A stretch of 64,000 nt of DNA from contig NZ_JAQZZL010000001.1 in assembly GCF_028745505.1 (NCBI RefSeq), positions 2,105,818-2,169,817 of the forward strand, given 5' to 3'. The position numbers and the translations under genes were made by a program. This DNA is from Lentisphaera marina. GTDB taxonomy: Bacteria; Verrucomicrobiota; Lentisphaeria; Lentisphaerales; Lentisphaeraceae. Below, piece by piece: positions 1 to 64,000 of this stretch (within the stretch, counting starts at the first letter, position 1; every line of letters starts with the position of its first letter). The notes under the pieces are model-generated. The model ran no database searches and was not told the origin of the DNA. It saw only the letters and a program-made list of their open reading frames with translations.

Positions 1-39
1 GAATATTAGTAAAACTAAAATTAATAATAGATGTTTCAT
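1..39 (-). CDS. 5' end of a secreted or membrane protein (partial)
   Basis: Only the first 13 codons are in the window; the gene runs off the left edge. The ATG is followed by Lys-His and then an unbroken hydrophobic stretch (LLLILVLLIF), as in the n- and h-regions of a signal peptide. A strong copy of the locus-wide promoter element lies 32-62 bases upstream (71-101), which is the main reason to believe this start. No Shine-Dalgarno is visible. Product unknown. Confidence 0.5.
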   Translation of the reverse strand, partial: MKHLLLILVLLIF

Positions 40-70
40 GGTAAACCCGGGGCATTAATTGATTTAGTAT

Positions 71-101
71 AATAATTGTACCGAAATCTTCGCTAATGAC
101 A
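71..101 (-). promoter_or_regulatory. TGTCA-N17-ACAATTATT promoter element
   Basis: Read on the minus strand this is TGTCA, 17 bases, then ACAATTATT, pointing at the partial gene at the left edge. It matches the element found before many other genes in the window. Confidence 0.6.
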
Positions 102-200
102 CGAATCACATTTTATTTTTTGTAAAAAAATACTGTATTTACTTCAAGCCTAAATATTAGCGAGTTTTATTCACCCTTATAAATCACTCATTAAAATAAG

Positions 201-932
201 TTATTTTTTTCTAGAAAAAGAGCTGATCCAAGCCGCTAGATCATGTATATCCTCTTCACTTTTTATGCTTTTTGCGTAAAACGCCATTGTCTGACCCATT
301 GCATCATCTTTATGAGTGCCACGAGTTCCATTTTTAAAGTTTTTCAATTGTTTGAGTATGTACCAACCATGCTGATGATTCAGTCTTGGGACTTTATTTA
401 CCGAATCACCTTCAGCACTATCTCCGTGGCAATAAGAGCAGCCATTTTCTCTATAAAGGCGTTCGCCTCTCAAGGTGTTGCCATAGACGCGATGAACTTC
501 TTTTTCTGAAGACACATTTTTAATATAAGTAGAAATCTTATTAAGCTCATCATCACTAAGGTTTTTAGCTATTTCCGCCATGATGATACTCTGAGGGTTT
601 TTTGGATCAGAAGCTCTCCACCCCTTTTTATAGGAAATTATTTGATGCTTGATATACTCAATATTTTGTCCCGAAAGCCTCGGACTTAACATCTTTTGAT
701 TTCCTTCGCCATCTGTACCATGACAAGATGCGCATATGGCAAAAGGATGTGTTGCCGGGAGCATCTTATGATCTGAAGTTTCTTTTGCGGAACTCGCAAG
801 TACCTGCCCTTCAGTCACAGATGAATCGCTTGGTGCCTTGCTGTCTTCGGAATCTTTTTTCCCGTTGCTACAAGCTATGAAATAGCCAAGTGCTAGGTAT
901 AAAAGCAAAATGGATTTGGGTAAGTTTTTCAT
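201..932 (-). CDS. diheme cytochrome c lipoprotein (c4/c553-like)
   Basis: Two class-I cytochrome c domains in tandem, each with a CxxCH heme site (CASCH and CSYCH) followed by the GxxxEG pattern of small soluble c-type cytochromes, with downstream Met residues as likely axial ligands. The N-terminus is hydrophobic and ends in a lipobox-like FIACS, so the protein is probably exported and lipid-anchored; its likely role is periplasmic electron transfer. The longer frame starts at 947, but the ATG at 932 (243 aa) is preferred because AAAGGAAC sits 6-7 bases before it. It has its own promoter element (968-998). The electron partner is unknown; the heme-containing DUF1592 proteins and the PVC dehydrogenase in this window are plausible but unproven partners. 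Confidence 0.85.
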   Translation of the reverse strand: MKNLPKSILLLYLALGYFIACSNGKKDSEDSKAPSDSSVTEGQVLASSAKETSDHKMLPATHPFAICASCHGTDGEGNQKMLSPRLSGQNIEYIKHQIISYKKGWRASDPKNPQSIIMAEIAKNLSDDELNKISTYIKNVSSEKEVHRVYGNTLRGERLYRENGCSYCHGDSAEGDSVNKVPRLNHQHGWYILKQLKNFKNGTRGTHKDDAMGQTMAFYAKSIKSEEDIHDLAAWISSFSRKK

Positions 933-967
933 GACAGTTCCTTTCATTAAGTTTTACTAATATACTT

Positions 968-998
968 AATAATTGTCGTGAAATCCATAAACATGACT
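968..998 (-). promoter_or_regulatory. AGTCA-N17-ACAATTATT promoter element
   Basis: Minus-strand reading gives AGTCA, 17 bases ending CACG, then ACAATTATT. The predicted transcript start would be roughly 30 bases before the cytochrome start at 932. One mismatch to the TGTCA box. Confidence 0.6.
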
Positions 999-1213
999 AA
1001 AATAAATAACTTTAAAAAATTTTTCTAGCTTTAAGTCCTTTACGATAGGCGAAAAACTCCCAAAATAAGATAAAATCTATCATTCAAAAGCTTAAATCTA
1101 TAAAGGCTGTGTAAAAAACAGATATATGAGCCTTTTGCAAAAGTCTTGAAATAAGCTGAATAAAAGTAGAAACATGCTATCTCAATTGTTACCACAACAA
1201 AAAGAGGATAAAC

Positions 1214-2095
1214 ATGAATCTACTCAACTTATGGAATACCATCGAATCGTACTTATTTCCACAGCTAGAAGAACTACTCACAGAAGAATTGAATAAAAAA
1301 GAACGTGAATTCATTCAGGTTTGCACACTTGCAGAACTGGATCAGTTTGTGTTCGAATTGGAATGGAAAAGAATTGGACGTAAGTCACAGGATCGTTTAA
1401 ATATCTTAAAAGCTTTCGTTGCTAAAGCTGTCTATAATCTGGATACGACTCGTAGTTTAATTAGCTATCTTGAATCAGCTCCGACCCTCCGACGTTTGTG
1501 TGGATGGGAGTTTAAGAAAAATATCCCTCACGAAAGTAAGTTTTCACGTGTCTTCGCAGATATCGCCAACACAGAGCTTTGTCAAAAGATTCACGAGAAG
1601 ATGATTATCTCAAATTGTTCAAAACGAGTCATTGGTCATGTCAGTCGAGACTCTACCGCAATTGAAGCTCGAGAGAAAATAGTTCATAAATATGTAAGCG
1701 ATACAAAAATAACTAGAAAGCGAGGACGACCAAAAAGGGGCGATATACGCACTAAGGAAAAAACAGTTGTTGAACGTCAATTTGGTCAAACGTTTGAAGA
1801 GAATATATCGGAACTTCCAAACCATTGTAATAAAGGCAATAAACGGAACAGCAATGGTTATAATAGCTCATGGAAAGGCTACAAGTTACACATTGACTGT
1901 ATTGATGGTGATATACCTGCCTCAATTATACTGACCTCTGCATCGGTCCATGATAGCCAAGTCGCTATACCATTAACTCAGATGAGTAAAGAACGCTTTA
2001 CGAATTTATATGATCTAATGGATGCCGCTTATGATTCACCTTCTATACACCAGTTCAGTCAAGATTTAGGCGTACTTTTCTTTTGGCTAACATAA
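1214..2095 (+). pseudogene. IS5/IS1182-like transposase, 3'-truncated
   Basis: 293-codon frame with the layout of IS5-group DDE transposases: a helical N-terminus (SYLESAPTLRRLCGWE, typical of this group), first catalytic Asp in RDSTAIEA (about residue 146), a basic linker, WKGYKLHIDC, and second Asp in LMDAAYDSPS (about residue 270). The catalytic Glu and the C-terminal third are missing. From about residue 286 the frame reads through foreign DNA, the antisense of a truncated XRE gene, giving the tail VLFFWLT. A good ribosome site (AAGAGGATAAAC) precedes the ATG. Upstream, GAGCCTTTTGCAAAAG (1128-1143) resembles the left end of such elements; no matching right end was found. Probably inactive. 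Confidence 0.8.
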
Positions 2096-2327
2096 CATCC
2101 AGATTAACTGCGATAGGCAAAATATAAGTCCTTATAATTTAAATAGTGAGTGAGGTATCTTCGAGCATTTTAGATCCATGGTCAATTATATAACTGAGAC
2201 ACAGAAAGAGAATCCCGGCAATGAGGCTATCCATATTTCCAAAATCAGGCAAAGCTTGTATATCACTCAGAGCCTGATTCTGCAAGCGCTCTAAATTGTT
2301 TGGATCTAAACTTACTTTCATAAAATA
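2068..2327. repeat. partial duplicate of the XRE/DUF2975 junction region
   Basis: This segment closely matches about 3351-3608: the 5' end of the XRE gene, the intergenic spacer and the 3' end of the DUF2975-like gene, with scattered substitutions. The match starts at the transposase fusion point, around a shared AGGCG, and stops at ATAAAATAG, so one duplicate survives only as a piece. On the minus strand 2071-2120 still encodes about 16 residues of the XRE protein from a TTG start. Confidence 0.75.
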
Positions 2328-2345
2328 GTTAGAGATCCATCGCAT
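2139..2345 (-). pseudogene. C-terminal fragment of a DUF2975-like membrane protein
   Basis: 68 codons nearly identical to the last quarter of the intact protein at 3420-4544: MKVSLDPNNLE, then the final membrane helix (DSLIAGILFLCLSYII) and the DHGSKMLEDTSLTI tail, typical of DUF2975 C-termini. The coiled coil and the first membrane helices are absent, so it cannot be a complete family member. It overlaps the end of the 126-aa gene upstream by 17 bases. Read as the decayed second copy of the pair. Confidence 0.7.
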
Positions 2346-2709
2346 TTATAGTTTTGTCCCAAATAGCACATTTGAGAATGATTTGTTTGTCTTTGTTATT
2401 GTATGAATTCCATTTTTTATAGAGTTTGGATATACTACCATAATCTAAATCTGTTATTGCTTTAGTTGTCTTATTAAATTTATAGCTATCAGATTTTACC
2501 TTTTCTATTTCTAGAATTTTCGATTCGATATTAGTGTCGCTACATTCTGATAAAATAGTTTTAAATGTTGTGGATTTCATTTCTTTCAGCATGATAATGA
2601 AAAGAGAAATGGTTGAATAATTTTTATAGAATACTGATGATTTATCAGATGGCTTTTTATCAAAGACATCTTCATATGCATTCATGGGTATAAATAATGG
2701 TATTATCAT
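2329..2709 (-). CDS. hypothetical protein, 126 aa
   Basis: Not recognised. Charged and Lys/Ser-rich apart from two mildly hydrophobic patches (MIIPLFIPM at the start and ISLFIIMLKEM around residues 35-45). No signal peptide with a cleavage site and no known motif. The start has only a distant AGAGAG upstream. It lies between the truncated duplicate and the intact XRE/DUF2975 pair, so it may be accessory cargo or a remnant of a larger gene; codon use looks ordinary. Confidence 0.4.
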   Translation of the reverse strand: MIIPLFIPMNAYEDVFDKKPSDKSSVFYKNYSTISLFIIMLKEMKSTTFKTILSECSDTNIESKILEIEKVKSDSYKFNKTTKAITDLDYGSISKLYKKWNSYNNKDKQIILKCAIWDKTINAMDL

Positions 2710-2795
2710 TTTTATTTTTTCTCTCTAACGATCGGGATGAACTGCGTTGTAACCGAAGGCGAAAATATCAGTTCTAGCCCATTTTTAAGGATTGT

Positions 2796-3027
2796 TTATT
2801 TTTCTTTTTCTATGCTTATGTTTCCATTCTGGATATCATAATGCATTTTAATATTAATGTCTATAATCCATTTCCCAACGGCACAGCCAACAAGCACCAT
2901 TTCAGCAAGCACTATAAATGGGCGAATTATCTAATCATAAGGTACCCGTCTCCCAGTGCAACTACAGTTGACGCTATTGCTACTTTAAAGTGCGTTTTTA
3001 TTGCATCTTGGTTAATCTTTTTTTCAT
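2796..3027 (-). pseudogene. decayed small two-helix membrane protein
   Basis: A good ribosome site (ATGGAGGCAAAAAA) precedes ATG at 3027, but the frame stops after 9 codons (MKKRLTKMQ). Reading on in shifted frames gives a membrane-like segment (KVAIASTVVALGDGYLMI) and then, after a second shift, RPFIVLAEMVLVGCAVGKW followed by a hydrophilic tail ending EKEK at 2796. The simplest reading is an original protein of about 80 residues with two transmembrane helices, broken by two frameshifts. It fits the surrounding decay, but the reconstruction is by eye. This covers most of the gap between 2710 and 3186. Confidence 0.35.
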
Positions 3028-3186
3028 TTTTTTGCCTCCATTTTTATAATGATTTTTTATTGCATACTAATGAGTTCGCGTATAAATTGCCGATCAACAA
3101 TCTGCGTTCCCCGCATAATTAAGTAATTACTAAAGTGTTATCACGCACGCTGAAGCGTGGACTGCGGACTTTTTTTCGAACTGGTG

Positions 3187-3402
3187 CTATGATTCTTCAT
3201 CCGGTAAATATTCTAAAATATCTCCTGGTTGACAGTCTAGGTAGTCACAAATGGCTTCTAGAGTTGAGAAACGTATGGCTCTGGCTTTACCTGTTTTGAG
3301 CACAGAAAGGTTCTGTGCGGTAACATCTACCGCTTTTGATAAATCATTGAGGCGCACTTTTCTTTTGGCTAACATAACATCTAAGTTAACTGTGATAGGC
3401 AA
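3187..3402 (-). CDS. XRE-family (YozG-type) transcriptional regulator
   Basis: 71-aa single-domain helix-turn-helix protein. It carries the hallmark pattern of the small Cro/CI regulators of the YozG group: PITVNLDVMLAKRKV, the HTH around residues 17-40, the recognition-helix segment LSVLKTGKARAIRFSTL and the ending CQPGDILEY. The start is TTG, chosen because AAGGA lies 7 bases upstream and the homologous start is conserved. It follows the DUF2975-like gene by 17 bases. In Firmicutes and others this regulator is usually paired with a DUF2975 membrane protein, as here. The upstream palindrome at 4610-4635 is a candidate operator. Confidence 0.9.
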   Translation of the reverse strand: MPITVNLDVMLAKRKVRLNDLSKAVDVTAQNLSVLKTGKARAIRFSTLEAICDYLDCQPGDILEYLPDEES

Positions 3403-3419
3403 CTGTAAGTCCTTATAAT

Positions 3420-4544
3420 TTAAATAGTGAGTGAGGTATCTTCGAGCATTTTAGATCCATGGTCAATTATATAACTGAGACACAGAAAGAGAATGCCGGC
3501 AATGAGACTATCTATGTTTCCAAAATTCGGTAGTAGCTGTGAATCTGCACTGACCTGATTAGTCAAAAGCTCTAAATTGTTTGGATCTAAACTTACTTTC
3601 ATAAAATAGATACCAGTAAATATGGAATGACTTATCCATAAAATACCCAAGAATCGGAAAGAGAAAATCACACTCTTGCTAAATGGATCCTTAGCCATCC
3701 ACGATTTTGCTATAATAAAGAATAAAATCATAGACAAAGAATTAAATATCAGTATACCTACATTCATCGGTGTGTATATTATTTTAACTCTGGAGCCTAC
3801 TAATTTTTCCAAGTCCTCTATTTCCTTTTCTCTTTCCTGTTTCCTTTCCCTTAACTGCTGTTCAGAAGATTGTTTATTAAATGGATTTTCACGCAAATAA
3901 TTTTCACTATCAAGGATATCTTTTTCATAACGAGAAATCCATTCTTTACAATCTTTTATATCATCCTCAATACCAATTATATACTTTTCATGGTCTTTAA
4001 TTTTTGCTTTTGATTTAAGTATGGTTTTTTCATACCCGGTTACAGTCTTTTTTATATCTTCGCAAAACGTTTTGTATAAATTTATTAACCTATATGTTTT
4101 AGATTTTGGATCGCTTGCATCGAGTTTTTTTTCAAGATTTTTAATTTGAAGCTCATATCCTTCAATCTTCTTTCGAGCATTAGTTGCCATATTGTTGTAA
4201 GATTCGATAAGGTTCCCATCACTAATTATCAAATCTTTATAAAATTCGATACGATCTTTGTGCCTTAAGATCTCAACTTTCGACTTTTCAATATCCTCCT
4301 TAGATTCCACAATTCTTTCTTGGTAGTATTCATACATCTCTTCATGTCTTTCCTGCCTAGACTTACTAACTTCCTGCGATAATTTTTCACCTTCTTTTAT
4401 TGATTCTAAAGCTTCAGACATGACTCTGTCCGTCAAACTAAACAGTATTGGGGCAACAAGTACAGACAGAACAAATAGACCAGAAATTACAGCCAATACT
4501 CTCCCGAAAAATTTAACTTTATTGCCATGGGCATCTTTAAGCAT
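3420..4544 (-). CDS. DUF2975-like membrane protein with coiled-coil insertion
   Basis: 374 aa. Predicted helices: TM1 about 16-38, TM2 254-281, TM3 291-315, TM4 343-361, then the DUF2975-like tail DHGSKMLEDTSLTI. Between TM1 and TM2 lies about 210 residues of highly charged Lys/Glu-rich coiled coil (about 40-250), placed by topology outside the membrane core. Ordinary DUF2975 proteins are about 160-200 aa with short loops, so the insertion is unusual. It is translated just before the XRE regulator (17-base gap) and probably cotranscribed with it; these pairs are thought to act as small regulatory modules, but their signal is unknown. Assignment rests on the C-terminus and the XRE neighbour. 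Confidence 0.65.
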   Translation of the reverse strand: MLKDAHGNKVKFFGRVLAVISGLFVLSVLVAPILFSLTDRVMSEALESIKEGEKLSQEVSKSRQERHEEMYEYYQERIVESKEDIEKSKVEILRHKDRIEFYKDLIISDGNLIESYNNMATNARKKIEGYELQIKNLEKKLDASDPKSKTYRLINLYKTFCEDIKKTVTGYEKTILKSKAKIKDHEKYIIGIEDDIKDCKEWISRYEKDILDSENYLRENPFNKQSSEQQLRERKQEREKEIEDLEKLVGSRVKIIYTPMNVGILIFNSLSMILFFIIAKSWMAKDPFSKSVIFSFRFLGILWISHSIFTGIYFMKVSLDPNNLELLTNQVSADSQLLPNFGNIDSLIAGILFLCLSYIIDHGSKMLEDTSLTI

Positions 4545-5051
4545 ATTTATACTCCTTTTTCATTTCATAGAAAAGATCAAAAAACATGATCCTCAGTATA
4601 TATTTATTGTTTATCAATAAATATTTATTGATAAATGTAAATTTCAACCTTGTTTTTTAGTAAAAATGGAAAATATCGTAATTGTTTTGAACCAGCTTCG
4701 ATGTCACAAAATTGTGGAATGTAAAGACCTAAAAGAGATCGTGAGAGTGCCTATTCCGACACCGACTGCAATGTATAATTATCTGGTCTTTTCTGAGTGC
4801 ACTTGCAATTAGAATTCGAAATTAATTAATGAATTCCTGAAACCATGCTGGTCGCCTCTTCTCATATTTATTTAGAACGTCATTGAATCATTAATAAAGT
4901 CCCAGCGTTCCCTAACTGGAAAAACGGCCTGCTTCATAAGTCTGGCAAAACCACCGCTAAGTTCTGCTTTTCTTTATGATTCTAGACTTATTAAATTAAG
5001 CTTTATTCACAAGTAGTTTAGCAACAAGCCACTTGTAAACACAAAGTGATA
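4545..5051. other. intergenic region, no gene seen
   Basis: Apart from the palindrome at 4610-4635, no convincing coding frame, promoter element or hairpin was found. ACAAGT/ACTTGT arms near 5010-5037 could form a weak hairpin after the isomerase-like gene. Confidence 0.5.
4610..4635. promoter_or_regulatory. perfect 26-bp palindrome, candidate operator
   Basis: Half-site TTTATCAATAAAT is followed directly by its exact reverse complement. It lies 66-91 bases upstream of the DUF2975-like start and is AT-rich, as expected for a dimeric HTH regulator site. Binding by the adjacent XRE protein is an inference. Confidence 0.5.
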
Positions 5052-5996
5052 TTATGAGTGTTTAGCCCAAAGCTCCTCAAGCAGCTTTTTGCTCATCTGG
5101 ATGCCCTCGATTTCATTCTTACTGGGATTTGCTCCCTCGTACTCAATGCCCACCCAACCTTGGTAACCACTTTCAATCGTGAGTTTAACCATGCGTTCCA
5201 CATCGATTTCGAAACCAAAACGATGATGTTTCATCACGTATTTTGTTCCCGGCACTACATCAAAGGTCTTAGCACTGACGGCTTTCGCGTAAGGCAACAT
5301 AGCTTTAATACCTGCGTAGGGATCATAAAGTGTTTCTGTCTCTCTATTCCAAAAGTTACCAAAATCCGGTAAAGTACCAAAATTATCTAAGTTGACTTCT
5401 TTCATCAGGGTAGCCATAAACTCGCCATCGGAAGAAACCCCACCGTGATTTTCTATAAGTACATTCATATTGAATTCTTTAGCTTCGGCACAGAGTTTTG
5501 ACATCCCGTCTGCTAGCAACTTACGCTGTTCATCCACTGAGCCCTTACTGCGGGCGTTAACGCGAATACTGTGACAATTCAATTCCGCGGCAGCCTCCAG
5601 CCACTTGCGATGATTAGCCACGGCCTGATCACGATTTTTACTTAACGGGTCACCAAGATTACCGTTGCCATCAACCATAATGAGTAAATTTTCAATTCCA
5701 AAATCCTGTGAACGCTTGTTCATCTCTTTGGAAAATTTAATATCTGGCTTTCTACCTGGGAAAAAAGCCCCTACATATTCACAGGCTGCAATATCGAGAC
5801 TGCGAGTAATTTTGGGGAAGTCCAAAGAATCAAGCTTCTTGTAACCCGGGCGACCAAAAAAGCCACGGTGAAGTGAGTATTGAGCTAAAGAGATTTTGAG
5901 CTCTGGTTTTGATGAAAAGTTTTTACATGAACTTGCCAAGGCGGCCAATGCGGAACCTGCTATAAAATGACGACGATTAATATTTGAATGACTCAT
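5052..5996 (-). CDS. Tat-exported xylose-isomerase-like TIM-barrel protein
   Basis: 314 aa. It starts with a twin-arginine signal (NINRRHFIAGSALAALASSC); the Cys could also act as a lipobox. The rest fits the sugar phosphate isomerase/epimerase (AP endonuclease 2) TIM-barrel superfamily, with candidate metal ligands in LIENHGG, LPDFGNFW and GIEYEG. Such proteins isomerise or epimerise sugars or act on inositol-type substrates; the exact substrate cannot be read. A clear ribosome site (TAGGAGATACATT) supports the start. It is the last gene of an operon with the PVC dehydrogenase and sulfatase (22-base gap), suggesting work on the sugar released by these enzymes. Confidence 0.8.
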   Translation of the reverse strand: MSHSNINRRHFIAGSALAALASSCKNFSSKPELKISLAQYSLHRGFFGRPGYKKLDSLDFPKITRSLDIAACEYVGAFFPGRKPDIKFSKEMNKRSQDFGIENLLIMVDGNGNLGDPLSKNRDQAVANHRKWLEAAAELNCHSIRVNARSKGSVDEQRKLLADGMSKLCAEAKEFNMNVLIENHGGVSSDGEFMATLMKEVNLDNFGTLPDFGNFWNRETETLYDPYAGIKAMLPYAKAVSAKTFDVVPGTKYVMKHHRFGFEIDVERMVKLTIESGYQGWVGIEYEGANPSKNEIEGIQMSKKLLEELWAKHS

Positions 5997-6018
5997 AATG
6001 TATCTCCTATTTTTGACT

Positions 6019-7764
6019 CTATTTTTCTATTCTTTGTAAAGTTAATAGACGAAAGTCAATTAAGCCTTCGCCAGGCTTTTTAAGGGCTTTTAGCTTCAAA
6101 AGTCCTTTGCCTTTTTTAAGATTTATGATTCCCATATTTAAAGGCTTAAAATCCTTCACGTAGGAACCTTTTCTTGGGTCATGGTCTTTATTCATTCCTT
6201 TCAAGGGTGGATCATGGGCATCAACAACTTTCGCCTCAATGCTTTCCCCTGCAAATGATAATTCCAATACTGAACCCTGATCACCTTTTTTACAGCTGTA
6301 GTATACCACGGCTTCGTATTCGCCCTCTGCCTCGACTTCTGCATCCCAGTAAACATAATCATCCATGGATTTCCAATTATGCCAGAAGCTACAATTGGGG
6401 TGCTTACTGGATCTTTTGAGTGCTCCCATTGCCTTGGCATCGCGAGCTGGAAGTTGACTAAAGAGCGAATCAGGATGAGTGATGACAAAGGGTCTGTTTT
6501 TCTTGAATTCTTTGACAACATCCCTTTTAATTTCCTGCAGCTTGTTTTTCATTTTTTGAGTAATCAAAGGATGCTTTTTACTCACGTCCACCTTTTCTCC
6601 TGGATCATTTTCAATGTCGTAGAGCTGCCCATCCTTGTTATAGCGATATTTTTGGCTTCGAATACTCGACCTGGGCCCCCAACTTGCATAGAGGTAGCGT
6701 TCATTCATTTGCCCCTTGCCCATCAATTCAGCCTTCATACTGCGGCCATCCAAGGCTTTTTCACTGATTAATTTCACTCCACATAAATCCGCTAAAGTTG
6801 GCATTAAGTCAATGACTCCAGAAATTTGCTTCACTTCTCGCTTAGGCTGGATTTTCCCAGGCCATTGAATCACTAATGGAGAGCGAAGTCCGCCTTCGTA
6901 AACACTGCCTTTACGACCGCGCATTCCCCCATTCCAGCGATCTCCATTGGGACCATTATCAGACATATAAAGAACGATCGTGTCTTCGCTCAAATTTAAG
7001 TCGTCCAATTTCTTTAATAGGCGCCCCACATTATAATCAATATTTTCGCACATGGCTAAGGCGGCTTTGAGATGATTATTGACTTTTACAGGCATTTTGA
7101 AATCGACTTTTTTCTCATATTTATCCCACCAACGATTGGGAACCTGCATAGGTGAATGCGGCGTAGCGTATGGTAAATAAAGAAAAAAGGGCTTTTTCTG
7201 ATTGTCCTCGATAAAGTCCATAGCCTTGTTGGTGAAATCATCGATGATATAGCCTTCCCCCCTGACTATGCGATTATTGTGTTCCAGCATGGGGCTGTAA
7301 TAATTGCCCCAATGACCTGAACAGAAGCCATAAAATTCATCAAAGCCCCTGGCGTTGGGATGATAAGGATACTGCATACCATTGTGCCATTTTCCAAAGG
7401 CGGCTGTTTTATAACCTGAGGCTCTAAACATATCAGCTATCGTTATTTCGTCCGAATCAAGACGTTCACCACCTTCACTGGTTGAATAAACTGAAGCTCT
7501 TTGGTGGTAGCGTCCAGTTAGAAATTCAGCCCGTGTGGGCGAACAAACTGATTGGACATAAAAGTATTTGAAATTCGCACCATTTTTAGCTATCGAATCA
7601 ATATGAGGAGTCGCCATATCTAAATTGCCATTCATACTTAAATCACCCCAGCCCTGATCGTCAGTAAGAATGACTATGACATTGGGTTTTTCCCGCTTAG
7701 CATAAGCAGAAAAAACAAAGCACAAGGAAATAATTATAAATGCATTAGCCCTTAAGCATGGCAT
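6019..7764 (-). CDS. secreted sulfatase with C-terminal beta-rich extension
   Basis: 581-aa type I (formylglycine) sulfatase of the alkaline phosphatase superfamily. Signal peptide about 1-22; metal-binding TDDQG near residue 35; activation motif CSPTR at 74-78 followed by FLTGRYHQR; FGKWHNG; and the second metal site in MSDNGPNGDRW. Hydrolyses a sulfate ester, probably on a polysaccharide, after Cys is matured to formylglycine by an enzyme not in this window. About 150 residues after the catalytic domain (from about 430) are beta-rich and may bind carbohydrate. It begins one base after the stop of the PVC dehydrogenase gene, with GAAGGA as ribosome site, so the two are cotranscribed. Confidence 0.92.
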   Translation of the reverse strand: MPCLRANAFIIISLCFVFSAYAKREKPNVIVILTDDQGWGDLSMNGNLDMATPHIDSIAKNGANFKYFYVQSVCSPTRAEFLTGRYHQRASVYSTSEGGERLDSDEITIADMFRASGYKTAAFGKWHNGMQYPYHPNARGFDEFYGFCSGHWGNYYSPMLEHNNRIVRGEGYIIDDFTNKAMDFIEDNQKKPFFLYLPYATPHSPMQVPNRWWDKYEKKVDFKMPVKVNNHLKAALAMCENIDYNVGRLLKKLDDLNLSEDTIVLYMSDNGPNGDRWNGGMRGRKGSVYEGGLRSPLVIQWPGKIQPKREVKQISGVIDLMPTLADLCGVKLISEKALDGRSMKAELMGKGQMNERYLYASWGPRSSIRSQKYRYNKDGQLYDIENDPGEKVDVSKKHPLITQKMKNKLQEIKRDVVKEFKKNRPFVITHPDSLFSQLPARDAKAMGALKRSSKHPNCSFWHNWKSMDDYVYWDAEVEAEGEYEAVVYYSCKKGDQGSVLELSFAGESIEAKVVDAHDPPLKGMNKDHDPRKGSYVKDFKPLNMGIINLKKGKGLLKLKALKKPGEGLIDFRLLTLQRIEK

Positions 7765-7765
7765 T

Positions 7766-10700
7766 TTAGTGTTCCTTCTTTTTGAGTGTATTTAAGTATG
7801 CTATAATATCGCGCAAATCACGCTTATTTAAGACCGCTCCAAGTGGTGGCATCGATGATAGTGGATTAGTAACAGATTCAACATCGGCCATGTTGTAAGT
7901 CTTATTTTGACCATCGGCCATTTTAAGCACAAGACTTTGCTCATTCTTTGACACTAAAGAAGCCACTAGCGAGTCATCATTTTTCATTTTAACAGTCACA
8001 TTGCCATAGCCAGGTACAACGTAATTACTTGGAGCTACAATAGATTCAAGTAAATACTCCGGTGTACTGCGCTCAAGACTGGCGACGAAACTTAAGTCCG
8101 GTGCAACCACCCCACCTTTATCTTCTATCTTGTGGCAGATGATACACTGACCCAGGCCTTCATTGTAGACCATCTTTCTACCATTGACGGGATCACCGCC
8201 ATAGAGTGTTGCGGTGTATTCGTGTAGGGGATTATCTTTCTTTAGCAGTTTTTTAAACTGGACGAAAAGACTTTTTACTCCTTTGTGTTTACTCTTTTCA
8301 CAGGCTTCCATAAGCTCCAATAAACTGGCTTTATCGTAGTTTCCCGCTATGGCTGAACGCACAGCCTGAACCAATATTTTATGAGATCCCTCATAGGGAT
8401 TTATACTAAGAATACGGTACAATAATTGTAAATCTTTTTGTTCTTCAAAAAGAGTATATAAGCGGTCATTAAACATCTGCATATCCATTTTCGATAAATG
8501 AAGTAGTGCTTCTTTGCGCAAGGAAAAATCTTTGTCATCGAGAAGAGTTTCAGTGATTGTTGCTACTGAGGCATCATCACTGGCAATCAATTTTTTATAG
8601 AGGTTTATACGTTCACTGGGATCACCATTTGGGTCCATCACCTGAGCGGCCAAAAGATTTTTATCTTTCGCTAAACCGTATTCGATGGAGAGCCCCGTAA
8701 AGGTAGCTTTCATAGACTTGGATTTTTCACCATTGATAAGATCAGTTACAATCGCCTTGATTTGTGAAGAGCAATCCACGCGCTTGGAATTAACTGGGCG
8801 AATTTGTCCTATAATCGGATCCATGGGGGCTTTTTCCTGCCAGCGTATGAGGTCCTGTAATGCCACCTGACGAATGTGATCAGATAAGTCGGTATTATAG
8901 ACGATTTTCCTCACACTATCTGCGGCATTAGCATCACCACGACGGTAATTCCACTGCAATACACGTTCTATAAGGGTGTCGCCGATGGTTGATTCACCAG
9001 CAGTGAATCGTTGCAGAGCTTGAGGAGCTTTCAACATGGCGAGTTGGTGATTATCCATGCGGTCAATGGCGATTACCGCCTCTTTGAATAGACTATCATC
9101 CGCATCCTCTAAGAACTTGATGACGCGCTCATCTCCAAGTCTTGATAATGCCAGGAGAACGACGCAGCGAACTGCTGGTGAAGCATCAGCAATGTACTGG
9201 GCAATTAAATCTGCAGAAGATGAGTAGACTAAACCCGCGACTATGGAATGACGCAGGTACACATCTTTATTTTCTTTGGCCAGGGATATAAGTGCCTGAA
9301 TCGCATTTGCGTTCTTCGCAACTTTTCCCAAAGCCGTAGCAGCATAAAATTGAACGCGTGCATTTTTATCTTTGAGTAGAGTCATGAGGGCCTGCTCCAC
9401 CTCGCTATCTTTCGACTCACCCAGCACTTTTGCGATTTGCGCACGCACTCGCCAATTGCGATCATCGCAAAACTTTAGGAGTTGTTTATTAAAACTCTTA
9501 TCTTTGCGGGAAAGTTGTCCAAGCCCCCAAACACTATGGAGTCGAGCCAGTTCATTTTCTGTTTGCTGAAGGCCTTTTACAAAGGCTTTAGCATCTTGTC
9601 GCTTAGCTAGTTCAAATTGTGAAAAAAGGCGGACACGCATATCTCTGTGAAACAAGTTCTGATAGAGTTCCTGAGATGAACTGGAAGAAAAACCCTTACG
9701 CAAGATCTTACTAGCACTGACTACAGATGCTTTCTTCATGGCTTCAGCATTTTTCAACAAGTAGATGGCCCCTTTTCTACTGCCATCTCTGGGATTAGAA
9801 GTGTTGACATAGTCGGCAACAAAAAGTCGACCATCAGTATCGAATTCGGTATCCATAATCAGACCTCCGCCCCAAAATTGTTCATTGGATTTTTTCTTTA
9901 ATCCTGCTCCATCAGGTTCAAAATCAAAAGCATAAATACCATTTTGATAGGCACTATAAAGGAATTTGTTATCAAGCTTAGTCCCCATCGATTCCCCCGG
10001 GTTAAAGGTAATTCCAGCTGAACCACCGGGGATAAAGAAAGCGGAAGGAATCACATAAGCTGCCTGCCCTTCATGCTCTACATCCCAGTCCCCTTCTAAT
10101 GCCCAGGAATCCAGTGGCTTCGAACCTTTGCGTTCATTGAGTTTTGTAGCTCGGAAAAAAGTCGTCTTGTTTTCGTGACCGGAGTTCCAGCCATAATCAC
10201 CTAATTCAAGCAAGTAACAAACGCGGGATTGATCTCCTCGACCACGATTGTTATCTACGGTGAATAAATTGCCGTATTGATCAAAAGCTAGATCCTGTGG
10301 GTTGCGGTTACCAATAGTAAATTCCTCTAAGTGACTGCCGTCGGGCTCACAACGGAAAATTGCCCCACGCTCACTACTCTTAAGAATTTTCCCTTCTTGC
10401 GTTTTTACACTGTAGCCACGATCTCCATTGGAGAAATAAAGTCGCCCGTCTACACCCCATTCAAGGCCGTGCAGGTCGTGGCCGTTTACACCATTGCGAA
10501 AGCCAAAGCCAGTAATCATTTTTTCTTTTTTATCATGAATCCCATCATTATCGGAATCCTGTAATTTCCAGATGTGAGGAATATTGGCGTAATACATTTC
10601 ACCATTGGGGGCCAAGAGAACACTACCGGCATTACCGGCTAAGGCTTCGTTAAAACCTCCCGCATATGTTCGACTACTATCGGCCTGTCCATCACCACTT

Positions 10701-11086
10701 CTGTCTTCAAGAATGGTAATTAGATCGGAAAACTCAGTAAAATGGCCCGGCTTGAAGCGACCATTTTTTGTCCATTTCTCATAGAGATCCAGACGCCCCT
10801 GGAGGGAATTAATTTTGAGTTCATCCAGGAACCAAAGATTGTGTTGGCGACTATCCTCCACTCCACGCTGAAAACGCTGAACTTCTGCTACATATATTCG
10901 ATTTTGACTATCTATCGCAATGGAAACGGGATTACTGACTTTTTCGCTGTCAGCAAAGATACTTAGTTCAAAACCATCGGGAATGCGAAAGGCTAATTTG
11001 GCGCTTTTCGCTTGTCCGTATAAACCATTGCTAAATAAGGATAAAATGCCCAGTGCTAAAATTCTTTTACTAAAAAATAAATTCAT
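7766..11086 (-). CDS. PVC-type heme-binding dehydrogenase with HEAT repeats
   Basis: 1106 aa. Signal peptide about 1-24; then a six- or seven-bladed propeller like glucose/sorbosone dehydrogenases (PVC membrane-bound dehydrogenase domain, about 30-445; motifs HDLHGLEWGVDGRLYFSNGD and NRNPQDLAFDQYGNLF). HEAT-like repeats follow (about 470-900), then a cytochrome c domain with CIICH at about 981-985 and the C-terminal DIIAYLNTL helix. The architecture is typical of Planctomycetes and Lentisphaerae. It is thought to oxidise a sugar or similar substrate and pass electrons to heme; the substrate is unknown. First gene of the operon with the sulfatase and TIM-barrel protein. No clear copy of the locus promoter element was found upstream. 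Confidence 0.88.
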   Translation of the reverse strand: MNLFFSKRILALGILSLFSNGLYGQAKSAKLAFRIPDGFELSIFADSEKVSNPVSIAIDSQNRIYVAEVQRFQRGVEDSRQHNLWFLDELKINSLQGRLDLYEKWTKNGRFKPGHFTEFSDLITILEDRSGDGQADSSRTYAGGFNEALAGNAGSVLLAPNGEMYYANIPHIWKLQDSDNDGIHDKKEKMITGFGFRNGVNGHDLHGLEWGVDGRLYFSNGDRGYSVKTQEGKILKSSERGAIFRCEPDGSHLEEFTIGNRNPQDLAFDQYGNLFTVDNNRGRGDQSRVCYLLELGDYGWNSGHENKTTFFRATKLNERKGSKPLDSWALEGDWDVEHEGQAAYVIPSAFFIPGGSAGITFNPGESMGTKLDNKFLYSAYQNGIYAFDFEPDGAGLKKKSNEQFWGGGLIMDTEFDTDGRLFVADYVNTSNPRDGSRKGAIYLLKNAEAMKKASVVSASKILRKGFSSSSSQELYQNLFHRDMRVRLFSQFELAKRQDAKAFVKGLQQTENELARLHSVWGLGQLSRKDKSFNKQLLKFCDDRNWRVRAQIAKVLGESKDSEVEQALMTLLKDKNARVQFYAATALGKVAKNANAIQALISLAKENKDVYLRHSIVAGLVYSSSADLIAQYIADASPAVRCVVLLALSRLGDERVIKFLEDADDSLFKEAVIAIDRMDNHQLAMLKAPQALQRFTAGESTIGDTLIERVLQWNYRRGDANAADSVRKIVYNTDLSDHIRQVALQDLIRWQEKAPMDPIIGQIRPVNSKRVDCSSQIKAIVTDLINGEKSKSMKATFTGLSIEYGLAKDKNLLAAQVMDPNGDPSERINLYKKLIASDDASVATITETLLDDKDFSLRKEALLHLSKMDMQMFNDRLYTLFEEQKDLQLLYRILSINPYEGSHKILVQAVRSAIAGNYDKASLLELMEACEKSKHKGVKSLFVQFKKLLKKDNPLHEYTATLYGGDPVNGRKMVYNEGLGQCIICHKIEDKGGVVAPDLSFVASLERSTPEYLLESIVAPSNYVVPGYGNVTVKMKNDDSLVASLVSKNEQSLVLKMADGQNKTYNMADVESVTNPLSSMPPLGAVLNKRDLRDIIAYLNTLKKKEH

Positions 11087-11367
11087 TTCTGTTTTTCTAA
11101 AAACCTTTTAAATCTTAAATTTTTGTTGCGATAGGCCTTTCAACCAATCCTTAGAATGAAGACCTTAATATTTTATGTGATACGACAATCATAAATAATG
11201 ATTCGAAATTGATTTAAATACCGCCAAGAATTGCTCGACGACTTTTGCAACTACACTCATTGACAAAGGTATTTCAACACCTCATAAAATTTAAGTTATT
11301 GTATAGTAAATGTACCCATATCAGTGAATCTTACTGTAAAGTCAAAAAAACTTCAGTTTTTTTTATG

Positions 11368-12075
11368 CTAATTAAGCGGTACTACAGTGACACCATCTTC
11401 TAGAGTGACAGCGTCATGATCAAGTTCTGTTAAACGCCCTACTCCGGCAGCCTCCACATGGCCATCAACAAACCACACATTGCCCTTGTTATTATGACGA
11501 ATATGAATGCCTTTACAGTTGGCACCATCTCGATCATCCCAGTAAAAAGTAAAGCGCTGCACTAATTGGCCATTTGTTGGGCTACTGCCATTATTATCCA
11601 CTTTTACAGAATCTGCAAAAAGGTAAAAATCACTGCTTGAATTCACCTCACTAGGCTTAATGTAAATACCTTTGATTCCATCGTCCTGAATAAAAGTAAC
11701 TCCTTCACGTGGGTCCCATTTCCTGTCCATGGAACCACCATAAGTCATTTGATATTTGTTATGATTCCAATCGTTTAGCCAGTCACCTGGATAAGGAAAA
11801 CTCGGACAGGTCATGACATCTTCGTTTATGGGTAAGTATTCATGATTATACATGGCTTCGGGCCACCAATCACCTCCTGCATTTAGGGTGAGGTTGCCTT
11901 CATTATCATCGGCATAAAAATACTGGGCATTGCCTATTTGTCTTAGGTTGCTTTTACAAAGGGCTGCTCGACTTTTGTCTCGTGCACTCGCCAATGAAGG
12001 GGCTAATAAAGAAACCAGTATTCCTATAACCGTCACAACAACTAATATTTCTATTAAAGTAAACTTCTTATTCAT
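11368..12075 (-). CDS. prepilin-like protein with H-X9-DG motif
   Basis: 235 aa. N-terminal type IV prepilin/type II pseudopilin signal [18 protein letters not shown], cleaved before Phe by a prepilin peptidase, then the hydrophobic pilin helix and the [20 protein letters not shown] segment. Near the end HNNKGNVWFVDG matches the H-X9-DG processing-associated motif found in large families of such proteins in PVC bacteria. The start at 12075 is chosen over 12096 because GAGGTGAAT lies just before it. Sits alone with its own promoter element. Function is probably a surface or secretion pseudopilin; a role in handling polysaccharide is only inferred from context. Confidence 0.88.
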   Translation of the reverse strand: MNKKFTLIEILVVVTVIGILVSLLAPSLASARDKSRAALCKSNLRQIGNAQYFYADDNEGNLTLNAGGDWWPEAMYNHEYLPINEDVMTCPSFPYPGDWLNDWNHNKYQMTYGGSMDRKWDPREGVTFIQDDGIKGIYIKPSEVNSSSDFYLFADSVKVDNNGSSPTNGQLVQRFTFYWDDRDGANCKGIHIRHNNKGNVWFVDGHVEAAGVGRLTELDHDAVTLEDGVTVVPLN

Positions 12076-12108
12076 CGCCAATTCACCTCTAATCATAATC
12101 CATTTAAC

Positions 12109-12139
12109 TACAATTGTTGCGAAATTTCAAGAGATGACA
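12109..12139 (-). promoter_or_regulatory. TGTCA-N17-ACAATTGTA promoter element
   Basis: Minus-strand TTGTCA, then ACAATTGTA after 17 bases. The -10-like box ends about 34 bases before the preferred prepilin start at 12075. Confidence 0.65.
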
Positions 12140-12155
12140 AAATTGATGTAAGTTT

Positions 12156-12674
12156 TTATTTTTTAGTGGGATCGATGTTTAAAATCTTCCAATGGTGATC
12201 TTCTGGAGCTTTGATAATTTTCATACTGTAATCAAGCCCTTGTGGCGGATTCCAGTAGGACATAGAAAAGTGTCGATTCTTAAAATGCTTGGATTCATAC
12301 TTCAGTATTTTTTTCAATTTCTGAGTCTTTTCCTGCTTGAGCTTACTCTCTTCCTGACTTTTAAGACTTTTTTTATCCTTCTCTATACTTTCGCGAAGAT
12401 CCTTTAGGCGCTCTTTCAATTTCTTTAATTTCTCGACATTCTTTTTTGGATTTTCATTGAGTTTGATCGCTTTAAAGTTTAAGTCCGTTTTATCAGAAAA
12501 AGTCCCGAGGTGACTTAAAACCTTATCTCCAGGTTTAAAACCGGAATGCAGATGAGATTCATCCCACTGCCACAAGCTAGCTGAATTATTATCTCCATCA
12601 ATCGACGAAATGTTATTGGCCTGAATAATCACAGGCATAAAAAATAAAAGGCTCAAAGCTAGTGCTCTATTCAT
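12156..12674 (-). CDS. secreted hypothetical protein with Lys-rich coiled coil
   Basis: Not recognised. From ATG 12674 the first residues (MNRALALSLLFFMPVIIQA) make a good signal peptide; the longest frame begins at 12719 and would overlap the upstream gene by 11 bases, with no better ribosome site. The mature protein is about 150 aa with a charged coiled-coil stretch (roughly NPKKNVEKLKKLKERLKDLR through KLKKILKYE) and a C-terminal segment with aromatic residues. It follows two related secreted proteins and is likely cotranscribed with them. No catalytic motif seen. Confidence 0.6.
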   Translation of the reverse strand: MNRALALSLLFFMPVIIQANNISSIDGDNNSASLWQWDESHLHSGFKPGDKVLSHLGTFSDKTDLNFKAIKLNENPKKNVEKLKKLKERLKDLRESIEKDKKSLKSQEESKLKQEKTQKLKKILKYESKHFKNRHFSMSYWNPPQGLDYSMKIIKAPEDHHWKILNIDPTKK

Positions 12675-12708
12675 AGTATTATCCATTCTATTGGTTTTTA
12701 TAATCGCG

Positions 12709-13419
12709 CTAAATCTCAATAATATTATTAGATTTTTTAAAAGATTTAGGGGCTGAATTATTTTCTTGCTTCACAGGATCTGGGACTGATTCAGCTTCTT
12801 TCTTTACAGAGGCAGGAGTTGATGGCTTGGTTTTCTTTTTTGTAGGAGTGACTGAGCTAACTTTTCCTTTTACCACATCTTCAATCAAACCATATTTGGT
12901 GACATCCTGTGATCCATTCGATTTTATCAGTTTAAGTGAGTGTAAATTGATTTTACCTTTAAACTCCCCTAAGCCTATGACAAAATTCCCAAGCATTGCA
13001 GGATCTTTTTTCTCCGAAACCGTGAAAGTACATTTATAAGTTTTTTTTGCAGGATCCCCGTCAAAGCTAACTCTCAAACCAAGACTCTGAGTTTTTAGTT
13101 TTTTAGCTAAGATTGGCTTTGAGGCATAATTGACGACTACTTTTCCCGTGCCATTAGCTCTTACTGAAAAATAGAAATCATAAGTTTCGCCCTGCTGCAA
13201 TTCTTTATCTGTCATGAGTTTCAAAGAACCAGCAGCTGAAGTCTTACTCGTGAACAAAGTCATTCGGTCACCTTCATATACAGGCTTAATATTTGGGTAT
13301 ATTTTATCATTCTTTTTGATACGCCAGCCCGTTTTGGGATCGAAACCCTCAAAGAGATTTTCGGCCTGAAGACTACTCATGCACAGAGCGCTAAAAATTA
13401 AAAAACACTTAAAATTCAT
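12709..13419 (-). CDS. secreted beta-sandwich protein with Pro/Lys/Ser tail
   Basis: 236 aa. Signal peptide (MNFKCFLIFSALCMSSLQA), then ENLFEGFDPKTGWRIKKND, a pattern seen at the start of CBM4/9-like or jelly-roll domains (LQQGETYDFYFSVRANGTG; KTYKCTFTV; FVIGLGEFKGKINLHSLKL). About 55 residues of Pro/Ser/Lys-rich tail follow (KKKTKPSTPASVKKE). Clear paralogue of the next gene (13469-14005), from which the tail is absent. Carbohydrate binding is inferred from the fold-like pattern and the sulfatase context only. 49 bases separate the two genes, so they are probably cotranscribed. Confidence 0.65.
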   Translation of the reverse strand: MNFKCFLIFSALCMSSLQAENLFEGFDPKTGWRIKKNDKIYPNIKPVYEGDRMTLFTSKTSAAGSLKLMTDKELQQGETYDFYFSVRANGTGKVVVNYASKPILAKKLKTQSLGLRVSFDGDPAKKTYKCTFTVSEKKDPAMLGNFVIGLGEFKGKINLHSLKLIKSNGSQDVTKYGLIEDVVKGKVSSVTPTKKKTKPSTPASVKKEAESVPDPVKQENNSAPKSFKKSNNIIEI

Positions 13420-13468
13420 TTGTTTATCATTGGGTTTAATTTATAGAATTTTGAATAGATCAAGAAAT

Positions 13469-14005
13469 TTAATTAACTTCTGTAATCATACCCTTTTTGG
13501 AGATCTTCCCTGTGTGATCAGACTTAACTAATTTGAGATCTTTTAAGTTGAACTGGCCCTTAAATTCCCCCATAGAAACAATGAAACTCGCTACGGCATT
13601 TGATTCTTTTTTCTCGACAACTGTGAAGGTACACTTATAGGTTTTCCATTGCGGAGCTGCACTAAAGCTCGCTCTTAAGCCTAAGGGTTGAATTTTACCC
13701 TTAGGGGGACGAGCTGCATATCCCACATAGATAGTACCTTCTCCTTTAGCCTGTGCGTTAAAGGAGAAGTCATAAGTCTGCCCTTGCTGCAACTCTTTTT
13801 CGGTAGAAATCCTAAAATAATAGCTTTCTGAACTGTGTTTAGTAACAAAGCCAATTGCCCCCTTTTTGTAAGTGGGTTTAATTTTCTCGTACTCATTAGT
13901 TTTCTTTATTTTCCAGTCTTTTTTGACATCAAAATCGGCAAATAGATTTTCCGCCTGAAGAGCCCCACCGCAGATAAAACAGAGTAATAAAAATAACTTA
14001 GACAT
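13469..14005 (-). CDS. secreted CBM4/9-like beta-sandwich protein
   Basis: 178 aa, signal peptide ending ALQA, then ENLFADFDVKKDWKIKKTN and the same landmarks as its downstream paralogue (LQQGQTYDFSFNAQAKGEG, WKTYKCTFTV, FIVSMGEFKGQFNLKDLKL). The fold pattern suggests a carbohydrate-binding beta-sandwich with no enzymatic residues visible. It lies 104 bases after the DUF1592 gene. That spacer holds a short palindrome (GCTAGTGAACTAGC at 14041-14054) and repeats of TACGGCAGTA, so transcription may be shared with or attenuated from the upstream pair. Confidence 0.65.
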   Translation of the reverse strand: MSKLFLLLCFICGGALQAENLFADFDVKKDWKIKKTNEYEKIKPTYKKGAIGFVTKHSSESYYFRISTEKELQQGQTYDFSFNAQAKGEGTIYVGYAARPPKGKIQPLGLRASFSAAPQWKTYKCTFTVVEKKESNAVASFIVSMGEFKGQFNLKDLKLVKSDHTGKISKKGMITEVN

Positions 14006-14109
14006 GTTGATTTCCTTTTTTTAATTGACATAAGCGACCAGCTAGTGAACTAGCCGCCCTTTCCACGAGCAGACAAGTAAAATCCGCCCGTATGGCAGTA
14101 CGGCAGTAC

Positions 14110-16812
14110 TTATTTACTTTGAAACTCTTTACTTTTCACCAGGCTATGAATGAAGTCAGAAACCTGATAGTTTTTCTTCTCTGCTGAGGCGATAATTCTG
14201 TCAGCTAGCTCCTGGTCCGTAAAGGCATAGGATCTGCCTAAGCCGTAACCAATGATTGCTTCAGTGAAGTTGCGAGCAAAATCTGCCTTTCTATCGTGGA
14301 TGCGGTCACGCATCTCAAGGAAATCAGCAAACTTAGGACCCTTGTGGAATTTACCGGAAGGGTCGATTTCCCAGGTCATCGCTTTTTGCCCTTTAGCGTG
14401 GAAATGTTCTTCTGTGCGCCACTTACCCGAGGCACTGAAGTTCTCCATGCCAAAGCCAATGGGGTCAATCTTACGGTGACAGCTCGCACATTGAGGCTCC
14501 TCCTGGTGAGCAATCAAACGCTCACGTGTAGTAAGAGGCTTATCTGCCAAACGTGAAATCTGCGGAACATTGGCCGGTGCCGGCGGTGGTGGCTGATGAA
14601 GAAGGTGGCGCAGAACCCAGGCTCCACGTTCAACCGGGCTGGATTCCAGACCATCACTGCCCATGGCACTGATAGCAGCTGTACCCAATAGGCCACCACG
14701 AGGTGAATTGCTAGGTAGTTTGACTTTGCGGAATTCGTCGCCTTCTACACCTTCTAAACCATAATAAGTACCAAGCAGACCATTGATCATGACATAGTCA
14801 CTTTTGATTAAATTAGCGAGCTTACCACCTTCCTTACCTCTGAGCAGATGAGCGAAAGACTCGTAAACTTCCTGACGAGCGGCAGCACGGGTACTGTCGT
14901 CAAAATCCCTGTGTAGGGCGACATTGAACTGGAAGAAGTCAAGGCGCTTCATATCGAGCCATTGGTGCACTAAGCCAGCAACAAATTTATCGGCACGAGG
15001 GTCGGCAATAAGGCGATCTACCTGCTGGGCTAAAATTTGCGGGTCACGCAATTTTTTCTCTTCAACGAGTTTTAGCAATTCTTCATCCGGTGGGCTACTC
15101 CAAAGGAAGTAGGATAAACGCACGGCCAATTCGCGATCATTTAAAGCACGACGTGACTCATCCTGTCCTGGTTCATTGAGGTAGATAAAACCTGGTGAAG
15201 CCAAAATGATACTCATAGGCTCAGCTAGTGAAGGCTTTAGCTTCCTCCAATTTACGCGCAATTGTTCCTTATTTCTTCTTTCATCATCATAAATTTCCAT
15301 GAGCTGATCGATGTATTTTTTCGAGGGCTCACGACCGCGCATTGCGGCCTTCGCAAATGCAGTCAAAAACTTGCGAACATGCTTAAATTCAGTCATAGCC
15401 GTATGACTATTTGTAGAGGAAATAACAGGATGCGATTTTAAAGTTTTATCCAGAGTTGTTTCTTTTTGAGCAATGGGTCCTTCTATTTCAATCCAGTCAA
15501 CCCAGATTGAAGCAGGTATGCCATAACCATTGTTTTTCTTACTTGCCTCATAAAATTTTCTTAGAGCCGCAGGCTTACTTGGCTGACGCTCCTGAATAGC
15601 AAATTCATGAGACGTGCTGCTTGAAATATTAATTTCTGTTTCAATGAGATTGGGCTTCTCTATACTACCTGAAACATGGTGAGTACTAATAACGTCAGTA
15701 AGACCCGAACGCAAATGGTTCGTTCTCTGTGGGTGGCCCAGTTGAATAAAATGGCGGAAGTCTTCCGATCCTTCAACGACACCAGCTTTGATACGCACTT
15801 TATACTTACCCGGTCTAAGAGTTCCTTCCGGTGGCTTAATCAAAATGCGATTCGTTCCCCATACATTCTTCAAGTAGGTTCCTCGATCATTATGAGGTAA
15901 ATCCAGATAGTGTTTAAAGTAAGTATAGGATCTATTTTTTACGACGTTGCCAAAAGTAGCTCGCCTGTGATCGCGGAAGCCATACTTATTGGGGTCTGGC
16001 ATTCCTACAAGCTTGATTGCTTGTCGATAAAACTCTATGTTACCGGGAACGAGCTTGGGGTCTTCTTTTTTTAGTTCCTCTAATATTTTTTTGTTTTCAG
16101 GTAAAGCGGCAACTTTATCTACTTCTGCTATCCAGGCTTTATAGTTGAGGTAAATATCATCCATTTCCTCTATCTCATTATATAAGAAGGGATTTACCGT
16201 TTCCTCAGGCTCAACACGAAAGACCATGGGACTTGTAAAGACCTTATTCTCACGAAGTTTAAAGGCCTCTAAAACGGCTGCTTTACCCAATTTTAAGTAC
16301 TGCTCAAATTGATCACTTGATAGGAACTGAGTGGAGCCCGAAGTATCATAATCACCTCCGCCACCATCCTCTGGGAGGCCTTTTACATCCACAGTTACTC
16401 CTAGGAGCTCCTGCATCGTGTTCTGATATTCACGACGATTGAGGCGACGCATGGTGATTTTTCCACCTGAATCAGAAAGTACTTCACGAGCTTTAACCAT
16501 AGTGAGTGCAAGTTCATCCAGGAACTCAGCCTTTTCGTCATTTTTAGGCTGCTTTTTATCTTCTGGTGGCATTTCCCCAGAGTTCATAACATTGAGGACT
16601 TTTTGCCAGGTCTCAGCTTGCTCAATGGTCTTGATATTAAAATCCAGGTCTTCGAGATTGATTTTACCTTCCTGCTTTTCTTCATCGTGGCAATTGAGGC
16701 AGTAATTGGCAAGGAAATCGAAGTTTTTCTCGGCTAAAATAGCTTGAGGTGGTGCAGCCTGCGTACTTAAACCAATAAATAAGCAGGAAAGTGCCGTACT
16801 TAATTTTTTCAT
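14110..16812 (-). CDS. DUF1592-type (PSCyt/PSD) heme protein, copy 1
   Basis: 900 aa with the PVC arrangement: signal peptide about 1-20; PSCyt heme site CLNCH at 38-42; DUF1587-like segment (MRRLNRREYQNTMQELLG); a central beta-rich region that may bind sugar; DUF1595/DUF1592 (LNDRELAVRLSYFLWSSPPDEEL, DKFVAGLVHQWLDMKRLDFFQF); DUF1588 (RGGLLGTAAISAMGSDGLESSPVERG) with a second heme site CASCH; and the DUF1585 C-terminus. Probably a periplasmic multi-domain redox protein; its reaction is not established. Its ATG overlaps the stop of the DUF1552 gene by 4 bases, so the two are translated together. Confidence 0.88.
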   Translation of the reverse strand: MKKLSTALSCLFIGLSTQAAPPQAILAEKNFDFLANYCLNCHDEEKQEGKINLEDLDFNIKTIEQAETWQKVLNVMNSGEMPPEDKKQPKNDEKAEFLDELALTMVKAREVLSDSGGKITMRRLNRREYQNTMQELLGVTVDVKGLPEDGGGGDYDTSGSTQFLSSDQFEQYLKLGKAAVLEAFKLRENKVFTSPMVFRVEPEETVNPFLYNEIEEMDDIYLNYKAWIAEVDKVAALPENKKILEELKKEDPKLVPGNIEFYRQAIKLVGMPDPNKYGFRDHRRATFGNVVKNRSYTYFKHYLDLPHNDRGTYLKNVWGTNRILIKPPEGTLRPGKYKVRIKAGVVEGSEDFRHFIQLGHPQRTNHLRSGLTDVISTHHVSGSIEKPNLIETEINISSSTSHEFAIQERQPSKPAALRKFYEASKKNNGYGIPASIWVDWIEIEGPIAQKETTLDKTLKSHPVISSTNSHTAMTEFKHVRKFLTAFAKAAMRGREPSKKYIDQLMEIYDDERRNKEQLRVNWRKLKPSLAEPMSIILASPGFIYLNEPGQDESRRALNDRELAVRLSYFLWSSPPDEELLKLVEEKKLRDPQILAQQVDRLIADPRADKFVAGLVHQWLDMKRLDFFQFNVALHRDFDDSTRAAARQEVYESFAHLLRGKEGGKLANLIKSDYVMINGLLGTYYGLEGVEGDEFRKVKLPSNSPRGGLLGTAAISAMGSDGLESSPVERGAWVLRHLLHQPPPPAPANVPQISRLADKPLTTRERLIAHQEEPQCASCHRKIDPIGFGMENFSASGKWRTEEHFHAKGQKAMTWEIDPSGKFHKGPKFADFLEMRDRIHDRKADFARNFTEAIIGYGLGRSYAFTDQELADRIIASAEKKNYQVSDFIHSLVKSKEFQSK

Positions 16813-18101
16813 GCCATGAGCTCCTTAATCGTTCCGCTACTATCGCCGTGACTATTGACCTTCACTCCAGAGGCCTGCAGCATGCTTAGCCATACATTGT
16901 TAAGTGGAGTATCTTTTTTAGCCGCAATATGCTGACCGAGTTTGAGATTTTTATTGCCGCCGGCAATTAATGTCGGGCAGTTATCCAAATGGTGAATTGA
17001 ACGGATATTAGAACCAAAAGCTAATAAGGTGTGATCAAAAAGACTTGATCCATCGGGTTCTTTCACTGCTTTAAGTTTATCCATAAGGCCAGCGAGAAGC
17101 TTAGAATGCGCCAAGTCGCGCTGTTGAGAGGCTTCCTCACGATCACCTGGAGAGTAATGACTCACATTGTGAGAACTTATTTCATAGCCAAGGCTGTTTA
17201 ATAAAGCTTGTCCTGGGAGACGATAAGTCAGCACACGCGTATTATCGGTTTGAATAGCGGCCACCATGAGGTCGTACATGACTTTGATTTCATCTACACC
17301 CTCTAGACCAACCTTAGGCTCCGTGAGTGGCGCTGCTGTTTTTGGGACATCGAGCCACTTCTCATCTTTGGCGAGACGAGTTTCAATATCGCGAATCCCC
17401 TGGAAGTACTCGTCCAATTTATCTGTATCGCCTTTACTGAGCCCGCGCTGTACGCGCTTTGCATCCGTCAGTACGGCATCGAGAACACTGCGTTTCTTGG
17501 CTATAGCTTTCTGTCTTTCGGGTAAAGGCAAAGTATCATCTGAAAAGAGCGCATGAAAAAGTTTATCGGCACTATCCAAGCCCGCCACGGGCTTCCCCTG
17601 CTCATCCCATGCTAAGGAAAGACCTGGACCATGTCCTTCATTATTAGCGCGTTTACTATCTATCTGGATTGATGAAAAGCGCGTCTCCTGCCCAAATTGA
17701 CGAGCCGCCACCTGGTCCGCAGATATCGTATTATTAAATTTTTGCCCTGGTACCGCATAACGATTAGCACCTGTTAGCCAGAAAGTACTGCCCCAATGTG
17801 CTTCATTAGAAAACTGATGCTGACAACCCTGTATAATTGCCATTTCTTTCTTATGACGTTCTAGCGGTTTGAGTCCCTTAGATAATTTATAATCGGAACC
17901 CGTGTCACTAATATTGGGAAACCATGTTTTATTAGTCACACCAAAACCGATACTCATAAAAAGTAGACGTTTAGGGGGCGTACCTGGCTTTTTAATACGG
18001 CTAGAAGGTGAGCTATCGTAAGCAATTGACTCCAGGGCTGGCAAAGTGATCATAGCACCCGCACCTCGTAAAAAATGACGACGATTGATATTTGTCTTCA
18101 T
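16809..18101 (-). CDS. DUF1552 Tat-exported protein, copy 1
   Basis: 430 aa. Twin-arginine signal NINRRHFLRGAGAMITLPALE, then DUF1552 landmarks: KRLLFMSIGFGV, QGCQHQF, GANRYAVPGQ, GHGPGLSLAWDEQGKPVAGL, LDEYFQGIRDIETRL, HNVSHYSPGDREE and a C-terminal GDSSGTIKELMA. Related to DUF1501 and sulfatase/phosphatase-fold proteins; no function has been proven for the family. Always paired in this window with a DUF1592 heme protein. Ribosome site TAGGAATTACAC and a promoter element at 18132-18162 support the start. Confidence 0.9.
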   Translation of the reverse strand: MKTNINRRHFLRGAGAMITLPALESIAYDSSPSSRIKKPGTPPKRLLFMSIGFGVTNKTWFPNISDTGSDYKLSKGLKPLERHKKEMAIIQGCQHQFSNEAHWGSTFWLTGANRYAVPGQKFNNTISADQVAARQFGQETRFSSIQIDSKRANNEGHGPGLSLAWDEQGKPVAGLDSADKLFHALFSDDTLPLPERQKAIAKKRSVLDAVLTDAKRVQRGLSKGDTDKLDEYFQGIRDIETRLAKDEKWLDVPKTAAPLTEPKVGLEGVDEIKVMYDLMVAAIQTDNTRVLTYRLPGQALLNSLGYEISSHNVSHYSPGDREEASQQRDLAHSKLLAGLMDKLKAVKEPDGSSLFDHTLLAFGSNIRSIHHLDNCPTLIAGGNKNLKLGQHIAAKKDTPLNNVWLSMLQASGVKVNSHGDSSGTIKELMA

Positions 18102-18131
18102 GTGTAATTCCTATTTTATTCATATTTTTCC

Positions 18132-18162
18132 TACAATTATCTTGAGTTCATTAAATGTGACA
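18132..18162 (-). promoter_or_regulatory. TGTCA-N17-ATAATTGTA promoter element
   Basis: Minus-strand TTGTCAC, 17-base spacer, ATAATTGTA, ending 31 bases before the DUF1552 start. Confidence 0.65.
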
Positions 18163-18373
18163 AAAAGGACTTAAATTTTTAAATTTTATGGGGTACAATT
18201 TATGTATAGATATTTACCTGAGGCGCAAGGCATTATTTAAAGATCGCTGCCTTGGAGAATTAATAATCCTCAATCTTGAATTTAAATCGGCATTCTGAGT
18301 ATGATTAGCGGTTTCCGCATGGGAATGAGACGCAGTTTTATTCCGCACGCTAAAGCGTGGACGACAAACCTTG

Positions 18374-18474
18374 AGCGTAGCGGTCTTTCAGCGTAGCGGT
18401 CTTTCAGCGTAGCGGTCTTTCAGCGTAGCGGTCTTTCAGCGCAGCGATCTTTCAGCGCGTCAGCTCGGTCTTTC
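18374..18474. repeat. tandem array of a 16-bp unit abutting the sulfatase stop codon
   Basis: Unit AGCGTAGCGGTCTTTC: four exact copies (18374-18437), one with two changes (18438-18453), and a degenerate sixth ending at 18474, one base before the sulfatase stop. A short hairpin CACGCTAAAGCGTG lies just upstream (18346-18359); nearly the same hairpin occurs at 3146-3159. The unit is related to the GATCGCTTCGCTGCA repeats elsewhere in the window. The rest of 18163-18373 shows nothing else. Confidence 0.85.
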
Positions 18475-19884
18475 TCACATCGGCGCTATGCGCTCTGAGC
18501 CCACATCAGTTGTGTAGACAACGTGATTATTAAAGCTTTTTAAGATGAGGCTACTTTTGAGCTCGGCGTATTCAGGGTCATCCCAGAGATTATCAAATTC
18601 CCAGGGATCCTTTTCCAAATCGTAGAGCTCACCTAGATTCTTGTCGTGGTAAATAGAGATCTTATGATTGCCCTCGCGATACATGGTCGCGAAGGAACCA
18701 TCGCCACCGGTAAAGTTCATGTCCAGAGCGTCAAAATATTCACAGCGAACAGCATCTCGAATATGTTTGCCATCACAATCGCCTTTAAGAATCGGCATCA
18801 GTGACTGACCTTGGAAGTACTCAGGTTGATCAACACCAGCCACATCCAAAAGTGTTGCTGACATATCAAAGAGTTCAACGAGTCCATCTGCCACAAGATC
18901 TGATTTAAATTTAGCTGGGTAGCTTATGATGAGAGGAACTTTAACTAAGCCTTCGTAAAAACGGCAGCCCTTCCACATCAAACCGTGATCACCCAAGGTC
19001 TCACCGTGATCCGAAGTAAAAACAATAAGAGTGTTTTCTCTCTCGCCGATTTCCTCCAAATGATTGAGCAATCTCTCAAGCTGATCATCAATTTGAGAGA
19101 TCATGGCATAATAATTAGCCTGGGCTTGATGAGCATCATGCCCTTCAGGAGTTTTGATTTCTCCCTGGAAATCACAAACTGAGAGCTTTTCCTGTTGAGC
19201 TAAATCACTCTCACGAAAATAGGGTCCAGGCATGTCTTCTGCACTGAACTGACTGGCATACTCCTGCGGGGGAACGAAAGGAGGATGCGGATCGTAGATA
19301 TTGATATTGAGCATCCAAGGTTGATCAGCATCGCGTTTACCGTCAATAAAATCGATAGCCATATCAGTGGACCATTTTGTCTGGTGCAAATGCGGGCGTA
19401 CGCGTTCAGGTGAGTTCCTCATTTCATCTAGGTCCCCCCCCTGCTTTGTCACCCAATCGGCATAATCGTGACCACTCTCCCAATCATCGCGTGGAGCGTG
19501 AGAAAACTTCCAGAAAGAAAAGCCATCATCAAGTCTTGGCTCGGTTCTATGGCCAGAACTCAAGAGGTGAAATTTACCAATCATACCACAATCATAACCG
19601 CTGTCCGCAATCATCTTGGAAATTAAGGGTGGATGATTAAAAGTATCGTTACCATTGCGGGTATTATGAGCCCTGGAAGGATAGAGACCAGTCATGAAGC
19701 TAGAACGACTGGGTGTGCATATTGGGCTTTGGCAGTAGGTGTTTACAAAACTAACGCCCTCTTTAACGAGTTGGTCAATAGTTGGAGTTCGAACGTATTT
19801 ATTACCGAGAGCTGCGATGGTATCGAAACGCTGTTGGTCAGTGCAATACCAGAGAATGTTTGGACGTTTTTTAGACATTTTCAT
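18475..19884 (-). CDS. sulfatase without signal peptide (probably cytoplasmic)
   Basis: 469-aa type I sulfatase: NILWYCTDQQ metal site, CTPSR at 56-60 with SSFMTGLYPSR, GKFHLL, and FTSDHGETLGDHG as second metal site. Unlike the other complete sulfatases here, the protein begins directly with KMSKKRPNILW and has no signal peptide. It overlaps the end of tctA by 14 bases and is the last gene of a transporter operon. The natural inference is that a small sulfated compound is imported by the Tct system and desulfated inside the cell. ATG at 19884 or 19878 is possible. Confidence 0.88.
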   Translation of the reverse strand: MKMSKKRPNILWYCTDQQRFDTIAALGNKYVRTPTIDQLVKEGVSFVNTYCQSPICTPSRSSFMTGLYPSRAHNTRNGNDTFNHPPLISKMIADSGYDCGMIGKFHLLSSGHRTEPRLDDGFSFWKFSHAPRDDWESGHDYADWVTKQGGDLDEMRNSPERVRPHLHQTKWSTDMAIDFIDGKRDADQPWMLNINIYDPHPPFVPPQEYASQFSAEDMPGPYFRESDLAQQEKLSVCDFQGEIKTPEGHDAHQAQANYYAMISQIDDQLERLLNHLEEIGERENTLIVFTSDHGETLGDHGLMWKGCRFYEGLVKVPLIISYPAKFKSDLVADGLVELFDMSATLLDVAGVDQPEYFQGQSLMPILKGDCDGKHIRDAVRCEYFDALDMNFTGGDGSFATMYREGNHKISIYHDKNLGELYDLEKDPWEFDNLWDDPEYAELKSSLILKSFNNHVVYTTDVGSERIAPM

Positions 19885-21343
19885 CTTTCTTCATTTGTTT
19901 AATAAAAGGGACAACAAGCATAGCAATTGTCAATAAGAATAGAGTACAGGCTATGGGCTGCTTAAAAATGGGCATAAAACTGCCATTGTGACTCATCAAA
20001 GCCGTACCGAGATTCTCTTCTGCCATGGGCCAAAGAACAAAACCAATGATAAAGGGAGCGAGTGGAATCTTGAGCTTTCTCATAGCCAGGCCAACGAGAC
20101 AGAAAAAAAGCATGACCCAAACGTCGAACATGCGATTAGACAAACCATAGGAACCAATTACACAAAAGACAAGAATCGCCGGTATGAGGTAAGTTTTGGA
20201 GATCTTGGCGAGTTTGGAGAGCCATCCTACACTCAGAACCATCAAACCAATCATCATGATATTAGAAATCAGCATTGCTCCGGTTAAAGACCATACGTCG
20301 TCAGGGTGGCTGGTCATGAGTAATGGGCCAGGCTGAAGGCCGTGAATCACCATGCCGCCCAAAAGAATGGCATCGACCACACTACCAGGGATACCCATAG
20401 CTAATAAGGGAATAAGCGCCCCACCGACAGTTGCGTTGTTCGCAGATTCAGAGGCCACAATGCCCTCCTCACTACCTTTACCGAATTTCTCTGGCTCCTT
20501 GGATGATTTTTTAGCCAGAGTATAAGCCGTCACAGACCCCACATTGGCACCAATACCGGGAAGTACACCAATCCAGGTTCCCAACAGTGAAGACCTAAAA
20601 ATATTGACGCCATACTTTTTCCAATCGGCCAGCGACATCCACATGCCCGTGGGCTTAGCTGTAATTTCTTTGATCTCTCCATCTGTTTTTTTAAGCATAA
20701 TCACCACTTCGGAAACCGCATAAAGACCAATCATAACAGGAAGCAGTTTGAAGCCGTCATTCATTTCTGCATAGCCAAAAGTCAAACGTGATTCTCCACT
20801 TGAAGGAGAAAACCCCGGCATGGAAAATAACATGCCAATAAAGCCCGACAGCAGCCCCATGAGCATGGATTTTCCCACAAGGGCAATCAAAGCCATGGCC
20901 ATCATAATGAGCGCAAAGAAATCATAGGGTCCGAGGTGGTGTGCGAATTTCGCAACTGGTGCAGCAAGAGTCGCAAGAAAGATCCAGGAAATGAGCCCAC
21001 CCATCCCTGATGCACATATGCCAAGTCCTAAAGCCCTGCCTGGATTGCCACTGGCCGCCAAGGGGTAGCCATCTAAGGTGGTCATTATAGAAGATGGCGT
21101 ACCGGGCATTTTTAAGAGAGTTGCTGTGATGAGTCCACCACTGACAGAACCCACATACATGGCAATAAGTAAAGCTAAGGCATCGGTTCCATCCATAGCG
21201 AAAGTAAGTGGTAAACTTAGAGCAATGAGCATGGCACCGGTTAATCCGGGTATGGCTCCCACTACAATTCCCAGCCATGTGCCCAGGGCCAACAGCAGTA
21301 AAGTTGAAGGAGAAAAAAGGTATTGGAGAACTTCTGTATTCAT
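19871..21343 (-). CDS. tctA: tripartite tricarboxylate transporter, large permease TctA
   Basis: 490 aa, about 12 hydrophobic segments. Shows the TctA signatures GAIPGLTGAMLIALSLPLTF near the N-terminus and the symmetric second-half motif GVLPGIGANVGSVTAYTLAK. Large membrane subunit of a TTT-type secondary transporter that takes up carboxylates or other small organic acids with an extracytoplasmic binding protein. Starts 4 bases after the TctC-TctB fusion gene and overlaps the following sulfatase, so the three form one operon. Substrate unknown; a sulfated or carboxylated sugar breakdown product would fit. Confidence 0.93.
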   Translation of the reverse strand: MNTEVLQYLFSPSTLLLLALGTWLGIVVGAIPGLTGAMLIALSLPLTFAMDGTDALALLIAMYVGSVSGGLITATLLKMPGTPSSIMTTLDGYPLAASGNPGRALGLGICASGMGGLISWIFLATLAAPVAKFAHHLGPYDFFALIMMAMALIALVGKSMLMGLLSGFIGMLFSMPGFSPSSGESRLTFGYAEMNDGFKLLPVMIGLYAVSEVVIMLKKTDGEIKEITAKPTGMWMSLADWKKYGVNIFRSSLLGTWIGVLPGIGANVGSVTAYTLAKKSSKEPEKFGKGSEEGIVASESANNATVGGALIPLLAMGIPGSVVDAILLGGMVIHGLQPGPLLMTSHPDDVWSLTGAMLISNIMMIGLMVLSVGWLSKLAKISKTYLIPAILVFCVIGSYGLSNRMFDVWVMLFFCLVGLAMRKLKIPLAPFIIGFVLWPMAEENLGTALMSHNGSFMPIFKQPIACTLFLLTIAMLVVPFIKQMKKDENV

Positions 21344-21347
21344 AATA

Positions 21348-22664
21348 TTATCCTGGTAAATCCACGACTAAGACGCGTGTAAAAAGAAAAAAGAGGCCGA
21401 AAGACAGCACTAAAGAAAAGAATGCGAGAGGCAGGTATGCAGGTTTTTCTTTGCGGGTAATGATCAGTCCTAAGACAAAGACATAAGCACTGCTGACGAG
21501 TGGGTAGGAAAGTGAAGTGAGTGATAAAATACTCACGTAAATTGCGCTCAGCGCAAAAACTTTAATGGAAGTGAAATTCCAAATGCGCTCACTTGAACGT
21601 GAATTGGATTTTTGTAGAAAAGCTAAAACACTGAAGAAGGCGACAAAACCAAAAATCCATCTCTCAAAACGGGGAAGTACATCAATTTTACGCATGGAGA
21701 CTTCACTAATGGTTTTTTCACGCTCCACGAGCTCGGCACTCAAGTCCTGTCCTTTTAGGGTAGTGTCTTTAATCCAATTGCTCTTCATGAAACCCTGCAT
21801 GTCCTGAGAAGCCATGGCTTTTTCAATCACTTCTGCCATTTTGTTGCGAATTGCCTCAGGCGTGCCTTTGGGCATCCACCAAAAATTCATTATGGAAGAA
21901 TTGAGTTCGAAGCCCTGCTCAGCTGAAGTCGGTAGTTCCGGCAAGGCCGCCTGACGTTCATTGGAAAAAACGGCCAGAGCTTTGAGTCCACCATCTTTGT
22001 AGCGCAGGTATTCGTCGATTGAAAAGACACTCATATCAACATGGCCACCCATAATCGCTCCATAGCGCTCTGCACCGCCACCGTACTGTACGAAATTAAA
22101 CATGGCACCTTTATCCGTCTTCTCTAAAATAAGCCCAGCAAAATGACTTGGGGCACCTATGTTGGCAGCGAAATTTAAAGCATTGGGGGACTTCTTAGCT
22201 TCAGCCATAAGATCTTTTAATGATTCAAAGTGTGAATCACTTTTTACTGCAATAACATTTGGGCTCATTCCAGTTGCTGCAACGGCTTCAAAAGCCTCAG
22301 GTCCATAAGCAGCCTTGCCAGCGTGCTTTGCAGTAAGAATCCCTTCGTGAAGCATCAGCATAGTGTAGCCATCCGGACGTGCATTACGCACTCGACGGCT
22401 GCCAATTGTCCCACCGGCTCCACCCACATTAATCACAACGAGAGGCTGAGATAATAAATTATCTTTTTTAATAACGCGGATCAATTGGCGTGTAAAAGTA
22501 TCACTACTGCCACCCGCCCCGAAAGGCACGATAACTTTTACTGGTCTTTGAGGCCAGTTTTCAGCATTATCGGCACTTAAATTGAAGCATGCAAATAAAG
22601 CACTCAAACAAAAGATCTGACGCCATAATTTAGGCGATTTTGAAATTGGAAATTTTTGTATCAT
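21348..22664 (-). CDS. TctC-TctB fusion: solute-binding protein plus small permease
   Basis: 438 aa. Residues 1-31 form a signal segment; about 38-325 is a Bug/TctC-family solute-binding protein (RPVKVIVPFGAGGSSDTFTR, GGAGGTIGSRRV, PDGYTMLMLHEG). The rest (about 336-438) has four hydrophobic helices (about 336-351, 367-385, 389-403, 409-428), ending FFLFTRVLVVDLPG, the typical end of TctB (DUF1468) small permeases. In most bacteria TctC and TctB are separate, so this is a gene fusion that makes the transporter two polypeptides. No separate tctB is seen nearby. First gene of the operon, with a slightly imperfect promoter element upstream. Confidence 0.85.
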   Translation of the reverse strand: MIQKFPISKSPKLWRQIFCLSALFACFNLSADNAENWPQRPVKVIVPFGAGGSSDTFTRQLIRVIKKDNLLSQPLVVINVGGAGGTIGSRRVRNARPDGYTMLMLHEGILTAKHAGKAAYGPEAFEAVAATGMSPNVIAVKSDSHFESLKDLMAEAKKSPNALNFAANIGAPSHFAGLILEKTDKGAMFNFVQYGGGAERYGAIMGGHVDMSVFSIDEYLRYKDGGLKALAVFSNERQAALPELPTSAEQGFELNSSIMNFWWMPKGTPEAIRNKMAEVIEKAMASQDMQGFMKSNWIKDTTLKGQDLSAELVEREKTISEVSMRKIDVLPRFERWIFGFVAFFSVLAFLQKSNSRSSERIWNFTSIKVFALSAIYVSILSLTSLSYPLVSSAYVFVLGLIITRKEKPAYLPLAFFSLVLSFGLFFLFTRVLVVDLPG

Positions 22665-22748
22665 CCCTGCCCTCGTCCATTAAACCGAGAACTTTGATTT
22701 GAATCATAATACATTTTAGCAAAGCCTATTTAATTATAATAATTAAAC

Positions 22749-22779
22749 AAGGATTGTCGTAAAAAATTAAAAACTTACA
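22749..22779 (-). promoter_or_regulatory. TGTAA-N17-ACAATCCTT promoter-like element
   Basis: Minus-strand TGTAA (one mismatch to TGTCA), 17 bases ending ACG, then ACAATCC, 85 bases upstream of the TctC-TctB gene. Confidence 0.45.
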
Positions 22780-22853
22780 AAATAATTAAAAAAAATACAA
22801 CTTATTAAAAAGTGGACTAAACCCGCAGAAATTTAAGCCTGTTCTGGCGCTAT

Positions 22854-22892
22854 AAACAAAAAGGCATGTGAAACATGGGTTTCACATGCCTT
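22854..22892 (-). terminator. rho-independent terminator
   Basis: A 14-bp perfect stem (AAGGCATGTGAAAC and its complement) with a 4-base loop at 22861-22892. On the minus strand it is followed by a T-rich run (TTTTTGTTT). It lies 120 bases after the second DUF1592 gene and should end that operon. The rest of 22665-23011 holds only the promoter element. Confidence 0.8.
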
Positions 22893-23011
22893 ATAGAACT
22901 CTTAACTTGGCTTCGAACTATACTTATCGTCTCACACGCTGACTTAATATTCATAGAGAAATAGAGCCACTAAATAAGCTTAATTGACTCCATTATAAAA
23001 ACCTTTAAAGG

Positions 23012-25660
23012 CTACTTTTGTTTAAAAGCTTCACTACTCACCAAAGCGGCAATGAAGCTGCTCACTTGATAATCATTTTCTTTTGCGCTTGCCAGAACTT
23101 TATTAACCAAATCCTCATCTGTAAAACCGAAAGGACGTCCCAGTGCGTATTCGATAAGATGCTCAGTAAAACCTTTTGCAAAGTCCGCTTCGCGCTTCGC
23201 TATGATCTCGCGCAATTCAAAGTAATTGGCAAATTGCGGCCCTTTGTGAAGCGCTCCAGAAGTATCAATTTTATGACCATCTTTGGATTTTCTTTTATAC
23301 TTCCCGTGCTTGATGGCAAATTCCTTATCGCGCCACTTACCAATGGGGTCAAAATTCTCTAAACCAAAACCGATAGGGTCAATTTTGCGGTGACAACTGG
23401 CACATTGAGGTTCAGCCTGATGAGCTAAAAGTTTTTGACGCGTAGTGAGATTTGCCCCTTTCACATCAGAAAGTTGCGGTACATTTGCAGGTGCCGGTGG
23501 TGGTGGCTCATTGAGCAAATGACGCAGAACCCAGGCTCCGCGTTCCACGGGACTACTTTCTATGCCGTCACTACCCATGGCATTGATCGCGGCCATACCC
23601 AACAAACCACCTCGCGATGAACCTTGGGGTAAGCTAACTTTGCGATATTCATTGCCCGTTACACCTTCAATACCATAGAATGAAGCCATCAATGGATTGA
23701 TAATCACATAGTCACTATTGAGAAGCTTAGCAATTTGTCCTTCATTTTTATGGCGCATGAGGTAGGCAAAACTCTCGTAAACTTCTTTACGTGAAGCCTC
23801 GCGTGTTGCCTCGTCGAATTCACTGTAAACGGTGGTGTCGAACTGAAAAAAGTCGAGGCGTTCCATATCCAGCCACTGATGGAGAAAGCCGGAGACAAAC
23901 TTGTCTGCACGTGGATCTGCAATCAGTCGTGCAACCTGCTTATTTAATACTTCGGGATTACTGAGTTGCTTTTTTGCTGCTAGGCTCATGAGCTCACGAT
24001 CCGGAGGTGAACTCCAAAGAAAATAAGCCAGACGAATCGCCAACTCGCGGTCATTGAGTTTACGACGTCCCTCTTCAACACTTGGCTCGTTGAGGTAAAG
24101 AAAACCAGGAGACGCTAAAATGATGCTCAATGGCTCACGTATCGCTACATCAAAGGCATCGCCTGCGGCACGATTTTTTTCGAATAATTTGACCAAAGCA
24201 TAGAAATAGTCTTTGCCAGGTTTCTGACCGCGAAAGGCCTTGTAGATAAAGCGTAAGAAAATCTTTTTAACACGATCAGATTCAGATACGCCCTCTTGCG
24301 CCTCAAGCCACCAATCCATATATTTTGAGCTCTCTTCTTTGTGAGGACCGACTAACTCAAGCCAATCAACCCAAATAGCAGGTGGAATGCCGTAGCCATT
24401 TTTCTTTCTTTCGATAATATGTATTCCCCAGGCAGCTTTGAGGTTGTCGTTGTGCTGCTTCTCCTGAACGGCAAATTGTTTGGTAGTATTCATGCCTATT
24501 TCAATAGGCACTTCAATAATCTCAGGAGAATCCATGGTGCCATTGACATGACTTGTTGCAATGGGGGCTCCAGAAAGAAGACCTCTTTGCTGACCTGTTT
24601 CAACTTGGGGGTGACCAATATCAATAAAACGCCTTTCCGCAGGAGCATCATCAAGAGCTGCCGCACGAATTCTCAAAGTATATTTACCGGGCTGCAAGTT
24701 TTTTGACCCGATATCAATGCGTCCAATTCCATGCGCCTTCGCTAAATACAAACCGCTATCTCGTTGAGGCAAAGATGCAAAATGTTTATAAAGAGCTAAG
24801 TTGGCACGATCAATTGCAGGGTGAGCGCTAGACGCCGCCTGAGCATCTTTAAACCCATAGTCCTTGGCATTGGGAGCCCCCTTTAATAAGTTGGCACTTG
24901 AGTAAAGTGTCCTTGCATTAGCTTTCTTCTTACCTAGAATCTTATCAACGATCTCTTTATTCTGTGGATCTTTAGCTGCCTTATCCACACCAACTTGCCA
25001 TTTTCTGAATTGCTCCTGGCGATATGTAGCGCCTTTAATCAATTTATCTGCTTGTGGATTATAGACTTTCTCTGGCTCAACGCGATAAACTTTACTTGCT
25101 GAATTTGACTGACGAGCAAACATTTCATCAATGGCTAAACGACCTAATTTTAAATACTCTTTAAACTGATCACTGGAAATAAATAGTGAAGAACCCACCG
25201 TATCAAAGCGCCCGGCACTTTCGTCTGTGGGAAGTAGCTCCACATCAACAGTCGTACCAGTTAAAGCCTTGATTGTATTTTGATACTCACGGCGATTGAG
25301 TCGACTCATAGTGATATTTCCACCTGAATCAGACAAGGCTTTACGCGCAACAACCATGGTCTTTGACAAGTCATCCAAAAAGTCTGCTTTTTCTTGATTA
25401 TTCGGCTGCTTTTTATCTTCAGGCGGCATTTCACCTGCATTGATACTGTGAAGCACTTTTTGCCAGGTTTCGGCATCTTTGAGGTTTTGAATATTAAAGT
25501 CCAGATCCTCGAGATTCACCTTGCCCTCCTGTTTTTCCTCGCCATGGCAATTGAGGCAGTAGTTAGCCAAGAAGTCAAAGTTTTTTTCAGGAAGAACAGC
25601 TTTGTCAGCCTGAAGGCTGAAGGCACCCATCAGGCTTAAATAAGAGATAAATTTCTTCAT
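23012..25660 (-). CDS. DUF1592-type (PSCyt/PSD) heme protein, copy 2
   Basis: 882 aa, same domain order as copy 1: signal peptide, CLNCHGEEKQEG heme site near residue 36, RLNRREYQNTIKALTG (DUF1587), central region with IWVDWLELVGP, RLAYFLWSSPPDRELMSLA and FLHQWLDMERLDFFQF (DUF1592), RGGLLGMAAINAMGSDGIESSPVERG (DUF1588) with CASCH, and the LIEYALGRPFGFTDEDLV C-terminus (DUF1585). Closer to copy 3 (52373-55054) than to copy 1. ATG overlaps the DUF1552 stop by 4 bases. Probably periplasmic and redox-active; substrate unknown. Confidence 0.88.
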   Translation of the reverse strand: MKKFISYLSLMGAFSLQADKAVLPEKNFDFLANYCLNCHGEEKQEGKVNLEDLDFNIQNLKDAETWQKVLHSINAGEMPPEDKKQPNNQEKADFLDDLSKTMVVARKALSDSGGNITMSRLNRREYQNTIKALTGTTVDVELLPTDESAGRFDTVGSSLFISSDQFKEYLKLGRLAIDEMFARQSNSASKVYRVEPEKVYNPQADKLIKGATYRQEQFRKWQVGVDKAAKDPQNKEIVDKILGKKKANARTLYSSANLLKGAPNAKDYGFKDAQAASSAHPAIDRANLALYKHFASLPQRDSGLYLAKAHGIGRIDIGSKNLQPGKYTLRIRAAALDDAPAERRFIDIGHPQVETGQQRGLLSGAPIATSHVNGTMDSPEIIEVPIEIGMNTTKQFAVQEKQHNDNLKAAWGIHIIERKKNGYGIPPAIWVDWLELVGPHKEESSKYMDWWLEAQEGVSESDRVKKIFLRFIYKAFRGQKPGKDYFYALVKLFEKNRAAGDAFDVAIREPLSIILASPGFLYLNEPSVEEGRRKLNDRELAIRLAYFLWSSPPDRELMSLAAKKQLSNPEVLNKQVARLIADPRADKFVSGFLHQWLDMERLDFFQFDTTVYSEFDEATREASRKEVYESFAYLMRHKNEGQIAKLLNSDYVIINPLMASFYGIEGVTGNEYRKVSLPQGSSRGGLLGMAAINAMGSDGIESSPVERGAWVLRHLLNEPPPPAPANVPQLSDVKGANLTTRQKLLAHQAEPQCASCHRKIDPIGFGLENFDPIGKWRDKEFAIKHGKYKRKSKDGHKIDTSGALHKGPQFANYFELREIIAKREADFAKGFTEHLIEYALGRPFGFTDEDLVNKVLASAKENDYQVSSFIAALVSSEAFKQK

Positions 25661-26946
25661 GCCTGAAGTTCCTTAATAAGTCCCGTACTATCTCCATGAC
25701 TAGCGGCCTTAATGCCCATACCCTGAAGTAAGGTGAGCCAGACATTGCACAGTGGCGTATGCTCAGGAAGAACCAGGTTTTGCCCAAGTTTTAGATTGGA
25801 CCCACGACCCGTAATGATTGTTGGCACATTATCGATATAGTGGATACTTCTTGTTCCGCCGCCAAAAACAACTGTGGTATTATCAAATAAACTGGAGCCA
25901 TTGGCCTCTTTAGTTCTTTTTAGCTGATCAATCAAACCCGCCAGTAAAGCCGTGTTGGCCTGATCTCTTTTTTGTGAGGCCTCCATGCGTACCCCGGGTG
26001 CATAATGACTCAGGGTGTGGGGATTCATACCTATATCCAAACTTTTTAAAAGGCTTCCGACAGGAAGTCGATAAGTGATAGCTCGAGTACAGTCGGTCTG
26101 CAGTGCGGCGTTCATCAGCTTATACATCATTTCGATTTCATCCTTACCTTGCAGCCCGGGCTTCGGTTCTGAGATGGGTGCCTGGACTTTGGGGATATCG
26201 AGCCAGGCTTCGTCCTTGCTCAATTGGGTCTCTATATCGCGAATGCCTGTAAAGTATTCATCTAATTTATCCTGATCGTCTTTAGAAAGACCACGTTGCA
26301 CGCGCTTGGCATCCATTAAAACTGTATCTAAAACACTTCGGTTGTGGCGTATAGCTTCCTGACGCTGCTCCAAAGGTGTGTCATCAGCCGAGAAAAGTTT
26401 ATGAAAAAGCTGAAGTGGGTCTTTCATACCGCCGATGGGTTTACCTTTCTCGTCCCAGGATAAAGAGAGTCCCGGTCCGTGACCCCCATTTTTATCGTCA
26501 GAGCTCACCAAGGGCAAAGATGTAAAACGTGTCGCATGGCCTAGCTGCTGAGCTATGACCTGATCAAGGGAAATACTATTGGCCATATTTTGACCCGGAA
26601 TGGCATAACGGTTTGCTCCCGTGAGCCAATTGGTACTGCCATTATGGGGACCGTAATGATGTTCATGACGACAGCCTTGAACGACAGTAAAATCTGATTT
26701 GTGCTTTGCCAGGGGCTTTAAACCGGCAGGAAGTTTATAATCTGCACCCTTCTGTGCTTGGTCGGGATACCAGCTTTCCTGGGTGACACCAAAACCCATA
26801 CTAATAAAGATGGCTCGCTTAGGAGGGCTCGTTGCTTTCGACTTTGAACTGCCAAAAGCTTTAAAATTCATTGACGCCAGACTTGGCAAAGCAATTGCTG
26901 CACCTGAACCACGTAAAAAATTGCGACGATTGATTTGTGATCTCAT
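25657..26946 (-). CDS. DUF1552 Tat-exported protein, copy 2
   Basis: 429 aa. Twin-arginine signal QINRRNFLRGSGAAIALPSLA; landmarks FISMGFGVTQESWYPDQ, GANRYAIPGQNM, GHGPGLSLSWDEKGKPIGGM, LDEYFTGIRDIETQL, HTLSHYAPGVRMEASQKRDQ, and the end GDSTGLIKELQA. Promoter element at 27026-27056 gives a leader of about 75 bases. Translationally coupled to the DUF1592 gene that follows. Family function unproven. Confidence 0.9.
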   Translation of the reverse strand: MRSQINRRNFLRGSGAAIALPSLASMNFKAFGSSKSKATSPPKRAIFISMGFGVTQESWYPDQAQKGADYKLPAGLKPLAKHKSDFTVVQGCRHEHHYGPHNGSTNWLTGANRYAIPGQNMANSISLDQVIAQQLGHATRFTSLPLVSSDDKNGGHGPGLSLSWDEKGKPIGGMKDPLQLFHKLFSADDTPLEQRQEAIRHNRSVLDTVLMDAKRVQRGLSKDDQDKLDEYFTGIRDIETQLSKDEAWLDIPKVQAPISEPKPGLQGKDEIEMMYKLMNAALQTDCTRAITYRLPVGSLLKSLDIGMNPHTLSHYAPGVRMEASQKRDQANTALLAGLIDQLKRTKEANGSSLFDNTTVVFGGGTRSIHYIDNVPTIITGRGSNLKLGQNLVLPEHTPLCNVWLTLLQGMGIKAASHGDSTGLIKELQA

Positions 26947-27025
26947 CTATTCAGTAACCTGTTTTTAATAAATTATTATTAGCTCGCCCAATACTCAAGA
27001 GTTAGACCACTAATTATTCTCGCCC

Positions 27026-27056
27026 CATAATTATCGCAAATACTGAATATATGACA
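27026..27056 (-). promoter_or_regulatory. TGTCA-N17-ATAATTATG promoter element
   Basis: Minus-strand CTGTCAT, 17 bases, ATAATTATG: one of the best matches. It drives the second DUF1552/DUF1592 operon. Confidence 0.7.
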
Positions 27057-27139
27057 GATTTATAATTTTATTTTCATTTTTTTGTGGAATAACTTCAAAA
27101 GGAAATCAACTTGAAGCTCCGCATTCCACTCACGAATTA

Positions 27140-27167
27140 GCTGGGAGCTCCCCATTCCAATGCGGAA
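27140..27167 (-). repeat. dispersed repeat A, inverted copy
   Basis: Reverse-strand copy of the 28-bp element beginning TTCCGCGTYGGAACGCGG and ending GCTCCCAGC that occurs at 29939, 30156, 30223 and (degenerate) 38249. Part of a gap (26947-27325) with no gene. Confidence 0.7.
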
Positions 27168-27238
27168 AAGCACAGATCACGTATTGAGGATTTGAAAACA
27201 CTGAGAGAAACATATTACAACTAAGAAAGACTCCTTCT

Positions 27239-27278
27239 GCAGCGAATGAAAGAGCGATCTGCAGCGTAGCGATCTCAT
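27239..27278 (-). repeat. dispersed repeat B, inverted copy
   Basis: Minus-strand reading ATGAGATCGCTACGCTGCAG then ATCGCTCTTTCATTCGCTGC matches the repeat family at 29976, 38148 and 40127. Confidence 0.65.
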
Positions 27279-27605
27279 AACTTTGAATCTGGGAGCAGCA
27301 AATGAAAGCAATTATGCATTGCTAATCAAAAATCACTCGCAACCATATTGACGCTTGTGGGTAGGTCTATGCCCTGCTCTTTGTCACGACGAACTTTCCA
27401 CACGAGTTTTTTATCGCGGTCTACTTCAAACATGGGATAAGCACTATTATATGCCGCTACAATTATGTTGCCGTTGTCTCTTACCACAAAACCTCCCACA
27501 TATTTCAGGCCCAATGTCGGGACATCTTCGGGAGTTAAAGACCAGCTAAGTTCATCCTTCTTATTAATTTCAATTAAGCTAGAACCATAACCCGTGCCAA
27601 TAAGC

Positions 27606-27613
27606 ACATTTCC
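27606..27613. repeat. target-site duplication, left copy
   Basis: ACATTTCC, identical to 29068-29075 on the other side of the ISL3 element. Confidence 0.9.
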
Positions 27614-29067
27614 GCCTCTTCGCACTTATCTGTAAAAGTTCACAAAATCTGCCGAGTTTTTAGATTAGGCAAATCAAATATTTTGAGTATGAGATATTCT
27701 TCATCTCGGTAACCATATGCCTGCCTTGTTAACCAGCCGATTTTATTATTAAATCCTTCCATAATGGCCGACGTTATTTTTGTTTTCCAAAAAGCTAAAA
27801 TCCCCGTGGCATGCTTGCGGATTGTTTTTGCCATAGAAATTAGTTCAGGAACTTCACTGCAGTCAGCTTTTTCACACCAATATTGCAATGCATTTTCAAC
27901 GAAAACCAAATCTTTGATACGATAAATCCTTCTCAACGCTTCTTTTAAAGCGTATGTAATACCCAGCTCTGAAAACAAGCTGCAACATTGTTTTATTTCA
28001 GCTTGAGCGGTTTCTTCAAGGTCTTCATTATTTCTGTTAAACTTCCATCTCAGGCCTTTGATTTCACCCCTGTCTTCATCTTCCAGTTCTCTGGAAATTC
28101 TTCTTCGAACTTTATTCAGCCTCTCATTCATAAGTTTGATGACATGAAAGTGATCATAAACAATTATAGAATGAGGTAAATTAGCCTTAATCCATGCTGT
28201 AAAAGATGGAGCTAGATCCACAGCGACAAACTCAATGTTCGCTTTACTGGATTTTAGTTTTTTCATAAAACCATCTAGGCACTCCCCCTTTTTTCCTTTG
28301 CCTACAAATAACGTAGCCCCACTTTTTAGATCTCGGACAATTGTCAAATAGCCTTTGTCGCCAATTCGTTTTCCCATATGGATTTCATCGATACCAATAG
28401 AACTGATATGTTTCAACGGGACTTTACTGTATTTCTTACTCAGATATGTTTTTTCAACCGCTTTAACTGTATGCCAATTTAGCTTGAAATATTTAGCTAA
28501 ACTTTGAATACACATGTGCGCTCGTAGCTCTATGATATGCCTTTCTAATACTTTTGTGATTCTACTTTTAGAACTTGAAATGAACGAAAGCTTCTCCATT
28601 AAATATGAATCACAATCATGACAACGGACTCTATGCATTTGTACACAAAACAAAGTCTTTTTTGTGCCCACGGGTAATGATTTTATAAAACGAATACCTG
28701 TGGCAGTTGCGGTCACATCGGCACTGTTGCATTTGGAACAGTTAAAGGTCTTTTTTTTCGACATATATGAATAATCAGTTCATTGCCTTTGTATTCAAAG
28801 CGCTTGTGCTCGTATCCAATAATTCCGTGTGTATGTTGATGTAGACTGCTTGACATGTTTTCTCCTTTTTGTAGTAATTAAAGAGAGATGTGCAAGCAGT
28901 TTTTTGTATTTGAAACCTTTGGTTTCTGCCCGCTGGCGAAGCATTACGCCAGTAAAGCAACTGAAGATCAAATCTTTATCCGTATAAATAACGAGCTTGC
29001 GAGTGGCTTTATGCCGGAGCAAAGGTTTGAACGAAGGCGGTAGTTTTACAGATTTCTACGAAGAACC
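27614..29067. mobile_element. complete ISL3-family insertion sequence (1454 bp)
   Basis: Ends are imperfect inverted repeats sharing TCTTCG and ATCTGTAAAA (27614 inward and 29067 inward). An 8-bp direct repeat, ACATTTCC, flanks it exactly (27606-27613 and 29068-29075), the target duplication size expected for ISL3. It carries one transposase, apparently made by frameshifting. About 210 bases lie between the transposase start and the right end. The perfect target repeat suggests recent insertion, into a gene that was probably already decaying. Confidence 0.92.
27640..28856 (-). CDS. ISL3-family transposase, probably made by -1 frameshifting
   Basis: The catalytic frame (27640-28764) encodes the zinc-finger CSKCNSADV...VRCHDC, and DDE residues in GIDEIHMGK, VAVDLAPSF and SAIMEGFNNKIGW. 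Its own first ATG has no ribosome site. The better start is ATG 28856, which follows AAAGGAGAAAAC and encodes MSSSLHQHTHGIIGYEHKRF, the usual ISL3 N-terminus. That frame reaches a run of eight A (complement of 28751-28758), where a -1 shift on A-AAA-AAA enters the catalytic frame. The joined product is 405 aa, the normal family length. Programmed frameshifting and a one-base mutation are both possible. Confidence 0.85.
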
Positions 29068-29075
29068 ACATTTCC
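29068..29075. repeat. target-site duplication, right copy
   Basis: ACATTTCC, identical to 27606-27613. Confidence 0.9.
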
Positions 29076-29938
29076 GTTTTCTAGAAGCTTTACACCATGT
29101 ATTCTTTGTACTTTTATAGGTAAATCAATTTTTTTTAAATTGATAGTTCTCTCAGTGCCCCCTTTGCATTGAGGATATAAATTTTATTTTGAGCACAGGC
29201 GGAAATGATATAGCCACCATCTGCAAGCTTTCGAACTGTTTTCATCTGCAAACGCCCCTCACCGCGAAGGAAAGATATTTTTATCATCCTTTTAATTTTC
29301 CCCTCATAACTTAATTCCAATAAAAATTTATTGACTCCAATCAACATCTCTCCATTATCAAGCGGCTGACAGGAATGAATTTCCAAGGGTCTAATTTTGG
29401 GCTCAAAGTAAATTTTTCGAGTATTCGTTTTATCATATTTCCATACCCCAAGTGAACCACAAATAATTGTACTTTCATCTGTTTACCACACCTCCTGACA
29501 CTTGCCATATGAGGCCCATTGCTTAGTTATTTCCCCCTCTTGTATAAGCTTTCCCTGCTCTTTTAAATGTTCGGTAACGATCATTTTGGGTATATTATCC
29601 GAGTTCATCTCTGATCCATCAGCAGATAAAAATCCCAAATCAACTGCAAAAGCCAGCTGGGTCGACAACAATAATAATACTGCACTAATACACTTCATTT
29701 TATCACTCTCTGTTATTTTAGTTTTGAGCGAAGAAGTACCACACAACTAAGCTCATCAAAACCTTCACTAGTCTTTTATAGTAGAGAAATTACAAAGAAA
29801 TGACTGATAGATGACTTCTATTGACGTAAATCCCAGATCATTATAAATTAGAACGATTTAATACAAAAATTGACTGATTTTTTTATTGATCTTTAGTGAG
29901 TCATTAAGTTAATGAATTAGAATCACACTCAAACATTC

Positions 29939-29966
29939 TTCCGCGTCGGAACGCGGAGCTCCCAGC
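29939..29966 (+). repeat. dispersed repeat A
   Basis: Begins TTCCGCGTCGGAACGCGG, with an internal inverted repeat (CCGCGT/ACGCGG), and ends GCTCCCAGC. First of three direct copies in the gene-free stretch 29747-30304. Confidence 0.8.
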
Positions 29967-29975
29967 TTATAAAGT

Positions 29976-30045
29976 TATAAGATCGCTTCGCTACAGATCG
30001 TTCGCAAAGCTCACTACAGATCGCTCATTTCATTCGCTGCAGACT
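29976..30045 (+). repeat. dispersed repeat B
   Basis: Roughly 70 bp beginning ATAAGATCGCTTCGCTACAG, containing several GATCGYT...GCWGCAGA units and ending CATTCGCTGCAGA. Nearly identical to 38148-38217, with the first part again at 40137. Confidence 0.8.
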
Positions 30046-30155
30046 CAATAATTATCCATCTTCAATTCACTAAATTATCAGAAAAAATAAGCCGATTAAC
30101 CATTTGAACTCCCAGGCATTGCCATACGAGCAGATACACTTTATCCACAACTTTA

Positions 30156-30183
30156 TTCCGCGTTGGAACGCGGAGCTCCCAGC
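30156..30183 (+). repeat. dispersed repeat A
   Basis: Second copy, one change from 29939 (CGTTGG for CGTCGG); followed by CTCTTTCA, as is the third copy. Confidence 0.8.
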
Positions 30184-30222
30184 CTCTTTCAAATCACCAA
30201 ATAGATTTCACCCTTTGCTTTA

Positions 30223-30250
30223 TTCCGCGTCGGAACGCGGAGCTCCCAGC
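30223..30250 (+). repeat. dispersed repeat A
   Basis: Third copy, identical to that at 29939 and 67 bp after the second; also followed by CTCTTTCA. Confidence 0.8.
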
Positions 30251-30304
30251 CTCTTTCAGATCCACAAATCCTCAATTAAAGACTATTGATTTTTACACTA
30301 AGCT

Positions 30305-31639
30305 TTATTTTTGGGATGGACGTTTCCAGTTGACTTTATTGGCTTTTGAAAGATAGCTCGTCATGGCCTTGTGCAACTCGCTAAATTTCTCTGGGAATTC
30401 TTTACTCAGATCCTTTTTTTCAAATGGGTCACTCTTCAGATTAAAGAGTTCGTACTTTGAGTTTTGAGTATTTTTTACCAACTTCCAATCCCCCATTCTC
30501 AAGGCGTGTTTTTTATATCTTTGAAGCCAGGTATAAAACTTTTTACGATTTTTATATTCTGGCTGATTTCCATGAAGAAGTTCAGTTAAGAATGATTTGC
30601 CATCCATATACCCTGAATAATCAATTTGGCTAGCCGCAATTAATGACGGCATAAAATCCATCGTCATTGCCTCAAAAGTTGAGATAGTACCCTGTTTAAT
30701 TTGATCCGGCCAAGTGACAGAAGTACAAACGCGCAATCCACCCTCGTACATGTTAGTTTTATCGGCACGCAGTTCACCATTATCTGCACCAAAGCGGAGC
30801 TTGCCGCCATTATCTGAAGTAAAAACGATAAGAGTATTTTTTGCGAGTCCAAGCTTTTCCAAAGAATCCAGGACTCGTCCTATTGAATAATCCATGTGTT
30901 CGATTAAACCGCCCAGGAGTGCCCTTGTTTCAGTTGCTTTGGGATTTCTTTTTTTAAAGCGCTCATAATAATCTTTAGGTGGATGAATGGGGTCATGCGG
31001 TGCGTTGTATGAAAGGAACTGAAAGAAAGGTCGTGAGTCATCTTTGGCTTGCTTTATATCTGCAATGGCCCAATCACTAAATAAATCTGTTGCGTGAGTT
31101 CCCTTGGTGACGACGCGCTCATTATTTTTGTACATATACTCATTGCCGTGTCGAGTATGCTCCCAATAATCATCCATCATATCTCCCAGGAAACCGTGAA
31201 AAACTTCAAAGCCTCGCTCATTCGGAGTATTTGGAGATTTAAGTCCTAAATGCCACTTGCCAATAAGACTGGTTCGGTAACCATTCTTCTTAAAAACATC
31301 GGCAATAGTCGTGGCTTCGGGGTCAAGAAAGCCCCAATTTCCGGAGTCAGGAGTTCTTACAACACCGGGAACCCCAACTAAATCCTGATTGCGGCCGGTC
31401 AAGAAGGCTGCTCTAGAAGGTGAGCACACGCAGCTATTTGCAGTGAATTTTGTAAAGCGCATCCCCTCTTTCATCAATTGATCAATACGCGGAGTCTGGA
31501 TATCAGGCGAGCCATAAATAGATAGGTCGCGATAACCGAGATCATCAACCATAATAAAAAGGATATTGGGCTTTTCTGCTGAGACCGTAAAAGGGCCAAT
31601 ACTAAGGCATAGTGAAAGGAAAATGAGGATACGATTCAT
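30305..31639 (-). CDS. secreted sulfatase
   Basis: 444 aa. Signal peptide (MNRILIFLSLCLSIGPFTVSA), FIMVDDLGYRD metal site, activation motif CSPSR at 72-76 (AAFLTGRNQD), IGKWHLGLKSPNTPNERGF and FTSDNGGKLRFG. Compact length with no C-terminal extra domain. Type I sulfatase needing Cys-to-formylglycine conversion; the substrate cannot be read. Stands alone between repeat-rich DNA and a putative zincin gene; no copy of the locus promoter element seen upstream, and the ribosome site is weak. Confidence 0.92.
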   Translation of the reverse strand: MNRILIFLSLCLSIGPFTVSAEKPNILFIMVDDLGYRDLSIYGSPDIQTPRIDQLMKEGMRFTKFTANSCVCSPSRAAFLTGRNQDLVGVPGVVRTPDSGNWGFLDPEATTIADVFKKNGYRTSLIGKWHLGLKSPNTPNERGFEVFHGFLGDMMDDYWEHTRHGNEYMYKNNERVVTKGTHATDLFSDWAIADIKQAKDDSRPFFQFLSYNAPHDPIHPPKDYYERFKKRNPKATETRALLGGLIEHMDYSIGRVLDSLEKLGLAKNTLIVFTSDNGGKLRFGADNGELRADKTNMYEGGLRVCTSVTWPDQIKQGTISTFEAMTMDFMPSLIAASQIDYSGYMDGKSFLTELLHGNQPEYKNRKKFYTWLQRYKKHALRMGDWKLVKNTQNSKYELFNLKSDPFEKKDLSKEFPEKFSELHKAMTSYLSKANKVNWKRPSQK

Positions 31640-31879
31640 TGAGATATACTTTTGTTTTATTTACGAGATTGTACTGAAAGAAGGTGATCTTATTGAAAGC
31701 TTGATTTTTTATTTGTTATCATTGGAAGAAGATTAAATCTCTGTTAGGCTAATTACCGATTGCCGTGTGAACTAAATATGTTTTGAAGAGGTCCACAGTC
31801 ATCACAACTTCATGGGTTTGTTCAAAATGCTTTGTAAGCCTAAGTTGATAAAAACGAATATTCTAGTAAGAAGAAAGTT

Positions 31880-33262
31880 TTAAAGCTTAGTGTAAGTCCC
31901 ATTACCAAATTGAATAGCTGTAATTTGTCCATTTGAATCAACTCTTACATGTAATTGATGTTTCTTATAAGGACAATCTTCTTGTGTCCAAAGCTCGCCT
32001 TCAACTAATTTTAATGACCACTGAAAATTAGCTGAATTCCTCCAAAAAAGTTGTCCATTGGTTTGAACGATTTCAACTTCATGCCATTTATTCTCGATTG
32101 GGATACGATGGTACTCACCAACAAGCTTCTGCAAATCTGTTTTCCTAAGCTTTAGGAATTTAGGAGCCTTAATTCCTTCGTAAAGTTCTGGTGTTGCATT
32201 TATGAGTCTCTTACTAATAGACTCGTAATAATAATCAGGTTCATAAATACCTTTAAAATCTTGAGGCCATGTCTCCCTAGAAAACCAGGAATGACCCGTT
32301 TTTTCTAAATTAAACCTAGGCCATTTCTTATATATATGATGCATAAATTCGTGCTGAAACCATTGTGGTTGATACGCCCGAATTTCTACAGTTGTATATT
32401 CACCTTTCCCTAAGTGCACAGGTTTTCTCGTAAACCACGCATCATCAGATAAAAAAAGCGCCTGCCCTTTATATTGTGTCATTCCACCAGTAATGAAATG
32501 ACGCTTAAAGCCTGAGCCATCTCCTGGAACTCCCGAAGGAGCTATAACCCACCACATGTCTGTCGAATCCTTAAGTTCCTCGGGTACTTGGTCAATCATT
32601 TGTCGCGCTTTAGGATAGCTTGTTATTATCTTACCATTATCATTATTCATTACTTGCGTTCCCTCACTCAAAAGATGAACCTTTAAATTAACTTCTTTAG
32701 CTTTAGTAATGACCTTTAACCAATGCCTAAAAATTTTTGTTGAGGTGTGTAGAACTTTATAGTCATCGGCGAGTATCTCTGGGGATACTTTTAAATTAAC
32801 ATTTTCAATTTCTAAATTAGGTAAAGTAACACGTTGCACCTTAGCATGTGGCGCAATTACTGCAGTAATTTGCAATGAGCCTTTAGTTTTATTATCCAAA
32901 CTTTTTAAAGTCACTATTTGTTGAATCATGCGCAAAGAGGCGTAACAACTGGGAGTACCTATATGTACTCCACGAAAATTTATCTTCTGCCATTTGGGAC
33001 TTGAAATGGGTAACTCAGTAAATATTTTCTCAACTCTTAATCCAGCTGACTCGTAATCTCCTGCTTCTATGTCATCCTCGGCATAAAGCAATGCCTTTAA
33101 AGATCTTTTATAGAAGTCAGGAAATTCTGACTCTCCTCCATTTTCTTTGAAAAAATGTTCAAGTTGAGAATCTGTCAGCGCATACAGGTGCTGAGCTCGA
33201 TTGCCATTAGCAAATAAGTTGACCATATGTAAACAAGCTAATGTAAAAACGAAGTATCTCAT
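31880..33262 (-). CDS. secreted protein with HExxH zincin motif, unknown family
   Basis: 460 aa, signal peptide about 1-19 (ends LFANG). No family recognised. A zincin-type motif, FQHEFMHHIYKKW (HEFMH at 304-308), is followed by H324 in KTGHSWFSRE and acidic residues near 341-347, so a zinc metallopeptidase-like active site is possible. The N-terminal half (about 20-230) is mixed alpha/beta with APSGVPGDGSGF just before the catalytic region; the last 80 residues look beta-rich (HEVEIVQTNGQLFWRNSANF), perhaps a small accessory domain. Ribosome site AGGAATG supports the start. Lies between two sulfatase genes; whether it acts on protein or sugar is unknown. Confidence 0.65.
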   Translation of the reverse strand: MRYFVFTLACLHMVNLFANGNRAQHLYALTDSQLEHFFKENGGESEFPDFYKRSLKALLYAEDDIEAGDYESAGLRVEKIFTELPISSPKWQKINFRGVHIGTPSCYASLRMIQQIVTLKSLDNKTKGSLQITAVIAPHAKVQRVTLPNLEIENVNLKVSPEILADDYKVLHTSTKIFRHWLKVITKAKEVNLKVHLLSEGTQVMNNDNGKIITSYPKARQMIDQVPEELKDSTDMWWVIAPSGVPGDGSGFKRHFITGGMTQYKGQALFLSDDAWFTRKPVHLGKGEYTTVEIRAYQPQWFQHEFMHHIYKKWPRFNLEKTGHSWFSRETWPQDFKGIYEPDYYYESISKRLINATPELYEGIKAPKFLKLRKTDLQKLVGEYHRIPIENKWHEVEIVQTNGQLFWRNSANFQWSLKLVEGELWTQEDCPYKKHQLHVRVDSNGQITAIQFGNGTYTKL

Positions 33263-33376
33263 AATAATACATTCCTAAACTAAATATTAACCATTAATGG
33301 TGAGACTTGCAAACCATTAAATTTCCACAACAAATCTTTATCACTTAAACTTTTCTAGAGTGACTAACAAGTAAAA

Positions 33377-34738
33377 TTACCTAACTTTAAATGGGGGTCT
33401 ATTCTGATCCATTTCATCTTCCCATGCCTGTAATTTGCCTTTCATTTCGCTGACGATTTGGGGATGTTGATAGAATAGATTTTCGTTTTCTGCAATGTCT
33501 TTTTCCAAATTAAAAAGCATCTCGCAATTGACATCCAGAATGTATTTCCATCTGCCCATGCGAACGGCTTTTTGCCTTCTGGCTTTACTATTGGAGCGCC
33601 AAAACAAAATTCGCTCAACGGTATTATTTTTATCTGTCATCATGGGGAGAAGATTAATTCCATCGTAGGACTTCTCATTGATCCCCGCGAGAGCTAAAAA
33701 TGTTTTGGACAGGTCCATGGTGATGGCAATTTGGTCACTGACTACACCTTTACCAATTTTTTCAGGCCAATGCATAATACATGGTACTCTTATACCACCC
33801 TCAAACAGAGTAGTCTTGCGGTGAAAAAGCGGTGCATTATTCGAGAAATGGGCGCCACCATTATCACTGCTGACCACAAATAAAGTCTTGTGAAAAATCT
33901 TCTTTTCTTTCAGCTTGGCAATAATCATTTCTACGCCCTTGTCGACTTCTTCAACCATGGAGATATAATCAGCTCTATTACCACCATTTAAGTTGGCTTT
34001 GGTGATTTGTTTAGGCTTTTTGTCTGCTGTCTGATAGGGACTGTGAACTGCCATGTGAGGCACATACATAAAGAAAGGTTTGTCCGCATGTCGATCAATA
34101 AAGTCTACGGCACGCTCGTTGATATTCGTGGTCAAATATCCGAAGTCCTTAATCACCTTTGTCCCTTCGCGCAGGGTGTAGCTATCGTCATAGTACTTGT
34201 ATGTATAATAATCACAGTGTCCTAAGAGTGGCCCGTAATATTCATCAAAACCATGATGGACGGGATTAAACTTATCTTGTGATCCAAGGTGCCACTTACC
34301 AAAAGCACCTGTCTTATAACCGGCTTTTTTCAGCAATTTAGGCAGATGATTTTTTTCAGGTAAAAGCCCTATTCCATGAATGTTCGCTACTGCTTCGTAT
34401 TGACCGTTTTTGAGTTGAAAATTTGTACCACCATAGCCTAGAGCCCATTCAAAACCCGAACGCTGCTGCCAGCGACCAGTGATAAAAGCGCAGCGCGTTG
34501 GTGAACACACGGGTGCATTGGCATAAAAGTTTGTAAACTTAAGCCCATTTTTAGCCAGCTCATTAATGCCAGGAGTTTTAATATCTTTCGCCCCATAGGG
34601 CTCACTATCGGCATAGCCAAAGTCATCTATTATCACAAAAACGATATTGGGTAAGTCTTTATTCTGGGCATTTAAGCTCATGCAAAAGATCGCTAAAAAA
34701 GAGCTTAGAATGAGTGTGTATCTATTCTTAAAATCCAT
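33377..34738 (-). CDS. secreted sulfatase
   Basis: 453 aa from ATG 34738, chosen over 34777 because TAGGAAA lies just before it and a signal peptide (YTLILSSFLAIFCMSLNA) follows. IIDDFGYAD metal site, CSPTR at 78-82 (CAFITGRWQQRSGFEWALGY), GAFGKWHLGSQDKF, SSDNGGAHFSNNAP. The RWQQRSGFE and GYGG stretch resembles the N-acetylgalactosamine/glucosamine-type sulfatase groups, but this is weak. Promoter element at 34802-34832. Confidence 0.92.
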   Translation of the reverse strand: MDFKNRYTLILSSFLAIFCMSLNAQNKDLPNIVFVIIDDFGYADSEPYGAKDIKTPGINELAKNGLKFTNFYANAPVCSPTRCAFITGRWQQRSGFEWALGYGGTNFQLKNGQYEAVANIHGIGLLPEKNHLPKLLKKAGYKTGAFGKWHLGSQDKFNPVHHGFDEYYGPLLGHCDYYTYKYYDDSYTLREGTKVIKDFGYLTTNINERAVDFIDRHADKPFFMYVPHMAVHSPYQTADKKPKQITKANLNGGNRADYISMVEEVDKGVEMIIAKLKEKKIFHKTLFVVSSDNGGAHFSNNAPLFHRKTTLFEGGIRVPCIMHWPEKIGKGVVSDQIAITMDLSKTFLALAGINEKSYDGINLLPMMTDKNNTVERILFWRSNSKARRQKAVRMGRWKYILDVNCEMLFNLEKDIAENENLFYQHPQIVSEMKGKLQAWEDEMDQNRPPFKVR

Positions 34739-34801
34739 GATTTTCCTAAAATTATGTGGGTCGCTTCGGCACCGCATTATATGTATTCTGTTTTATTTTT
34801 C

Positions 34802-34832
34802 TATAATCGTCGTCAAAGTCTACAGAATGACT
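34802..34832 (-). promoter_or_regulatory. AGTCA-N17-ACGATTATA promoter element
   Basis: Minus-strand AGTCAT, 17 bases ending TGACG, ACGATTATA. Drives the sulfatase at 34738; leader of about 55 bases. Confidence 0.6.
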
Positions 34833-34935
34833 AATATTTCGTTTTAGGCCTGAGTTTTTGAAAATTTAAAGCACTACAAATCACAGGGATGACATAGAAG
34901 CTCTTGTACCCGTATATTGTAAGAAGAGCCTAATC

Positions 34936-34969
34936 TAAAAGAAAAGAACTCTTCGAGTGAAGAGTTCTT
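34936..34969 (-). terminator. rho-independent terminator
   Basis: 11-bp perfect stem AAGAACTCTTC with loop GAGT (34944-34969), followed on the minus strand by TTCTTTTAG. It begins right after the GIN-domain gene stop and ends that two-gene operon. Confidence 0.8.
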
Positions 34970-34973
34970 AAAG

Positions 34974-35753
34974 TTAAAATTTTGTGATTTTCCCAGAGCC
35001 ATGAACCGATGAATTGATCTCTGGCGTTCCTTTGTACATTAGGTCGCCGCTGCCATTTATATTTACATTTAAATGATCGCTTGTGTGAGTATAAATTTTT
35101 CCAGAACCATTAATGACAGCCGTGTGTGATTTAGTTAAAAGGTCTTTAGTCAGTATATCTCCAGAGCCATTGATAAATGATAAGAGTTCATTCGTTCTAC
35201 CGCTAATATTTATATCCCCGGAGCCATTAATCATCGATTTAAACTTTTCGGTATTGAGACCTATTATATTGATATTACCCGAGCCCTTAACTTCGGCCAT
35301 GGAAATTTTTGGAACAGTAATTTCAATCTTAATTTTGTTGTGATGGATGAGTTTTTCTGAACAAGATATTTTAAGTTTTTGGTCATTTATTTCTGTTTTA
35401 ATCGCAGGTAAAATATTATCATCTGCAGTAATAGTCAGAGAGGGCTCATCTTTAAAACTTACTGCAACATCAGCACTAAAATTGAGTTGGATTTGATCGA
35501 AGTTTTTTATGTCCCGAGACTCAGTTATAAACCTCCCTGAGCCTTTAATAAATGAATCATCATCTAAATCAAGTCTCTTTCCGTTTACCCTAATATCGCC
35601 TCCATTAATCGTGATGATTCGAACACCCTTGGCCCCTGTATCATCATCTACATTAATCTGTTTACCATTAACTATTACTTTAGCCGTTTTTTCAGGCTTA
35701 CAGCCCCAGAGAAGCAAGGTGGTAAACAGCAAGGTAATTAGAGCTTTATTCAT
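34974..35753 (-). CDS. GIN-domain (DUF2807-like) lipoprotein
   Basis: 259 aa. Lipoprotein signal ending LLWGCKP. The body is a repetitive beta-helix-like GIN domain (DUF2807): IKNFDQIQLNFSADVAVSF then regularly spaced NGSGD/NGSG turns (SMINGSGDINISG, SFINGSGDILT, AVINGSGKIYT, NINGSGDLMY, SVHGSGKI). Residues about 25-70 hold a separate region with NGKQINVDDD and NGKRLDLDDD. Such proteins are putative outer-membrane or surface adhesion or auto-transporter-like factors; no enzyme residues. Starts 15 bases after the duplicated-domain protein, with which it forms an operon closed by a terminator. Confidence 0.8.
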   Translation of the reverse strand: MNKALITLLFTTLLLWGCKPEKTAKVIVNGKQINVDDDTGAKGVRIITINGGDIRVNGKRLDLDDDSFIKGSGRFITESRDIKNFDQIQLNFSADVAVSFKDEPSLTITADDNILPAIKTEINDQKLKISCSEKLIHHNKIKIEITVPKISMAEVKGSGNINIIGLNTEKFKSMINGSGDINISGRTNELLSFINGSGDILTKDLLTKSHTAVINGSGKIYTHTSDHLNVNINGSGDLMYKGTPEINSSVHGSGKITKF

Positions 35754-35768
35754 AGGCTTAACTATATT

Positions 35769-36299
35769 TTATTTTAATACTTTTGAACTATCAGCTTTAA
35801 TTTGAGCTACACCATTCTCATCAACAATGATTTTGACATCTCCCGTAAATTGCACAGTACGCCCATCCTCAGTTTCGAAAATAGCCTTTTTAGCTTCTAT
35901 TTCACCTGTCCATTGACCGTCACTTGAAAGTTGACCTTTTTTTTCACCATCAAATTTAATGACTCCGTTTTTAAGATTTAAAACCTTGGCACTTTCTTCC
36001 CATGATTTTAAAATTTTTGTAATATCAGCTTTAATTTGAGCTACACCATTCTCATCAACAGTGATTTTGACATCTCCCGTAAATTGCATAGTACGACCAT
36101 CCTCACTTTCGAAAATAGCCTTTTTAGCTTCTATTTCACCTGTCCATTGACCGTCACTTGAAAGTTGACCTTTTCTTTCACCATCAAATTTAATGACTCC
36201 GTTTTTAAGATTTAAAACCTTGGCCTTGTCTTCCCATGCATGATGTGAGGAAGCTGATGAGGTGAATATGAATAAAAATAAGCAGATTAGGTATTTCAT
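35769..36299 (-). CDS. secreted protein of two near-identical 78-aa repeats
   Basis: 176 aa. Signal peptide (MKYLICLFLFIFTSSASS), then two copies of one module, starting W22 and W100: AKVLNLKNGVIKFDGE, KGQLSSDGQWTGEIEAKKAIF, EDGRT, FTGDVKI and VDENGVAQIKAD. The copies differ at only a few residues and are also very similar in DNA, so the duplication is recent. Each module looks like a small beta-barrel or LptA/OstA-like sheet; no function can be assigned. First gene of an operon with the GIN lipoprotein; promoter element at 36380-36410. Confidence 0.75.
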   Translation of the reverse strand: MKYLICLFLFIFTSSASSHHAWEDKAKVLNLKNGVIKFDGERKGQLSSDGQWTGEIEAKKAIFESEDGRTMQFTGDVKITVDENGVAQIKADITKILKSWEESAKVLNLKNGVIKFDGEKKGQLSSDGQWTGEIEAKKAIFETEDGRTVQFTGDVKIIVDENGVAQIKADSSKVLK

Positions 36300-36379
36300 G
36301 TATCTATTTCCATTGACTCATTGATTAAAAAACTGATGTAGAGAATTTGATGAAGCTTATTCAGAAAATTCTCTTTTTA

Positions 36380-36410
36380 TACAATTGTTTTAAAAATCCA
36401 TAAGGTGACA
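36380..36410 (-). promoter_or_regulatory. TGTCA-N17-ACAATTGTA promoter element
   Basis: Minus-strand TTGTCAC, 17-base spacer, ACAATTGTA; leader of about 75 bases. Confidence 0.65.
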
Positions 36411-36459
36411 AAAAGGTCGAAAGATTTGTGGACTCCTTTTTCAAATATAAAAGCAACAG

Positions 36460-38034
36460 CTATTTATTTTGAATCCCCGCAGGATAAACACTTGGTTTGG
36501 GGTCGCCGTAAGGCAGTAGGTAACGCGGATCGGGCTTCACTCCCTCTGGAGTAGGCTCAAGAGCCCACGAAAACACTTCTGCCGCATCAGATGCCGCTTT
36601 ATTAAGACGCGGCAAGGATGCTGACCACTGATCCAGTTCCTTACGCAATTTCGCCGCGATTTCAGGCTTTGACTTAGCATAATTAATCAACTCATAAGGG
36701 TCTTCAGCCAAGTTAAACAAGAGCTCCTGTTTATTCGAACGCCACAACTTCCAATCCCCCATACGCACCACCTGAGTCTGCCAGAATTCCCAGAACATGG
36801 GCTTAGGTCGATCAATTTCATCACTTTGGCCAGTCAAGCGCGGCATCAAATCAACACCATCAAATTCTTCGGGAATTTCACCTCCACCGAGCTTAAGACT
36901 TGTGGCGGTTAAATCCAGCGTCGTCACCATTTCATTAATCACTGTGCCCGGCACTAGTTTTCCCTTCCAATAAGCGAACATGGGCACTCTTATCCCGCCT
37001 TCAAATAAACTACCTTTTTCACCGCGCATGGGCACGTTATCCGATCCATTCCAGCTTCCCTTTTTACCTGACTCTCCTCCAGGTAATCCAGGGCCACTAC
37101 GTCCGAACTTAACCGATCCGCCATTGTCACTGGCGAAAAGCACAAGAGTATTTTCTTCGAGGCCACGCTCACGCAGCTTTGCCACTATGCCACCTACCGC
37201 ATCGTCAATTGATTTTACGAGAGCAAGCCCCATGCGTCTGCGGTCGTCCCGCCAGTCATCGTAATGAGGGTAATCCAGTTTGGGAAAATTTTTATAATAA
37301 GGGTCTTTTTTATTGATCAAAGGTATGTGCGGTCCGTAAAGCGAAAGGTAGAGAAAGAAAGGCTTCTTTTGAGTCTGACTAAAATCGATAAAAGATTCAC
37401 CATATTTACCCTGGAGAATGACGCGGTTGGCAACTCCATCCGGTAAACCTTTTTGTGGCTTAGGTTTTATACTTTTACCATCAAGAGAAAGATTGCTTAA
37501 TCCACTTGTCATGGTTCCATTCCAGTAGTAATCAAAACCTCGATTTTGAGGGGAATGATTTTTAGATGAACCTTTTGAAAGATGCCATTTACCAGAAATC
37601 CCGGTCAAATAACCAAGCTCCTTCATACGCTCAGCAATAGTGGGCAAGGGCTGTCCAGCTTTATCGGTTCCTTTGGCATAAATTCGCGGCAAGTTATTCT
37701 GACCTTCGCCCGCATCAGTACTATTATGTGGAAAGCCAAATTCGTTTTGAATACGTCCAGTCATTAATCCGGCACGTGAAGGCTGACATTGGGGTGCTGT
37801 ACTGTAACCGGCAGTCATTAAGGCGCCATTACGAGCTAGATTATCCATGTTTGGTGTGTCAACATATTTATCTACACCATAGATTCCCAGGTCAGTGTAA
37901 CCATGATCATCTGTATAGATTAAAATGATATTGGGTCGATTTGCGGAGTCCGCACTATTTTTTATTTGATTATTTGGCTTTTGATCAGCTAAAGCCGACA
38001 TGGCGAAAGCTAGAAATGTCAGTGTTTTCATCAT
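36460..38034 (-). CDS. secreted sulfatase
   Basis: 524 aa from ATG 38034 (GGGAGA about 9 bases upstream); the frame is open from 38055. Signal peptide ends AMSALA. IYTDDHGYTDLG metal site, CQPSR at 83-87 with AGLMTGRIQNEFG, ISGKWHLSKGSS, and FASDNGGSVKFG. Ends with a Pro-rich segment (PDPRYLLPYGDPKPSVYP) rather than the Lys-rich tails of other sulfatases here. The gene sits downstream of one of the duplicated promoter/repeat regions (38092-38220). Confidence 0.92.
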   Translation of the reverse strand: MMKTLTFLAFAMSALADQKPNNQIKNSADSANRPNIILIYTDDHGYTDLGIYGVDKYVDTPNMDNLARNGALMTAGYSTAPQCQPSRAGLMTGRIQNEFGFPHNSTDAGEGQNNLPRIYAKGTDKAGQPLPTIAERMKELGYLTGISGKWHLSKGSSKNHSPQNRGFDYYWNGTMTSGLSNLSLDGKSIKPKPQKGLPDGVANRVILQGKYGESFIDFSQTQKKPFFLYLSLYGPHIPLINKKDPYYKNFPKLDYPHYDDWRDDRRRMGLALVKSIDDAVGGIVAKLRERGLEENTLVLFASDNGGSVKFGRSGPGLPGGESGKKGSWNGSDNVPMRGEKGSLFEGGIRVPMFAYWKGKLVPGTVINEMVTTLDLTATSLKLGGGEIPEEFDGVDLMPRLTGQSDEIDRPKPMFWEFWQTQVVRMGDWKLWRSNKQELLFNLAEDPYELINYAKSKPEIAAKLRKELDQWSASLPRLNKAASDAAEVFSWALEPTPEGVKPDPRYLLPYGDPKPSVYPAGIQNK

Positions 38035-38091
38035 ATGAATTATTCTCCCAAACACGGCTAATTAAAAATCTATTTCTTTGATATATATAAG

Positions 38092-38122
38092 TAGAATTAG
38101 GCTAATATTACTCAAAATGACA
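38092..38122 (-). promoter_or_regulatory. TGTCA-N17-CTAATTCTA promoter element
   Basis: Minus-strand CTGTCAT, 17 bases, CTAATTCTA. Weaker second box. The same sequence in almost the same form precedes the gene at 39967. Confidence 0.5.
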
Positions 38123-38147
38123 GCAAACTTATTAATTGTTTTTAAAT

Positions 38148-38220
38148 TATAAGATCGCTTCGCTGCAGATCGTTCGCAAAGCTCACTGCAGATCACTCAT
38201 TTCATTCGCTGCAGATTCAA
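38148..38220 (+). repeat. dispersed repeat B
   Basis: ATAAGATCGCTTCGCTGCAG and following bases match 29976-30045 almost exactly. Preceded by a 38-bp block (38110-38147) shared with 40085-40122. Confidence 0.8.
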
Positions 38221-38248
38221 AAATTTTTAATGTCATCTTCGTAAGGCA

Positions 38249-38277
38249 CTCCGCGTCGGAATGCGGAAGCTTCCAGC
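38249..38277 (+). repeat. dispersed repeat A, degenerate
   Basis: CTCCGCGTCGGAATGCGG then AAGCTTCCAGC: a diverged copy of the element at 29939. Confidence 0.65.
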
Positions 38278-38320
38278 TAGTCCTTAATTAGAATGTCGGC
38301 TCCTAGCAACCCTCTCATTT

Positions 38321-39967
38321 TCAAGGCACTTTTTTAATGAAGGGGGCCTTAAAGAAGCATAGCCCTGTGCTTTTTGTTTTACGTCTGTAGATGGAGTCCT
38401 TGGCGCAAATGTACATATATTTAAAATCTGAGCACGCAAAAACTATGCTGTTAAGCGGTTTTCCTAGCGGATTTGAAATAAGTCCTAAACTTAAACCGTT
38501 TGTGGCGAACACCTGAATACCGACGTCAGATGTTACATAGTAGCGACCATAGGCATCTGTCGCCATACCATCCCCCCTGGATGCTGCTAAAGGTGCTGCT
38601 GCTTTCAAGGACATATGAGGACGTTCATAAGTTAAGTCGCCATTCTTTGCTATCTGGTAGGAATAAGCTTTTTCACCGCGATGATCCGAAACAAGTAGTA
38701 CACTTTGATCAGTGGAGAGACTGATTCCATTGGGACGCTCAGCGTTTGTCTCAAAACGTTTAACTTTTCCCTCTGGTGAAATAGCCACTATTTTCTGCTT
38801 GCTTGTCTCTGTTACATAAACCCATCCAGCATGAGTGACCACGAGGTCATTAGGCATGATACCTTCGGCAAGGACAGTCAGCTTGCCTGCTTTATCAATC
38901 TTAACTATTCGCTTAAAATCACCTCCTTGACAGGCGTACAGGATTCCCTTAGGCCCAAATTGCATACCACTGATTCTTTCTACACCTGTAGCATAGGCAG
39001 ATATTTCCCCCTCCGGACTGACTTTATAAACACTATCTCCGCCTTTAACATCGGAAAAATAAAAATTTCCTTGCTCATCAACACAGGCAGCATCAGTATG
39101 TTCATAGCCTTCTGCAATGGGTTCCCACTTATCTTTATCATCAAAGAGAATTTTTGAAAAAGGTACATTATTTCTATAACCATAAATGGGTGCTTGCCAG
39201 TCTTTGGGAAGTTTGCCTTGAGGGCGTACACCGTATGCAGTAGCAGGTATGGGATGATCTTTGGCTTGCAGTAAAGGAAGGTTTTCAGGAAGTTGTTTTA
39301 AGTAAAAATCTTTAAATTGGATCTTCATCGCGGGGCCAACATGTACCTGCACAGCCAGAACTCCCTTCAAGCTTCGACCTGCTTCATCCAAGTCGATCAA
39401 ATCTGCGGTTTTATGTCCATTGATCCAGTGCTGATAATGATTACCTTTAACGAGAACTCTGTAGTCATGCCATTGGTCAGGAGCAAACTCTTTGACAGGC
39501 ATCTGTGCTACAACCCAAGGCTGCCCCTGCCGATCAATGATAACTTTCTCTCCTGTGCGAGATAGAATTTTTCGACCGCGTTCTTCATAAAGCATGCCAT
39601 TATAATTCGGATTCTTGACCAGTACATCACATTGGTAACCAGATACTATATCCGGGCCGATATCCGGTCGTAATATCCCCCTGTATTGTATGCCGGAATT
39701 CCCTGCGGCAGTCACCTTAACTTTGACACGAATTTCAAAATTACTGATGGTCGAAGCTTTCCAGGTGATAAAGCGATTCATCTTTAAGCTTCCATCCGTC
39801 ACTCCTGTAAGAGCACCGTCTTCTACTGACCAGTATTTTGAATCTCCGGACCATCCACTGAGACTTTTGCCATCGAAGATTTTCTGGAACCCGTCACTGT
39901 CACTTTGTGCGAACAAAGGATTTGACGCTAAGCTGATCATCAAGGCTAATAATAATTTTTTCATCAT
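38321..39967 (-). CDS. secreted DUF1080 (LamG-like) plus SMP-30-type propeller protein
   Basis: 548 aa from ATG 39967 (or the adjacent ATG 39964), chosen for TAGGAAGC just upstream; the open frame extends to 40021. Signal peptide ends NPLFA. Residues about 25-225 form a DUF1080/3-keto-disaccharide hydrolase LamG-like domain (IFDGKSLSGWSGDSKYWSVEDGALTG, GNSGIQYRG, KIQFKDFYLKQL). Residues about 260-540 form a six-bladed SMP-30/gluconolactonase-like propeller (DEQGNFYFSDVKGGDSVYKV, ERPNGISLSTDQSVLLVSD, GMATDAYGRYYVTSDVG). The pairing suggests sugar 3-keto or lactone chemistry in the periplasm; activity not proven. Promoter-like element at 40067-40097. Confidence 0.88.
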   Translation of the reverse strand: MMKKLLLALMISLASNPLFAQSDSDGFQKIFDGKSLSGWSGDSKYWSVEDGALTGVTDGSLKMNRFITWKASTISNFEIRVKVKVTAAGNSGIQYRGILRPDIGPDIVSGYQCDVLVKNPNYNGMLYEERGRKILSRTGEKVIIDRQGQPWVVAQMPVKEFAPDQWHDYRVLVKGNHYQHWINGHKTADLIDLDEAGRSLKGVLAVQVHVGPAMKIQFKDFYLKQLPENLPLLQAKDHPIPATAYGVRPQGKLPKDWQAPIYGYRNNVPFSKILFDDKDKWEPIAEGYEHTDAACVDEQGNFYFSDVKGGDSVYKVSPEGEISAYATGVERISGMQFGPKGILYACQGGDFKRIVKIDKAGKLTVLAEGIMPNDLVVTHAGWVYVTETSKQKIVAISPEGKVKRFETNAERPNGISLSTDQSVLLVSDHRGEKAYSYQIAKNGDLTYERPHMSLKAAAPLAASRGDGMATDAYGRYYVTSDVGIQVFATNGLSLGLISNPLGKPLNSIVFACSDFKYMYICAKDSIYRRKTKSTGLCFFKAPFIKKVP

Positions 39968-40066
39968 GCTTCCTACAACTTTTAATGGAATCTCAGTCTG
40001 TGTTTTTATCTGCCCAATCATCCCAAAGACAGCTATTCTCTAGATCTACTTCTTTCTTATCTAAAA

Positions 40067-40097
40067 AAGAATTAGTATGAAATCACTCAAAATGACA
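40067..40097 (-). promoter_or_regulatory. TGTCA-N17-CTAATTCTT promoter element
   Basis: Minus-strand CTGTCAT, 17 bases, CTAATTCTT. Part of a block duplicated at 38092-38150. Confidence 0.5.
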
Positions 40098-40126
40098 GCA
40101 AACTTATTAATTGTTTATAATTGGTT

Positions 40127-40160
40127 CTTATAAAGTTATAAGATCGCTTCGCTGCAGATC
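40127..40160 (+). repeat. dispersed repeat B, partial
   Basis: Carries the start of repeat B (ATAAGATCGCTTCGCTGCAG) joined to the same upstream block as the 38148 copy, then diverges. Confidence 0.7.
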
Positions 40161-40281
40161 TTACATAGTAGCGATCATAGGGACTCTTTGAGTTTCAACC
40201 GGCTTCATAGTAGACGATCAAACCTGCCGTTTTAAGTTTACGATCCAATGCTTATGATTAGCTGTTCCGAAAAATCTCAAG

Positions 40282-40542
40282 TTATTCTAATGGACTTGCC
40301 TCTTTACCCGAAATAAAAACCTTTCCGTCTTTAATCATGAGATCCGCATTATCTGGAATTTTACCATAGTCCAGACCATCAACAATTACATTATTGCCTT
40401 TGATTTTCATCATGGATTCACCTATAAGCAAAATATTATTTTTATATTTCCCCTTCGTACTTATATGAATCCCTCCGTCTAATGAAGACGATTTTATAGC
40501 GACAGAGCTAGAGTCTTTCTTGAACCAGTTTTTTTTTGACAA
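40282..40542 (-). CDS. small hypothetical protein
   Basis: 86 aa. The frame starts with TTG (40542) and no strong ribosome site; the start is uncertain. Sequence is beta-rich with DGGIHISTKGKYKNNILLIG and VNGK-like turns (DGKVFISGK), loosely reminiscent of the GIN-domain lipoproteins nearby. No signal peptide. May be a remnant of a longer gene. Confidence 0.35.
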   Translation of the reverse strand: MSKKNWFKKDSSSVAIKSSSLDGGIHISTKGKYKNNILLIGESMMKIKGNNVIVDGLDYGKIPDNADLMIKDGKVFISGKEASPLE

Positions 40543-40622
40543 CTTTAGTGATTATAAAACTCACACAAAAAATGATGACCAAATTAAGGATAAAGTTAGC
40601 ATCTATGAAGATGAATTTGGTT

Positions 40623-41078
40623 TTACTTTTGTTCATTTACTTCTACTTCAGAGGCTTCAATAGTTTTTAGTGCAAATTCAGCCGCCGATTTTGCATGGAC
40701 ATATGACTCATGTTTAGCCGCATTTTGGAGATAATTAATAGCCCTTTTATCATTTAACCAACCAAGAACTCTATAAGCTTCCTTTCTGAAGTTACGATCC
40801 TTAGATGATTTAGCGATATTGATTATTTGAGGAACGGCACTTTTTGCGTTAATTAAGCCTAATGTAATTAGAACATCATTTTTATTAGGTTCATTCCTGC
40901 TATGGTATGGTGCTGATGATAATAACAATATTAATTCCTGAATATTAGGATCGCTACTTTCTAGAGTAGATGTTTTTTCTAGGGTAGAAACCCTATCTTC
41001 TAAATTACTTACTTTTGTTGAATGACAGCCTGTAAATACAGTTAAACTGATGAGGGCATGTAGTAGCTTTGTTTTCAT
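40623..41078 (-). CDS. HEAT-repeat lipoprotein
   Basis: 151 aa. Lipoprotein signal (LLHALISLTVFTGCHS, Cys about 18), a short coiled coil (NLEDRVSTLEKTSTLE), then HEAT-like helical pairs (LGLINAKSAVPQIINIAKSS, RKEAYRVLGWLNDKRAINYL, HAKSAAEFALKTIE). Scaffold-type protein, no enzyme motif. Comes just before two other small genes; its ATG follows a T-rich stretch with no promoter element. Confidence 0.75.
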   Translation of the reverse strand: MKTKLLHALISLTVFTGCHSTKVSNLEDRVSTLEKTSTLESSDPNIQELILLLSSAPYHSRNEPNKNDVLITLGLINAKSAVPQIINIAKSSKDRNFRKEAYRVLGWLNDKRAINYLQNAAKHESYVHAKSAAEFALKTIEASEVEVNEQK

Positions 41079-41194
41079 AATATTTCCTGTTTTATTTTTT
41101 ACCCAACGCTGAGAGTGAGCTGTACCTGTTGTGATGGAAAATGAATCACATTTTCCATGAACTAAGGTAACAGTTCGATCTCTTGTATCGGTAC

Positions 41195-41752
41195 TTACTG
41201 CTGTTTATATGTTATTATTGCTGATTTAGATTTAATTTTAGATTTAAATCCTGAAATTGATAATTCATATTTTTTTGGTTTATTCATAAAAATATTTTTA
41301 TATGTTTTTGGGTCTGTGATATCAATAATAATATTTGGCTTTTGATATGTAACCTGAACATTATTACTACGAATTACTTCTGCACCGTCTTGATCTCTTT
41401 TCCATACAGATGCTTGCCCGTCCTCTAAGAGTTTAATAATTGATGAAGTTCTTTCTTCATCTCCTGGATACTTGAACTTCGAGAACCCAAAATCGTAATT
41501 ATTAATTCTTATTTGACAGTCATATTCGAGGTGGTTATCTTCAGTTGTTTTTTTATTCCATGTAATTAAATCAGTATGTTCGATAGGAATAATAAATTTA
41601 GCAGAGTTATTAGTTACAAGTGATGTCATTGTATTGGTATTTGCTAAAGCACGTATGATTTTTTCATCTTGCGTAGAGTGCTTATCACTTGATGTACAAG
41701 ATGAAAGAAATAATGTTGAACAAAGCATTGATAATATGATTAATTTTATCAT
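41195..41752 (-). CDS. lipoprotein of unknown function
   Basis: 185 aa. Lipoprotein signal ILSMLCSTLFLSSCTSS. Mature part is mixed beta with no recognised motif (FIIPIEHTDLITWNKKTT, YDCQIRINNYDFGFSKFKY, SGFKSKIKSKSAIITYK). Promoter element 41853-41883 upstream, partly palindromic. Likely surface or periplasmic; role unknown. Confidence 0.65.
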   Translation of the reverse strand: MIKLIILSMLCSTLFLSSCTSSDKHSTQDEKIIRALANTNTMTSLVTNNSAKFIIPIEHTDLITWNKKTTEDNHLEYDCQIRINNYDFGFSKFKYPGDEERTSSIIKLLEDGQASVWKRDQDGAEVIRSNNVQVTYQKPNIIIDITDPKTYKNIFMNKPKKYELSISGFKSKIKSKSAIITYKQQ

Positions 41753-41852
41753 GGGATTTTTTCCTTTTTATATTTTTTACACTGAAATATTAAGATTATT
41801 TTCAAACCCAAATTCTTAGCTAGCACTAAGGGTGAACTTTAAAACCTTCATC

Positions 41853-41883
41853 CATAATTGTCATCAATTATTTAATGATGACA
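41853..41883 (-). promoter_or_regulatory. TGTCA-N17-ACAATTATG promoter element, palindromic copy
   Basis: Minus-strand CTGTCATCATTAAATAATTG then ATGACAATTATG. Best match to the full consensus. Here TGTCATC and GATGACA form a perfect inverted repeat, so a dimeric factor is an alternative to a sigma factor. Confidence 0.65.
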
Positions 41884-42056
41884 GCCTCTAAGTTTTTTAA
41901 CAATATTTTTTTTTGGAAGCATCATTATCTCTTTGTGTAATCAGAAGATTCATCAACAATATGCGTAATAAAAAATATCTTTATCATCTTGTTAACAATG
42001 AGTTTATATAACAAAAAACTCCCCCTTAAAACTCAGAATTTTGCTTTTTATGCACA

Positions 42057-42101
42057 CCTAGCACTTTCGTGCCAGGCTGTATTATATCGTCCCTTTGGGA
42101 C
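42057..42101 (-). repeat. pair of small hairpins in gene-free DNA
   Basis: Minus-strand CCTGGCACGAAAGTGCTAGG folds with a GAAA tetraloop; 12 bases away GTCCCAAAGGGAC forms a second hairpin. They lie 80-120 bases before the sulfatase stop side in 41753-42180, which otherwise holds only the promoter element. Confidence 0.5.
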
Positions 42102-42180
42102 TCTAATTGAATGGCGAAGACATAGAATAGGAACACTACAATTATAACTTACTGAAATAATCATTTGAATCGAACGCCTT

Positions 42181-43563
42181 TTAGGGAATAGACTTGGCTT
42201 TCTTTGGTTTCTTTTTCTTAGACTTTTTTCTTGGCTGTACTATTGAATAAATCGCATCCTCAGACTCAAGTTTACGTTTAAGACGATCTAGCTTTTCAGG
42301 ATACTGCTTTGCCAAATTCTTGGTTTCTCCCCTATCCTCTTTAAGGTTATAGAGCTCCCATTCACCCGTGCCACCATCTTCTAGAAATCGCCCGACCTTC
42401 AAAGGTGAAATCACTTTCCAATCCCCTTCGCGAATAGCATTACCCAAAAGGATATCTTTTTGAACAGATGCCGATCCCGGATTGTAGATATAGAATTCAC
42501 GCGCGGTTTCGCTTTTACCGCAGATAAAATCAAGTTGATTAACACCATCAATCAGGCGGTCGTCAGGAATCTTCGCCCCCGTCAATGCCGCAAAAGTTGG
42601 CAGTAAATCGATGGTGGCCATGAGACCATCATTAGTTTTTCCAGCAGCAATTTTCCCGGGCCAGCGCATGATACAGGGGACGCGGATGCCACCTTCATAA
42701 ATGGATGCTTTGCCATCGCGAAAGGGGCCGGCGTCACCCCAAAAAATTGAATTAGCTGGGTGTCCCTTTTTGTTTTCATAATACTTTGGCTGATTCCATG
42801 GTCCATTATCGGTCGTATAGATAATGAGTGTGTTATCTTTCACACCAAGCTGATCAAGTGTATCAAGCAAACGCCCCGTTTCGTAATCAAATTCTTCGAC
42901 AACAGCTCGATAAAGGTTATCACCCGTTTTTTCTTTAAATTTCGGTGAGGCATCGATAATTGTATGCATCATGGTATGAGAGAGGTAGAGCAGAAAAGGC
43001 TTTTTAGAATCGCGCTTATTCTTGAGAAAATCAATGGCTTTATCAGTGTAAAGCCGCGTGATCCCCGCCATGTCTTCTGTTTCACCCATGAGCTCGTTAT
43101 TTTCATGCAGTTTCATTTTTCCACTATCATTGGCCCCAAGACCTCCATAATAATAATCAAAGCCCTGAGCAACGGGCATTCGGTCGATGATAGCTCTGCG
43201 ATTAGAAACGTCCCACTTACCAACGCAAGCCGTTTGATAACCGGCCTCTTTCAGCATTTCAGCAAAAGTGATTTCAGAAGCGGGCATTGACCAGCCTTTA
43301 CTGCGAGCGGGATAACGTCCCGTCAAAATAGCTGAACGCGAAGGTCCACAAACGGGCTGAGCATAAAAAGAAGTGAACTTTGTCCCCTCTTTTGCGAGTT
43401 TATCGAGTACTGGTGTCTGATTTTCTTTACTTCCAAAACAGCCCAAATCGGCATAGCCCTGATCATCGGTAAAAATGATGAGGATATTGGGTTTTTGAGC
43501 AGCACTAAGGGAGCTCAACACGAAAGTCCCCAGTAATAACAGTCGATTTAATAGCGTGTTCAT
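42181..43563 (-). CDS. secreted sulfatase (unit 2, gene B)
   Basis: 460 aa. Signal peptide TFVLSSLSA then AAQKPNILIIFTDDQGYADLG, CGPSR at 72-76 (SAILTGRYPARSKGW), VGKWDVSNRRA (an unusual Asp where KWHLG is normal), YTTDNGPWNQPKYYENKKGHP. Ends with a strongly basic tail KKSKKKKPKKAKSIP. ATG overlaps the stop of the preceding sulfatase by 4 bases. The KWDVS variant changes a conserved His of the family and may affect specificity. Confidence 0.9.
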   Translation of the reverse strand: MNTLLNRLLLLGTFVLSSLSAAQKPNILIIFTDDQGYADLGCFGSKENQTPVLDKLAKEGTKFTSFYAQPVCGPSRSAILTGRYPARSKGWSMPASEITFAEMLKEAGYQTACVGKWDVSNRRAIIDRMPVAQGFDYYYGGLGANDSGKMKLHENNELMGETEDMAGITRLYTDKAIDFLKNKRDSKKPFLLYLSHTMMHTIIDASPKFKEKTGDNLYRAVVEEFDYETGRLLDTLDQLGVKDNTLIIYTTDNGPWNQPKYYENKKGHPANSIFWGDAGPFRDGKASIYEGGIRVPCIMRWPGKIAAGKTNDGLMATIDLLPTFAALTGAKIPDDRLIDGVNQLDFICGKSETAREFYIYNPGSASVQKDILLGNAIREGDWKVISPLKVGRFLEDGGTGEWELYNLKEDRGETKNLAKQYPEKLDRLKRKLESEDAIYSIVQPRKKSKKKKPKKAKSIP

Positions 43564-45167
43564 TTTTTCTTCCCTTTCTTTGAAGACTTTAATTTTGGAA
43601 TAACATAGCTTTCTAACAAAGATTTCATTTCTTTAACCAGCTCTGGATGTTCATTGTACAAATTTTTTGTTTGAGTTAAATCATTTTCGAGATCATAGAG
43701 CTGTGCGGGTGGTGCATCCGCTTTGATCTTACCGTTTTCGATGTCACTATTTTTGTAAGCTGCATAGCTGATCGCAGCCGCTCCTCCAAAGGCCTGTCCA
43801 CCGCGCTTGGCGACGGTAAAACCACCACTTCCTTGACCACTTATATAAATCCACTTTCCTTTTCGAATAGCGAGACGACCACGCTTAAATGGGGACAGTA
43901 CGATATGATCTCTGACTTGTTGCTGTGGTTCTCCGGTAAAAACAGACAAAATACTCTTACTGTCGATGGCTTGATTACTATCAATTTTCACACCGGTAAT
44001 TTCGGCAAAAGTTGCAATCATGTCGACATTACAAAGAAGTTGATCTGATGTGCTGTCTGCTTGGATTTTTCCTGGCCATTTAGCGATAAAGGGAACGCGA
44101 TGTCCCCCTTCCCAAGCACCAAATTTAAAACCCAGTAAATCTCCATTGATACGATGGCCTGCATCCCAAGCCTTTTGTCCGCCGATATTAAACATCCCAC
44201 CATTGTCACTCGTGAAAATCACTAGAGTATTACCGGCAAGGCCCTGACTTTCAAGAGTCTTCATAACTTCACCTACAATCCAATCAAGTTCGTGAATGAA
44301 GTCACCATACAGGCCACAATCACTGCTACCTTGAAAGCGCGGTGCTGGTGTAAAGGGGTGGTGGATGTTCGTTGTAGAAAAGTATAGAAAGAAGGGCTTT
44401 TCTTTGCTTTGTTGCTTAATCCAATCCAGTGCTTTATTTGTCAGATGAGTGCCGACTTGATAATCGTTATATAGCTCATGAGCAGCATCCGCTCCACCAA
44501 AATGATCCGTCCCAATCTTCTCAAAAATCCTTTGAGTTTTAGCCTTTTTTCCACGAACAAAAGGGTCGTCTGGAAGCAAACCAACAACATGATGATTCTC
44601 TACATAAACAAAAGGCGGGTGACTGTTTACAACTGGAACGCCGTAATAATAATCAAAGCCAAGTTCCAAGGGACCCGGTTTTAATTCGCCGTTCCAATTT
44701 GGTTTTTTTTGTCCGAATCCAAGATGCCATTTACCAATACAAGCGGTGGCATATCCAGATTTTTTCAATAAGCTTGCCAGCGTTTCTTGTTTTGTATCGA
44801 TAATCAGTCCACTATTAAGCATTACTGGGCTATATAAGTTTTTTCTATGAGGGTATTCGCCTGTTAGTAGTGCATAACGGGATGGTGTACACACTGCTGA
44901 AGCAGAATGAGCGTCGGTAAAACGCTTGCCTTGACTAGCCAATTTATCGATATTTAGCGTTCTTACTTTTGTTGCACCATAAGAACCCAAATCACCATAA
45001 CCGAGGTCATCGGCAAAAATAAATACAATATTTGGATGTTTGGAACTCGTTTTTTTAGGGCTCATCTCATTCAAAGTTGAAACCGGTACTTTTGCCGGTG
45101 TTGAAGGGGACTGTGCCCAGCACACAGACAGCAAGAAATAAACAGGTGTAATGAATATCTTTTTTAT
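43560..45167 (-). CDS. secreted sulfatase (unit 2, gene A), non-standard start
   Basis: The frame is open from a TTG at 45134, which removes most of the signal peptide and has no ribosome site. Eleven codons upstream, ATA at 45167 follows GGAGTTAATC and gives KKIFITPVYFLLSVCWAQ, a good signal peptide, so this is likely the original start, now ATA instead of ATG. FIFADDLGYGDLGSYGATK, CTPSR (RYALLTGEYPHRKN), ACIGKWHLGFGQKKPNWNGE, FTSDNGGMFNIGGQ. Basic tail KSSKKGKKK. Close relative of the sulfatase at 46570-48135. Translation may be reduced. Confidence 0.85.
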   Translation of the reverse strand: MKKIFITPVYFLLSVCWAQSPSTPAKVPVSTLNEMSPKKTSSKHPNIVFIFADDLGYGDLGSYGATKVRTLNIDKLASQGKRFTDAHSASAVCTPSRYALLTGEYPHRKNLYSPVMLNSGLIIDTKQETLASLLKKSGYATACIGKWHLGFGQKKPNWNGELKPGPLELGFDYYYGVPVVNSHPPFVYVENHHVVGLLPDDPFVRGKKAKTQRIFEKIGTDHFGGADAAHELYNDYQVGTHLTNKALDWIKQQSKEKPFFLYFSTTNIHHPFTPAPRFQGSSDCGLYGDFIHELDWIVGEVMKTLESQGLAGNTLVIFTSDNGGMFNIGGQKAWDAGHRINGDLLGFKFGAWEGGHRVPFIAKWPGKIQADSTSDQLLCNVDMIATFAEITGVKIDSNQAIDSKSILSVFTGEPQQQVRDHIVLSPFKRGRLAIRKGKWIYISGQGSGGFTVAKRGGQAFGGAAAISYAAYKNSDIENGKIKADAPPAQLYDLENDLTQTKNLYNEHPELVKEMKSLLESYVIPKLKSSKKGKKK

Positions 45168-45241
45168 GATTAACTCCTAAATAAATTTTATACTTTAACA
45201 ATTTTCAGTTTTATCATCTCTGTTCCTAAAAGATGTAGAAC

Positions 45242-46564
45242 TTATTTTTTTGCAGATATCCTGTCCATGATTCCCTTCAAGTTATTAAAAATAGCTTTTT
45301 CACTTTCAGGTAAGCCCTCATAATCCACTATTTCTGTCGAAAAATGACTGGTGAATTTCTGATAAGTATAGCTTCCTTTAATTCTATCCAAGTATACGCC
45401 GTAGTCCAAATTGCGTACCCATGTATGTTTTTCCCTATTAAGAGAATTGTACCATATATGTACATAATCTTTTGTACGTTTTCCTTTACCCGACAAGACA
45501 GGCCAAAAGCTCACTCCGTCACCAGGATAATTATTGGGTAATGGTGCCCCCGCTAATTCACACAAAGTTGGCATGAAATCAGAAAATTCCACTAACTCTT
45601 TTTCCTGGACAGCAGGAGCTATTTTACCAGGCCAGTTAATGATCAGCGGAACTCTGGTACCGGTATCAGCGACTTTACCTTTGCCCCCTTCAATTACTTT
45701 TCCGTTCCACTTGGTTATAATTGGCTTATCAGTACCATTATCACCAGTAAAAATGATCAGGGTATTTTCTCGCAATCCTAACTTGTCGAGTTTGGCTACA
45801 ATCTTACCCACCATTTTATCGGTATACTGCACCATATCACCAAAGTGTTTCTTAAGTAAATCATATTCTCCAGGACCTTTATATATTGGTGATCCAAGTG
45901 ACTTTGGATCCCAAGTAGTTGAATCTGGCGTCGCATCAAAAGGACAATGGGGAAGGATCATCGGATAGTAAACAAAAAAAGGTTTTTCTTTGTTAGTTTC
46001 TATAAAATCACAAATAAAGTCAGCACATACATCCGGACCATATTCACCATTATTATGATCAACTGCTTTACCGTTGATTTCTAACTGTGGATTGGGGTAA
46101 CGAGAATCAAACTGCGTTCCTTTGCGCACCCGACCACGAAAATGCTGCCAAAGACAAGATTGATCAAAGCCAAAGCTCTGTGGAGCATCCGTTTTTCTAC
46201 CCAACTGCCATTTACCGGCAATCGCCGTAGTATACCCGACTTCTTTGAGTTGGTTCGCAAAGGTTCGTTGAGAACGTTCAAGAACACCAAATCTCACATA
46301 ATTTCGTATGTTATAAAGCCCAGTCATAATTTTAACTCGTGATGGCGTACACAGGGGGTTAGAAAAACATTGTTCAAAGCGCATTCCGCTTGCCCCCAGC
46401 TTATCGAGTTCCGGAGTTTTATAATCTTCACTGCCGTTGGCACCCACACATTCATAACCCATATCATCAGCTAAAATCAGAATGATATTGGGTTTTTGTG
46501 CAGCACTTAAAGAGCCTAAGACGAAAGTACTCAATAAGACTAGCTTTCTCGTAAATTTATTCAT
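45242..46564 (-). CDS. secreted sulfatase (unit 1, gene B)
   Basis: 440 aa. Signal peptide LVLLSTFVLGSLSA, almost the same as in the unit 2 gene B. IILILADDMGYECVGANG, CTPSR at 72-76 (VKIMTGLYNIRNYVRFG), IAGKWQLGRKTDAPQ (KWQLG replaces the usual KWHLG), FTGDNGTDKP. No basic tail; ends LKGIMDRISAKK. The body differs clearly from gene B of unit 2, so the shared part is mainly the leader. Starts 5 bases after the stop of the preceding sulfatase. Confidence 0.9.
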   Translation of the reverse strand: MNKFTRKLVLLSTFVLGSLSAAQKPNIILILADDMGYECVGANGSEDYKTPELDKLGASGMRFEQCFSNPLCTPSRVKIMTGLYNIRNYVRFGVLERSQRTFANQLKEVGYTTAIAGKWQLGRKTDAPQSFGFDQSCLWQHFRGRVRKGTQFDSRYPNPQLEINGKAVDHNNGEYGPDVCADFICDFIETNKEKPFFVYYPMILPHCPFDATPDSTTWDPKSLGSPIYKGPGEYDLLKKHFGDMVQYTDKMVGKIVAKLDKLGLRENTLIIFTGDNGTDKPIITKWNGKVIEGGKGKVADTGTRVPLIINWPGKIAPAVQEKELVEFSDFMPTLCELAGAPLPNNYPGDGVSFWPVLSGKGKRTKDYVHIWYNSLNREKHTWVRNLDYGVYLDRIKGSYTYQKFTSHFSTEIVDYEGLPESEKAIFNNLKGIMDRISAKK

Positions 46565-46569
46565 GGCTT

Positions 46570-48135
46570 CTACTTTTTCTTACCTTTGTTCTTAGTCATA
46601 GTTTTGTTGGCAGTCACCCCGTATTGCTTCAATAATTTATTCAGGTGCGAGGCCATGGCATCGGCTCGCTCGGGGAAATCATTAATTAGGTTCTGCTTCT
46701 GAAAGGGATCATCCTTTAAGTTATAGAGCTGTTTTGGAAGTTCCCCCTTTTTCGCCGGGACCCAGCCTCCATCCCCCGCTCCAGGAATATAAACCCAATC
46801 ACCTTGTCGCAATGATGTATGCGAGCGTTTATGGGGCTGAATAATCAACTCACTACGAGCTGAAGTAGCGTCTTTTCCCAACAATAATGGCAGCTGATTA
46901 AAACCATCTCTGGCTTCGTGCGGAGCTAATTTCTGTCCTGTGATAGCCGCAAAAGTCGGCAAGAGATCCAGATTGGCAATCAGAGCATCGGAAGTTTTTC
47001 CCGCTGGAATTTTGTTAGGCCAGGAAGCAATAAAGGGTACGCGATGACCAGCCTCCCAAGCGCCGAATTTTCTGCCCTTAAGTTTTCCGTTGGGCTTATG
47101 TCCCAACTGATCTAAGACATCGCCTTGGTCTTTACCCTTAATAATTGCGCCATTATCGCTGGTGAAAATAAAAATGGTATTCTCTAAAGCCCCAAAACGC
47201 TCAACAGCTGAAATAATCTGACCAACCGACCAATCCAGTTCTTCGACAAAATCACCACGAAGTCCGCATTCACTTTTCCCGTGAAAGTATGGATGTGGGG
47301 TAATCGGCAGATGAACATTGTGACTCGCATAATAAAGGAAAAAAGGCTTGTTCTGCTGATTCATCCAGGTCAACGCCTTCTGAGTTAACTTCTCTCCAAT
47401 AAGTTCGTCAACATAGAGGTCATGAGCTGCCTTGCCGCCAATAAGACTCACCATACCACGATGCGGACTCGTATGCTTACCCTCGTAACTCTTACCGTAA
47501 GTTTTTCCTCCCCGCTCATATATCAAGGGATCATTTGGATCTAAAGCAAGAATCCGGCGGTTCTCCATGTACACAAAAGGCGGATGTGAATTAACTACAG
47601 GCAAACCGAAAAAGTAATCAAAACCGAGTTCAAGAGGCCCCGGCTTCAGCTCCTTATTCCAATCTGGCTTGGGCTTATCACCAAAACCGAGGTGCCACTT
47701 GCCGACACAAGCAGTGGCGTAGCCTTTGCGCTTAAGAAGACTCGCAATCGTTGTTTTTTTCGTGTCGATGATAAGACGGTCTGCACAAAATACGGGACTG
47801 TAGTTGTTAATACGAAGCGGATATTCACCCGTGAGCAAGGCATAACGTGAGGGCGTGCAGGTTGCCGAAGTCGAATGCCCATCAGTGAACAATGTTCCCG
47901 TTTGTGCGAGTCGATCGATATTCGGCGTTTTAATTTTTGTCGCGCCATAAGAGCTCAAATCTCCGTAACCCAAATCGTCAGCATAAATCAACACTATATT
48001 TGGGTATTCGGAATGAGTTGTTTTGGGCCGCATTTCGTTTAAAACCGAAAGTGGTGCTTCTGCTGATTTCGACTGAGTCTGAGCTAAGCACAGAGATAAA
48101 CAGGTAAAAGTCTGTAGAATTAATAGTTTTGTCAT
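46570..48135 (-). CDS. secreted sulfatase (unit 1, gene A)
   Basis: 521 aa from ATG 48135 (AAAGGGA upstream); the frame is open to 48162. Signal peptide LLILQTFTCLSLCLAQ, then a spacer ending VLNEMRPK shared with unit 2 gene A (TLNEMSPK). LIYADDLGYGDLSSYGATK, CTPSR at 93-97 (YALLTGEYPLRIN), GKWHLGFGDKPKPDWN, FTSDNGAIIKGKDQG. Tail TMTKNKGKKK. Upstream partner of the adjacent gene, with 5 bases between them. Confidence 0.92.
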   Translation of the reverse strand: MTKLLILQTFTCLSLCLAQTQSKSAEAPLSVLNEMRPKTTHSEYPNIVLIYADDLGYGDLSSYGATKIKTPNIDRLAQTGTLFTDGHSTSATCTPSRYALLTGEYPLRINNYSPVFCADRLIIDTKKTTIASLLKRKGYATACVGKWHLGFGDKPKPDWNKELKPGPLELGFDYFFGLPVVNSHPPFVYMENRRILALDPNDPLIYERGGKTYGKSYEGKHTSPHRGMVSLIGGKAAHDLYVDELIGEKLTQKALTWMNQQNKPFFLYYASHNVHLPITPHPYFHGKSECGLRGDFVEELDWSVGQIISAVERFGALENTIFIFTSDNGAIIKGKDQGDVLDQLGHKPNGKLKGRKFGAWEAGHRVPFIASWPNKIPAGKTSDALIANLDLLPTFAAITGQKLAPHEARDGFNQLPLLLGKDATSARSELIIQPHKRSHTSLRQGDWVYIPGAGDGGWVPAKKGELPKQLYNLKDDPFQKQNLINDFPERADAMASHLNKLLKQYGVTANKTMTKNKGKKK

Positions 48136-48307
48136 AATAATCCCTTTTAAAATTCTATGCACATTAGTGGCTGTTTAAACAAGTGCCGTCGGAACTTTGT
48201 TTATTTGATTTTAAACTCATAGTTGATATAATAACTCCTCAATATGGACATTTTGCAGTACTATTTCCTCATCCCCCCGTCAACACAGCTACTCGACCTC
48301 CAACCCC

Positions 48308-49870
48308 TTAAGTCGCCACGGGAGCTTTCTTAGGATCTTTTCTACCGGAAGACTTGGGCTTCTTGCCTTGAGATTTTTTGTTTTTCTTCTTCGATTCTGG
48401 ACGTTTTCCAATCACACTTGGATCAAACTGCTTGAGATCAAAATCCGGATTGCGAACCGGAGTTACGCCATTTGCCTCAGTCAAATAAGCTTCAATTAAA
48501 TTATCAAGTCTTTTCAGTAACTCAGGATTAGAGTCCGCGAGGTTATTCTCTTCTGCAATATCATTTGATAAGTCATAAAGCTTATAGTCATGTTCGCCAT
48601 TTTCTCCTCCGAAAAATACGCGTACCAACTTCCATTTACCTGAATGAACAGACATTGATGGCGGCAGCCATTCGGGGACAGGAACGATACAGGGAAAATA
48701 AGTGAATATGGCTTCACGATCAAGCTCACCACCCTCAAGTGCTGGGCGGATATCTATGCCGTCCACATCGTGATTGTCCGGCATTGAAATATTCATACCC
48801 TTGAGAATCGTCGTATAAAAGTCAGAGCTTTGAATAATTTCCTCACTTTGGCTCGCAGCTTTTGTCACCCCGGGCCAAACAACCGTACAGGGAACGCGCA
48901 CCCCACCTTCACACATAGATGCCTTGCCTCCACGAAGGGGAAAGTTAGATGTCGGCACTATATCTTGGTCCAGTTGACTGTACATATTGCCGCCATTATC
49001 CGAAGTAAAAATGATTACCGTATTATCCATAAGTCCTCGGCTCTCGAGGCCGTCCAATAATGCCCCGACCGCATCATCCAGCGACTGCACCATGGCCGCA
49101 TAGAGAGCAGACCTCTGTTTGCTATTGGGGTCGATAAGTTTCTCATATTTATCAATGAGCTCCTGCTTGGCATCGAAAGGGCCATGCACGGAGAACATCC
49201 AGTAATTCATAAAGAAGGGCTTATCTCCAGAAAGGCTGTCCACCCATTTCAAGCACTCCTCAACCATGCGATCCTCAATATGTTCTTTCTCATAATTTGG
49301 CTGGATGTTTTTTTGACTCCAGGGTGCCACGTAAGATCTACCCGGCCCTGCACCTGTATGATGGGGAACATCCACATCAAAACCATGCTGTAGTGGACTG
49401 TAAGGCTTCGGCCCTAGGTGCCACTTGCCAAAATGCCCTGTTTCATATCCCCCCTGCTTCATCATTTTCCCGATTGTGGGGTAATTCGTATCCAAACGAG
49501 TGGCAGAGGACACAGAAATGGCTTTCTCGGATGGACGCGCCCTTTTTGCCAACTCTGCCTTCAGTGCAACCGTCTTTGTATGGTGCCGTGGCTGTGTACT
49601 GCCGTGACGCGCAGGCGTCTGTCCCGTCAGAAAACTCGCTCGCGTCGGAGAACACAAAGGTGAATTGGAATAGGCACGAGTAAAGGTACATCCCCTCTTA
49701 GCCAGGCGCATGATATTTGGTGTTTTATATAACTTCGTCTGGCCGTAAAGTTCCGTATCACTCCAACCGAGATCATCGGCTAAAATAAAGACTACGTTCA
49801 TAGGCTTATCGGCAGCTGCCACTAATCCCACTGTGAAGAAGCTAAGTAAAAAGCAATACTTCTTAATCAT
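48308..49870 (-). CDS. secreted sulfatase with long basic tail
   Basis: 520 aa from ATG 49870 (CCAGGAAAA upstream; frame open to 49900). Signal peptide CFLLSFFTVGLVAAA, FILADDLGWSDTELYGQTK, CSPTR at 73-77 (ASFLTGQTPARHG), HFGKWHLGPKPYSPLQ, FTSDNGGNMYSQLDQD. The last 40 residues are Lys/Ser-rich (KKKNKKSQGKKPKSSGRKD). Closely related over its second half to the partial sulfatase at 63113, sharing PLRGGKASMCEGG. Stands alone; no locus promoter element seen. Confidence 0.92.
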   Translation of the reverse strand: MIKKYCFLLSFFTVGLVAAADKPMNVVFILADDLGWSDTELYGQTKLYKTPNIMRLAKRGCTFTRAYSNSPLCSPTRASFLTGQTPARHGSTQPRHHTKTVALKAELAKRARPSEKAISVSSATRLDTNYPTIGKMMKQGGYETGHFGKWHLGPKPYSPLQHGFDVDVPHHTGAGPGRSYVAPWSQKNIQPNYEKEHIEDRMVEECLKWVDSLSGDKPFFMNYWMFSVHGPFDAKQELIDKYEKLIDPNSKQRSALYAAMVQSLDDAVGALLDGLESRGLMDNTVIIFTSDNGGNMYSQLDQDIVPTSNFPLRGGKASMCEGGVRVPCTVVWPGVTKAASQSEEIIQSSDFYTTILKGMNISMPDNHDVDGIDIRPALEGGELDREAIFTYFPCIVPVPEWLPPSMSVHSGKWKLVRVFFGGENGEHDYKLYDLSNDIAEENNLADSNPELLKRLDNLIEAYLTEANGVTPVRNPDFDLKQFDPSVIGKRPESKKKNKKSQGKKPKSSGRKDPKKAPVAT

Positions 49871-49993
49871 AAGAGTTTTCCTGGTTTTGGTAAATATCAT
49901 AATAAACCTTTGAGTTGTAAGATTGAATAGAAGAAAAATGTTTATGAAGATGCCGTGGCTCTTATTTGTAACAAAGGTACCGCATTACACGCA

Positions 49994-51481
49994 TTATTTA
50001 TAGGGATTTGCACCCCATTGATAACGTTTAGAAGGATCAAATTTTGGATTGGGAACAGGCATTTGCGCCTTTGTCTCTTTTTGCCATTTTGCTAAAGCCG
50101 CTTTCATTCCCGAAAACTTTGCCGGCAAGCTCACTTTGTGGTCCACCATTTCATTGACATCGTATTTTATATTGTAGAGGTAAAACTCTTTACTCACTAA
50201 ATTCTCAATAATTTTCCAGTCACCTTTTCGCAATGCCGACATGGGCACATCATGGTGATAAACAGGATAGTGAGTGAAGAGCTCTCGCTCCGGATCAAAA
50301 CTATTTTTCGTCAGTGCCGGCACCATTGAAACGCCATCGAGCACTTGGTTTTTAGGTGCCTGAGTATTGGTGATCTCTAAAAAACTTGGGTAAAAATCAG
50401 AGCTGCTAAAAACGGCTTCAGAACGAGTTCCCGGATTTACTTTTCCTGGCCACCTCACGATGAGCGGCACTCGTATGCCACCTTCGTACAAAGTCCCTTT
50501 CCCCGATCTAAGCGGTGCATTAGAAGTCGCCACATACCTTAGTGGATGTCCTTCCGGATAGACATTGGCACTGCGTCCGCCTAACAGAGGAATATCGTCA
50601 TAACGATTATCAACACCGCCATTATCGGAGTAAAAAATAAAAATAGTATTATCTGTTAAACCTTGATCATCAATGGCCTTCATTAACTGCCCTACGCTAT
50701 CGTCGGTGTGCTCAATCATCGCAGCATAAACGGCATTTCCAGGGTAATTGGGATCTCTTTTTTTATTTAAATACTTATTAATGAGATCCTTATCCGCATC
50801 TAATTGAACGTGCACATCATAGTGAGAGACAAATAGAAAAAAGGGCTGATCTTTATTTTCTTTAATAAAATCAACACCCATATCAGTGAGTATCTGACTT
50901 AAACGTTTGGGTTTATCAAGCCTATAAGCCGGTTGAAAAACAGGACGATAAAAGCCGCCTCCATTATACATGTAAGATTTATCATAGCCACGTTCGTCCG
51001 GTGTATGACGTGCTTGTTTGCCCTTTGACTTCCTATCATTGAGGTGCCATTTACCAAAATAGCCGGTTTTATAACCCGCCGATTTCATGGCATCGCCAAG
51101 AGTAAAAATATCTTTGGGTAAATGCTGTATTTTGTGATGGGGCACAGTAACTTTTTCATAAGGGCGCCAATGACCGGGAATAAAGTCAAAAATCCCCACT
51201 CGTGCCGGCGTTTGTCCCGACTGAATACTCGCTCGAGTAGCAGAACAAACCGGTGCCGCATAAGCTTGATCAAAGACCATGCCCTGTGTGGCTAACTTGT
51301 CTATATTAGGGCTTTCATTAAATTTATTTCCGTACACAGCCAAATCTCTTCCCCCAAGATCGTCCACCATGATGAGGACAATATTCGGTGGAGTCTTTTG
51401 CGGTGCTGCTACTAAACTTAATAGGAGAAATTGGCTGTTCGCTACAATGCCAAATAGCATAATATATATATAAGATTTCAT
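49994..51481 (-). CDS. secreted sulfatase with CSATR activation motif
   Basis: 495 aa. Signal peptide LFGIVANSQFLLLSLVAA, IVLIMVDDLGGRDLAVYG, then CSATR at 79-83 in place of the usual CxPxR; Ala at the third position is tolerated by some maturation enzymes. GYFGKWHLNDRKSKGK, FYSDNGGVDNRYDD. The C-terminus ends KFDPSKRYQWGANPYK with no basic tail. Promoter element 51532-51562. Confidence 0.92.
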   Translation of the reverse strand: MKSYIYIMLFGIVANSQFLLLSLVAAPQKTPPNIVLIMVDDLGGRDLAVYGNKFNESPNIDKLATQGMVFDQAYAAPVCSATRASIQSGQTPARVGIFDFIPGHWRPYEKVTVPHHKIQHLPKDIFTLGDAMKSAGYKTGYFGKWHLNDRKSKGKQARHTPDERGYDKSYMYNGGGFYRPVFQPAYRLDKPKRLSQILTDMGVDFIKENKDQPFFLFVSHYDVHVQLDADKDLINKYLNKKRDPNYPGNAVYAAMIEHTDDSVGQLMKAIDDQGLTDNTIFIFYSDNGGVDNRYDDIPLLGGRSANVYPEGHPLRYVATSNAPLRSGKGTLYEGGIRVPLIVRWPGKVNPGTRSEAVFSSSDFYPSFLEITNTQAPKNQVLDGVSMVPALTKNSFDPERELFTHYPVYHHDVPMSALRKGDWKIIENLVSKEFYLYNIKYDVNEMVDHKVSLPAKFSGMKAALAKWQKETKAQMPVPNPKFDPSKRYQWGANPYK

Positions 51482-51531
51482 CTAATACTCATCACTTAAT
51501 TATTGTTCATCCATCAGATCATTTAATACAC

Positions 51532-51562
51532 TTAAATTGTAGCAGGAATTTTAGAAGTGACA
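51532..51562 (-). promoter_or_regulatory. TGTCA-N17-ACAATTTAA promoter element
   Basis: Minus-strand CTGTCAC, 17 bases, ACAATTTAA, driving the CSATR sulfatase; leader of about 45 bases. Confidence 0.6.
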
Positions 51563-51587
51563 GAAATAAGATGTAGAATAGATAAAG

Positions 51588-52349
51588 CTAGAGCTGACTT
51601 GGATAAATCAGCTCATTGACATGAATTTTAGCTTCATTAAAATCCACATCACCGGATTTATCTTTATCCGCCCTTGAAAACAAGGCGTTTAAGTGGGCTT
51701 TGACATCCCTAAACACTTCAAACTCCTCTTTGGATAGCATCTGATTATTATCCTTATCGGCGTTTTTAAACATTTCTTCAGGGCTCTTTCTGGACATCCG
51801 CCACCATAAGGTATTGACTACCGCCAGCTCAAATTCCTGTTCATTGAGAGCTCCTGACTTATCTAGATCAAGTTTTTTATAGAAGTTGGTCGCCCCATGC
51901 TTGGGAGCATGAGCTTTGATTTTTTCCGTTAATTCTACATAGCAAATGCGACCATTTTTGTTGATGTCAGCCAGTTGAAATAATTCACTCATAGTCATCT
52001 TCAGCATCTCCGGAGTGGGATCCAGAAACTGTTTTTCAATGGGCGGAGTTAAGTACATAGTTTGAACTATATCCCCCTGCATTGAAGCTCTTATGGTACA
52101 AGCTGCATTAATCTCTTCATGCTGTCCATCAAAGCCTACATAAATAATTTTGCTATTTTCATCAAGCCGTATTTTTTTACTCCCCTTTTTGCTTTTGCTA
52201 GTCTCAACCAACAAATAATCATCATGGACTTCCAAAATATCGGCAATGACTTCCGGGCTTTTCTTTACTTTCTCCGCAGCATGCAGAGTCATTCCACTCA
52301 GGCAGAGTGCCATTGATAGGCTTAGTGCGCTTTTATATAAAAAAGTCAT
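51588..52349 (-). CDS. secreted four-EF-hand protein
   Basis: 253 aa. Signal peptide (LYKSALSLSMALCLSGMTLHA), a small N-terminal beta domain (about 30-105), then four EF-hand loops: DINKNGRICYVE (128-139), DLDKSGALNEQE (161-172), DKDNNQMLSKEE (198-209) and DKDKSGDVDFNE (228-239). Probably binds calcium outside the cytoplasm; calcium is often bound by marine sulfatases and polysaccharides, but a link is not shown. It follows the third DUF1592 gene by 23 bases and is likely its operon partner. Confidence 0.85.
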   Translation of the reverse strand: MTFLYKSALSLSMALCLSGMTLHAAEKVKKSPEVIADILEVHDDYLLVETSKSKKGSKKIRLDENSKIIYVGFDGQHEEINAACTIRASMQGDIVQTMYLTPPIEKQFLDPTPEMLKMTMSELFQLADINKNGRICYVELTEKIKAHAPKHGATNFYKKLDLDKSGALNEQEFELAVVNTLWWRMSRKSPEEMFKNADKDNNQMLSKEEFEVFRDVKAHLNALFSRADKDKSGDVDFNEAKIHVNELIYPSQL

Positions 52350-52372
52350 ATCTTATTCCTAATAAATTGAAG

Positions 52373-55054
52373 TTATTTTTGATGGAAGGCTTCACTGCTC
52401 ACCAGTGCCTGGATAAAAGAGCTTACATTATAGTCATTTGATTTAGCTGAAGCAAGAATCTCGTTTACCAGATCTTCATCGGTAAAGCCAAATGGACGTC
52501 CCAAAGCATATTCAATCAAATGTTCTGTAAAGCCTTGAGCAAAGTCTGTTTCGCGTTTGCCAATAAGTTCACGCATGGCAAAGTAGTCCTTAAAGGCGGG
52601 CCCATTGTGAAAGGCCCCGGCCGGATCAATTTTATGCCCTTTCTTACTTTGGACTTTGCGTTTACCTCCACTCACAACGGCAAATTCCATGTCACGCCAT
52701 TTCCCCACTGGATCAAAATTTTCTAGGCCAAAACCGATGGGGTCAATCTTTCTATGACAGCTAGCACATTGAGGTTCAGCCTGGTGCGCTAAAAGTTTTT
52801 GACGCGTCGTCAGGTTTTGTCCTTTAACAGCTGAGAGCTGGGGTACATTTGCCGGAGCCGGTGGTGGTGGTTCATTAAGTAAATGACGCAAAACCCAGGC
52901 ACCACGCTCAACTGGACTGCTTTCAGCCCCATCGCTGCCCATGGCATGAATCGCCGCCATACCGAGAAGTCCGCCTCTGGGAGAGCTTTTCGGTAAATTG
53001 ACTTTACGGTATTCATCGCCGGTCACACCTTCAATACCATAATATGTTGCCAGTAGTGCATTTATAATGACGTAATCACTGTTTAAAAGTTTACCAATTT
53101 GCCCTGCTTTGTTGTTGCGCATAAGGTAGGCAAAACTTTTGTAGACTTCCTGGCGTGAGGCCTCGCGGGTGGCATCATCAAATTCACGGTAGAGGGTGGT
53201 GTCGAATTGAAAAAAATCGAGACGTTCCATATCTAACCATTGATGAAGAAAACCGGAGACAAATTTATCGGCACGTGAATCCGCAATCATGCGCTTTACT
53301 TGTTGATTGAGGACTTCCGGCTTAGTGAGTTGTTTTTTTGCCGCTAGGCTCATGAGCTGCGCATCAGGTGGGGAACTCCAAAGAAAATAAGCCAGGCGTA
53401 CGGCGAGTTCGCGATCATTAAGTTGGCGACGTCCCTCTCCTGTACTCGATTCGTTAAAATAGAGAAAACCCGGTGAGGCCAAAATAATACTCAAGGGCTT
53501 ACGGATAGCGACATCAAAGCTTTCTCCTGCAGAGCGGCGTAGCTTAAAAATATTAAGCAAACCATCCACATAGTCCTTTTTAGCTGATACACCGCGAAAA
53601 GCTTTCGCACTAAACTTCTGGAGGATTTTACGAGCACGATCGCTTTCTTTTAAGGAACGGCTATTTTGAACCCACCAATCCATTTGCAATGCTGGGGTCT
53701 TTTTAGGAGGATGTGGCCCTTCCAACTCTAGCCAATCTATCCAGATTGCCGGAGGAATGCCGTAGCCGTTTTTCTTGGCATATTCACCAATAGTTCCCCA
53801 ACTCGCCTTCACACTGTCATTATGTTGTTTCTCCTGTACGCTAAATTCTTTAGTTGTATTAGAATCTATTTCAATGGGAACTTCAATGATCTGAGGCTTA
53901 TCTATAGTTCCTGTAACCTGTCGAGTGGCAATAGGTTTTCCAGGAAATAAACCAAATTGCCAGCCTGTTTGAATCTGCGGATGACCGATGTCGATAAAGT
54001 GTCTGTGGGCAGGTTGACCATCCACAGCAGCAACGCGAACACGTAAAGTATAGCTGCCCGGGACTAAGTCTTCTGACCCAATATCAACACGACCATAACC
54101 TTTACCAACCATCAGATAAGAGCCACTATCGCGTTTAGGTAAAGAGGCAAAATGTTTGTAGAGGGCAAAGTCCCTCTGAGTATGAATAAAACGAAATGTT
54201 GTTGCCGGGTGCCAGGCTTCTTTGAAACCAAAATCTTTGTGATTGGGAGCACCTTTCAATTTATGGGCACTATGATACAGGTCGTATTCCTTAGGCAGGT
54301 TTTTATTTTTAGGCTTTTGCTTATAAATCTTTTCTACGATTTCTTTATTTTCGGGAGCCTTGGCAAGCTCATCAACAATCTTTTGCCATTTCCTGAATTG
54401 AGCATAGGTTTTTTCTTTGCCATTGATGAATTTATCTATTTGAGGGTTAAATACCTTTTCGGGTTCAACGCGGTACGTTTTTGATTTGACTGATGCAAGC
54501 TTGTGGCGAAGAAACATTTCATCAATGGCTGCACGTCCCAATTTAAGGTAGGTTTCGAATTGATCACTGGAAATAAACTGTGAGGACCCCACAGTGTCAA
54601 ATCTGCCCGCGCTTTCGTCCGTGGGTAACGTATCCACATCAACTGTAGCTCCAGTCAATTCTTTGATAGTATTTTGATACTCACGGCGATTGAGACGCTT
54701 CATGGTGATTTTACCGCCGGAATCGGATAGAGCCTTGCGTGCCGTCACCATGGTCTTGGAAAGGTCGTCTAAAAAGTCGGCTTTTTCATGGTTCTTAGGC
54801 TGTTTTTTATCTTCAGGGGGCATCTCTCCGGCATTTAAACTATGTAATACTTTTTGCCAGGCTTCCGCTCCTTGGAGGGTTTGAATATTAAAATCCAAAT
54901 CCTCAAGATTTACATTGCCCTCTTCTTTTTCTTCACCATGACAATTGAGACAATAATTGGCCAGGAAGTCAAAATTCTTTTCAGGGAAAACTGCCTTTTC
55001 AGCCTGTGAATTAAAGGCTCCTAACAAGGATAAAGATATAAGAAATTTCTTCAT
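52373..55054 (-). CDS. DUF1592-type (PSCyt/PSD) heme protein, copy 3
   Basis: 893 aa. Same order as the other two: signal peptide, CLNCHGEEKEEG heme site, RLNRREYQNTIKELTG, central segment with IWIDWLELEGP, RLAYFLWSSPPDAQLMSLA, FLHQWLDMERLDFFQF, RGGLLGMAAIHAMGSDGAESSPVERG, CASCH, LIEYALGRPFGFTDEDLV. Closest to copy 2. ATG overlaps the DUF1552 stop by 4 bases. Likely a periplasmic redox protein whose substrate is unknown. Confidence 0.88.
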   Translation of the reverse strand: MKKFLISLSLLGAFNSQAEKAVFPEKNFDFLANYCLNCHGEEKEEGNVNLEDLDFNIQTLQGAEAWQKVLHSLNAGEMPPEDKKQPKNHEKADFLDDLSKTMVTARKALSDSGGKITMKRLNRREYQNTIKELTGATVDVDTLPTDESAGRFDTVGSSQFISSDQFETYLKLGRAAIDEMFLRHKLASVKSKTYRVEPEKVFNPQIDKFINGKEKTYAQFRKWQKIVDELAKAPENKEIVEKIYKQKPKNKNLPKEYDLYHSAHKLKGAPNHKDFGFKEAWHPATTFRFIHTQRDFALYKHFASLPKRDSGSYLMVGKGYGRVDIGSEDLVPGSYTLRVRVAAVDGQPAHRHFIDIGHPQIQTGWQFGLFPGKPIATRQVTGTIDKPQIIEVPIEIDSNTTKEFSVQEKQHNDSVKASWGTIGEYAKKNGYGIPPAIWIDWLELEGPHPPKKTPALQMDWWVQNSRSLKESDRARKILQKFSAKAFRGVSAKKDYVDGLLNIFKLRRSAGESFDVAIRKPLSIILASPGFLYFNESSTGEGRRQLNDRELAVRLAYFLWSSPPDAQLMSLAAKKQLTKPEVLNQQVKRMIADSRADKFVSGFLHQWLDMERLDFFQFDTTLYREFDDATREASRQEVYKSFAYLMRNNKAGQIGKLLNSDYVIINALLATYYGIEGVTGDEYRKVNLPKSSPRGGLLGMAAIHAMGSDGAESSPVERGAWVLRHLLNEPPPPAPANVPQLSAVKGQNLTTRQKLLAHQAEPQCASCHRKIDPIGFGLENFDPVGKWRDMEFAVVSGGKRKVQSKKGHKIDPAGAFHNGPAFKDYFAMRELIGKRETDFAQGFTEHLIEYALGRPFGFTDEDLVNEILASAKSNDYNVSSFIQALVSSEAFHQK

Positions 55055-56340
55055 GCCTGGAGCTCCTTAATAATGCCGGTACTATCGCCATGACTATCCG
55101 CTTTAATCCCCATTCCCTGCAGTAAACTGAGCCAAACATTGCACAAAGGCGTGTGTTCAGGTAAGACAAGATTATGGCCCAGCTTAAGATTTGACCCTCT
55201 GCCAGTAATTAAGGTTGGCACATTTTCGATGTAATGAATACTTCTTATACCACCGCCAAAAACGACTGTGGTATTATCAAATAAACTGGACCCGTCGGCC
55301 TCTTTAGTTCTTTTGAGCTGATCGATTAAACCGGCCAATAATTGAGTATTAGCCTTATCTCTCTTTTGTGAGGCCTCCATGCGTGGCCCTGGTGCATAAT
55401 GACTAACTGTATGAGGCGAGAAACCTGCATCCACACTTTGCAAGAGAGTTCCCACTGGTAGTCGATAAGTGATGGCACGGGTACTATCAGTCTGTAGCGC
55501 GGCAGTCATAAGCTTGTAAATCATCTCGATTTCATCTTTCCCTTTTAAGCCGAGCTTAGGCTCTACCATGGGTGCTTTTGCCTTAGGTACTGTGAGCCAA
55601 TCTTCATCTTTTTTCAGGCGGGTCTCGATATCGCGAATCCCCTGAAAATACTCATCCAACTTTTCATTATCGTCCTTGGATAGTCCACCTTGAACGCGTT
55701 TAGCATCTTTAAAAACGGTATCTAGTACACTGCGATTCTCAGCAATGGCCGCCTGACGCTGCTCCAATGGCATATCCTCCGCTGAAAAAAGCTTGTGAAA
55801 AACTTGGACTGGATCCTTAATCCCGCCAATTGGTTTCCCCTTTTGATCCCAGGACAAAGACAAGCCTGGGCCGTGACCTCCATTAAAATCGTCATCACCT
55901 ACCAGGGGCAAAGATGAAAAACGGGTCTGATGTCCAACTTGCCCTGCAATGACTTGATCGAGTGAAATACTATTGGACATATTCTGACCTGGAATAGCAT
56001 AGCGATTGGCTCCCGTCAGCCAATTAGTACTGCCGTTATGGGCACCAAAATGGTGCTCATGACGGCACCCCTGTACAATAGTGAAATCTGATTTGTGTTT
56101 TGCCAAAGGTTTTAAACCAAGCGGAAGTGTATAATTAGAGTCTTTTTGAGCCAGGTCCGGAAACCAGGTTTCCTGAGTTACTCCAAAGCCCATACTAATA
56201 AAAATAGCTCGCTTGGGGGCTTTGATCGATTTCCTTTTCGTCCCTGCTTTGGCTTTGTAATTCATTGAAGCAAGACTTGGAAGTGCAATAAGTGCACCTG
56301 AGCCTCGCAGAAAACTTCGGCGATTGATTTTAGCGTTCAT
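55051..56340 (-). CDS. DUF1552 Tat-exported protein, copy 3
   Basis: 429 aa. Twin-arginine signal KINRRSFLRGSGALIALPSLA, FISMGFGVTQETWFPDL, GANRYAIPGQNM, GHGPGLSLSWDQKGKPIGG, LDEYFQGIRDIETRL, HTVSHYAPGPRMEASQKRDK, GDSTGIIKELQA. Its start lies inside the stop region of a 36-codon ORF (56330-56440), so it may be translated by coupling. No promoter element directly upstream; the prepilin promoter at 57149 may serve it. Confidence 0.9.
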   Translation of the reverse strand: MNAKINRRSFLRGSGALIALPSLASMNYKAKAGTKRKSIKAPKRAIFISMGFGVTQETWFPDLAQKDSNYTLPLGLKPLAKHKSDFTIVQGCRHEHHFGAHNGSTNWLTGANRYAIPGQNMSNSISLDQVIAGQVGHQTRFSSLPLVGDDDFNGGHGPGLSLSWDQKGKPIGGIKDPVQVFHKLFSAEDMPLEQRQAAIAENRSVLDTVFKDAKRVQGGLSKDDNEKLDEYFQGIRDIETRLKKDEDWLTVPKAKAPMVEPKLGLKGKDEIEMIYKLMTAALQTDSTRAITYRLPVGTLLQSVDAGFSPHTVSHYAPGPRMEASQKRDKANTQLLAGLIDQLKRTKEADGSSLFDNTTVVFGGGIRSIHYIENVPTLITGRGSNLKLGHNLVLPEHTPLCNVWLSLLQGMGIKADSHGDSTGIIKELQA

Positions 56341-56440
56341 AATTCGAATCCTTGAGCTGTTTAAATAAGGTGGGCATGATTCTTTCTAGAGGGTTTAATG
56401 GTGAGGCGTAAGGGCCAAAGTGACTGAGTGCTACTTTCAT
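56330..56440 (-). CDS. 36-aa coupled small ORF
   Basis: ATG 56440 follows AAGGGAGACATTC, a strong ribosome site. The peptide (MKVALSHFGPYASPLNPLER, then 16 more residues) ends with a TAA that lies 8 bases inside the next gene, so stop and restart overlap by 11 bases. It is placed between the prepilin and the DUF1552 gene. No similarity recognised. It may be a real short protein or a leader that tunes translation of the DUF1552 protein. Confidence 0.55.
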   Translation of the reverse strand: MKVALSHFGPYASPLNPLERIMPTLFKQLKDSNYER

Positions 56441-56451
56441 GAATGTCTCCC

Positions 56452-57120
56452 TTAAAATGGCAGTTGGACTTGATCCTTAGTCCACCCACCATGAAAACCC
56501 AATTGACCTAAAGAGCCTATACTATGTCCTTGCACATGGCCATCAATAAACCAGATATTTGGTTTATTATCATGGCGAAGATGAATGCTACCTTGGGTGG
56601 CCTGAAAACGGTCCCACCAAAAAGTCACAGCCTGATAGAACTCACCATTATGCATGGCCGCTGAATCAGCATAGTGAAAAAACTCTCTTGCGGATTCTAC
56701 TTCAGCTGGAATAATAAAGCGAAGGTCTGCTGATTCCATATTAACACCGTCACGTTTATTACCATATTTATCTCTTACTACACCATAAGCCCTTGCTTTA
56801 TAACTAGCTGCCCACTCCACATCACTGAGTGGCATTGAAGGACAGGTCATGGCATCCTTGGCAATAGGTAAATAACCATCTGTATACATGACATTTGCCC
56901 ACCAGCCGTCATGACCGCCTCCGGGTCGACTGACAATTAAGTTTCCGTTATTATCATCCGCATATAAATAAGCCCCAAGACCGATTTGCTTGAGATTATT
57001 TTTACAGACTGAGGCACGACTCTTATCACGTGCGCTACTCAATGAAGGCAAAAGTAAGGAAGACAAAATACCGATAATGGCCACTACAACTAAAATTTCT
57101 ATCAAAGTAAATTTTTTCAT
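56452..57120 (-). CDS. prepilin-like protein with H-X9-DG motif
   Basis: 222 aa. Begins [20 protein letters not shown], the type IV prepilin/pseudopilin signal. Then [27 protein letters not shown] and, near the end, [12 protein letters not shown] (H-X9-DG). Paralogue of 11368-12075. First gene of the group leading to the third DUF1552/DUF1592 pair and divergently placed from the ECF sigma gene. Probably a surface pseudopilin. Confidence 0.88.
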
Positions 57121-57148
57121 TAATCTAAATCTCCATTTGTTTATATAA

Positions 57149-57179
57149 ATAAATAATTGTGAGATTTCAGATAATGACA
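57149..57179 (-). promoter_or_regulatory. variant promoter element before the second prepilin
   Basis: Minus-strand TGTCAT is clear, but the box 17 bases on is ATTATTTAT; the better ACAATTATT lies only 14 bases away. Counted as a weak or shifted match. Confidence 0.35.
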
Positions 57180-57348
57180 GATTGAGTAATGTTTTTTCAA
57201 AAAAACATGTGTAACCTGCAAGCCATCATGGCTATACAGCTCAAACGCGAAACAACGATTTTTCATTCTCTTCTCAGGCAGCAACTACAAACTTGACAAA
57301 AATTTGCGAACTCCACGAGTTATAAACAGCTAATAAGGATTTTATATC

Positions 57349-57413
57349 GAGGCTCTTTAGATGCAACAGATGAACACATCCTTCAAGTGATAGAAGGTTT
57401 ATAAAGAGACCTC
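57349..57413. repeat. long imperfect hairpin in the sigma-factor upstream region
   Basis: GAGGCTCTTTA (57349) pairs with TAAAGAGACCTC (57402-57413); inside it CCTTC and GAAGG form an inner stem. It lies before the plus-strand promoter element, so it is more likely a DNA-level or upstream RNA structure than a leader of the sigma gene. The rest of 57180-57449 shows nothing else. Confidence 0.4.
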
Positions 57414-57449
57414 AAGTGAGTAAGTTATTTTAATTTAAAATCTAATCCC

Positions 57450-57480
57450 TGTCAGATTATGAAACTTCACGACAATAACT
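57450..57480 (+). promoter_or_regulatory. TGTCA-N17-ACAATAACT promoter element of the sigma gene
   Basis: Plus-strand CTGTCAG, 17 bases ending CACG, ACAATAACT. The -10-like box ends about 63 bases before the start at 57543. It suggests autoregulation. Confidence 0.65.
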
Positions 57481-57542
57481 GAGTAAATTTAGTATGAGCA
57501 TAAGTACAGCATTCAAGTATTTAGCAATTGCACTGGAGTTTC

Positions 57543-58118
57543 ATGAAACATTACACAAGACAAACGCTACTTCAAAAAATTAAGGATACGCACAGCGAAG
57601 ACTCGTGGAATGAATTTGTAACAATCTACCGTCCTTATATATATCACGTCATTAGAAGTTTTGGCGTAAAGTATGATGAAATTGAAGACCATGTGCAAAA
57701 CACTTTGGTCATTTGCTGGAAAAAACTTCCGGAATTTAACTATGAACCACAGAAAGGATGTTTCCGTTATTGGTTGTGTAGAGTGGCTAAATCCATGGTG
57801 TACAATCATGGACAAAAATTTTCTCGCAGAGCTGAATTAGATAAAAAAATTGAAATCCCAACTACACTTTCACCTGAAATTGAAGAAATATCTGATAGGG
57901 AATGGATCGATTTTATTACTAAAATGGATTGGGATAATATAAAAACTGATCTATCTAAAAATGCTCGCTTAAGTTTTGAAGCTCTCATGGAAGGTGAGTC
58001 ATTAGATAGTATATCTGAAAGGTTATCTATACCCAGAAATACGATCTCTGTTAATAAAAAAAGAATTACTCCAAAAATGGTTAAAAAGATTCAACAACTT
58101 AAGCGTGAATTAGGCTGA
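57543..58118 (+). CDS. ECF-type RNA polymerase sigma factor
   Basis: 191 aa from ATG 57543, preferred over the TTG at 57528 because GGAG lies 5-6 bases before it. Region 2: FVTIYRPYIYHVIRSFGVKYDEIEDHVQNTLVICWKKLPEF then FRYWLCRVAKSMVYNH. Region 4: EGESLDSISERLSIPRNTISVNKKR, a helix-turn-helix for the -35 box. ECF (group 4) sigma factors direct polymerase to a small promoter set. The plus-strand promoter element in front of it, also found before many genes of this locus, suggests it recognises TGTCA-type promoters, including its own. The kinase gene starts 53 bases after its stop. Confidence 0.85.
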   Translation: MKHYTRQTLLQKIKDTHSEDSWNEFVTIYRPYIYHVIRSFGVKYDEIEDHVQNTLVICWKKLPEFNYEPQKGCFRYWLCRVAKSMVYNHGQKFSRRAELDKKIEIPTTLSPEIEEISDREWIDFITKMDWDNIKTDLSKNARLSFEALMEGESLDSISERLSIPRNTISVNKKRITPKMVKKIQQLKRELG

Positions 58119-58171
58119 AATTACAAGTAATCAAGAGTTATTCTCCATTAATAATAGGTGCGCTAATCAAG

Positions 58172-60088
58172 ATGGATGACGAGATAAACAACTGGAAAAG
58201 CCTTTACAAATTGGCTGAGGAAGATGGTCGTGAAAATAGCCTTCTTTATTCACTGTGGAACGTCGAAAATCGTTACGAGAGCTCGGAAATAACGGGTTCG
58301 GGAGCGATGAAAAACATCATTCGCACGGAAGATACAGTCTCTGGACGCGTCATTGCTAAAGCCGTGCTTAAGAACCCTCAAGATGAACAAGCTGTCGAAA
58401 GTTTTCTGAGAGAAGCGCGTATCACAGCTATGTTACAGCACCCAAATATTGTTCCACTCTACGACATAGGTCTCGATGATCAGGGACACCCTTATTTTAC
58501 CATGAAACTGATTAAAGGACTTAGTTTAAGAGTCATCCTTGATAAGCTCATCAATAAGGATCCGCAAACTCTCAAAGATTATCCACTTCCCAAGCGAATA
58601 GATATTTTTCTCAAAGTTTGTGAAGCTCTAGCTTACGCACATTCACGTGGTATAGCTCACTTAGACCTTAAGCCCGATAACATAACGGTGAGCACCTTTG
58701 GTGACGTTGTCGTTTGTGACTGGGGCTTAGCAGCCATTATTGGTCATAATGATGATATGGACGTATCCCTACTTGAAAGCCTGGACTACTACAGCAAGCG
58801 CTATTATACCCTTAGTGGAGAAATCAAAGGAACCCCGGGCTACATGTCTCCAGAACAGGCTAAAGGAGGCGATACGGTGAAAGATGAACGTAGTGATATT
58901 TTCGCCCTCGGATCTATTCTTTATGAATTACTGAGTCTTGGAAACGCTATCGACGGTGAGGGCGCCAAGGAAATAATTAGCGAAACTCTTACGGGCCATT
59001 TTGTAAAGCCAAGTAAAAAAAGGCCTGATCTCATAATACCGGAAAGTTTGGAAGCCATTTGTATGAAGGCCTTGCACTTATCTCCGCAAGAGCGTTACCA
59101 ATCGGTTGAAAAAATCATTTCTGATATAGATGCTTACCGAAACGGTTTTTTGACTGAGGCCGAGGAAGCCTCCTTTGCTAAGCAGCTGACTCTTCTTTAT
59201 AAACGTAACAAAAGTATTTGCCTGCTGGCTATGATGCTTGTTTCTGTGATAGTTATTGGTTCACTAGTCTTTATTGAGAGTTTGAGAAAGGAAAAACAGC
59301 TTACGACTAAGGCTTTAGAGAAGTCTGAAACTTTACTCGATATGAATAAAAAAATATCAAGAGAAGCCAGCTTAAGTTATAGGTTTAAAGCTAGGACAGA
59401 CTATTACCGCTTTCTACCTTCTCAGGCTGTTGAAGCTTATGAGGCAGCTCATATACTCCATGGAGGTGATTTTAGATCCTACTTATATTTGGCGAAGTCT
59501 CTTTGTGTCCAGCAAAGATTCTCTGAAGCCAAAGAAAAATTGTCTCGAGGCCATGAATTATTAGTCAAGAAACCCGAAGAATTTTCTTTATTGACTATGC
59601 AATTATATTCAGATTTAGCAGCGCTCAATTCACACAAGGTTTTAAGTGTTCAGGAACTTTACCCCATAGTAAAAAAATATTTAGGTACTGATAGCTATAT
59701 GATCTTTAAATCCCAGTTATTTACCTGGGCCATCCTCAATACAGAAAGAACTGCAGGTAATGAAATTGAAGAAATTAAAGCAGATCTGAACTGGCTACTC
59801 AGCCAGGAAAATAAAACTCCAATCAATGGTAAATTAAGCGGGAGGTATATGGGTTTGAAGTTCGATTTATCCGGTCATCCGCAATTACATGATATTCGCA
59901 GTATTTCTCAATTTACTTTTACAGAATTAAATATCCGTGGCTGTGACGTGAAGGAAATGGCTTTAGTTAAAGCTTTCCCAAGGTACCCAAATATGGATTC
60001 TTTTCAAAGAGTGGCAAATTTGCTTCTGGATGAGGGACAGGCAGTACACAAATATGCCTTTACTAAAACGAAATTGCTTCGTAAATAA
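58172..60088 (+). CDS. membrane Ser/Thr protein kinase with TPR-like domain
   Basis: 638 aa. Kinase domain about 40-325: glycine-rich region TGSGAMKNI, Lys 63 (RVIAKAV), Glu 81, catalytic loop HLDLKPDN (163-170; Leu in place of the HRD Arg), DWG (183-185) in place of DFG, and SPE (226-228). The HLD/DWG variants are frequent in PVC kinases and need not mean loss of activity. One transmembrane helix about 348-369, then about 270 residues outside, with TPR-like helices (EAYEAAHILHGGDFRSYLYLAKSL). Likely senses an envelope or substrate signal and controls the sigma factor next to it; phosphorylation of the sigma factor is an inference. Confidence 0.88.
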   Translation: MDDEINNWKSLYKLAEEDGRENSLLYSLWNVENRYESSEITGSGAMKNIIRTEDTVSGRVIAKAVLKNPQDEQAVESFLREARITAMLQHPNIVPLYDIGLDDQGHPYFTMKLIKGLSLRVILDKLINKDPQTLKDYPLPKRIDIFLKVCEALAYAHSRGIAHLDLKPDNITVSTFGDVVVCDWGLAAIIGHNDDMDVSLLESLDYYSKRYYTLSGEIKGTPGYMSPEQAKGGDTVKDERSDIFALGSILYELLSLGNAIDGEGAKEIISETLTGHFVKPSKKRPDLIIPESLEAICMKALHLSPQERYQSVEKIISDIDAYRNGFLTEAEEASFAKQLTLLYKRNKSICLLAMMLVSVIVIGSLVFIESLRKEKQLTTKALEKSETLLDMNKKISREASLSYRFKARTDYYRFLPSQAVEAYEAAHILHGGDFRSYLYLAKSLCVQQRFSEAKEKLSRGHELLVKKPEEFSLLTMQLYSDLAALNSHKVLSVQELYPIVKKYLGTDSYMIFKSQLFTWAILNTERTAGNEIEEIKADLNWLLSQENKTPINGKLSGRYMGLKFDLSGHPQLHDIRSISQFTFTELNIRGCDVKEMALVKAFPRYPNMDSFQRVANLLLDEGQAVHKYAFTKTKLLRK

Positions 60089-60142
60089 ATTTTCACAAGT
60101 CTTTAGCTAGCTGGCTTAATTTGAACTATTGAGGCCTATGCA

Positions 60143-61216
60143 TCACTTTATTTTCCTAAGCTCTTTAGTGGCGTTGTTACGTATATAGGGATCAGGGTCA
60201 CTTTGAGCGGCATCATTCAATGCAGCTTGAATTAATTTTGAGTCTGGTCCACGTGCTACCAACCATATTACCCCCTCTTCGTCCCACTTCCCCCCCGATA
60301 CTTTAAGGCCTGGCATAATGGTCTTTTGAATACCACTTAATAGTTTATCCCACTTGAAGTTTTTTAGCGTTTCCTTTGGTATAAAAATACGACACGCGCC
60401 ACCAAGCATCGCAATGGCATAAGAATTTTGTTCACGAACTAAAAATGGCCCCTGAAAATATACTGTATCAACTTTTTTATTTCTTTCTAAATTCAAATCC
60501 CTCAGGCAGCTTGAACACAGTTCAGCTTTTGGTATGTGACCAGCAACCCATTTTGTTTGATTTAGTAAAGTAGGTGAAGGCTCCATTAAACAGCCGTGAT
60601 TATTACAGTGTGCTCCGTCTCCATGTGTCGTGTTTTTACATAGACCTAAAATATGCCCAAGCTCATGTTGTAGTATATAGTTTTCAAAACCGCCACCCAC
60701 ATAACCAAGATCAATAGATATATGAGAACCTTCAATAATCGCATAGGGCTCATGCTTCCTTTCATCCCAATGCCCCTTATCACTGTCGTAGCACAAGATA
60801 TGTATATAGGCGACTCCTTGATTCATTTGCCCAGGACCATTTATACAAAGAAGTGGAGCACAACGTTTCGGAAAGCCTTCAAATTTAGATATTGGTATTG
60901 GCTTACCCTGAATTATTTTTATTCCACCTGGCTTATGGCAATGTGCGTTAAGGAACCTGTACAATGTGTCTGTAAATCCAGTTGGTAAAGACGCTCCTTC
61001 AACTATGTCTAGTTCTACGTAAATCTGCTTATAAGACTTAGCATTTAAGTAAAGATGTTCAGGATGCATATAGGTCGGTAATTTACCAGATTTTGAAGCG
61101 CACCCAGTAACAAACAACTGCACTGTGATCAGGGTGAAAGCTGCCACTGTAGTTATCTTCAATCGTAGTTTCTTTATTTCATCACCTCTCATAATTAGAG
61201 TAAATTTATTTATCAT
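60143..61216 (-). CDS. zincin metalloprotease-like lipoprotein
   Basis: 357 aa as an open frame; the start is ambiguous (ATG 61216 or 61192, neither with a clear ribosome site). Lipoprotein signal ending LFVTGCAS (Cys about 39). Active-site motif HELGHILGLCKNTTHGDGAHC (184-204): HExxH with a further His at 203, then CNNHGCLM and CSSC (234-237), reminiscent of metzincin/archaemetzincin cysteine clusters but with a longer gap. Probably a zinc-dependent peptidase held at the envelope. The C-terminus (DPDPYIRNNATKELRKI) looks like a HEAT helix. Promoter element at 61324-61354. Confidence 0.75.
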   Translation of the reverse strand: MINKFTLIMRGDEIKKLRLKITTVAAFTLITVQLFVTGCASKSGKLPTYMHPEHLYLNAKSYKQIYVELDIVEGASLPTGFTDTLYRFLNAHCHKPGGIKIIQGKPIPISKFEGFPKRCAPLLCINGPGQMNQGVAYIHILCYDSDKGHWDERKHEPYAIIEGSHISIDLGYVGGGFENYILQHELGHILGLCKNTTHGDGAHCNNHGCLMEPSPTLLNQTKWVAGHIPKAELCSSCLRDLNLERNKKVDTVYFQGPFLVREQNSYAIAMLGGACRIFIPKETLKNFKWDKLLSGIQKTIMPGLKVSGGKWDEEGVIWLVARGPDSKLIQAALNDAAQSDPDPYIRNNATKELRKIK

Positions 61217-61323
61217 TTCAAACAGCTATGAATGTTACTTCTATTTGAAGGGCGCACTGTTTACTACCACCCAAAGTAAATTTTTTCATAAGATGCACGC
61301 CTTAAATCATTATAATGATATTT

Positions 61324-61354
61324 CATGATTATGATGAGATTACGTCAAATGACA
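61324..61354 (-). promoter_or_regulatory. TGTCA-N17-ATAATCATG promoter element
   Basis: Minus-strand CTGTCAT, 17 bases, ATAATCATG, upstream of the metalloprotease-like gene. Confidence 0.55.
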
Positions 61355-61470
61355 GGCAATAAGAATTTTTCATGTTTTAATTATTTATAATCAGCACCTT
61401 AGAGTCATAAAACTCTAAAATCAGGTATTTTAGTATTTCTGAGTAAAAACGTAAAGCTTTTTCCTAGTTT

Positions 61471-61501
61471 TGTCATCTGAGCAAAATTTATGACGATTAA
61501 A
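61471..61501 (+). promoter_or_regulatory. TGTCA-N17-ACGATTAAA promoter element
   Basis: Plus-strand TTGTCAT, 17 bases ending TATG, ACGATTAAA. Points toward the sulfatase at 61648; no other feature is seen in 61355-61647. Confidence 0.55.
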
Positions 61502-61647
61502 GGTCAATTCATATTTAATAAGAGCTGAATCATGGAGCTAAAGCTCGATAAAACATATATCAATCGCCTGCAGCCAGCTAATGGAATGAGTATGTTATGA
61601 GTCCCGCATCCCATGAGAACGCCAGCCATAATTCAGAAGGAATAACC

Positions 61648-62481
61648 ATGAAATTTTTCTCAATTTTAATGCTCCTGATGTTTCCATTAGCAGCCCAGGA
61701 AAGGCCAAATATTATTTGGATGTTTTCTGATGATCATGCCACTCAGGCTATTGGTGCTTATGGTGGCCTTCTCGAGTCCTATAATTTAACTCCGAATATC
61801 GATCGACTTGCTAAAGAAGGCATGATATTTAAAAGAGCTTACGTCGGCAACTCAATTTGTGCTCCCAGTCGTGCCACTTTGCTCACCGGCAAGCACAGTC
61901 ATCTCCATGGCAAGGTTGATAACGTTAAAGGCTTTGATCACAATCAGCAGCAGTTTCAGAAGCTCTTGCAAAAAGGAGGATATCAAACTGCAATGATCGG
62001 TAAAATCCACCTTCCTGGTAAAATGCAGGGCTTTGATTACTGGGAAGTGTTACCTGGTCAGGGGAAATATTGGGATCCTGAGTTTGTTACTGAAACAGGG
62101 AAAACAATCTACCCAGGAGAGCACTCGAGCGATGTAATTACCCGTCGTGCACTAAACTGGATGAATAATGAGCGCGATAAGAGCAAACCTTTTATGTTGA
62201 TGGTTCATTTCAAGGCACCTCATCGCAGCTGGCAGCCAACGACCCGTTGGAAAAAGAAGTTCAGTACCATGACTTTTCCAGAACCCGACACCCTCTTTGA
62301 TGACTACCAGGGGCGTGGCACATCTGCTAAATATCAAGATATGAATATTGAACATTCAATGAATATGGCCGGTGATTTAAAAAGTAATAAATCACCGCGT
62401 AAGGAATTTTTGAAGAACAAGCCCTTAACAGGCAAAGCCCTTGTTAAATGGAAATACCCAACGGATCGAACTGATGACTAA
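61648..62481 (+). pseudogene. sulfatase, 3'-truncated
   Basis: 277 codons from ATG 61648, preferred over 61597 because GAAGGA lies just before it; signal peptide MKFFSILMLLMFPLAAQ. Motifs FSDDHATQAIGAYGG, CAPSR at 71-75 (ATLLTGKHSH), IGKIHLPGKM and NMAGDLKSNKSPRKEF are present. In complete relatives the sequence ends KWKYQRYIKDYL and then has a further 200 residues with the second metal site; here it stops at KWKYPTDRTDD after about half. The 3' part seems to have been lost at the border of the repeat region, so the protein is probably inactive. Confidence 0.8.
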
Positions 62482-62586
62482 GCTACGCATAGACATCAAT
62501 CCGATCCGTACTTAATTCACAGCTCACCTCAGCGTTCTTTGAAAAGCTTATACCACCCCGAAAAGCCTTAACCCACTCGTTTATGC

Positions 62587-62688
62587 ATGAAAAAATATAA
62601 TCTCTACTTTTGCTTACTTTGCTTATTTCAACTTAGCATTGCATTCGGCGACACAAGAAAGGACAGACAACAACGGCATAAACCTTGA
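62587..62688 (+). CDS. 33-aa signal-peptide ORF, possible gene remnant
   Basis: Reads MKKYNLYFCLLCLFQLSIAF then GDTRKDRQQRHKP: a signal peptide followed by 13 polar residues and a stop. It may be the 5' end of a lost secreted gene inside the degraded stretch 62482-63112. Confidence 0.3.
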   Translation: MKKYNLYFCLLCLFQLSIAFGDTRKDRQQRHKP

Positions 62689-62718
62689 ATAGATTATTCG
62701 CTTTGCAAGAAAGGCTTT

Positions 62719-63052
62719 CTGTCGGTGTGCTGCATCTAAATGTTGTTTGTCTGTCGGTAAAATAATTTGCGGATCTCGCACAATAAATCGTGGTAAGCAA
62801 TCGACAGCTCATATAAAGGGCTGTAAGCCCGATAGATTGTAGCGTGCACCGAAAGATTAGCCTCTTAAATATTTTGCTTACGCCATTGGTCTGAGTAGCA
62901 AAGATTTAAGAGGCTACAATTTATTGATTCTAGAGGGCTGTAAGCCCGACAGATTCAATACCCTGTGTCGGTACTTTGCACCTTGTGCTCTTAGTTATAT
63001 TTTACGTGCGGCTGTACCGCACGCTACTTTCTGTCGGTGCGCTGCACCTAAA
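62719..63052. repeat. repeat-rich spacer with several small hairpins
   Basis: CTGTCGGTGYGCTGCAYCTA occurs at 62719 and 63031; the hairpin GGGCTGTAAGCCC occurs at 62818 and 62935; GTGCGG/CCGCAC forms a hairpin at 63006-63022. A larger imperfect hairpin with arms AGCCTCTTAAAT and ATTTAAGAGGCT spans 62859-62916. No gene seen; the rest of 62482-63112 is unremarkable. Confidence 0.7.
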
Positions 63053-63112
63053 AGAGTATTTTTCACACATACTCTAAAGCTTGTACTACAAGTTCAAACT
63101 TTAGTTTGTTAA

Positions 63113-64000
63113 TTACTTCTTAGTCTTTTTATTCTTACTGGTCTTCCAGTTTTTTTTCATGAATTCTTCGGTGGGTTTGCCAATCTGCTCCGGACGATAT
63201 TGCGCCGGATCGAAGTTTGGGTTCGGCTTAGGAACTAGTCCACCCGTATCCTGGATCACCGCCTCTATGATTCGGTCCATTTCTTTCACTCGTTCGGGGT
63301 AGTTATCAGCCAGGTCATTCATTTCGCCGATGTCTTCAGCCAGGTTGTAAAGATTATAAGCGTGAGCGCCATTTTCGCCCTGGTGGAAAAGGCGAAGCAG
63401 TTTCCAGTCCCCTGAGTGAAGGGAAATGGATGATGGCACCCAATCCGGAACCATAGCAGGAAAAGGGAAGTAGTTTACAAGGCCCTTGCGATTGAGCTTT
63501 TTACCAACTAAAGCCGGACTAATATCAATACCATCAACTTTATGATCCGCTGGGATCTCTATTCCCAATTGATGGAGGATAGTCGGATAAAAATCTGAGG
63601 TTTGAACAAGTTCCTTAGAGCGGGTTTCAGCTTGGGTAAGTCCCGGCCAGGAGATGACAAAGGGAATGCGGATTCCACCTTCACACATGGATGCTTTTCC
63701 TCCACGAAGGGGGTAATTATCCGTCGGGAAAATGCCGTCGAGTTTGCTGTACATATTGCCGCCATTATCGGAGGTGAATATGATAACTGTTTTATTGGCA
63801 ATTCCAGCTTCATCTACCGCGTCAAGTAAAGAACCGACAGCATCATCCATGGATTCAATCATCGCGGCATAAATAGCCGATTGCTGCCTATCTCCAGGCT
63901 TGATCATTTTTTGGTACTTGTCGACTAATTCCTGCTTTGCATCCCAGGGGCCATGTACTGAAAACATCCAGTAATTCATAAAGAATGGATCTTTATTTTT
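63113..64000 (-). CDS. sulfatase, N-terminus outside the window
   Basis: The minus-strand frame is open through the right edge; 295 residues are visible, beginning KNKDPFFMNYWMFSVHGPWD, so the signal peptide and CxPxR are beyond 64000. Visible: FTSDNGGNMYSKLDGIFPTD, PLRGGKASMCEGGIRIPFVI, VDGIDISPALVG and the basic tail KNWKTSKNKKTKK. Closest relative in the window is the sulfatase at 48308, sharing PLRGGKASMCEGG. Ends just after the repeat-rich spacer. Confidence 0.9.
   Translation of the reverse strand, partial: KNKDPFFMNYWMFSVHGPWDAKQELVDKYQKMIKPGDRQQSAIYAAMIESMDDAVGSLLDAVDEAGIANKTVIIFTSDNGGNMYSKLDGIFPTDNYPLRGGKASMCEGGIRIPFVISWPGLTQAETRSKELVQTSDFYPTILHQLGIEIPADHKVDGIDISPALVGKKLNRKGLVNYFPFPAMVPDWVPSSISLHSGDWKLLRLFHQGENGAHAYNLYNLAEDIGEMNDLADNYPERVKEMDRIIEAVIQDTGGLVPKPNPNFDPAQYRPEQIGKPTEEFMKKNWKTSKNKKTKK

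Follow-up and report, generated by a model that had tools for sequence, protein, structure and literature searches.

A sulfatase-rich stretch of the Lentisphaera marina chromosome, ∼190,000 bases long, carries about forty copies of one promoter-like element, which hardly occurs elsewhere in the genome. We consider it highly probable that this element, here called dialect 1, is the -35/-10 promoter of a dedicated clade of ECF sigma factors linked to kinases, and that it gives one island-wide regulon. The motif, its confinement, its orientation, its conservation and its co-occurrence with the sigma clade were all observed directly. The element was noticed in a 64,000-nucleotide stretch of this DNA (the window), for which an earlier note had listed 15 sites and read them as one regulon across the locus.

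All 15 sites were present in the window sequence on the strand that had been given, with 17 bases between the two boxes. Exact matches to TGTCA-N17-AYAAT numbered 9 in the window, where 0.37 were expected, and 0 of 100 shuffles reached 9. The first box is exactly TGTCA in 12 of the 15 sites; AGTCA, which had been reported for some, was found at two (968 and 34802), and TGTAA at one (22749). The second box is exactly AYAAT in 11 sites, the exceptions having ACGAT (34802 and 61471) or CTAAT (38092 and 40067). Its longer form, AYAATTATG, had been stated too strongly, since the TATG tail is present at only two of the 15 sites (27026 and 41853), and GACAATTRTR fits instead. Taken over the whole block, the sites give an approximate consensus that begins with a T-rich tract and TGTCAT, continues through a loose spacer containing a weak YTCR element and ends in GACAATTRTR. 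When one mismatch was allowed, the window contained 22 matches vs 12 in shuffles, so the one-mismatch site list is a mixture of real and chance sites.

The sites were then placed relative to genes, with gene starts taken from a simple ORF caller. On the minus strand, the predicted promoter at 75-101 is an exact match (37.9 bits) with a gene start 36 bp downstream, beyond the window; the gene encodes 220 aa with a weak 3-keto-disaccharide hydrolase match. An AGTCA site at 972-998 stands before a cytochrome c gene (201-947), whose ortholog in a sister species of the same genus (G002) also has a site. The 46.0-bit site at 12113-12139 precedes 11368-12096, where a prepilin-like N-terminus is visible in the sequence and no Pfam match was obtained; the site of its G002 ortholog is the strongest in that genome, at 46.7 bits. 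Site 18136-18162 lies before a DUF1552 gene (16809-18101) that overlaps a DUF1592-type gene (14110-16812), and the G002 ortholog has a 34.2-bit site, the distances to the start being 36 vs 35 bp. A dialect-1-like site with TGTAA, at 22753-22779, heads the Tct transporter genes (21348-22664 and 19871-21343), which are followed by a sulfatase gene (18475-19884); here too the ortholog has a site. A second DUF1552 gene (25657-26946) is preceded by 27030-27056, with 83 vs 84 bp to the start when the ortholog is compared. The AGTCA...ACGAT site at 34806-34832 (24.9 bits) is found before a sulfatase gene (33377-34777), and a scan of its G002 ortholog for a dialect-1 site found none.

Further along the minus strand, 36384-36410 precedes 35769-36299, whose ortholog has a site, and dialect-1-like sites at 38096-38122 and 40071-40097 precede, respectively, a sulfatase gene (36460-38055) and a gene with 3-keto-disaccharide hydrolase and gluconolactonase-like parts (38321-40021). 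The near-palindromic site at 41857-41883 lies before 41195-41752, at 105 bp in both species; 51536-51562 lies before a sulfatase gene (49994-51481) whose ortholog has a site, and 61328-61354 before 60143-61216, which has no Pfam match. A good site absent from the earlier list, at 57153-57179 (32.0 bits; ortholog 35.4), stands 33 bp before a prepilin-like DUF1559 gene (56452-57120), and an additional weak site at 31668, also on the minus strand, fits a second promoter class. The plus strand carries 57450-57476, which scores 38.6 bits (38.8 at the ortholog) and lies 52 bp ahead of the called start of an ECF sigma gene in both species, and an ACGAT site at 61471-61497, before a shortened sulfatase gene (61597-62481).

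The motif extends far outside the window, in a cluster about three times the window length. A whole-genome scan bore out the expected clustering, with 26 of the 50 exact matches to TGTCA-N17-AYAAT lying within 160 kb. For a profile search, the alignment excluded three of the 46 block sites, 2074875, 2097662 and 2117126, which have a poor second box, and 150 candidates were scored per genome. Among the best 150 of the 3366-3769 first-look candidates from the 5.30 Mb L. marina genome (G000), all 38 matches at E ≤ 0.05 were inside C1:2.080-2.263 Mb (block 1), and the first match outside it had an E of 0.10, although the profile's matches in its own genome are mostly its training sites. Two of the 46 block sites scored, 2186132 and 2199672, fit the second class. 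In a held-out test, a profile built from the earlier 15 sites alone, with a cut-off of 14 bits, gave 29 matches in the remaining 131 kb of the block and 30 in a 186-kb contig of G002, against 7 in 270 kb of flanks and 2 in 400 kb of control sequence; at 10 bits the contrast shrinks (rest of block 33, G002 contig 39, flanks 25, control 18). These results lead us to reject the alternative that the element is the ordinary housekeeping promoter of this organism, noticed here by chance. Two boxes, a 17-base spacing and a -10-like ACAAT or ATAAT do give it a sigma-70 look, but the confinement of the best-scoring candidates, the density of 2 per 400 kb in the control and the mere 2 profile matches in another genome of the genus (G001) leave this reading with almost no probability.

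The position of the sites supports the claim of one regulon across the locus, since they are orientation-specific, just upstream of starts, and clustered both here and in the sister species. Within the block, 44 of 46 sites face a gene start no more than 300 bp away (31 of 46 within 50 bp; median 37 bp), and six of the 46 have a gene start on the opposite side. This geometry also bears on the possibility that a dimeric transcription factor uses the element as its operator, with the genes read from another promoter. TGTC...GACA is indeed an imperfect inverted repeat, and site 41857 is nearly a full palindrome, but the dyad is asymmetric and its arms do not co-vary: dyad partners match merely as column composition predicts, and positions -2/+26 are complementary in 2% of sites. 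The sites always point the same way with respect to their genes, and little space is left for a separate promoter because 31 of the 46 sites end so close to the start. Moreover, the Pfam families listed for block proteins (25 of 37 and 25 of 65) included no DNA-binding regulator other than sigma factors and transposases. Accordingly, we view an operator as improbable.

Candidates for the protein that reads the element are encoded in the block itself, in the form of three ECF sigma factors of one clade, each adjoining a Ser/Thr kinase gene. The genome has 63 sigma-like matches, of which the closest three (100, 76, and 70%) are in the block, and the next paralogue is at 41%. The window copy (P0001; 57528-58118, plus strand) matches PF04542 and TIGR02937, and its likely start is the ATG at 57543, a methionine common to six aligned sigmas. 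PF04542 (region 2) was above the cut-off at E 9e-8, as was TIGR02937 over residues 26-187 of 196, which describes a short protein with regions 2 and 4 only; a clade profile compared with sigma-E (1or7_A) spanned positions 6-192 at E 0.004. The three sigmas, at 35.7, 48.0, and 40.5 bits, did not reach the 124.55-bit cut-off of TIGR02989 (Sig-70_gvs1), the Rhodopirellula/Verrucomicrobium family, and a divergent ECF of the block, at 104.6 bits, was also below it. A search of genome contigs for named relatives gave two distant matches (25-26%), in a collection from which records near this genome are possibly absent. A dialect-1 site lies directly before two of the three clade sigma genes in both G000 and G002, and we predict from the sequence that the window sigma gene is autoregulated via the 57450 site; autoregulation is a frequent but not obligatory trait of ECF sigma factors. 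Immediately ahead of the third sigma gene there is no site, but this gene follows a site-headed one after a 273-bp gap. The earlier reading had the sigma gene as a target, not as the promoter's reader.

The partner kinase gene in the window (58172-60088, plus strand; PF00069) encodes a protein that, beyond about residue 370, has strong BLAST matches in this C-terminal part only to the partners of the sigma clade. In this part, the three kinases match one another at E ≤ 1e-51, whereas the other kinase-like ORFs among the 57 in the stretches examined match them weakly at best (E ≥ 1e-4). Of 53 sigma genes surveyed, 42 have a kinase-like ORF within two genes. Over their C-terminal parts, the two kinase paralogs in G000 are 46 and 39% identical to the window copy, and this divergence, together with variation among sites in the second box and tail, would fit a model in which the three sigmas split the sites into overlapping sub-regulons. 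We think that such a split is possible but rather unlikely as compared with a common regulon, because the recognition helix, NTISVNKKR, is invariant in all six aligned sigmas.

The sigma clade and the motif also occur together in related genomes. All three sigma orthologs are present in G002, and 23 of its 24 profile matches are on the contig holding them, while G001 has no sigma ortholog at E ≤ 1e-40 and the two matches mentioned above; the co-occurrence thus comprises two positive genomes and one informative negative. Three further genomes (G004, G005, and G008) have sigma relatives of 40-48% with a different helix, and 0, 1, and 1 profile matches. Among 80 reciprocal-best pairs, 32 genes in G000 and 25 in G002 have a site, and 22 pairs have one in both species (hypergeometric p 3e-9); ten orthologs have a site in G000 and none above the cut-off in G002. 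In 19 of the 22 shared-site pairs the boxes are 94% identical, vs 29%, or chance level, further upstream, although the value for the boxes is inflated because both sites were picked by score and three weak pairs of the 22 were dropped. A reader of the box sequence is needed, since the boxes are alike in two species with upstream DNA at chance identity. This speaks against the idea that the block is imported DNA which kept its donor's promoter style, is read by the host's general sigma factor, and carries the ECF genes as passengers. Transposases of several families are present in the block and sigma orthologs are absent from G001, as importation would suggest, but in the stretches examined block 1 is similar in GC content and skew to the remainder of its chromosome arm, and we regard the idea as very improbable.

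Returning to the promoter of a kinase-linked ECF clade, we infer that the ECF sigma recognises the element, that the kinase activates the sigma, and what the signal is, in a scheme that may run as follows. The kinase would most likely sense an extracytoplasmic cue, possibly a sulfated glycan or a breakdown product, and would then activate its own sigma factor. The activated sigma could bring RNA polymerase to some 40 promoters, including that of its own gene, within a region of about 190 kb. Each promoter would consist of an A/T-rich tract upstream of TGTCAT, then 17 bases (between TGTCA and AYAAT) that include a weak YTCR, and finally GACAATTRTR. Sulfatase, DUF1552, transporter, cytochrome, and prepilin-like genes would thereby be switched on together as an island-wide regulon.

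Several features set this proposed system apart from those described in the excerpts of the literature considered. AAC at -35 and CGT at -10 were an early hallmark of ECF promoters, no longer regarded as defining (PMC8103513), and are absent here, the consensus being TGTCAT/GACAAT, which counts against the ECF reading. As in ECF43 (EcfP/PknT of Vibrio and EcfK/PknS of Xanthomonas), in which phosphorylation activates the sigma factor (PMC8999054, PMC13147305), the ECF sigma genes of the block adjoin Ser/Thr kinase genes. However, where ECF43 has neutral STTA/QTTA and a phosphorylated Thr, the sigma-2.2 motif here is acidic (EIED in 6 of 6 sigmas). Any switch would then have to be in another place, perhaps in the linker at Thr112/Ser122. 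Again unlike ECF43, the genes predicted to be under control form an island of about 190 kb. Control by phosphorylation has been proposed for ECF59, ECF61, ECF62, and ECF217, with planctomycete example proteins (PMC8999054); these groups are likewise kinase-linked, and literature titles and abstract openings yielded no target promoter for them. In the glycan loci of Bacteroides, numerous ECF sigmas are associated with glycan-use genes nearby (PMC3878776), but the neighbor of the sigma here is a kinase in place of an anti-sigma factor, and genes headed by a site, where their Pfam matches were listed, include sulfatases, DUF1552, and prepilin-like proteins.

Block 1 may not be alone. The genome encodes 55 ECF sigma paralogs at E below 1e-9, most adjoining a kinase gene, and other dialects were found. 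The best of them is dialect 2, CTGTAAAGAAA-N12-TCCG: all 14 of its exact genome matches (11 distinct once near-copies were merged) lie in C1:2.280-2.429 Mb, a stretch of ∼150 kb that adjoins block 1 without overlap. The sigma inside this stretch has its closest relative (71%) in G005, which holds 6 of the 9 dialect-2 matches in five relatives, support that is weakened because a reversed control gives 4 in G005; one exact dialect-2 site is on the block-1 contig of G002. For dialect 3, CTGTCY-N18-CGWA, 11 of 20 matches were in 46 kb around two ECF genes, vs 0 of 14 for the off-by-one control N17. A formal dyad test, run as a de novo search around 48 other ECF genes with random-neighborhood nulls and near-duplicates removed, was not significant, with 2 of 48 sigma neighborhoods below the 5% null level vs 3 of 14 control stretches; one of these, L048 (C1:1.60 Mb), is not a true control because it is the dialect-3 stretch, in which an ECF gene was missing from the list. 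TGTC precedes some other sigma genes, among which no common form was found. It is therefore only tentatively that we propose a genome parcelled into territories, in which each large block would have its own ECF sigma and promoter dialect, with insulated transcription.

Some candidates were set aside: dialect 5 had 3 exact matches, none of them outside its discovery region, and of 19 matches with a single mismatch 1 was nearby; as written, D8 had zero matches and D6 did not recover its own discovery sites. Scanning with a sigma-70 consensus gave no separation between real upstream regions and shuffled ones.

ECF sigma genes adjoining Ser/Thr kinases are very numerous in this genome. In the excerpts of the review literature considered, the characterised kinase-activated ECF sigmas come from a single group, ECF43. 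Here the sequence itself supplies a likely target promoter, about 40 sites for its regulon and a control in a sister species, so that direct tests become possible of how sigma and promoter pair, what the kinase does and which signal induces the system. If block-by-block dialects prove general, they would be a simple means by which dozens of paralogous regulators stay separate, and orthogonal promoter-sigma pairs could be drawn from them as a natural source.

All fifteen of the promoter-like sites placed in the window by an earlier note, each with 17 bases between TGTCA and the second box, were present (15/15), and the exact pattern TGTCA-N17-AYAAT, here called dialect 1, occurred nine times in the window against 0.37 expected. 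The tail TATG, which had been written into the motif, was found at 2 of the 15 sites and is not a general part of it, and one good site, at 57153 on the minus strand, had been overlooked. The window (C1:2105818-2169817) lies in a sulfatase-rich block (block 1) of ~190 kb at ~2.08-2.26 Mb of contig C1, over which the consensus runs from an upstream tract rich in A/T through TGTCAT and a loose spacer, which contains a weak YTCR element, to GACAATTRTR.

The element had been allowed as a possible housekeeping promoter, a reading for which a scan of the whole genome (5.30 Mb in three contigs) had been proposed as the check. The scan returned 50 exact matches, 26 of which cluster within 160 kb (C1:2090871-2251417), and 13 matches in total for the reversed pattern. 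A sequence profile of 51 positions was built on 43 block sites and used to score 150 of 3366-3769 first-look candidates of the genome; among those 150, all 38 matches with E <= 0.05 lay at C1:2.080-2.263 Mb, and the best match outside the block reached E 0.10. Since the block sites of this profile are its training sites, we made a held-out test with the fifteen window sites alone. With the cut-off at 14 bits, this profile matched 29 times in the remaining 131 kb of the block and 30 times in a contig of 186 kb from a sister genome (G002, same genus); the flanks (270 kb) had 7 matches, and control DNA drawn from 20 spaced stretches (400 kb) had 2. At 10 bits, the corresponding numbers were 33, 39, 25 and 18. 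The clustering in the block, seen in the exact, profile and held-out scans, contradicts a housekeeping promoter.

The earlier note had also considered an operator, some sites being partly palindromic. An iterated matrix gave 46 sites with scores of 19 bits or more, a figure better given as about 40, because two conform to a second class and the second box of three others is poor. At 44 of the 46, a gene start in the site's own orientation followed within 300 bp (median 37 bp; 31 of these within 50 bp), and a start in the opposite direction lay within 300 bp at 6 of 46. The inverted repeat TGTC...GACA is only apparent: paired positions agree no more often than expected from the composition of their columns, and the outer ends of the dyad are unlike each other. 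This speaks for a directional sigma promoter rather than for a dimer operator.

The window gene at 57528-58118 (+) encodes an ECF sigma factor and is followed by a Ser/Thr kinase gene. It had 63 matches in the genome at E <= 0.01, the three closest of which (100, 76 and 70%) all lie inside the block, the fourth being at 41%. Each of these three clade sigma genes adjoins a kinase gene, and the C-terminal parts of the three partner kinases are similar to each other (E <= 1e-51) and at best weakly similar (E 1e-4 or worse) to other kinase-like ORFs among the 57 in the stretches retrieved. A dialect-1 site stands directly before two of these sigma genes; the third is separated by 273 bp from a preceding PhoD-like gene that is itself headed by such a site. 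The helix NTISVNKKR, expected to read the -35 box, is identical in the three paralogs and their three orthologs. More widely, 42 of 53 sigma genes in the retrieved stretches of this genome had a kinase-like ORF within two genes.

The clade was searched for in 39 genomes, including the source genome. G002 carries orthologs of all three sigmas on its 186-kb contig; G001, a same-genus genome of two contigs and 96% completeness, had no clade sigma ortholog at E <= 1e-40, and G004, G005 and G008 have sigma relatives at 40-48% with a helix unlike NTISVNKKR. Among 150 candidates scored per genome, profile matches numbered 24 in G002, 23 of them on the sigma contig, 2 in G001, and 0 to 3 in the other 36 relatives. 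One isolated good match in G001, which lacks the clade (C2:460029-460073, stretch L164), lies 243 bp before a 522-aa ORF and is possibly a leftover promoter. Between the block and the G002 contig there were 80 reciprocal-best protein pairs, with site-headed members numbering 32 in the source genome and 25 in G002; 35 pairs had a site in at least one species, and 22 had sites in both (hypergeometric p 3e-9). Distances from site to start in paired genes were often near equal (35/36, 84/83, 105/105 and 52/52 bp). In 19 of the 22 site pairs, three weak pairs having been dropped, identity was 94% in the boxes, a value inflated because the score picked both sites of each pair, 58% in the spacer, 52% in the 24 bases before the motif, and 29% from -60 to -25.

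Other elements also clustered in particular stretches. All seven matches of a second block class, TAAGAT-N11/12-GTACAA, in 1.61 Mb examined fell inside the block (C1:2079724-2199673), one of them in the window (31668-31694, minus strand), and the G002 contig had six. One such site heads a divergent ECF gene (C1:2199059-2199637) with no kinase within two genes, and two prepilin-like genes bear both promoter classes. Dialect 2, CTGTAAAGAAA-N12-TCCG, had all 14 exact matches (11 after near-copies were merged) at C1:2280238-2429262, and with one mismatch 21 of 23 matches lay at 2.28-2.45 Mb, against 1 for the reversed control. It was first picked up in five upstream regions at 2.39-2.41 Mb, of which four match exactly, so 10 of the 14 matches lie elsewhere. 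Its sites, with consensus CTGTAAAGAAA...TCTCCGTG (C1:2280238-2454265; L134, L141, L142, L166-L171, L050), are mostly on the plus strand, several being near-identical, and this stretch, whose GC content reaches 48% and whose skew is weak or reversed, does not overlap the block. The closest relative (71%) of an ECF gene inside it (C1:2387616), among five other genomes, is in G005 (C64:5572-6174, L174) and has two in-frame stops. Those five genomes had 9 dialect-2 matches, 6 of them in G005, where the reversed control gave 4, so support there for the pairing with the ECF gene is modest; G002 had one exact match, on the block-1 contig. A third element, CTGTCY-N18-CGWA, had 11 of 20 matches in 46 kb (C1:1.58-1.63 Mb), 3 of the 11 outside the discovery stretch, and none of 14 matches with 17-base spacing fell there; since the reversed pattern occurs 19 times genome-wide, only the clustering is informative. 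For a fourth, GTCAAA-N16-CGAC, 6 of 9 matches (1.61 Mb examined) lay in 11 kb, four having been used in discovery. A formal test for promoter elements over ECF neighbourhoods was negative, and we accordingly treat local promoter elements near ECF genes, as a general rule, as a hypothesis. In the stretches of C1 examined, GC skew changes sign at 0.52-0.60 Mb and again at 1.97-2.015 Mb, which may place the block just beyond a replication terminus.

The 43 site-headed genes include 9 sulfatases, 5 DUF1552 and 5 DUF1559 (prepilin-like) genes. Among 79 other block genes scanned, of 86 with at least 150 aa, there were 15 sulfatases and 7 with the DUF1592/DUF1588/DUF1585 set; one gene of this type (14110-16812 in the window) overlaps the end of a site-headed DUF1552 gene. 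The block also encodes Tct and Dct transporters, cytochrome c, 3-keto-disaccharide hydrolases, esterases and EF-hand proteins. Two window sulfatase genes are shortened (61597-62481, plus strand; 63113-63979, minus strand), the first to 294 aa against 514 aa in its 96%-identical G002 counterpart, and transposase genes lie at 1214-2095 (plus strand, DDE/DUF772) and 27640-28764 (minus strand, ISL3). At C1:2079674 and L031:17318-19390, a strong site is separated from the DctP gene that follows it by a transposase gene on the opposite strand; its G002 counterpart lies 43 bp before the counterpart DctP gene.

The titles and abstract openings of the open-licence papers listed included none on a promoter read by kinase-linked ECF sigma factors from this lineage. 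In the ECF43 switch, as outlined in PMC8999054, phosphate supplies a charge that sigma-2.2 lacks; the clade sigma, in contrast, retains the acidic sigma-2.2 motif EIED, so that switch does not fit as it stands. For EcfK, phosphosites are reported in the sigma2-sigma4 linker (PMC13147305), and the clade linker has an invariant Thr112 and Ser122. Most likely the clade sigma reads the dialect-1 promoter; its partner kinase would activate it, with a glycan-related signal acting on the C-terminal part of the kinase. From its gene content, we infer that the block would serve the use of sulfated glycans.
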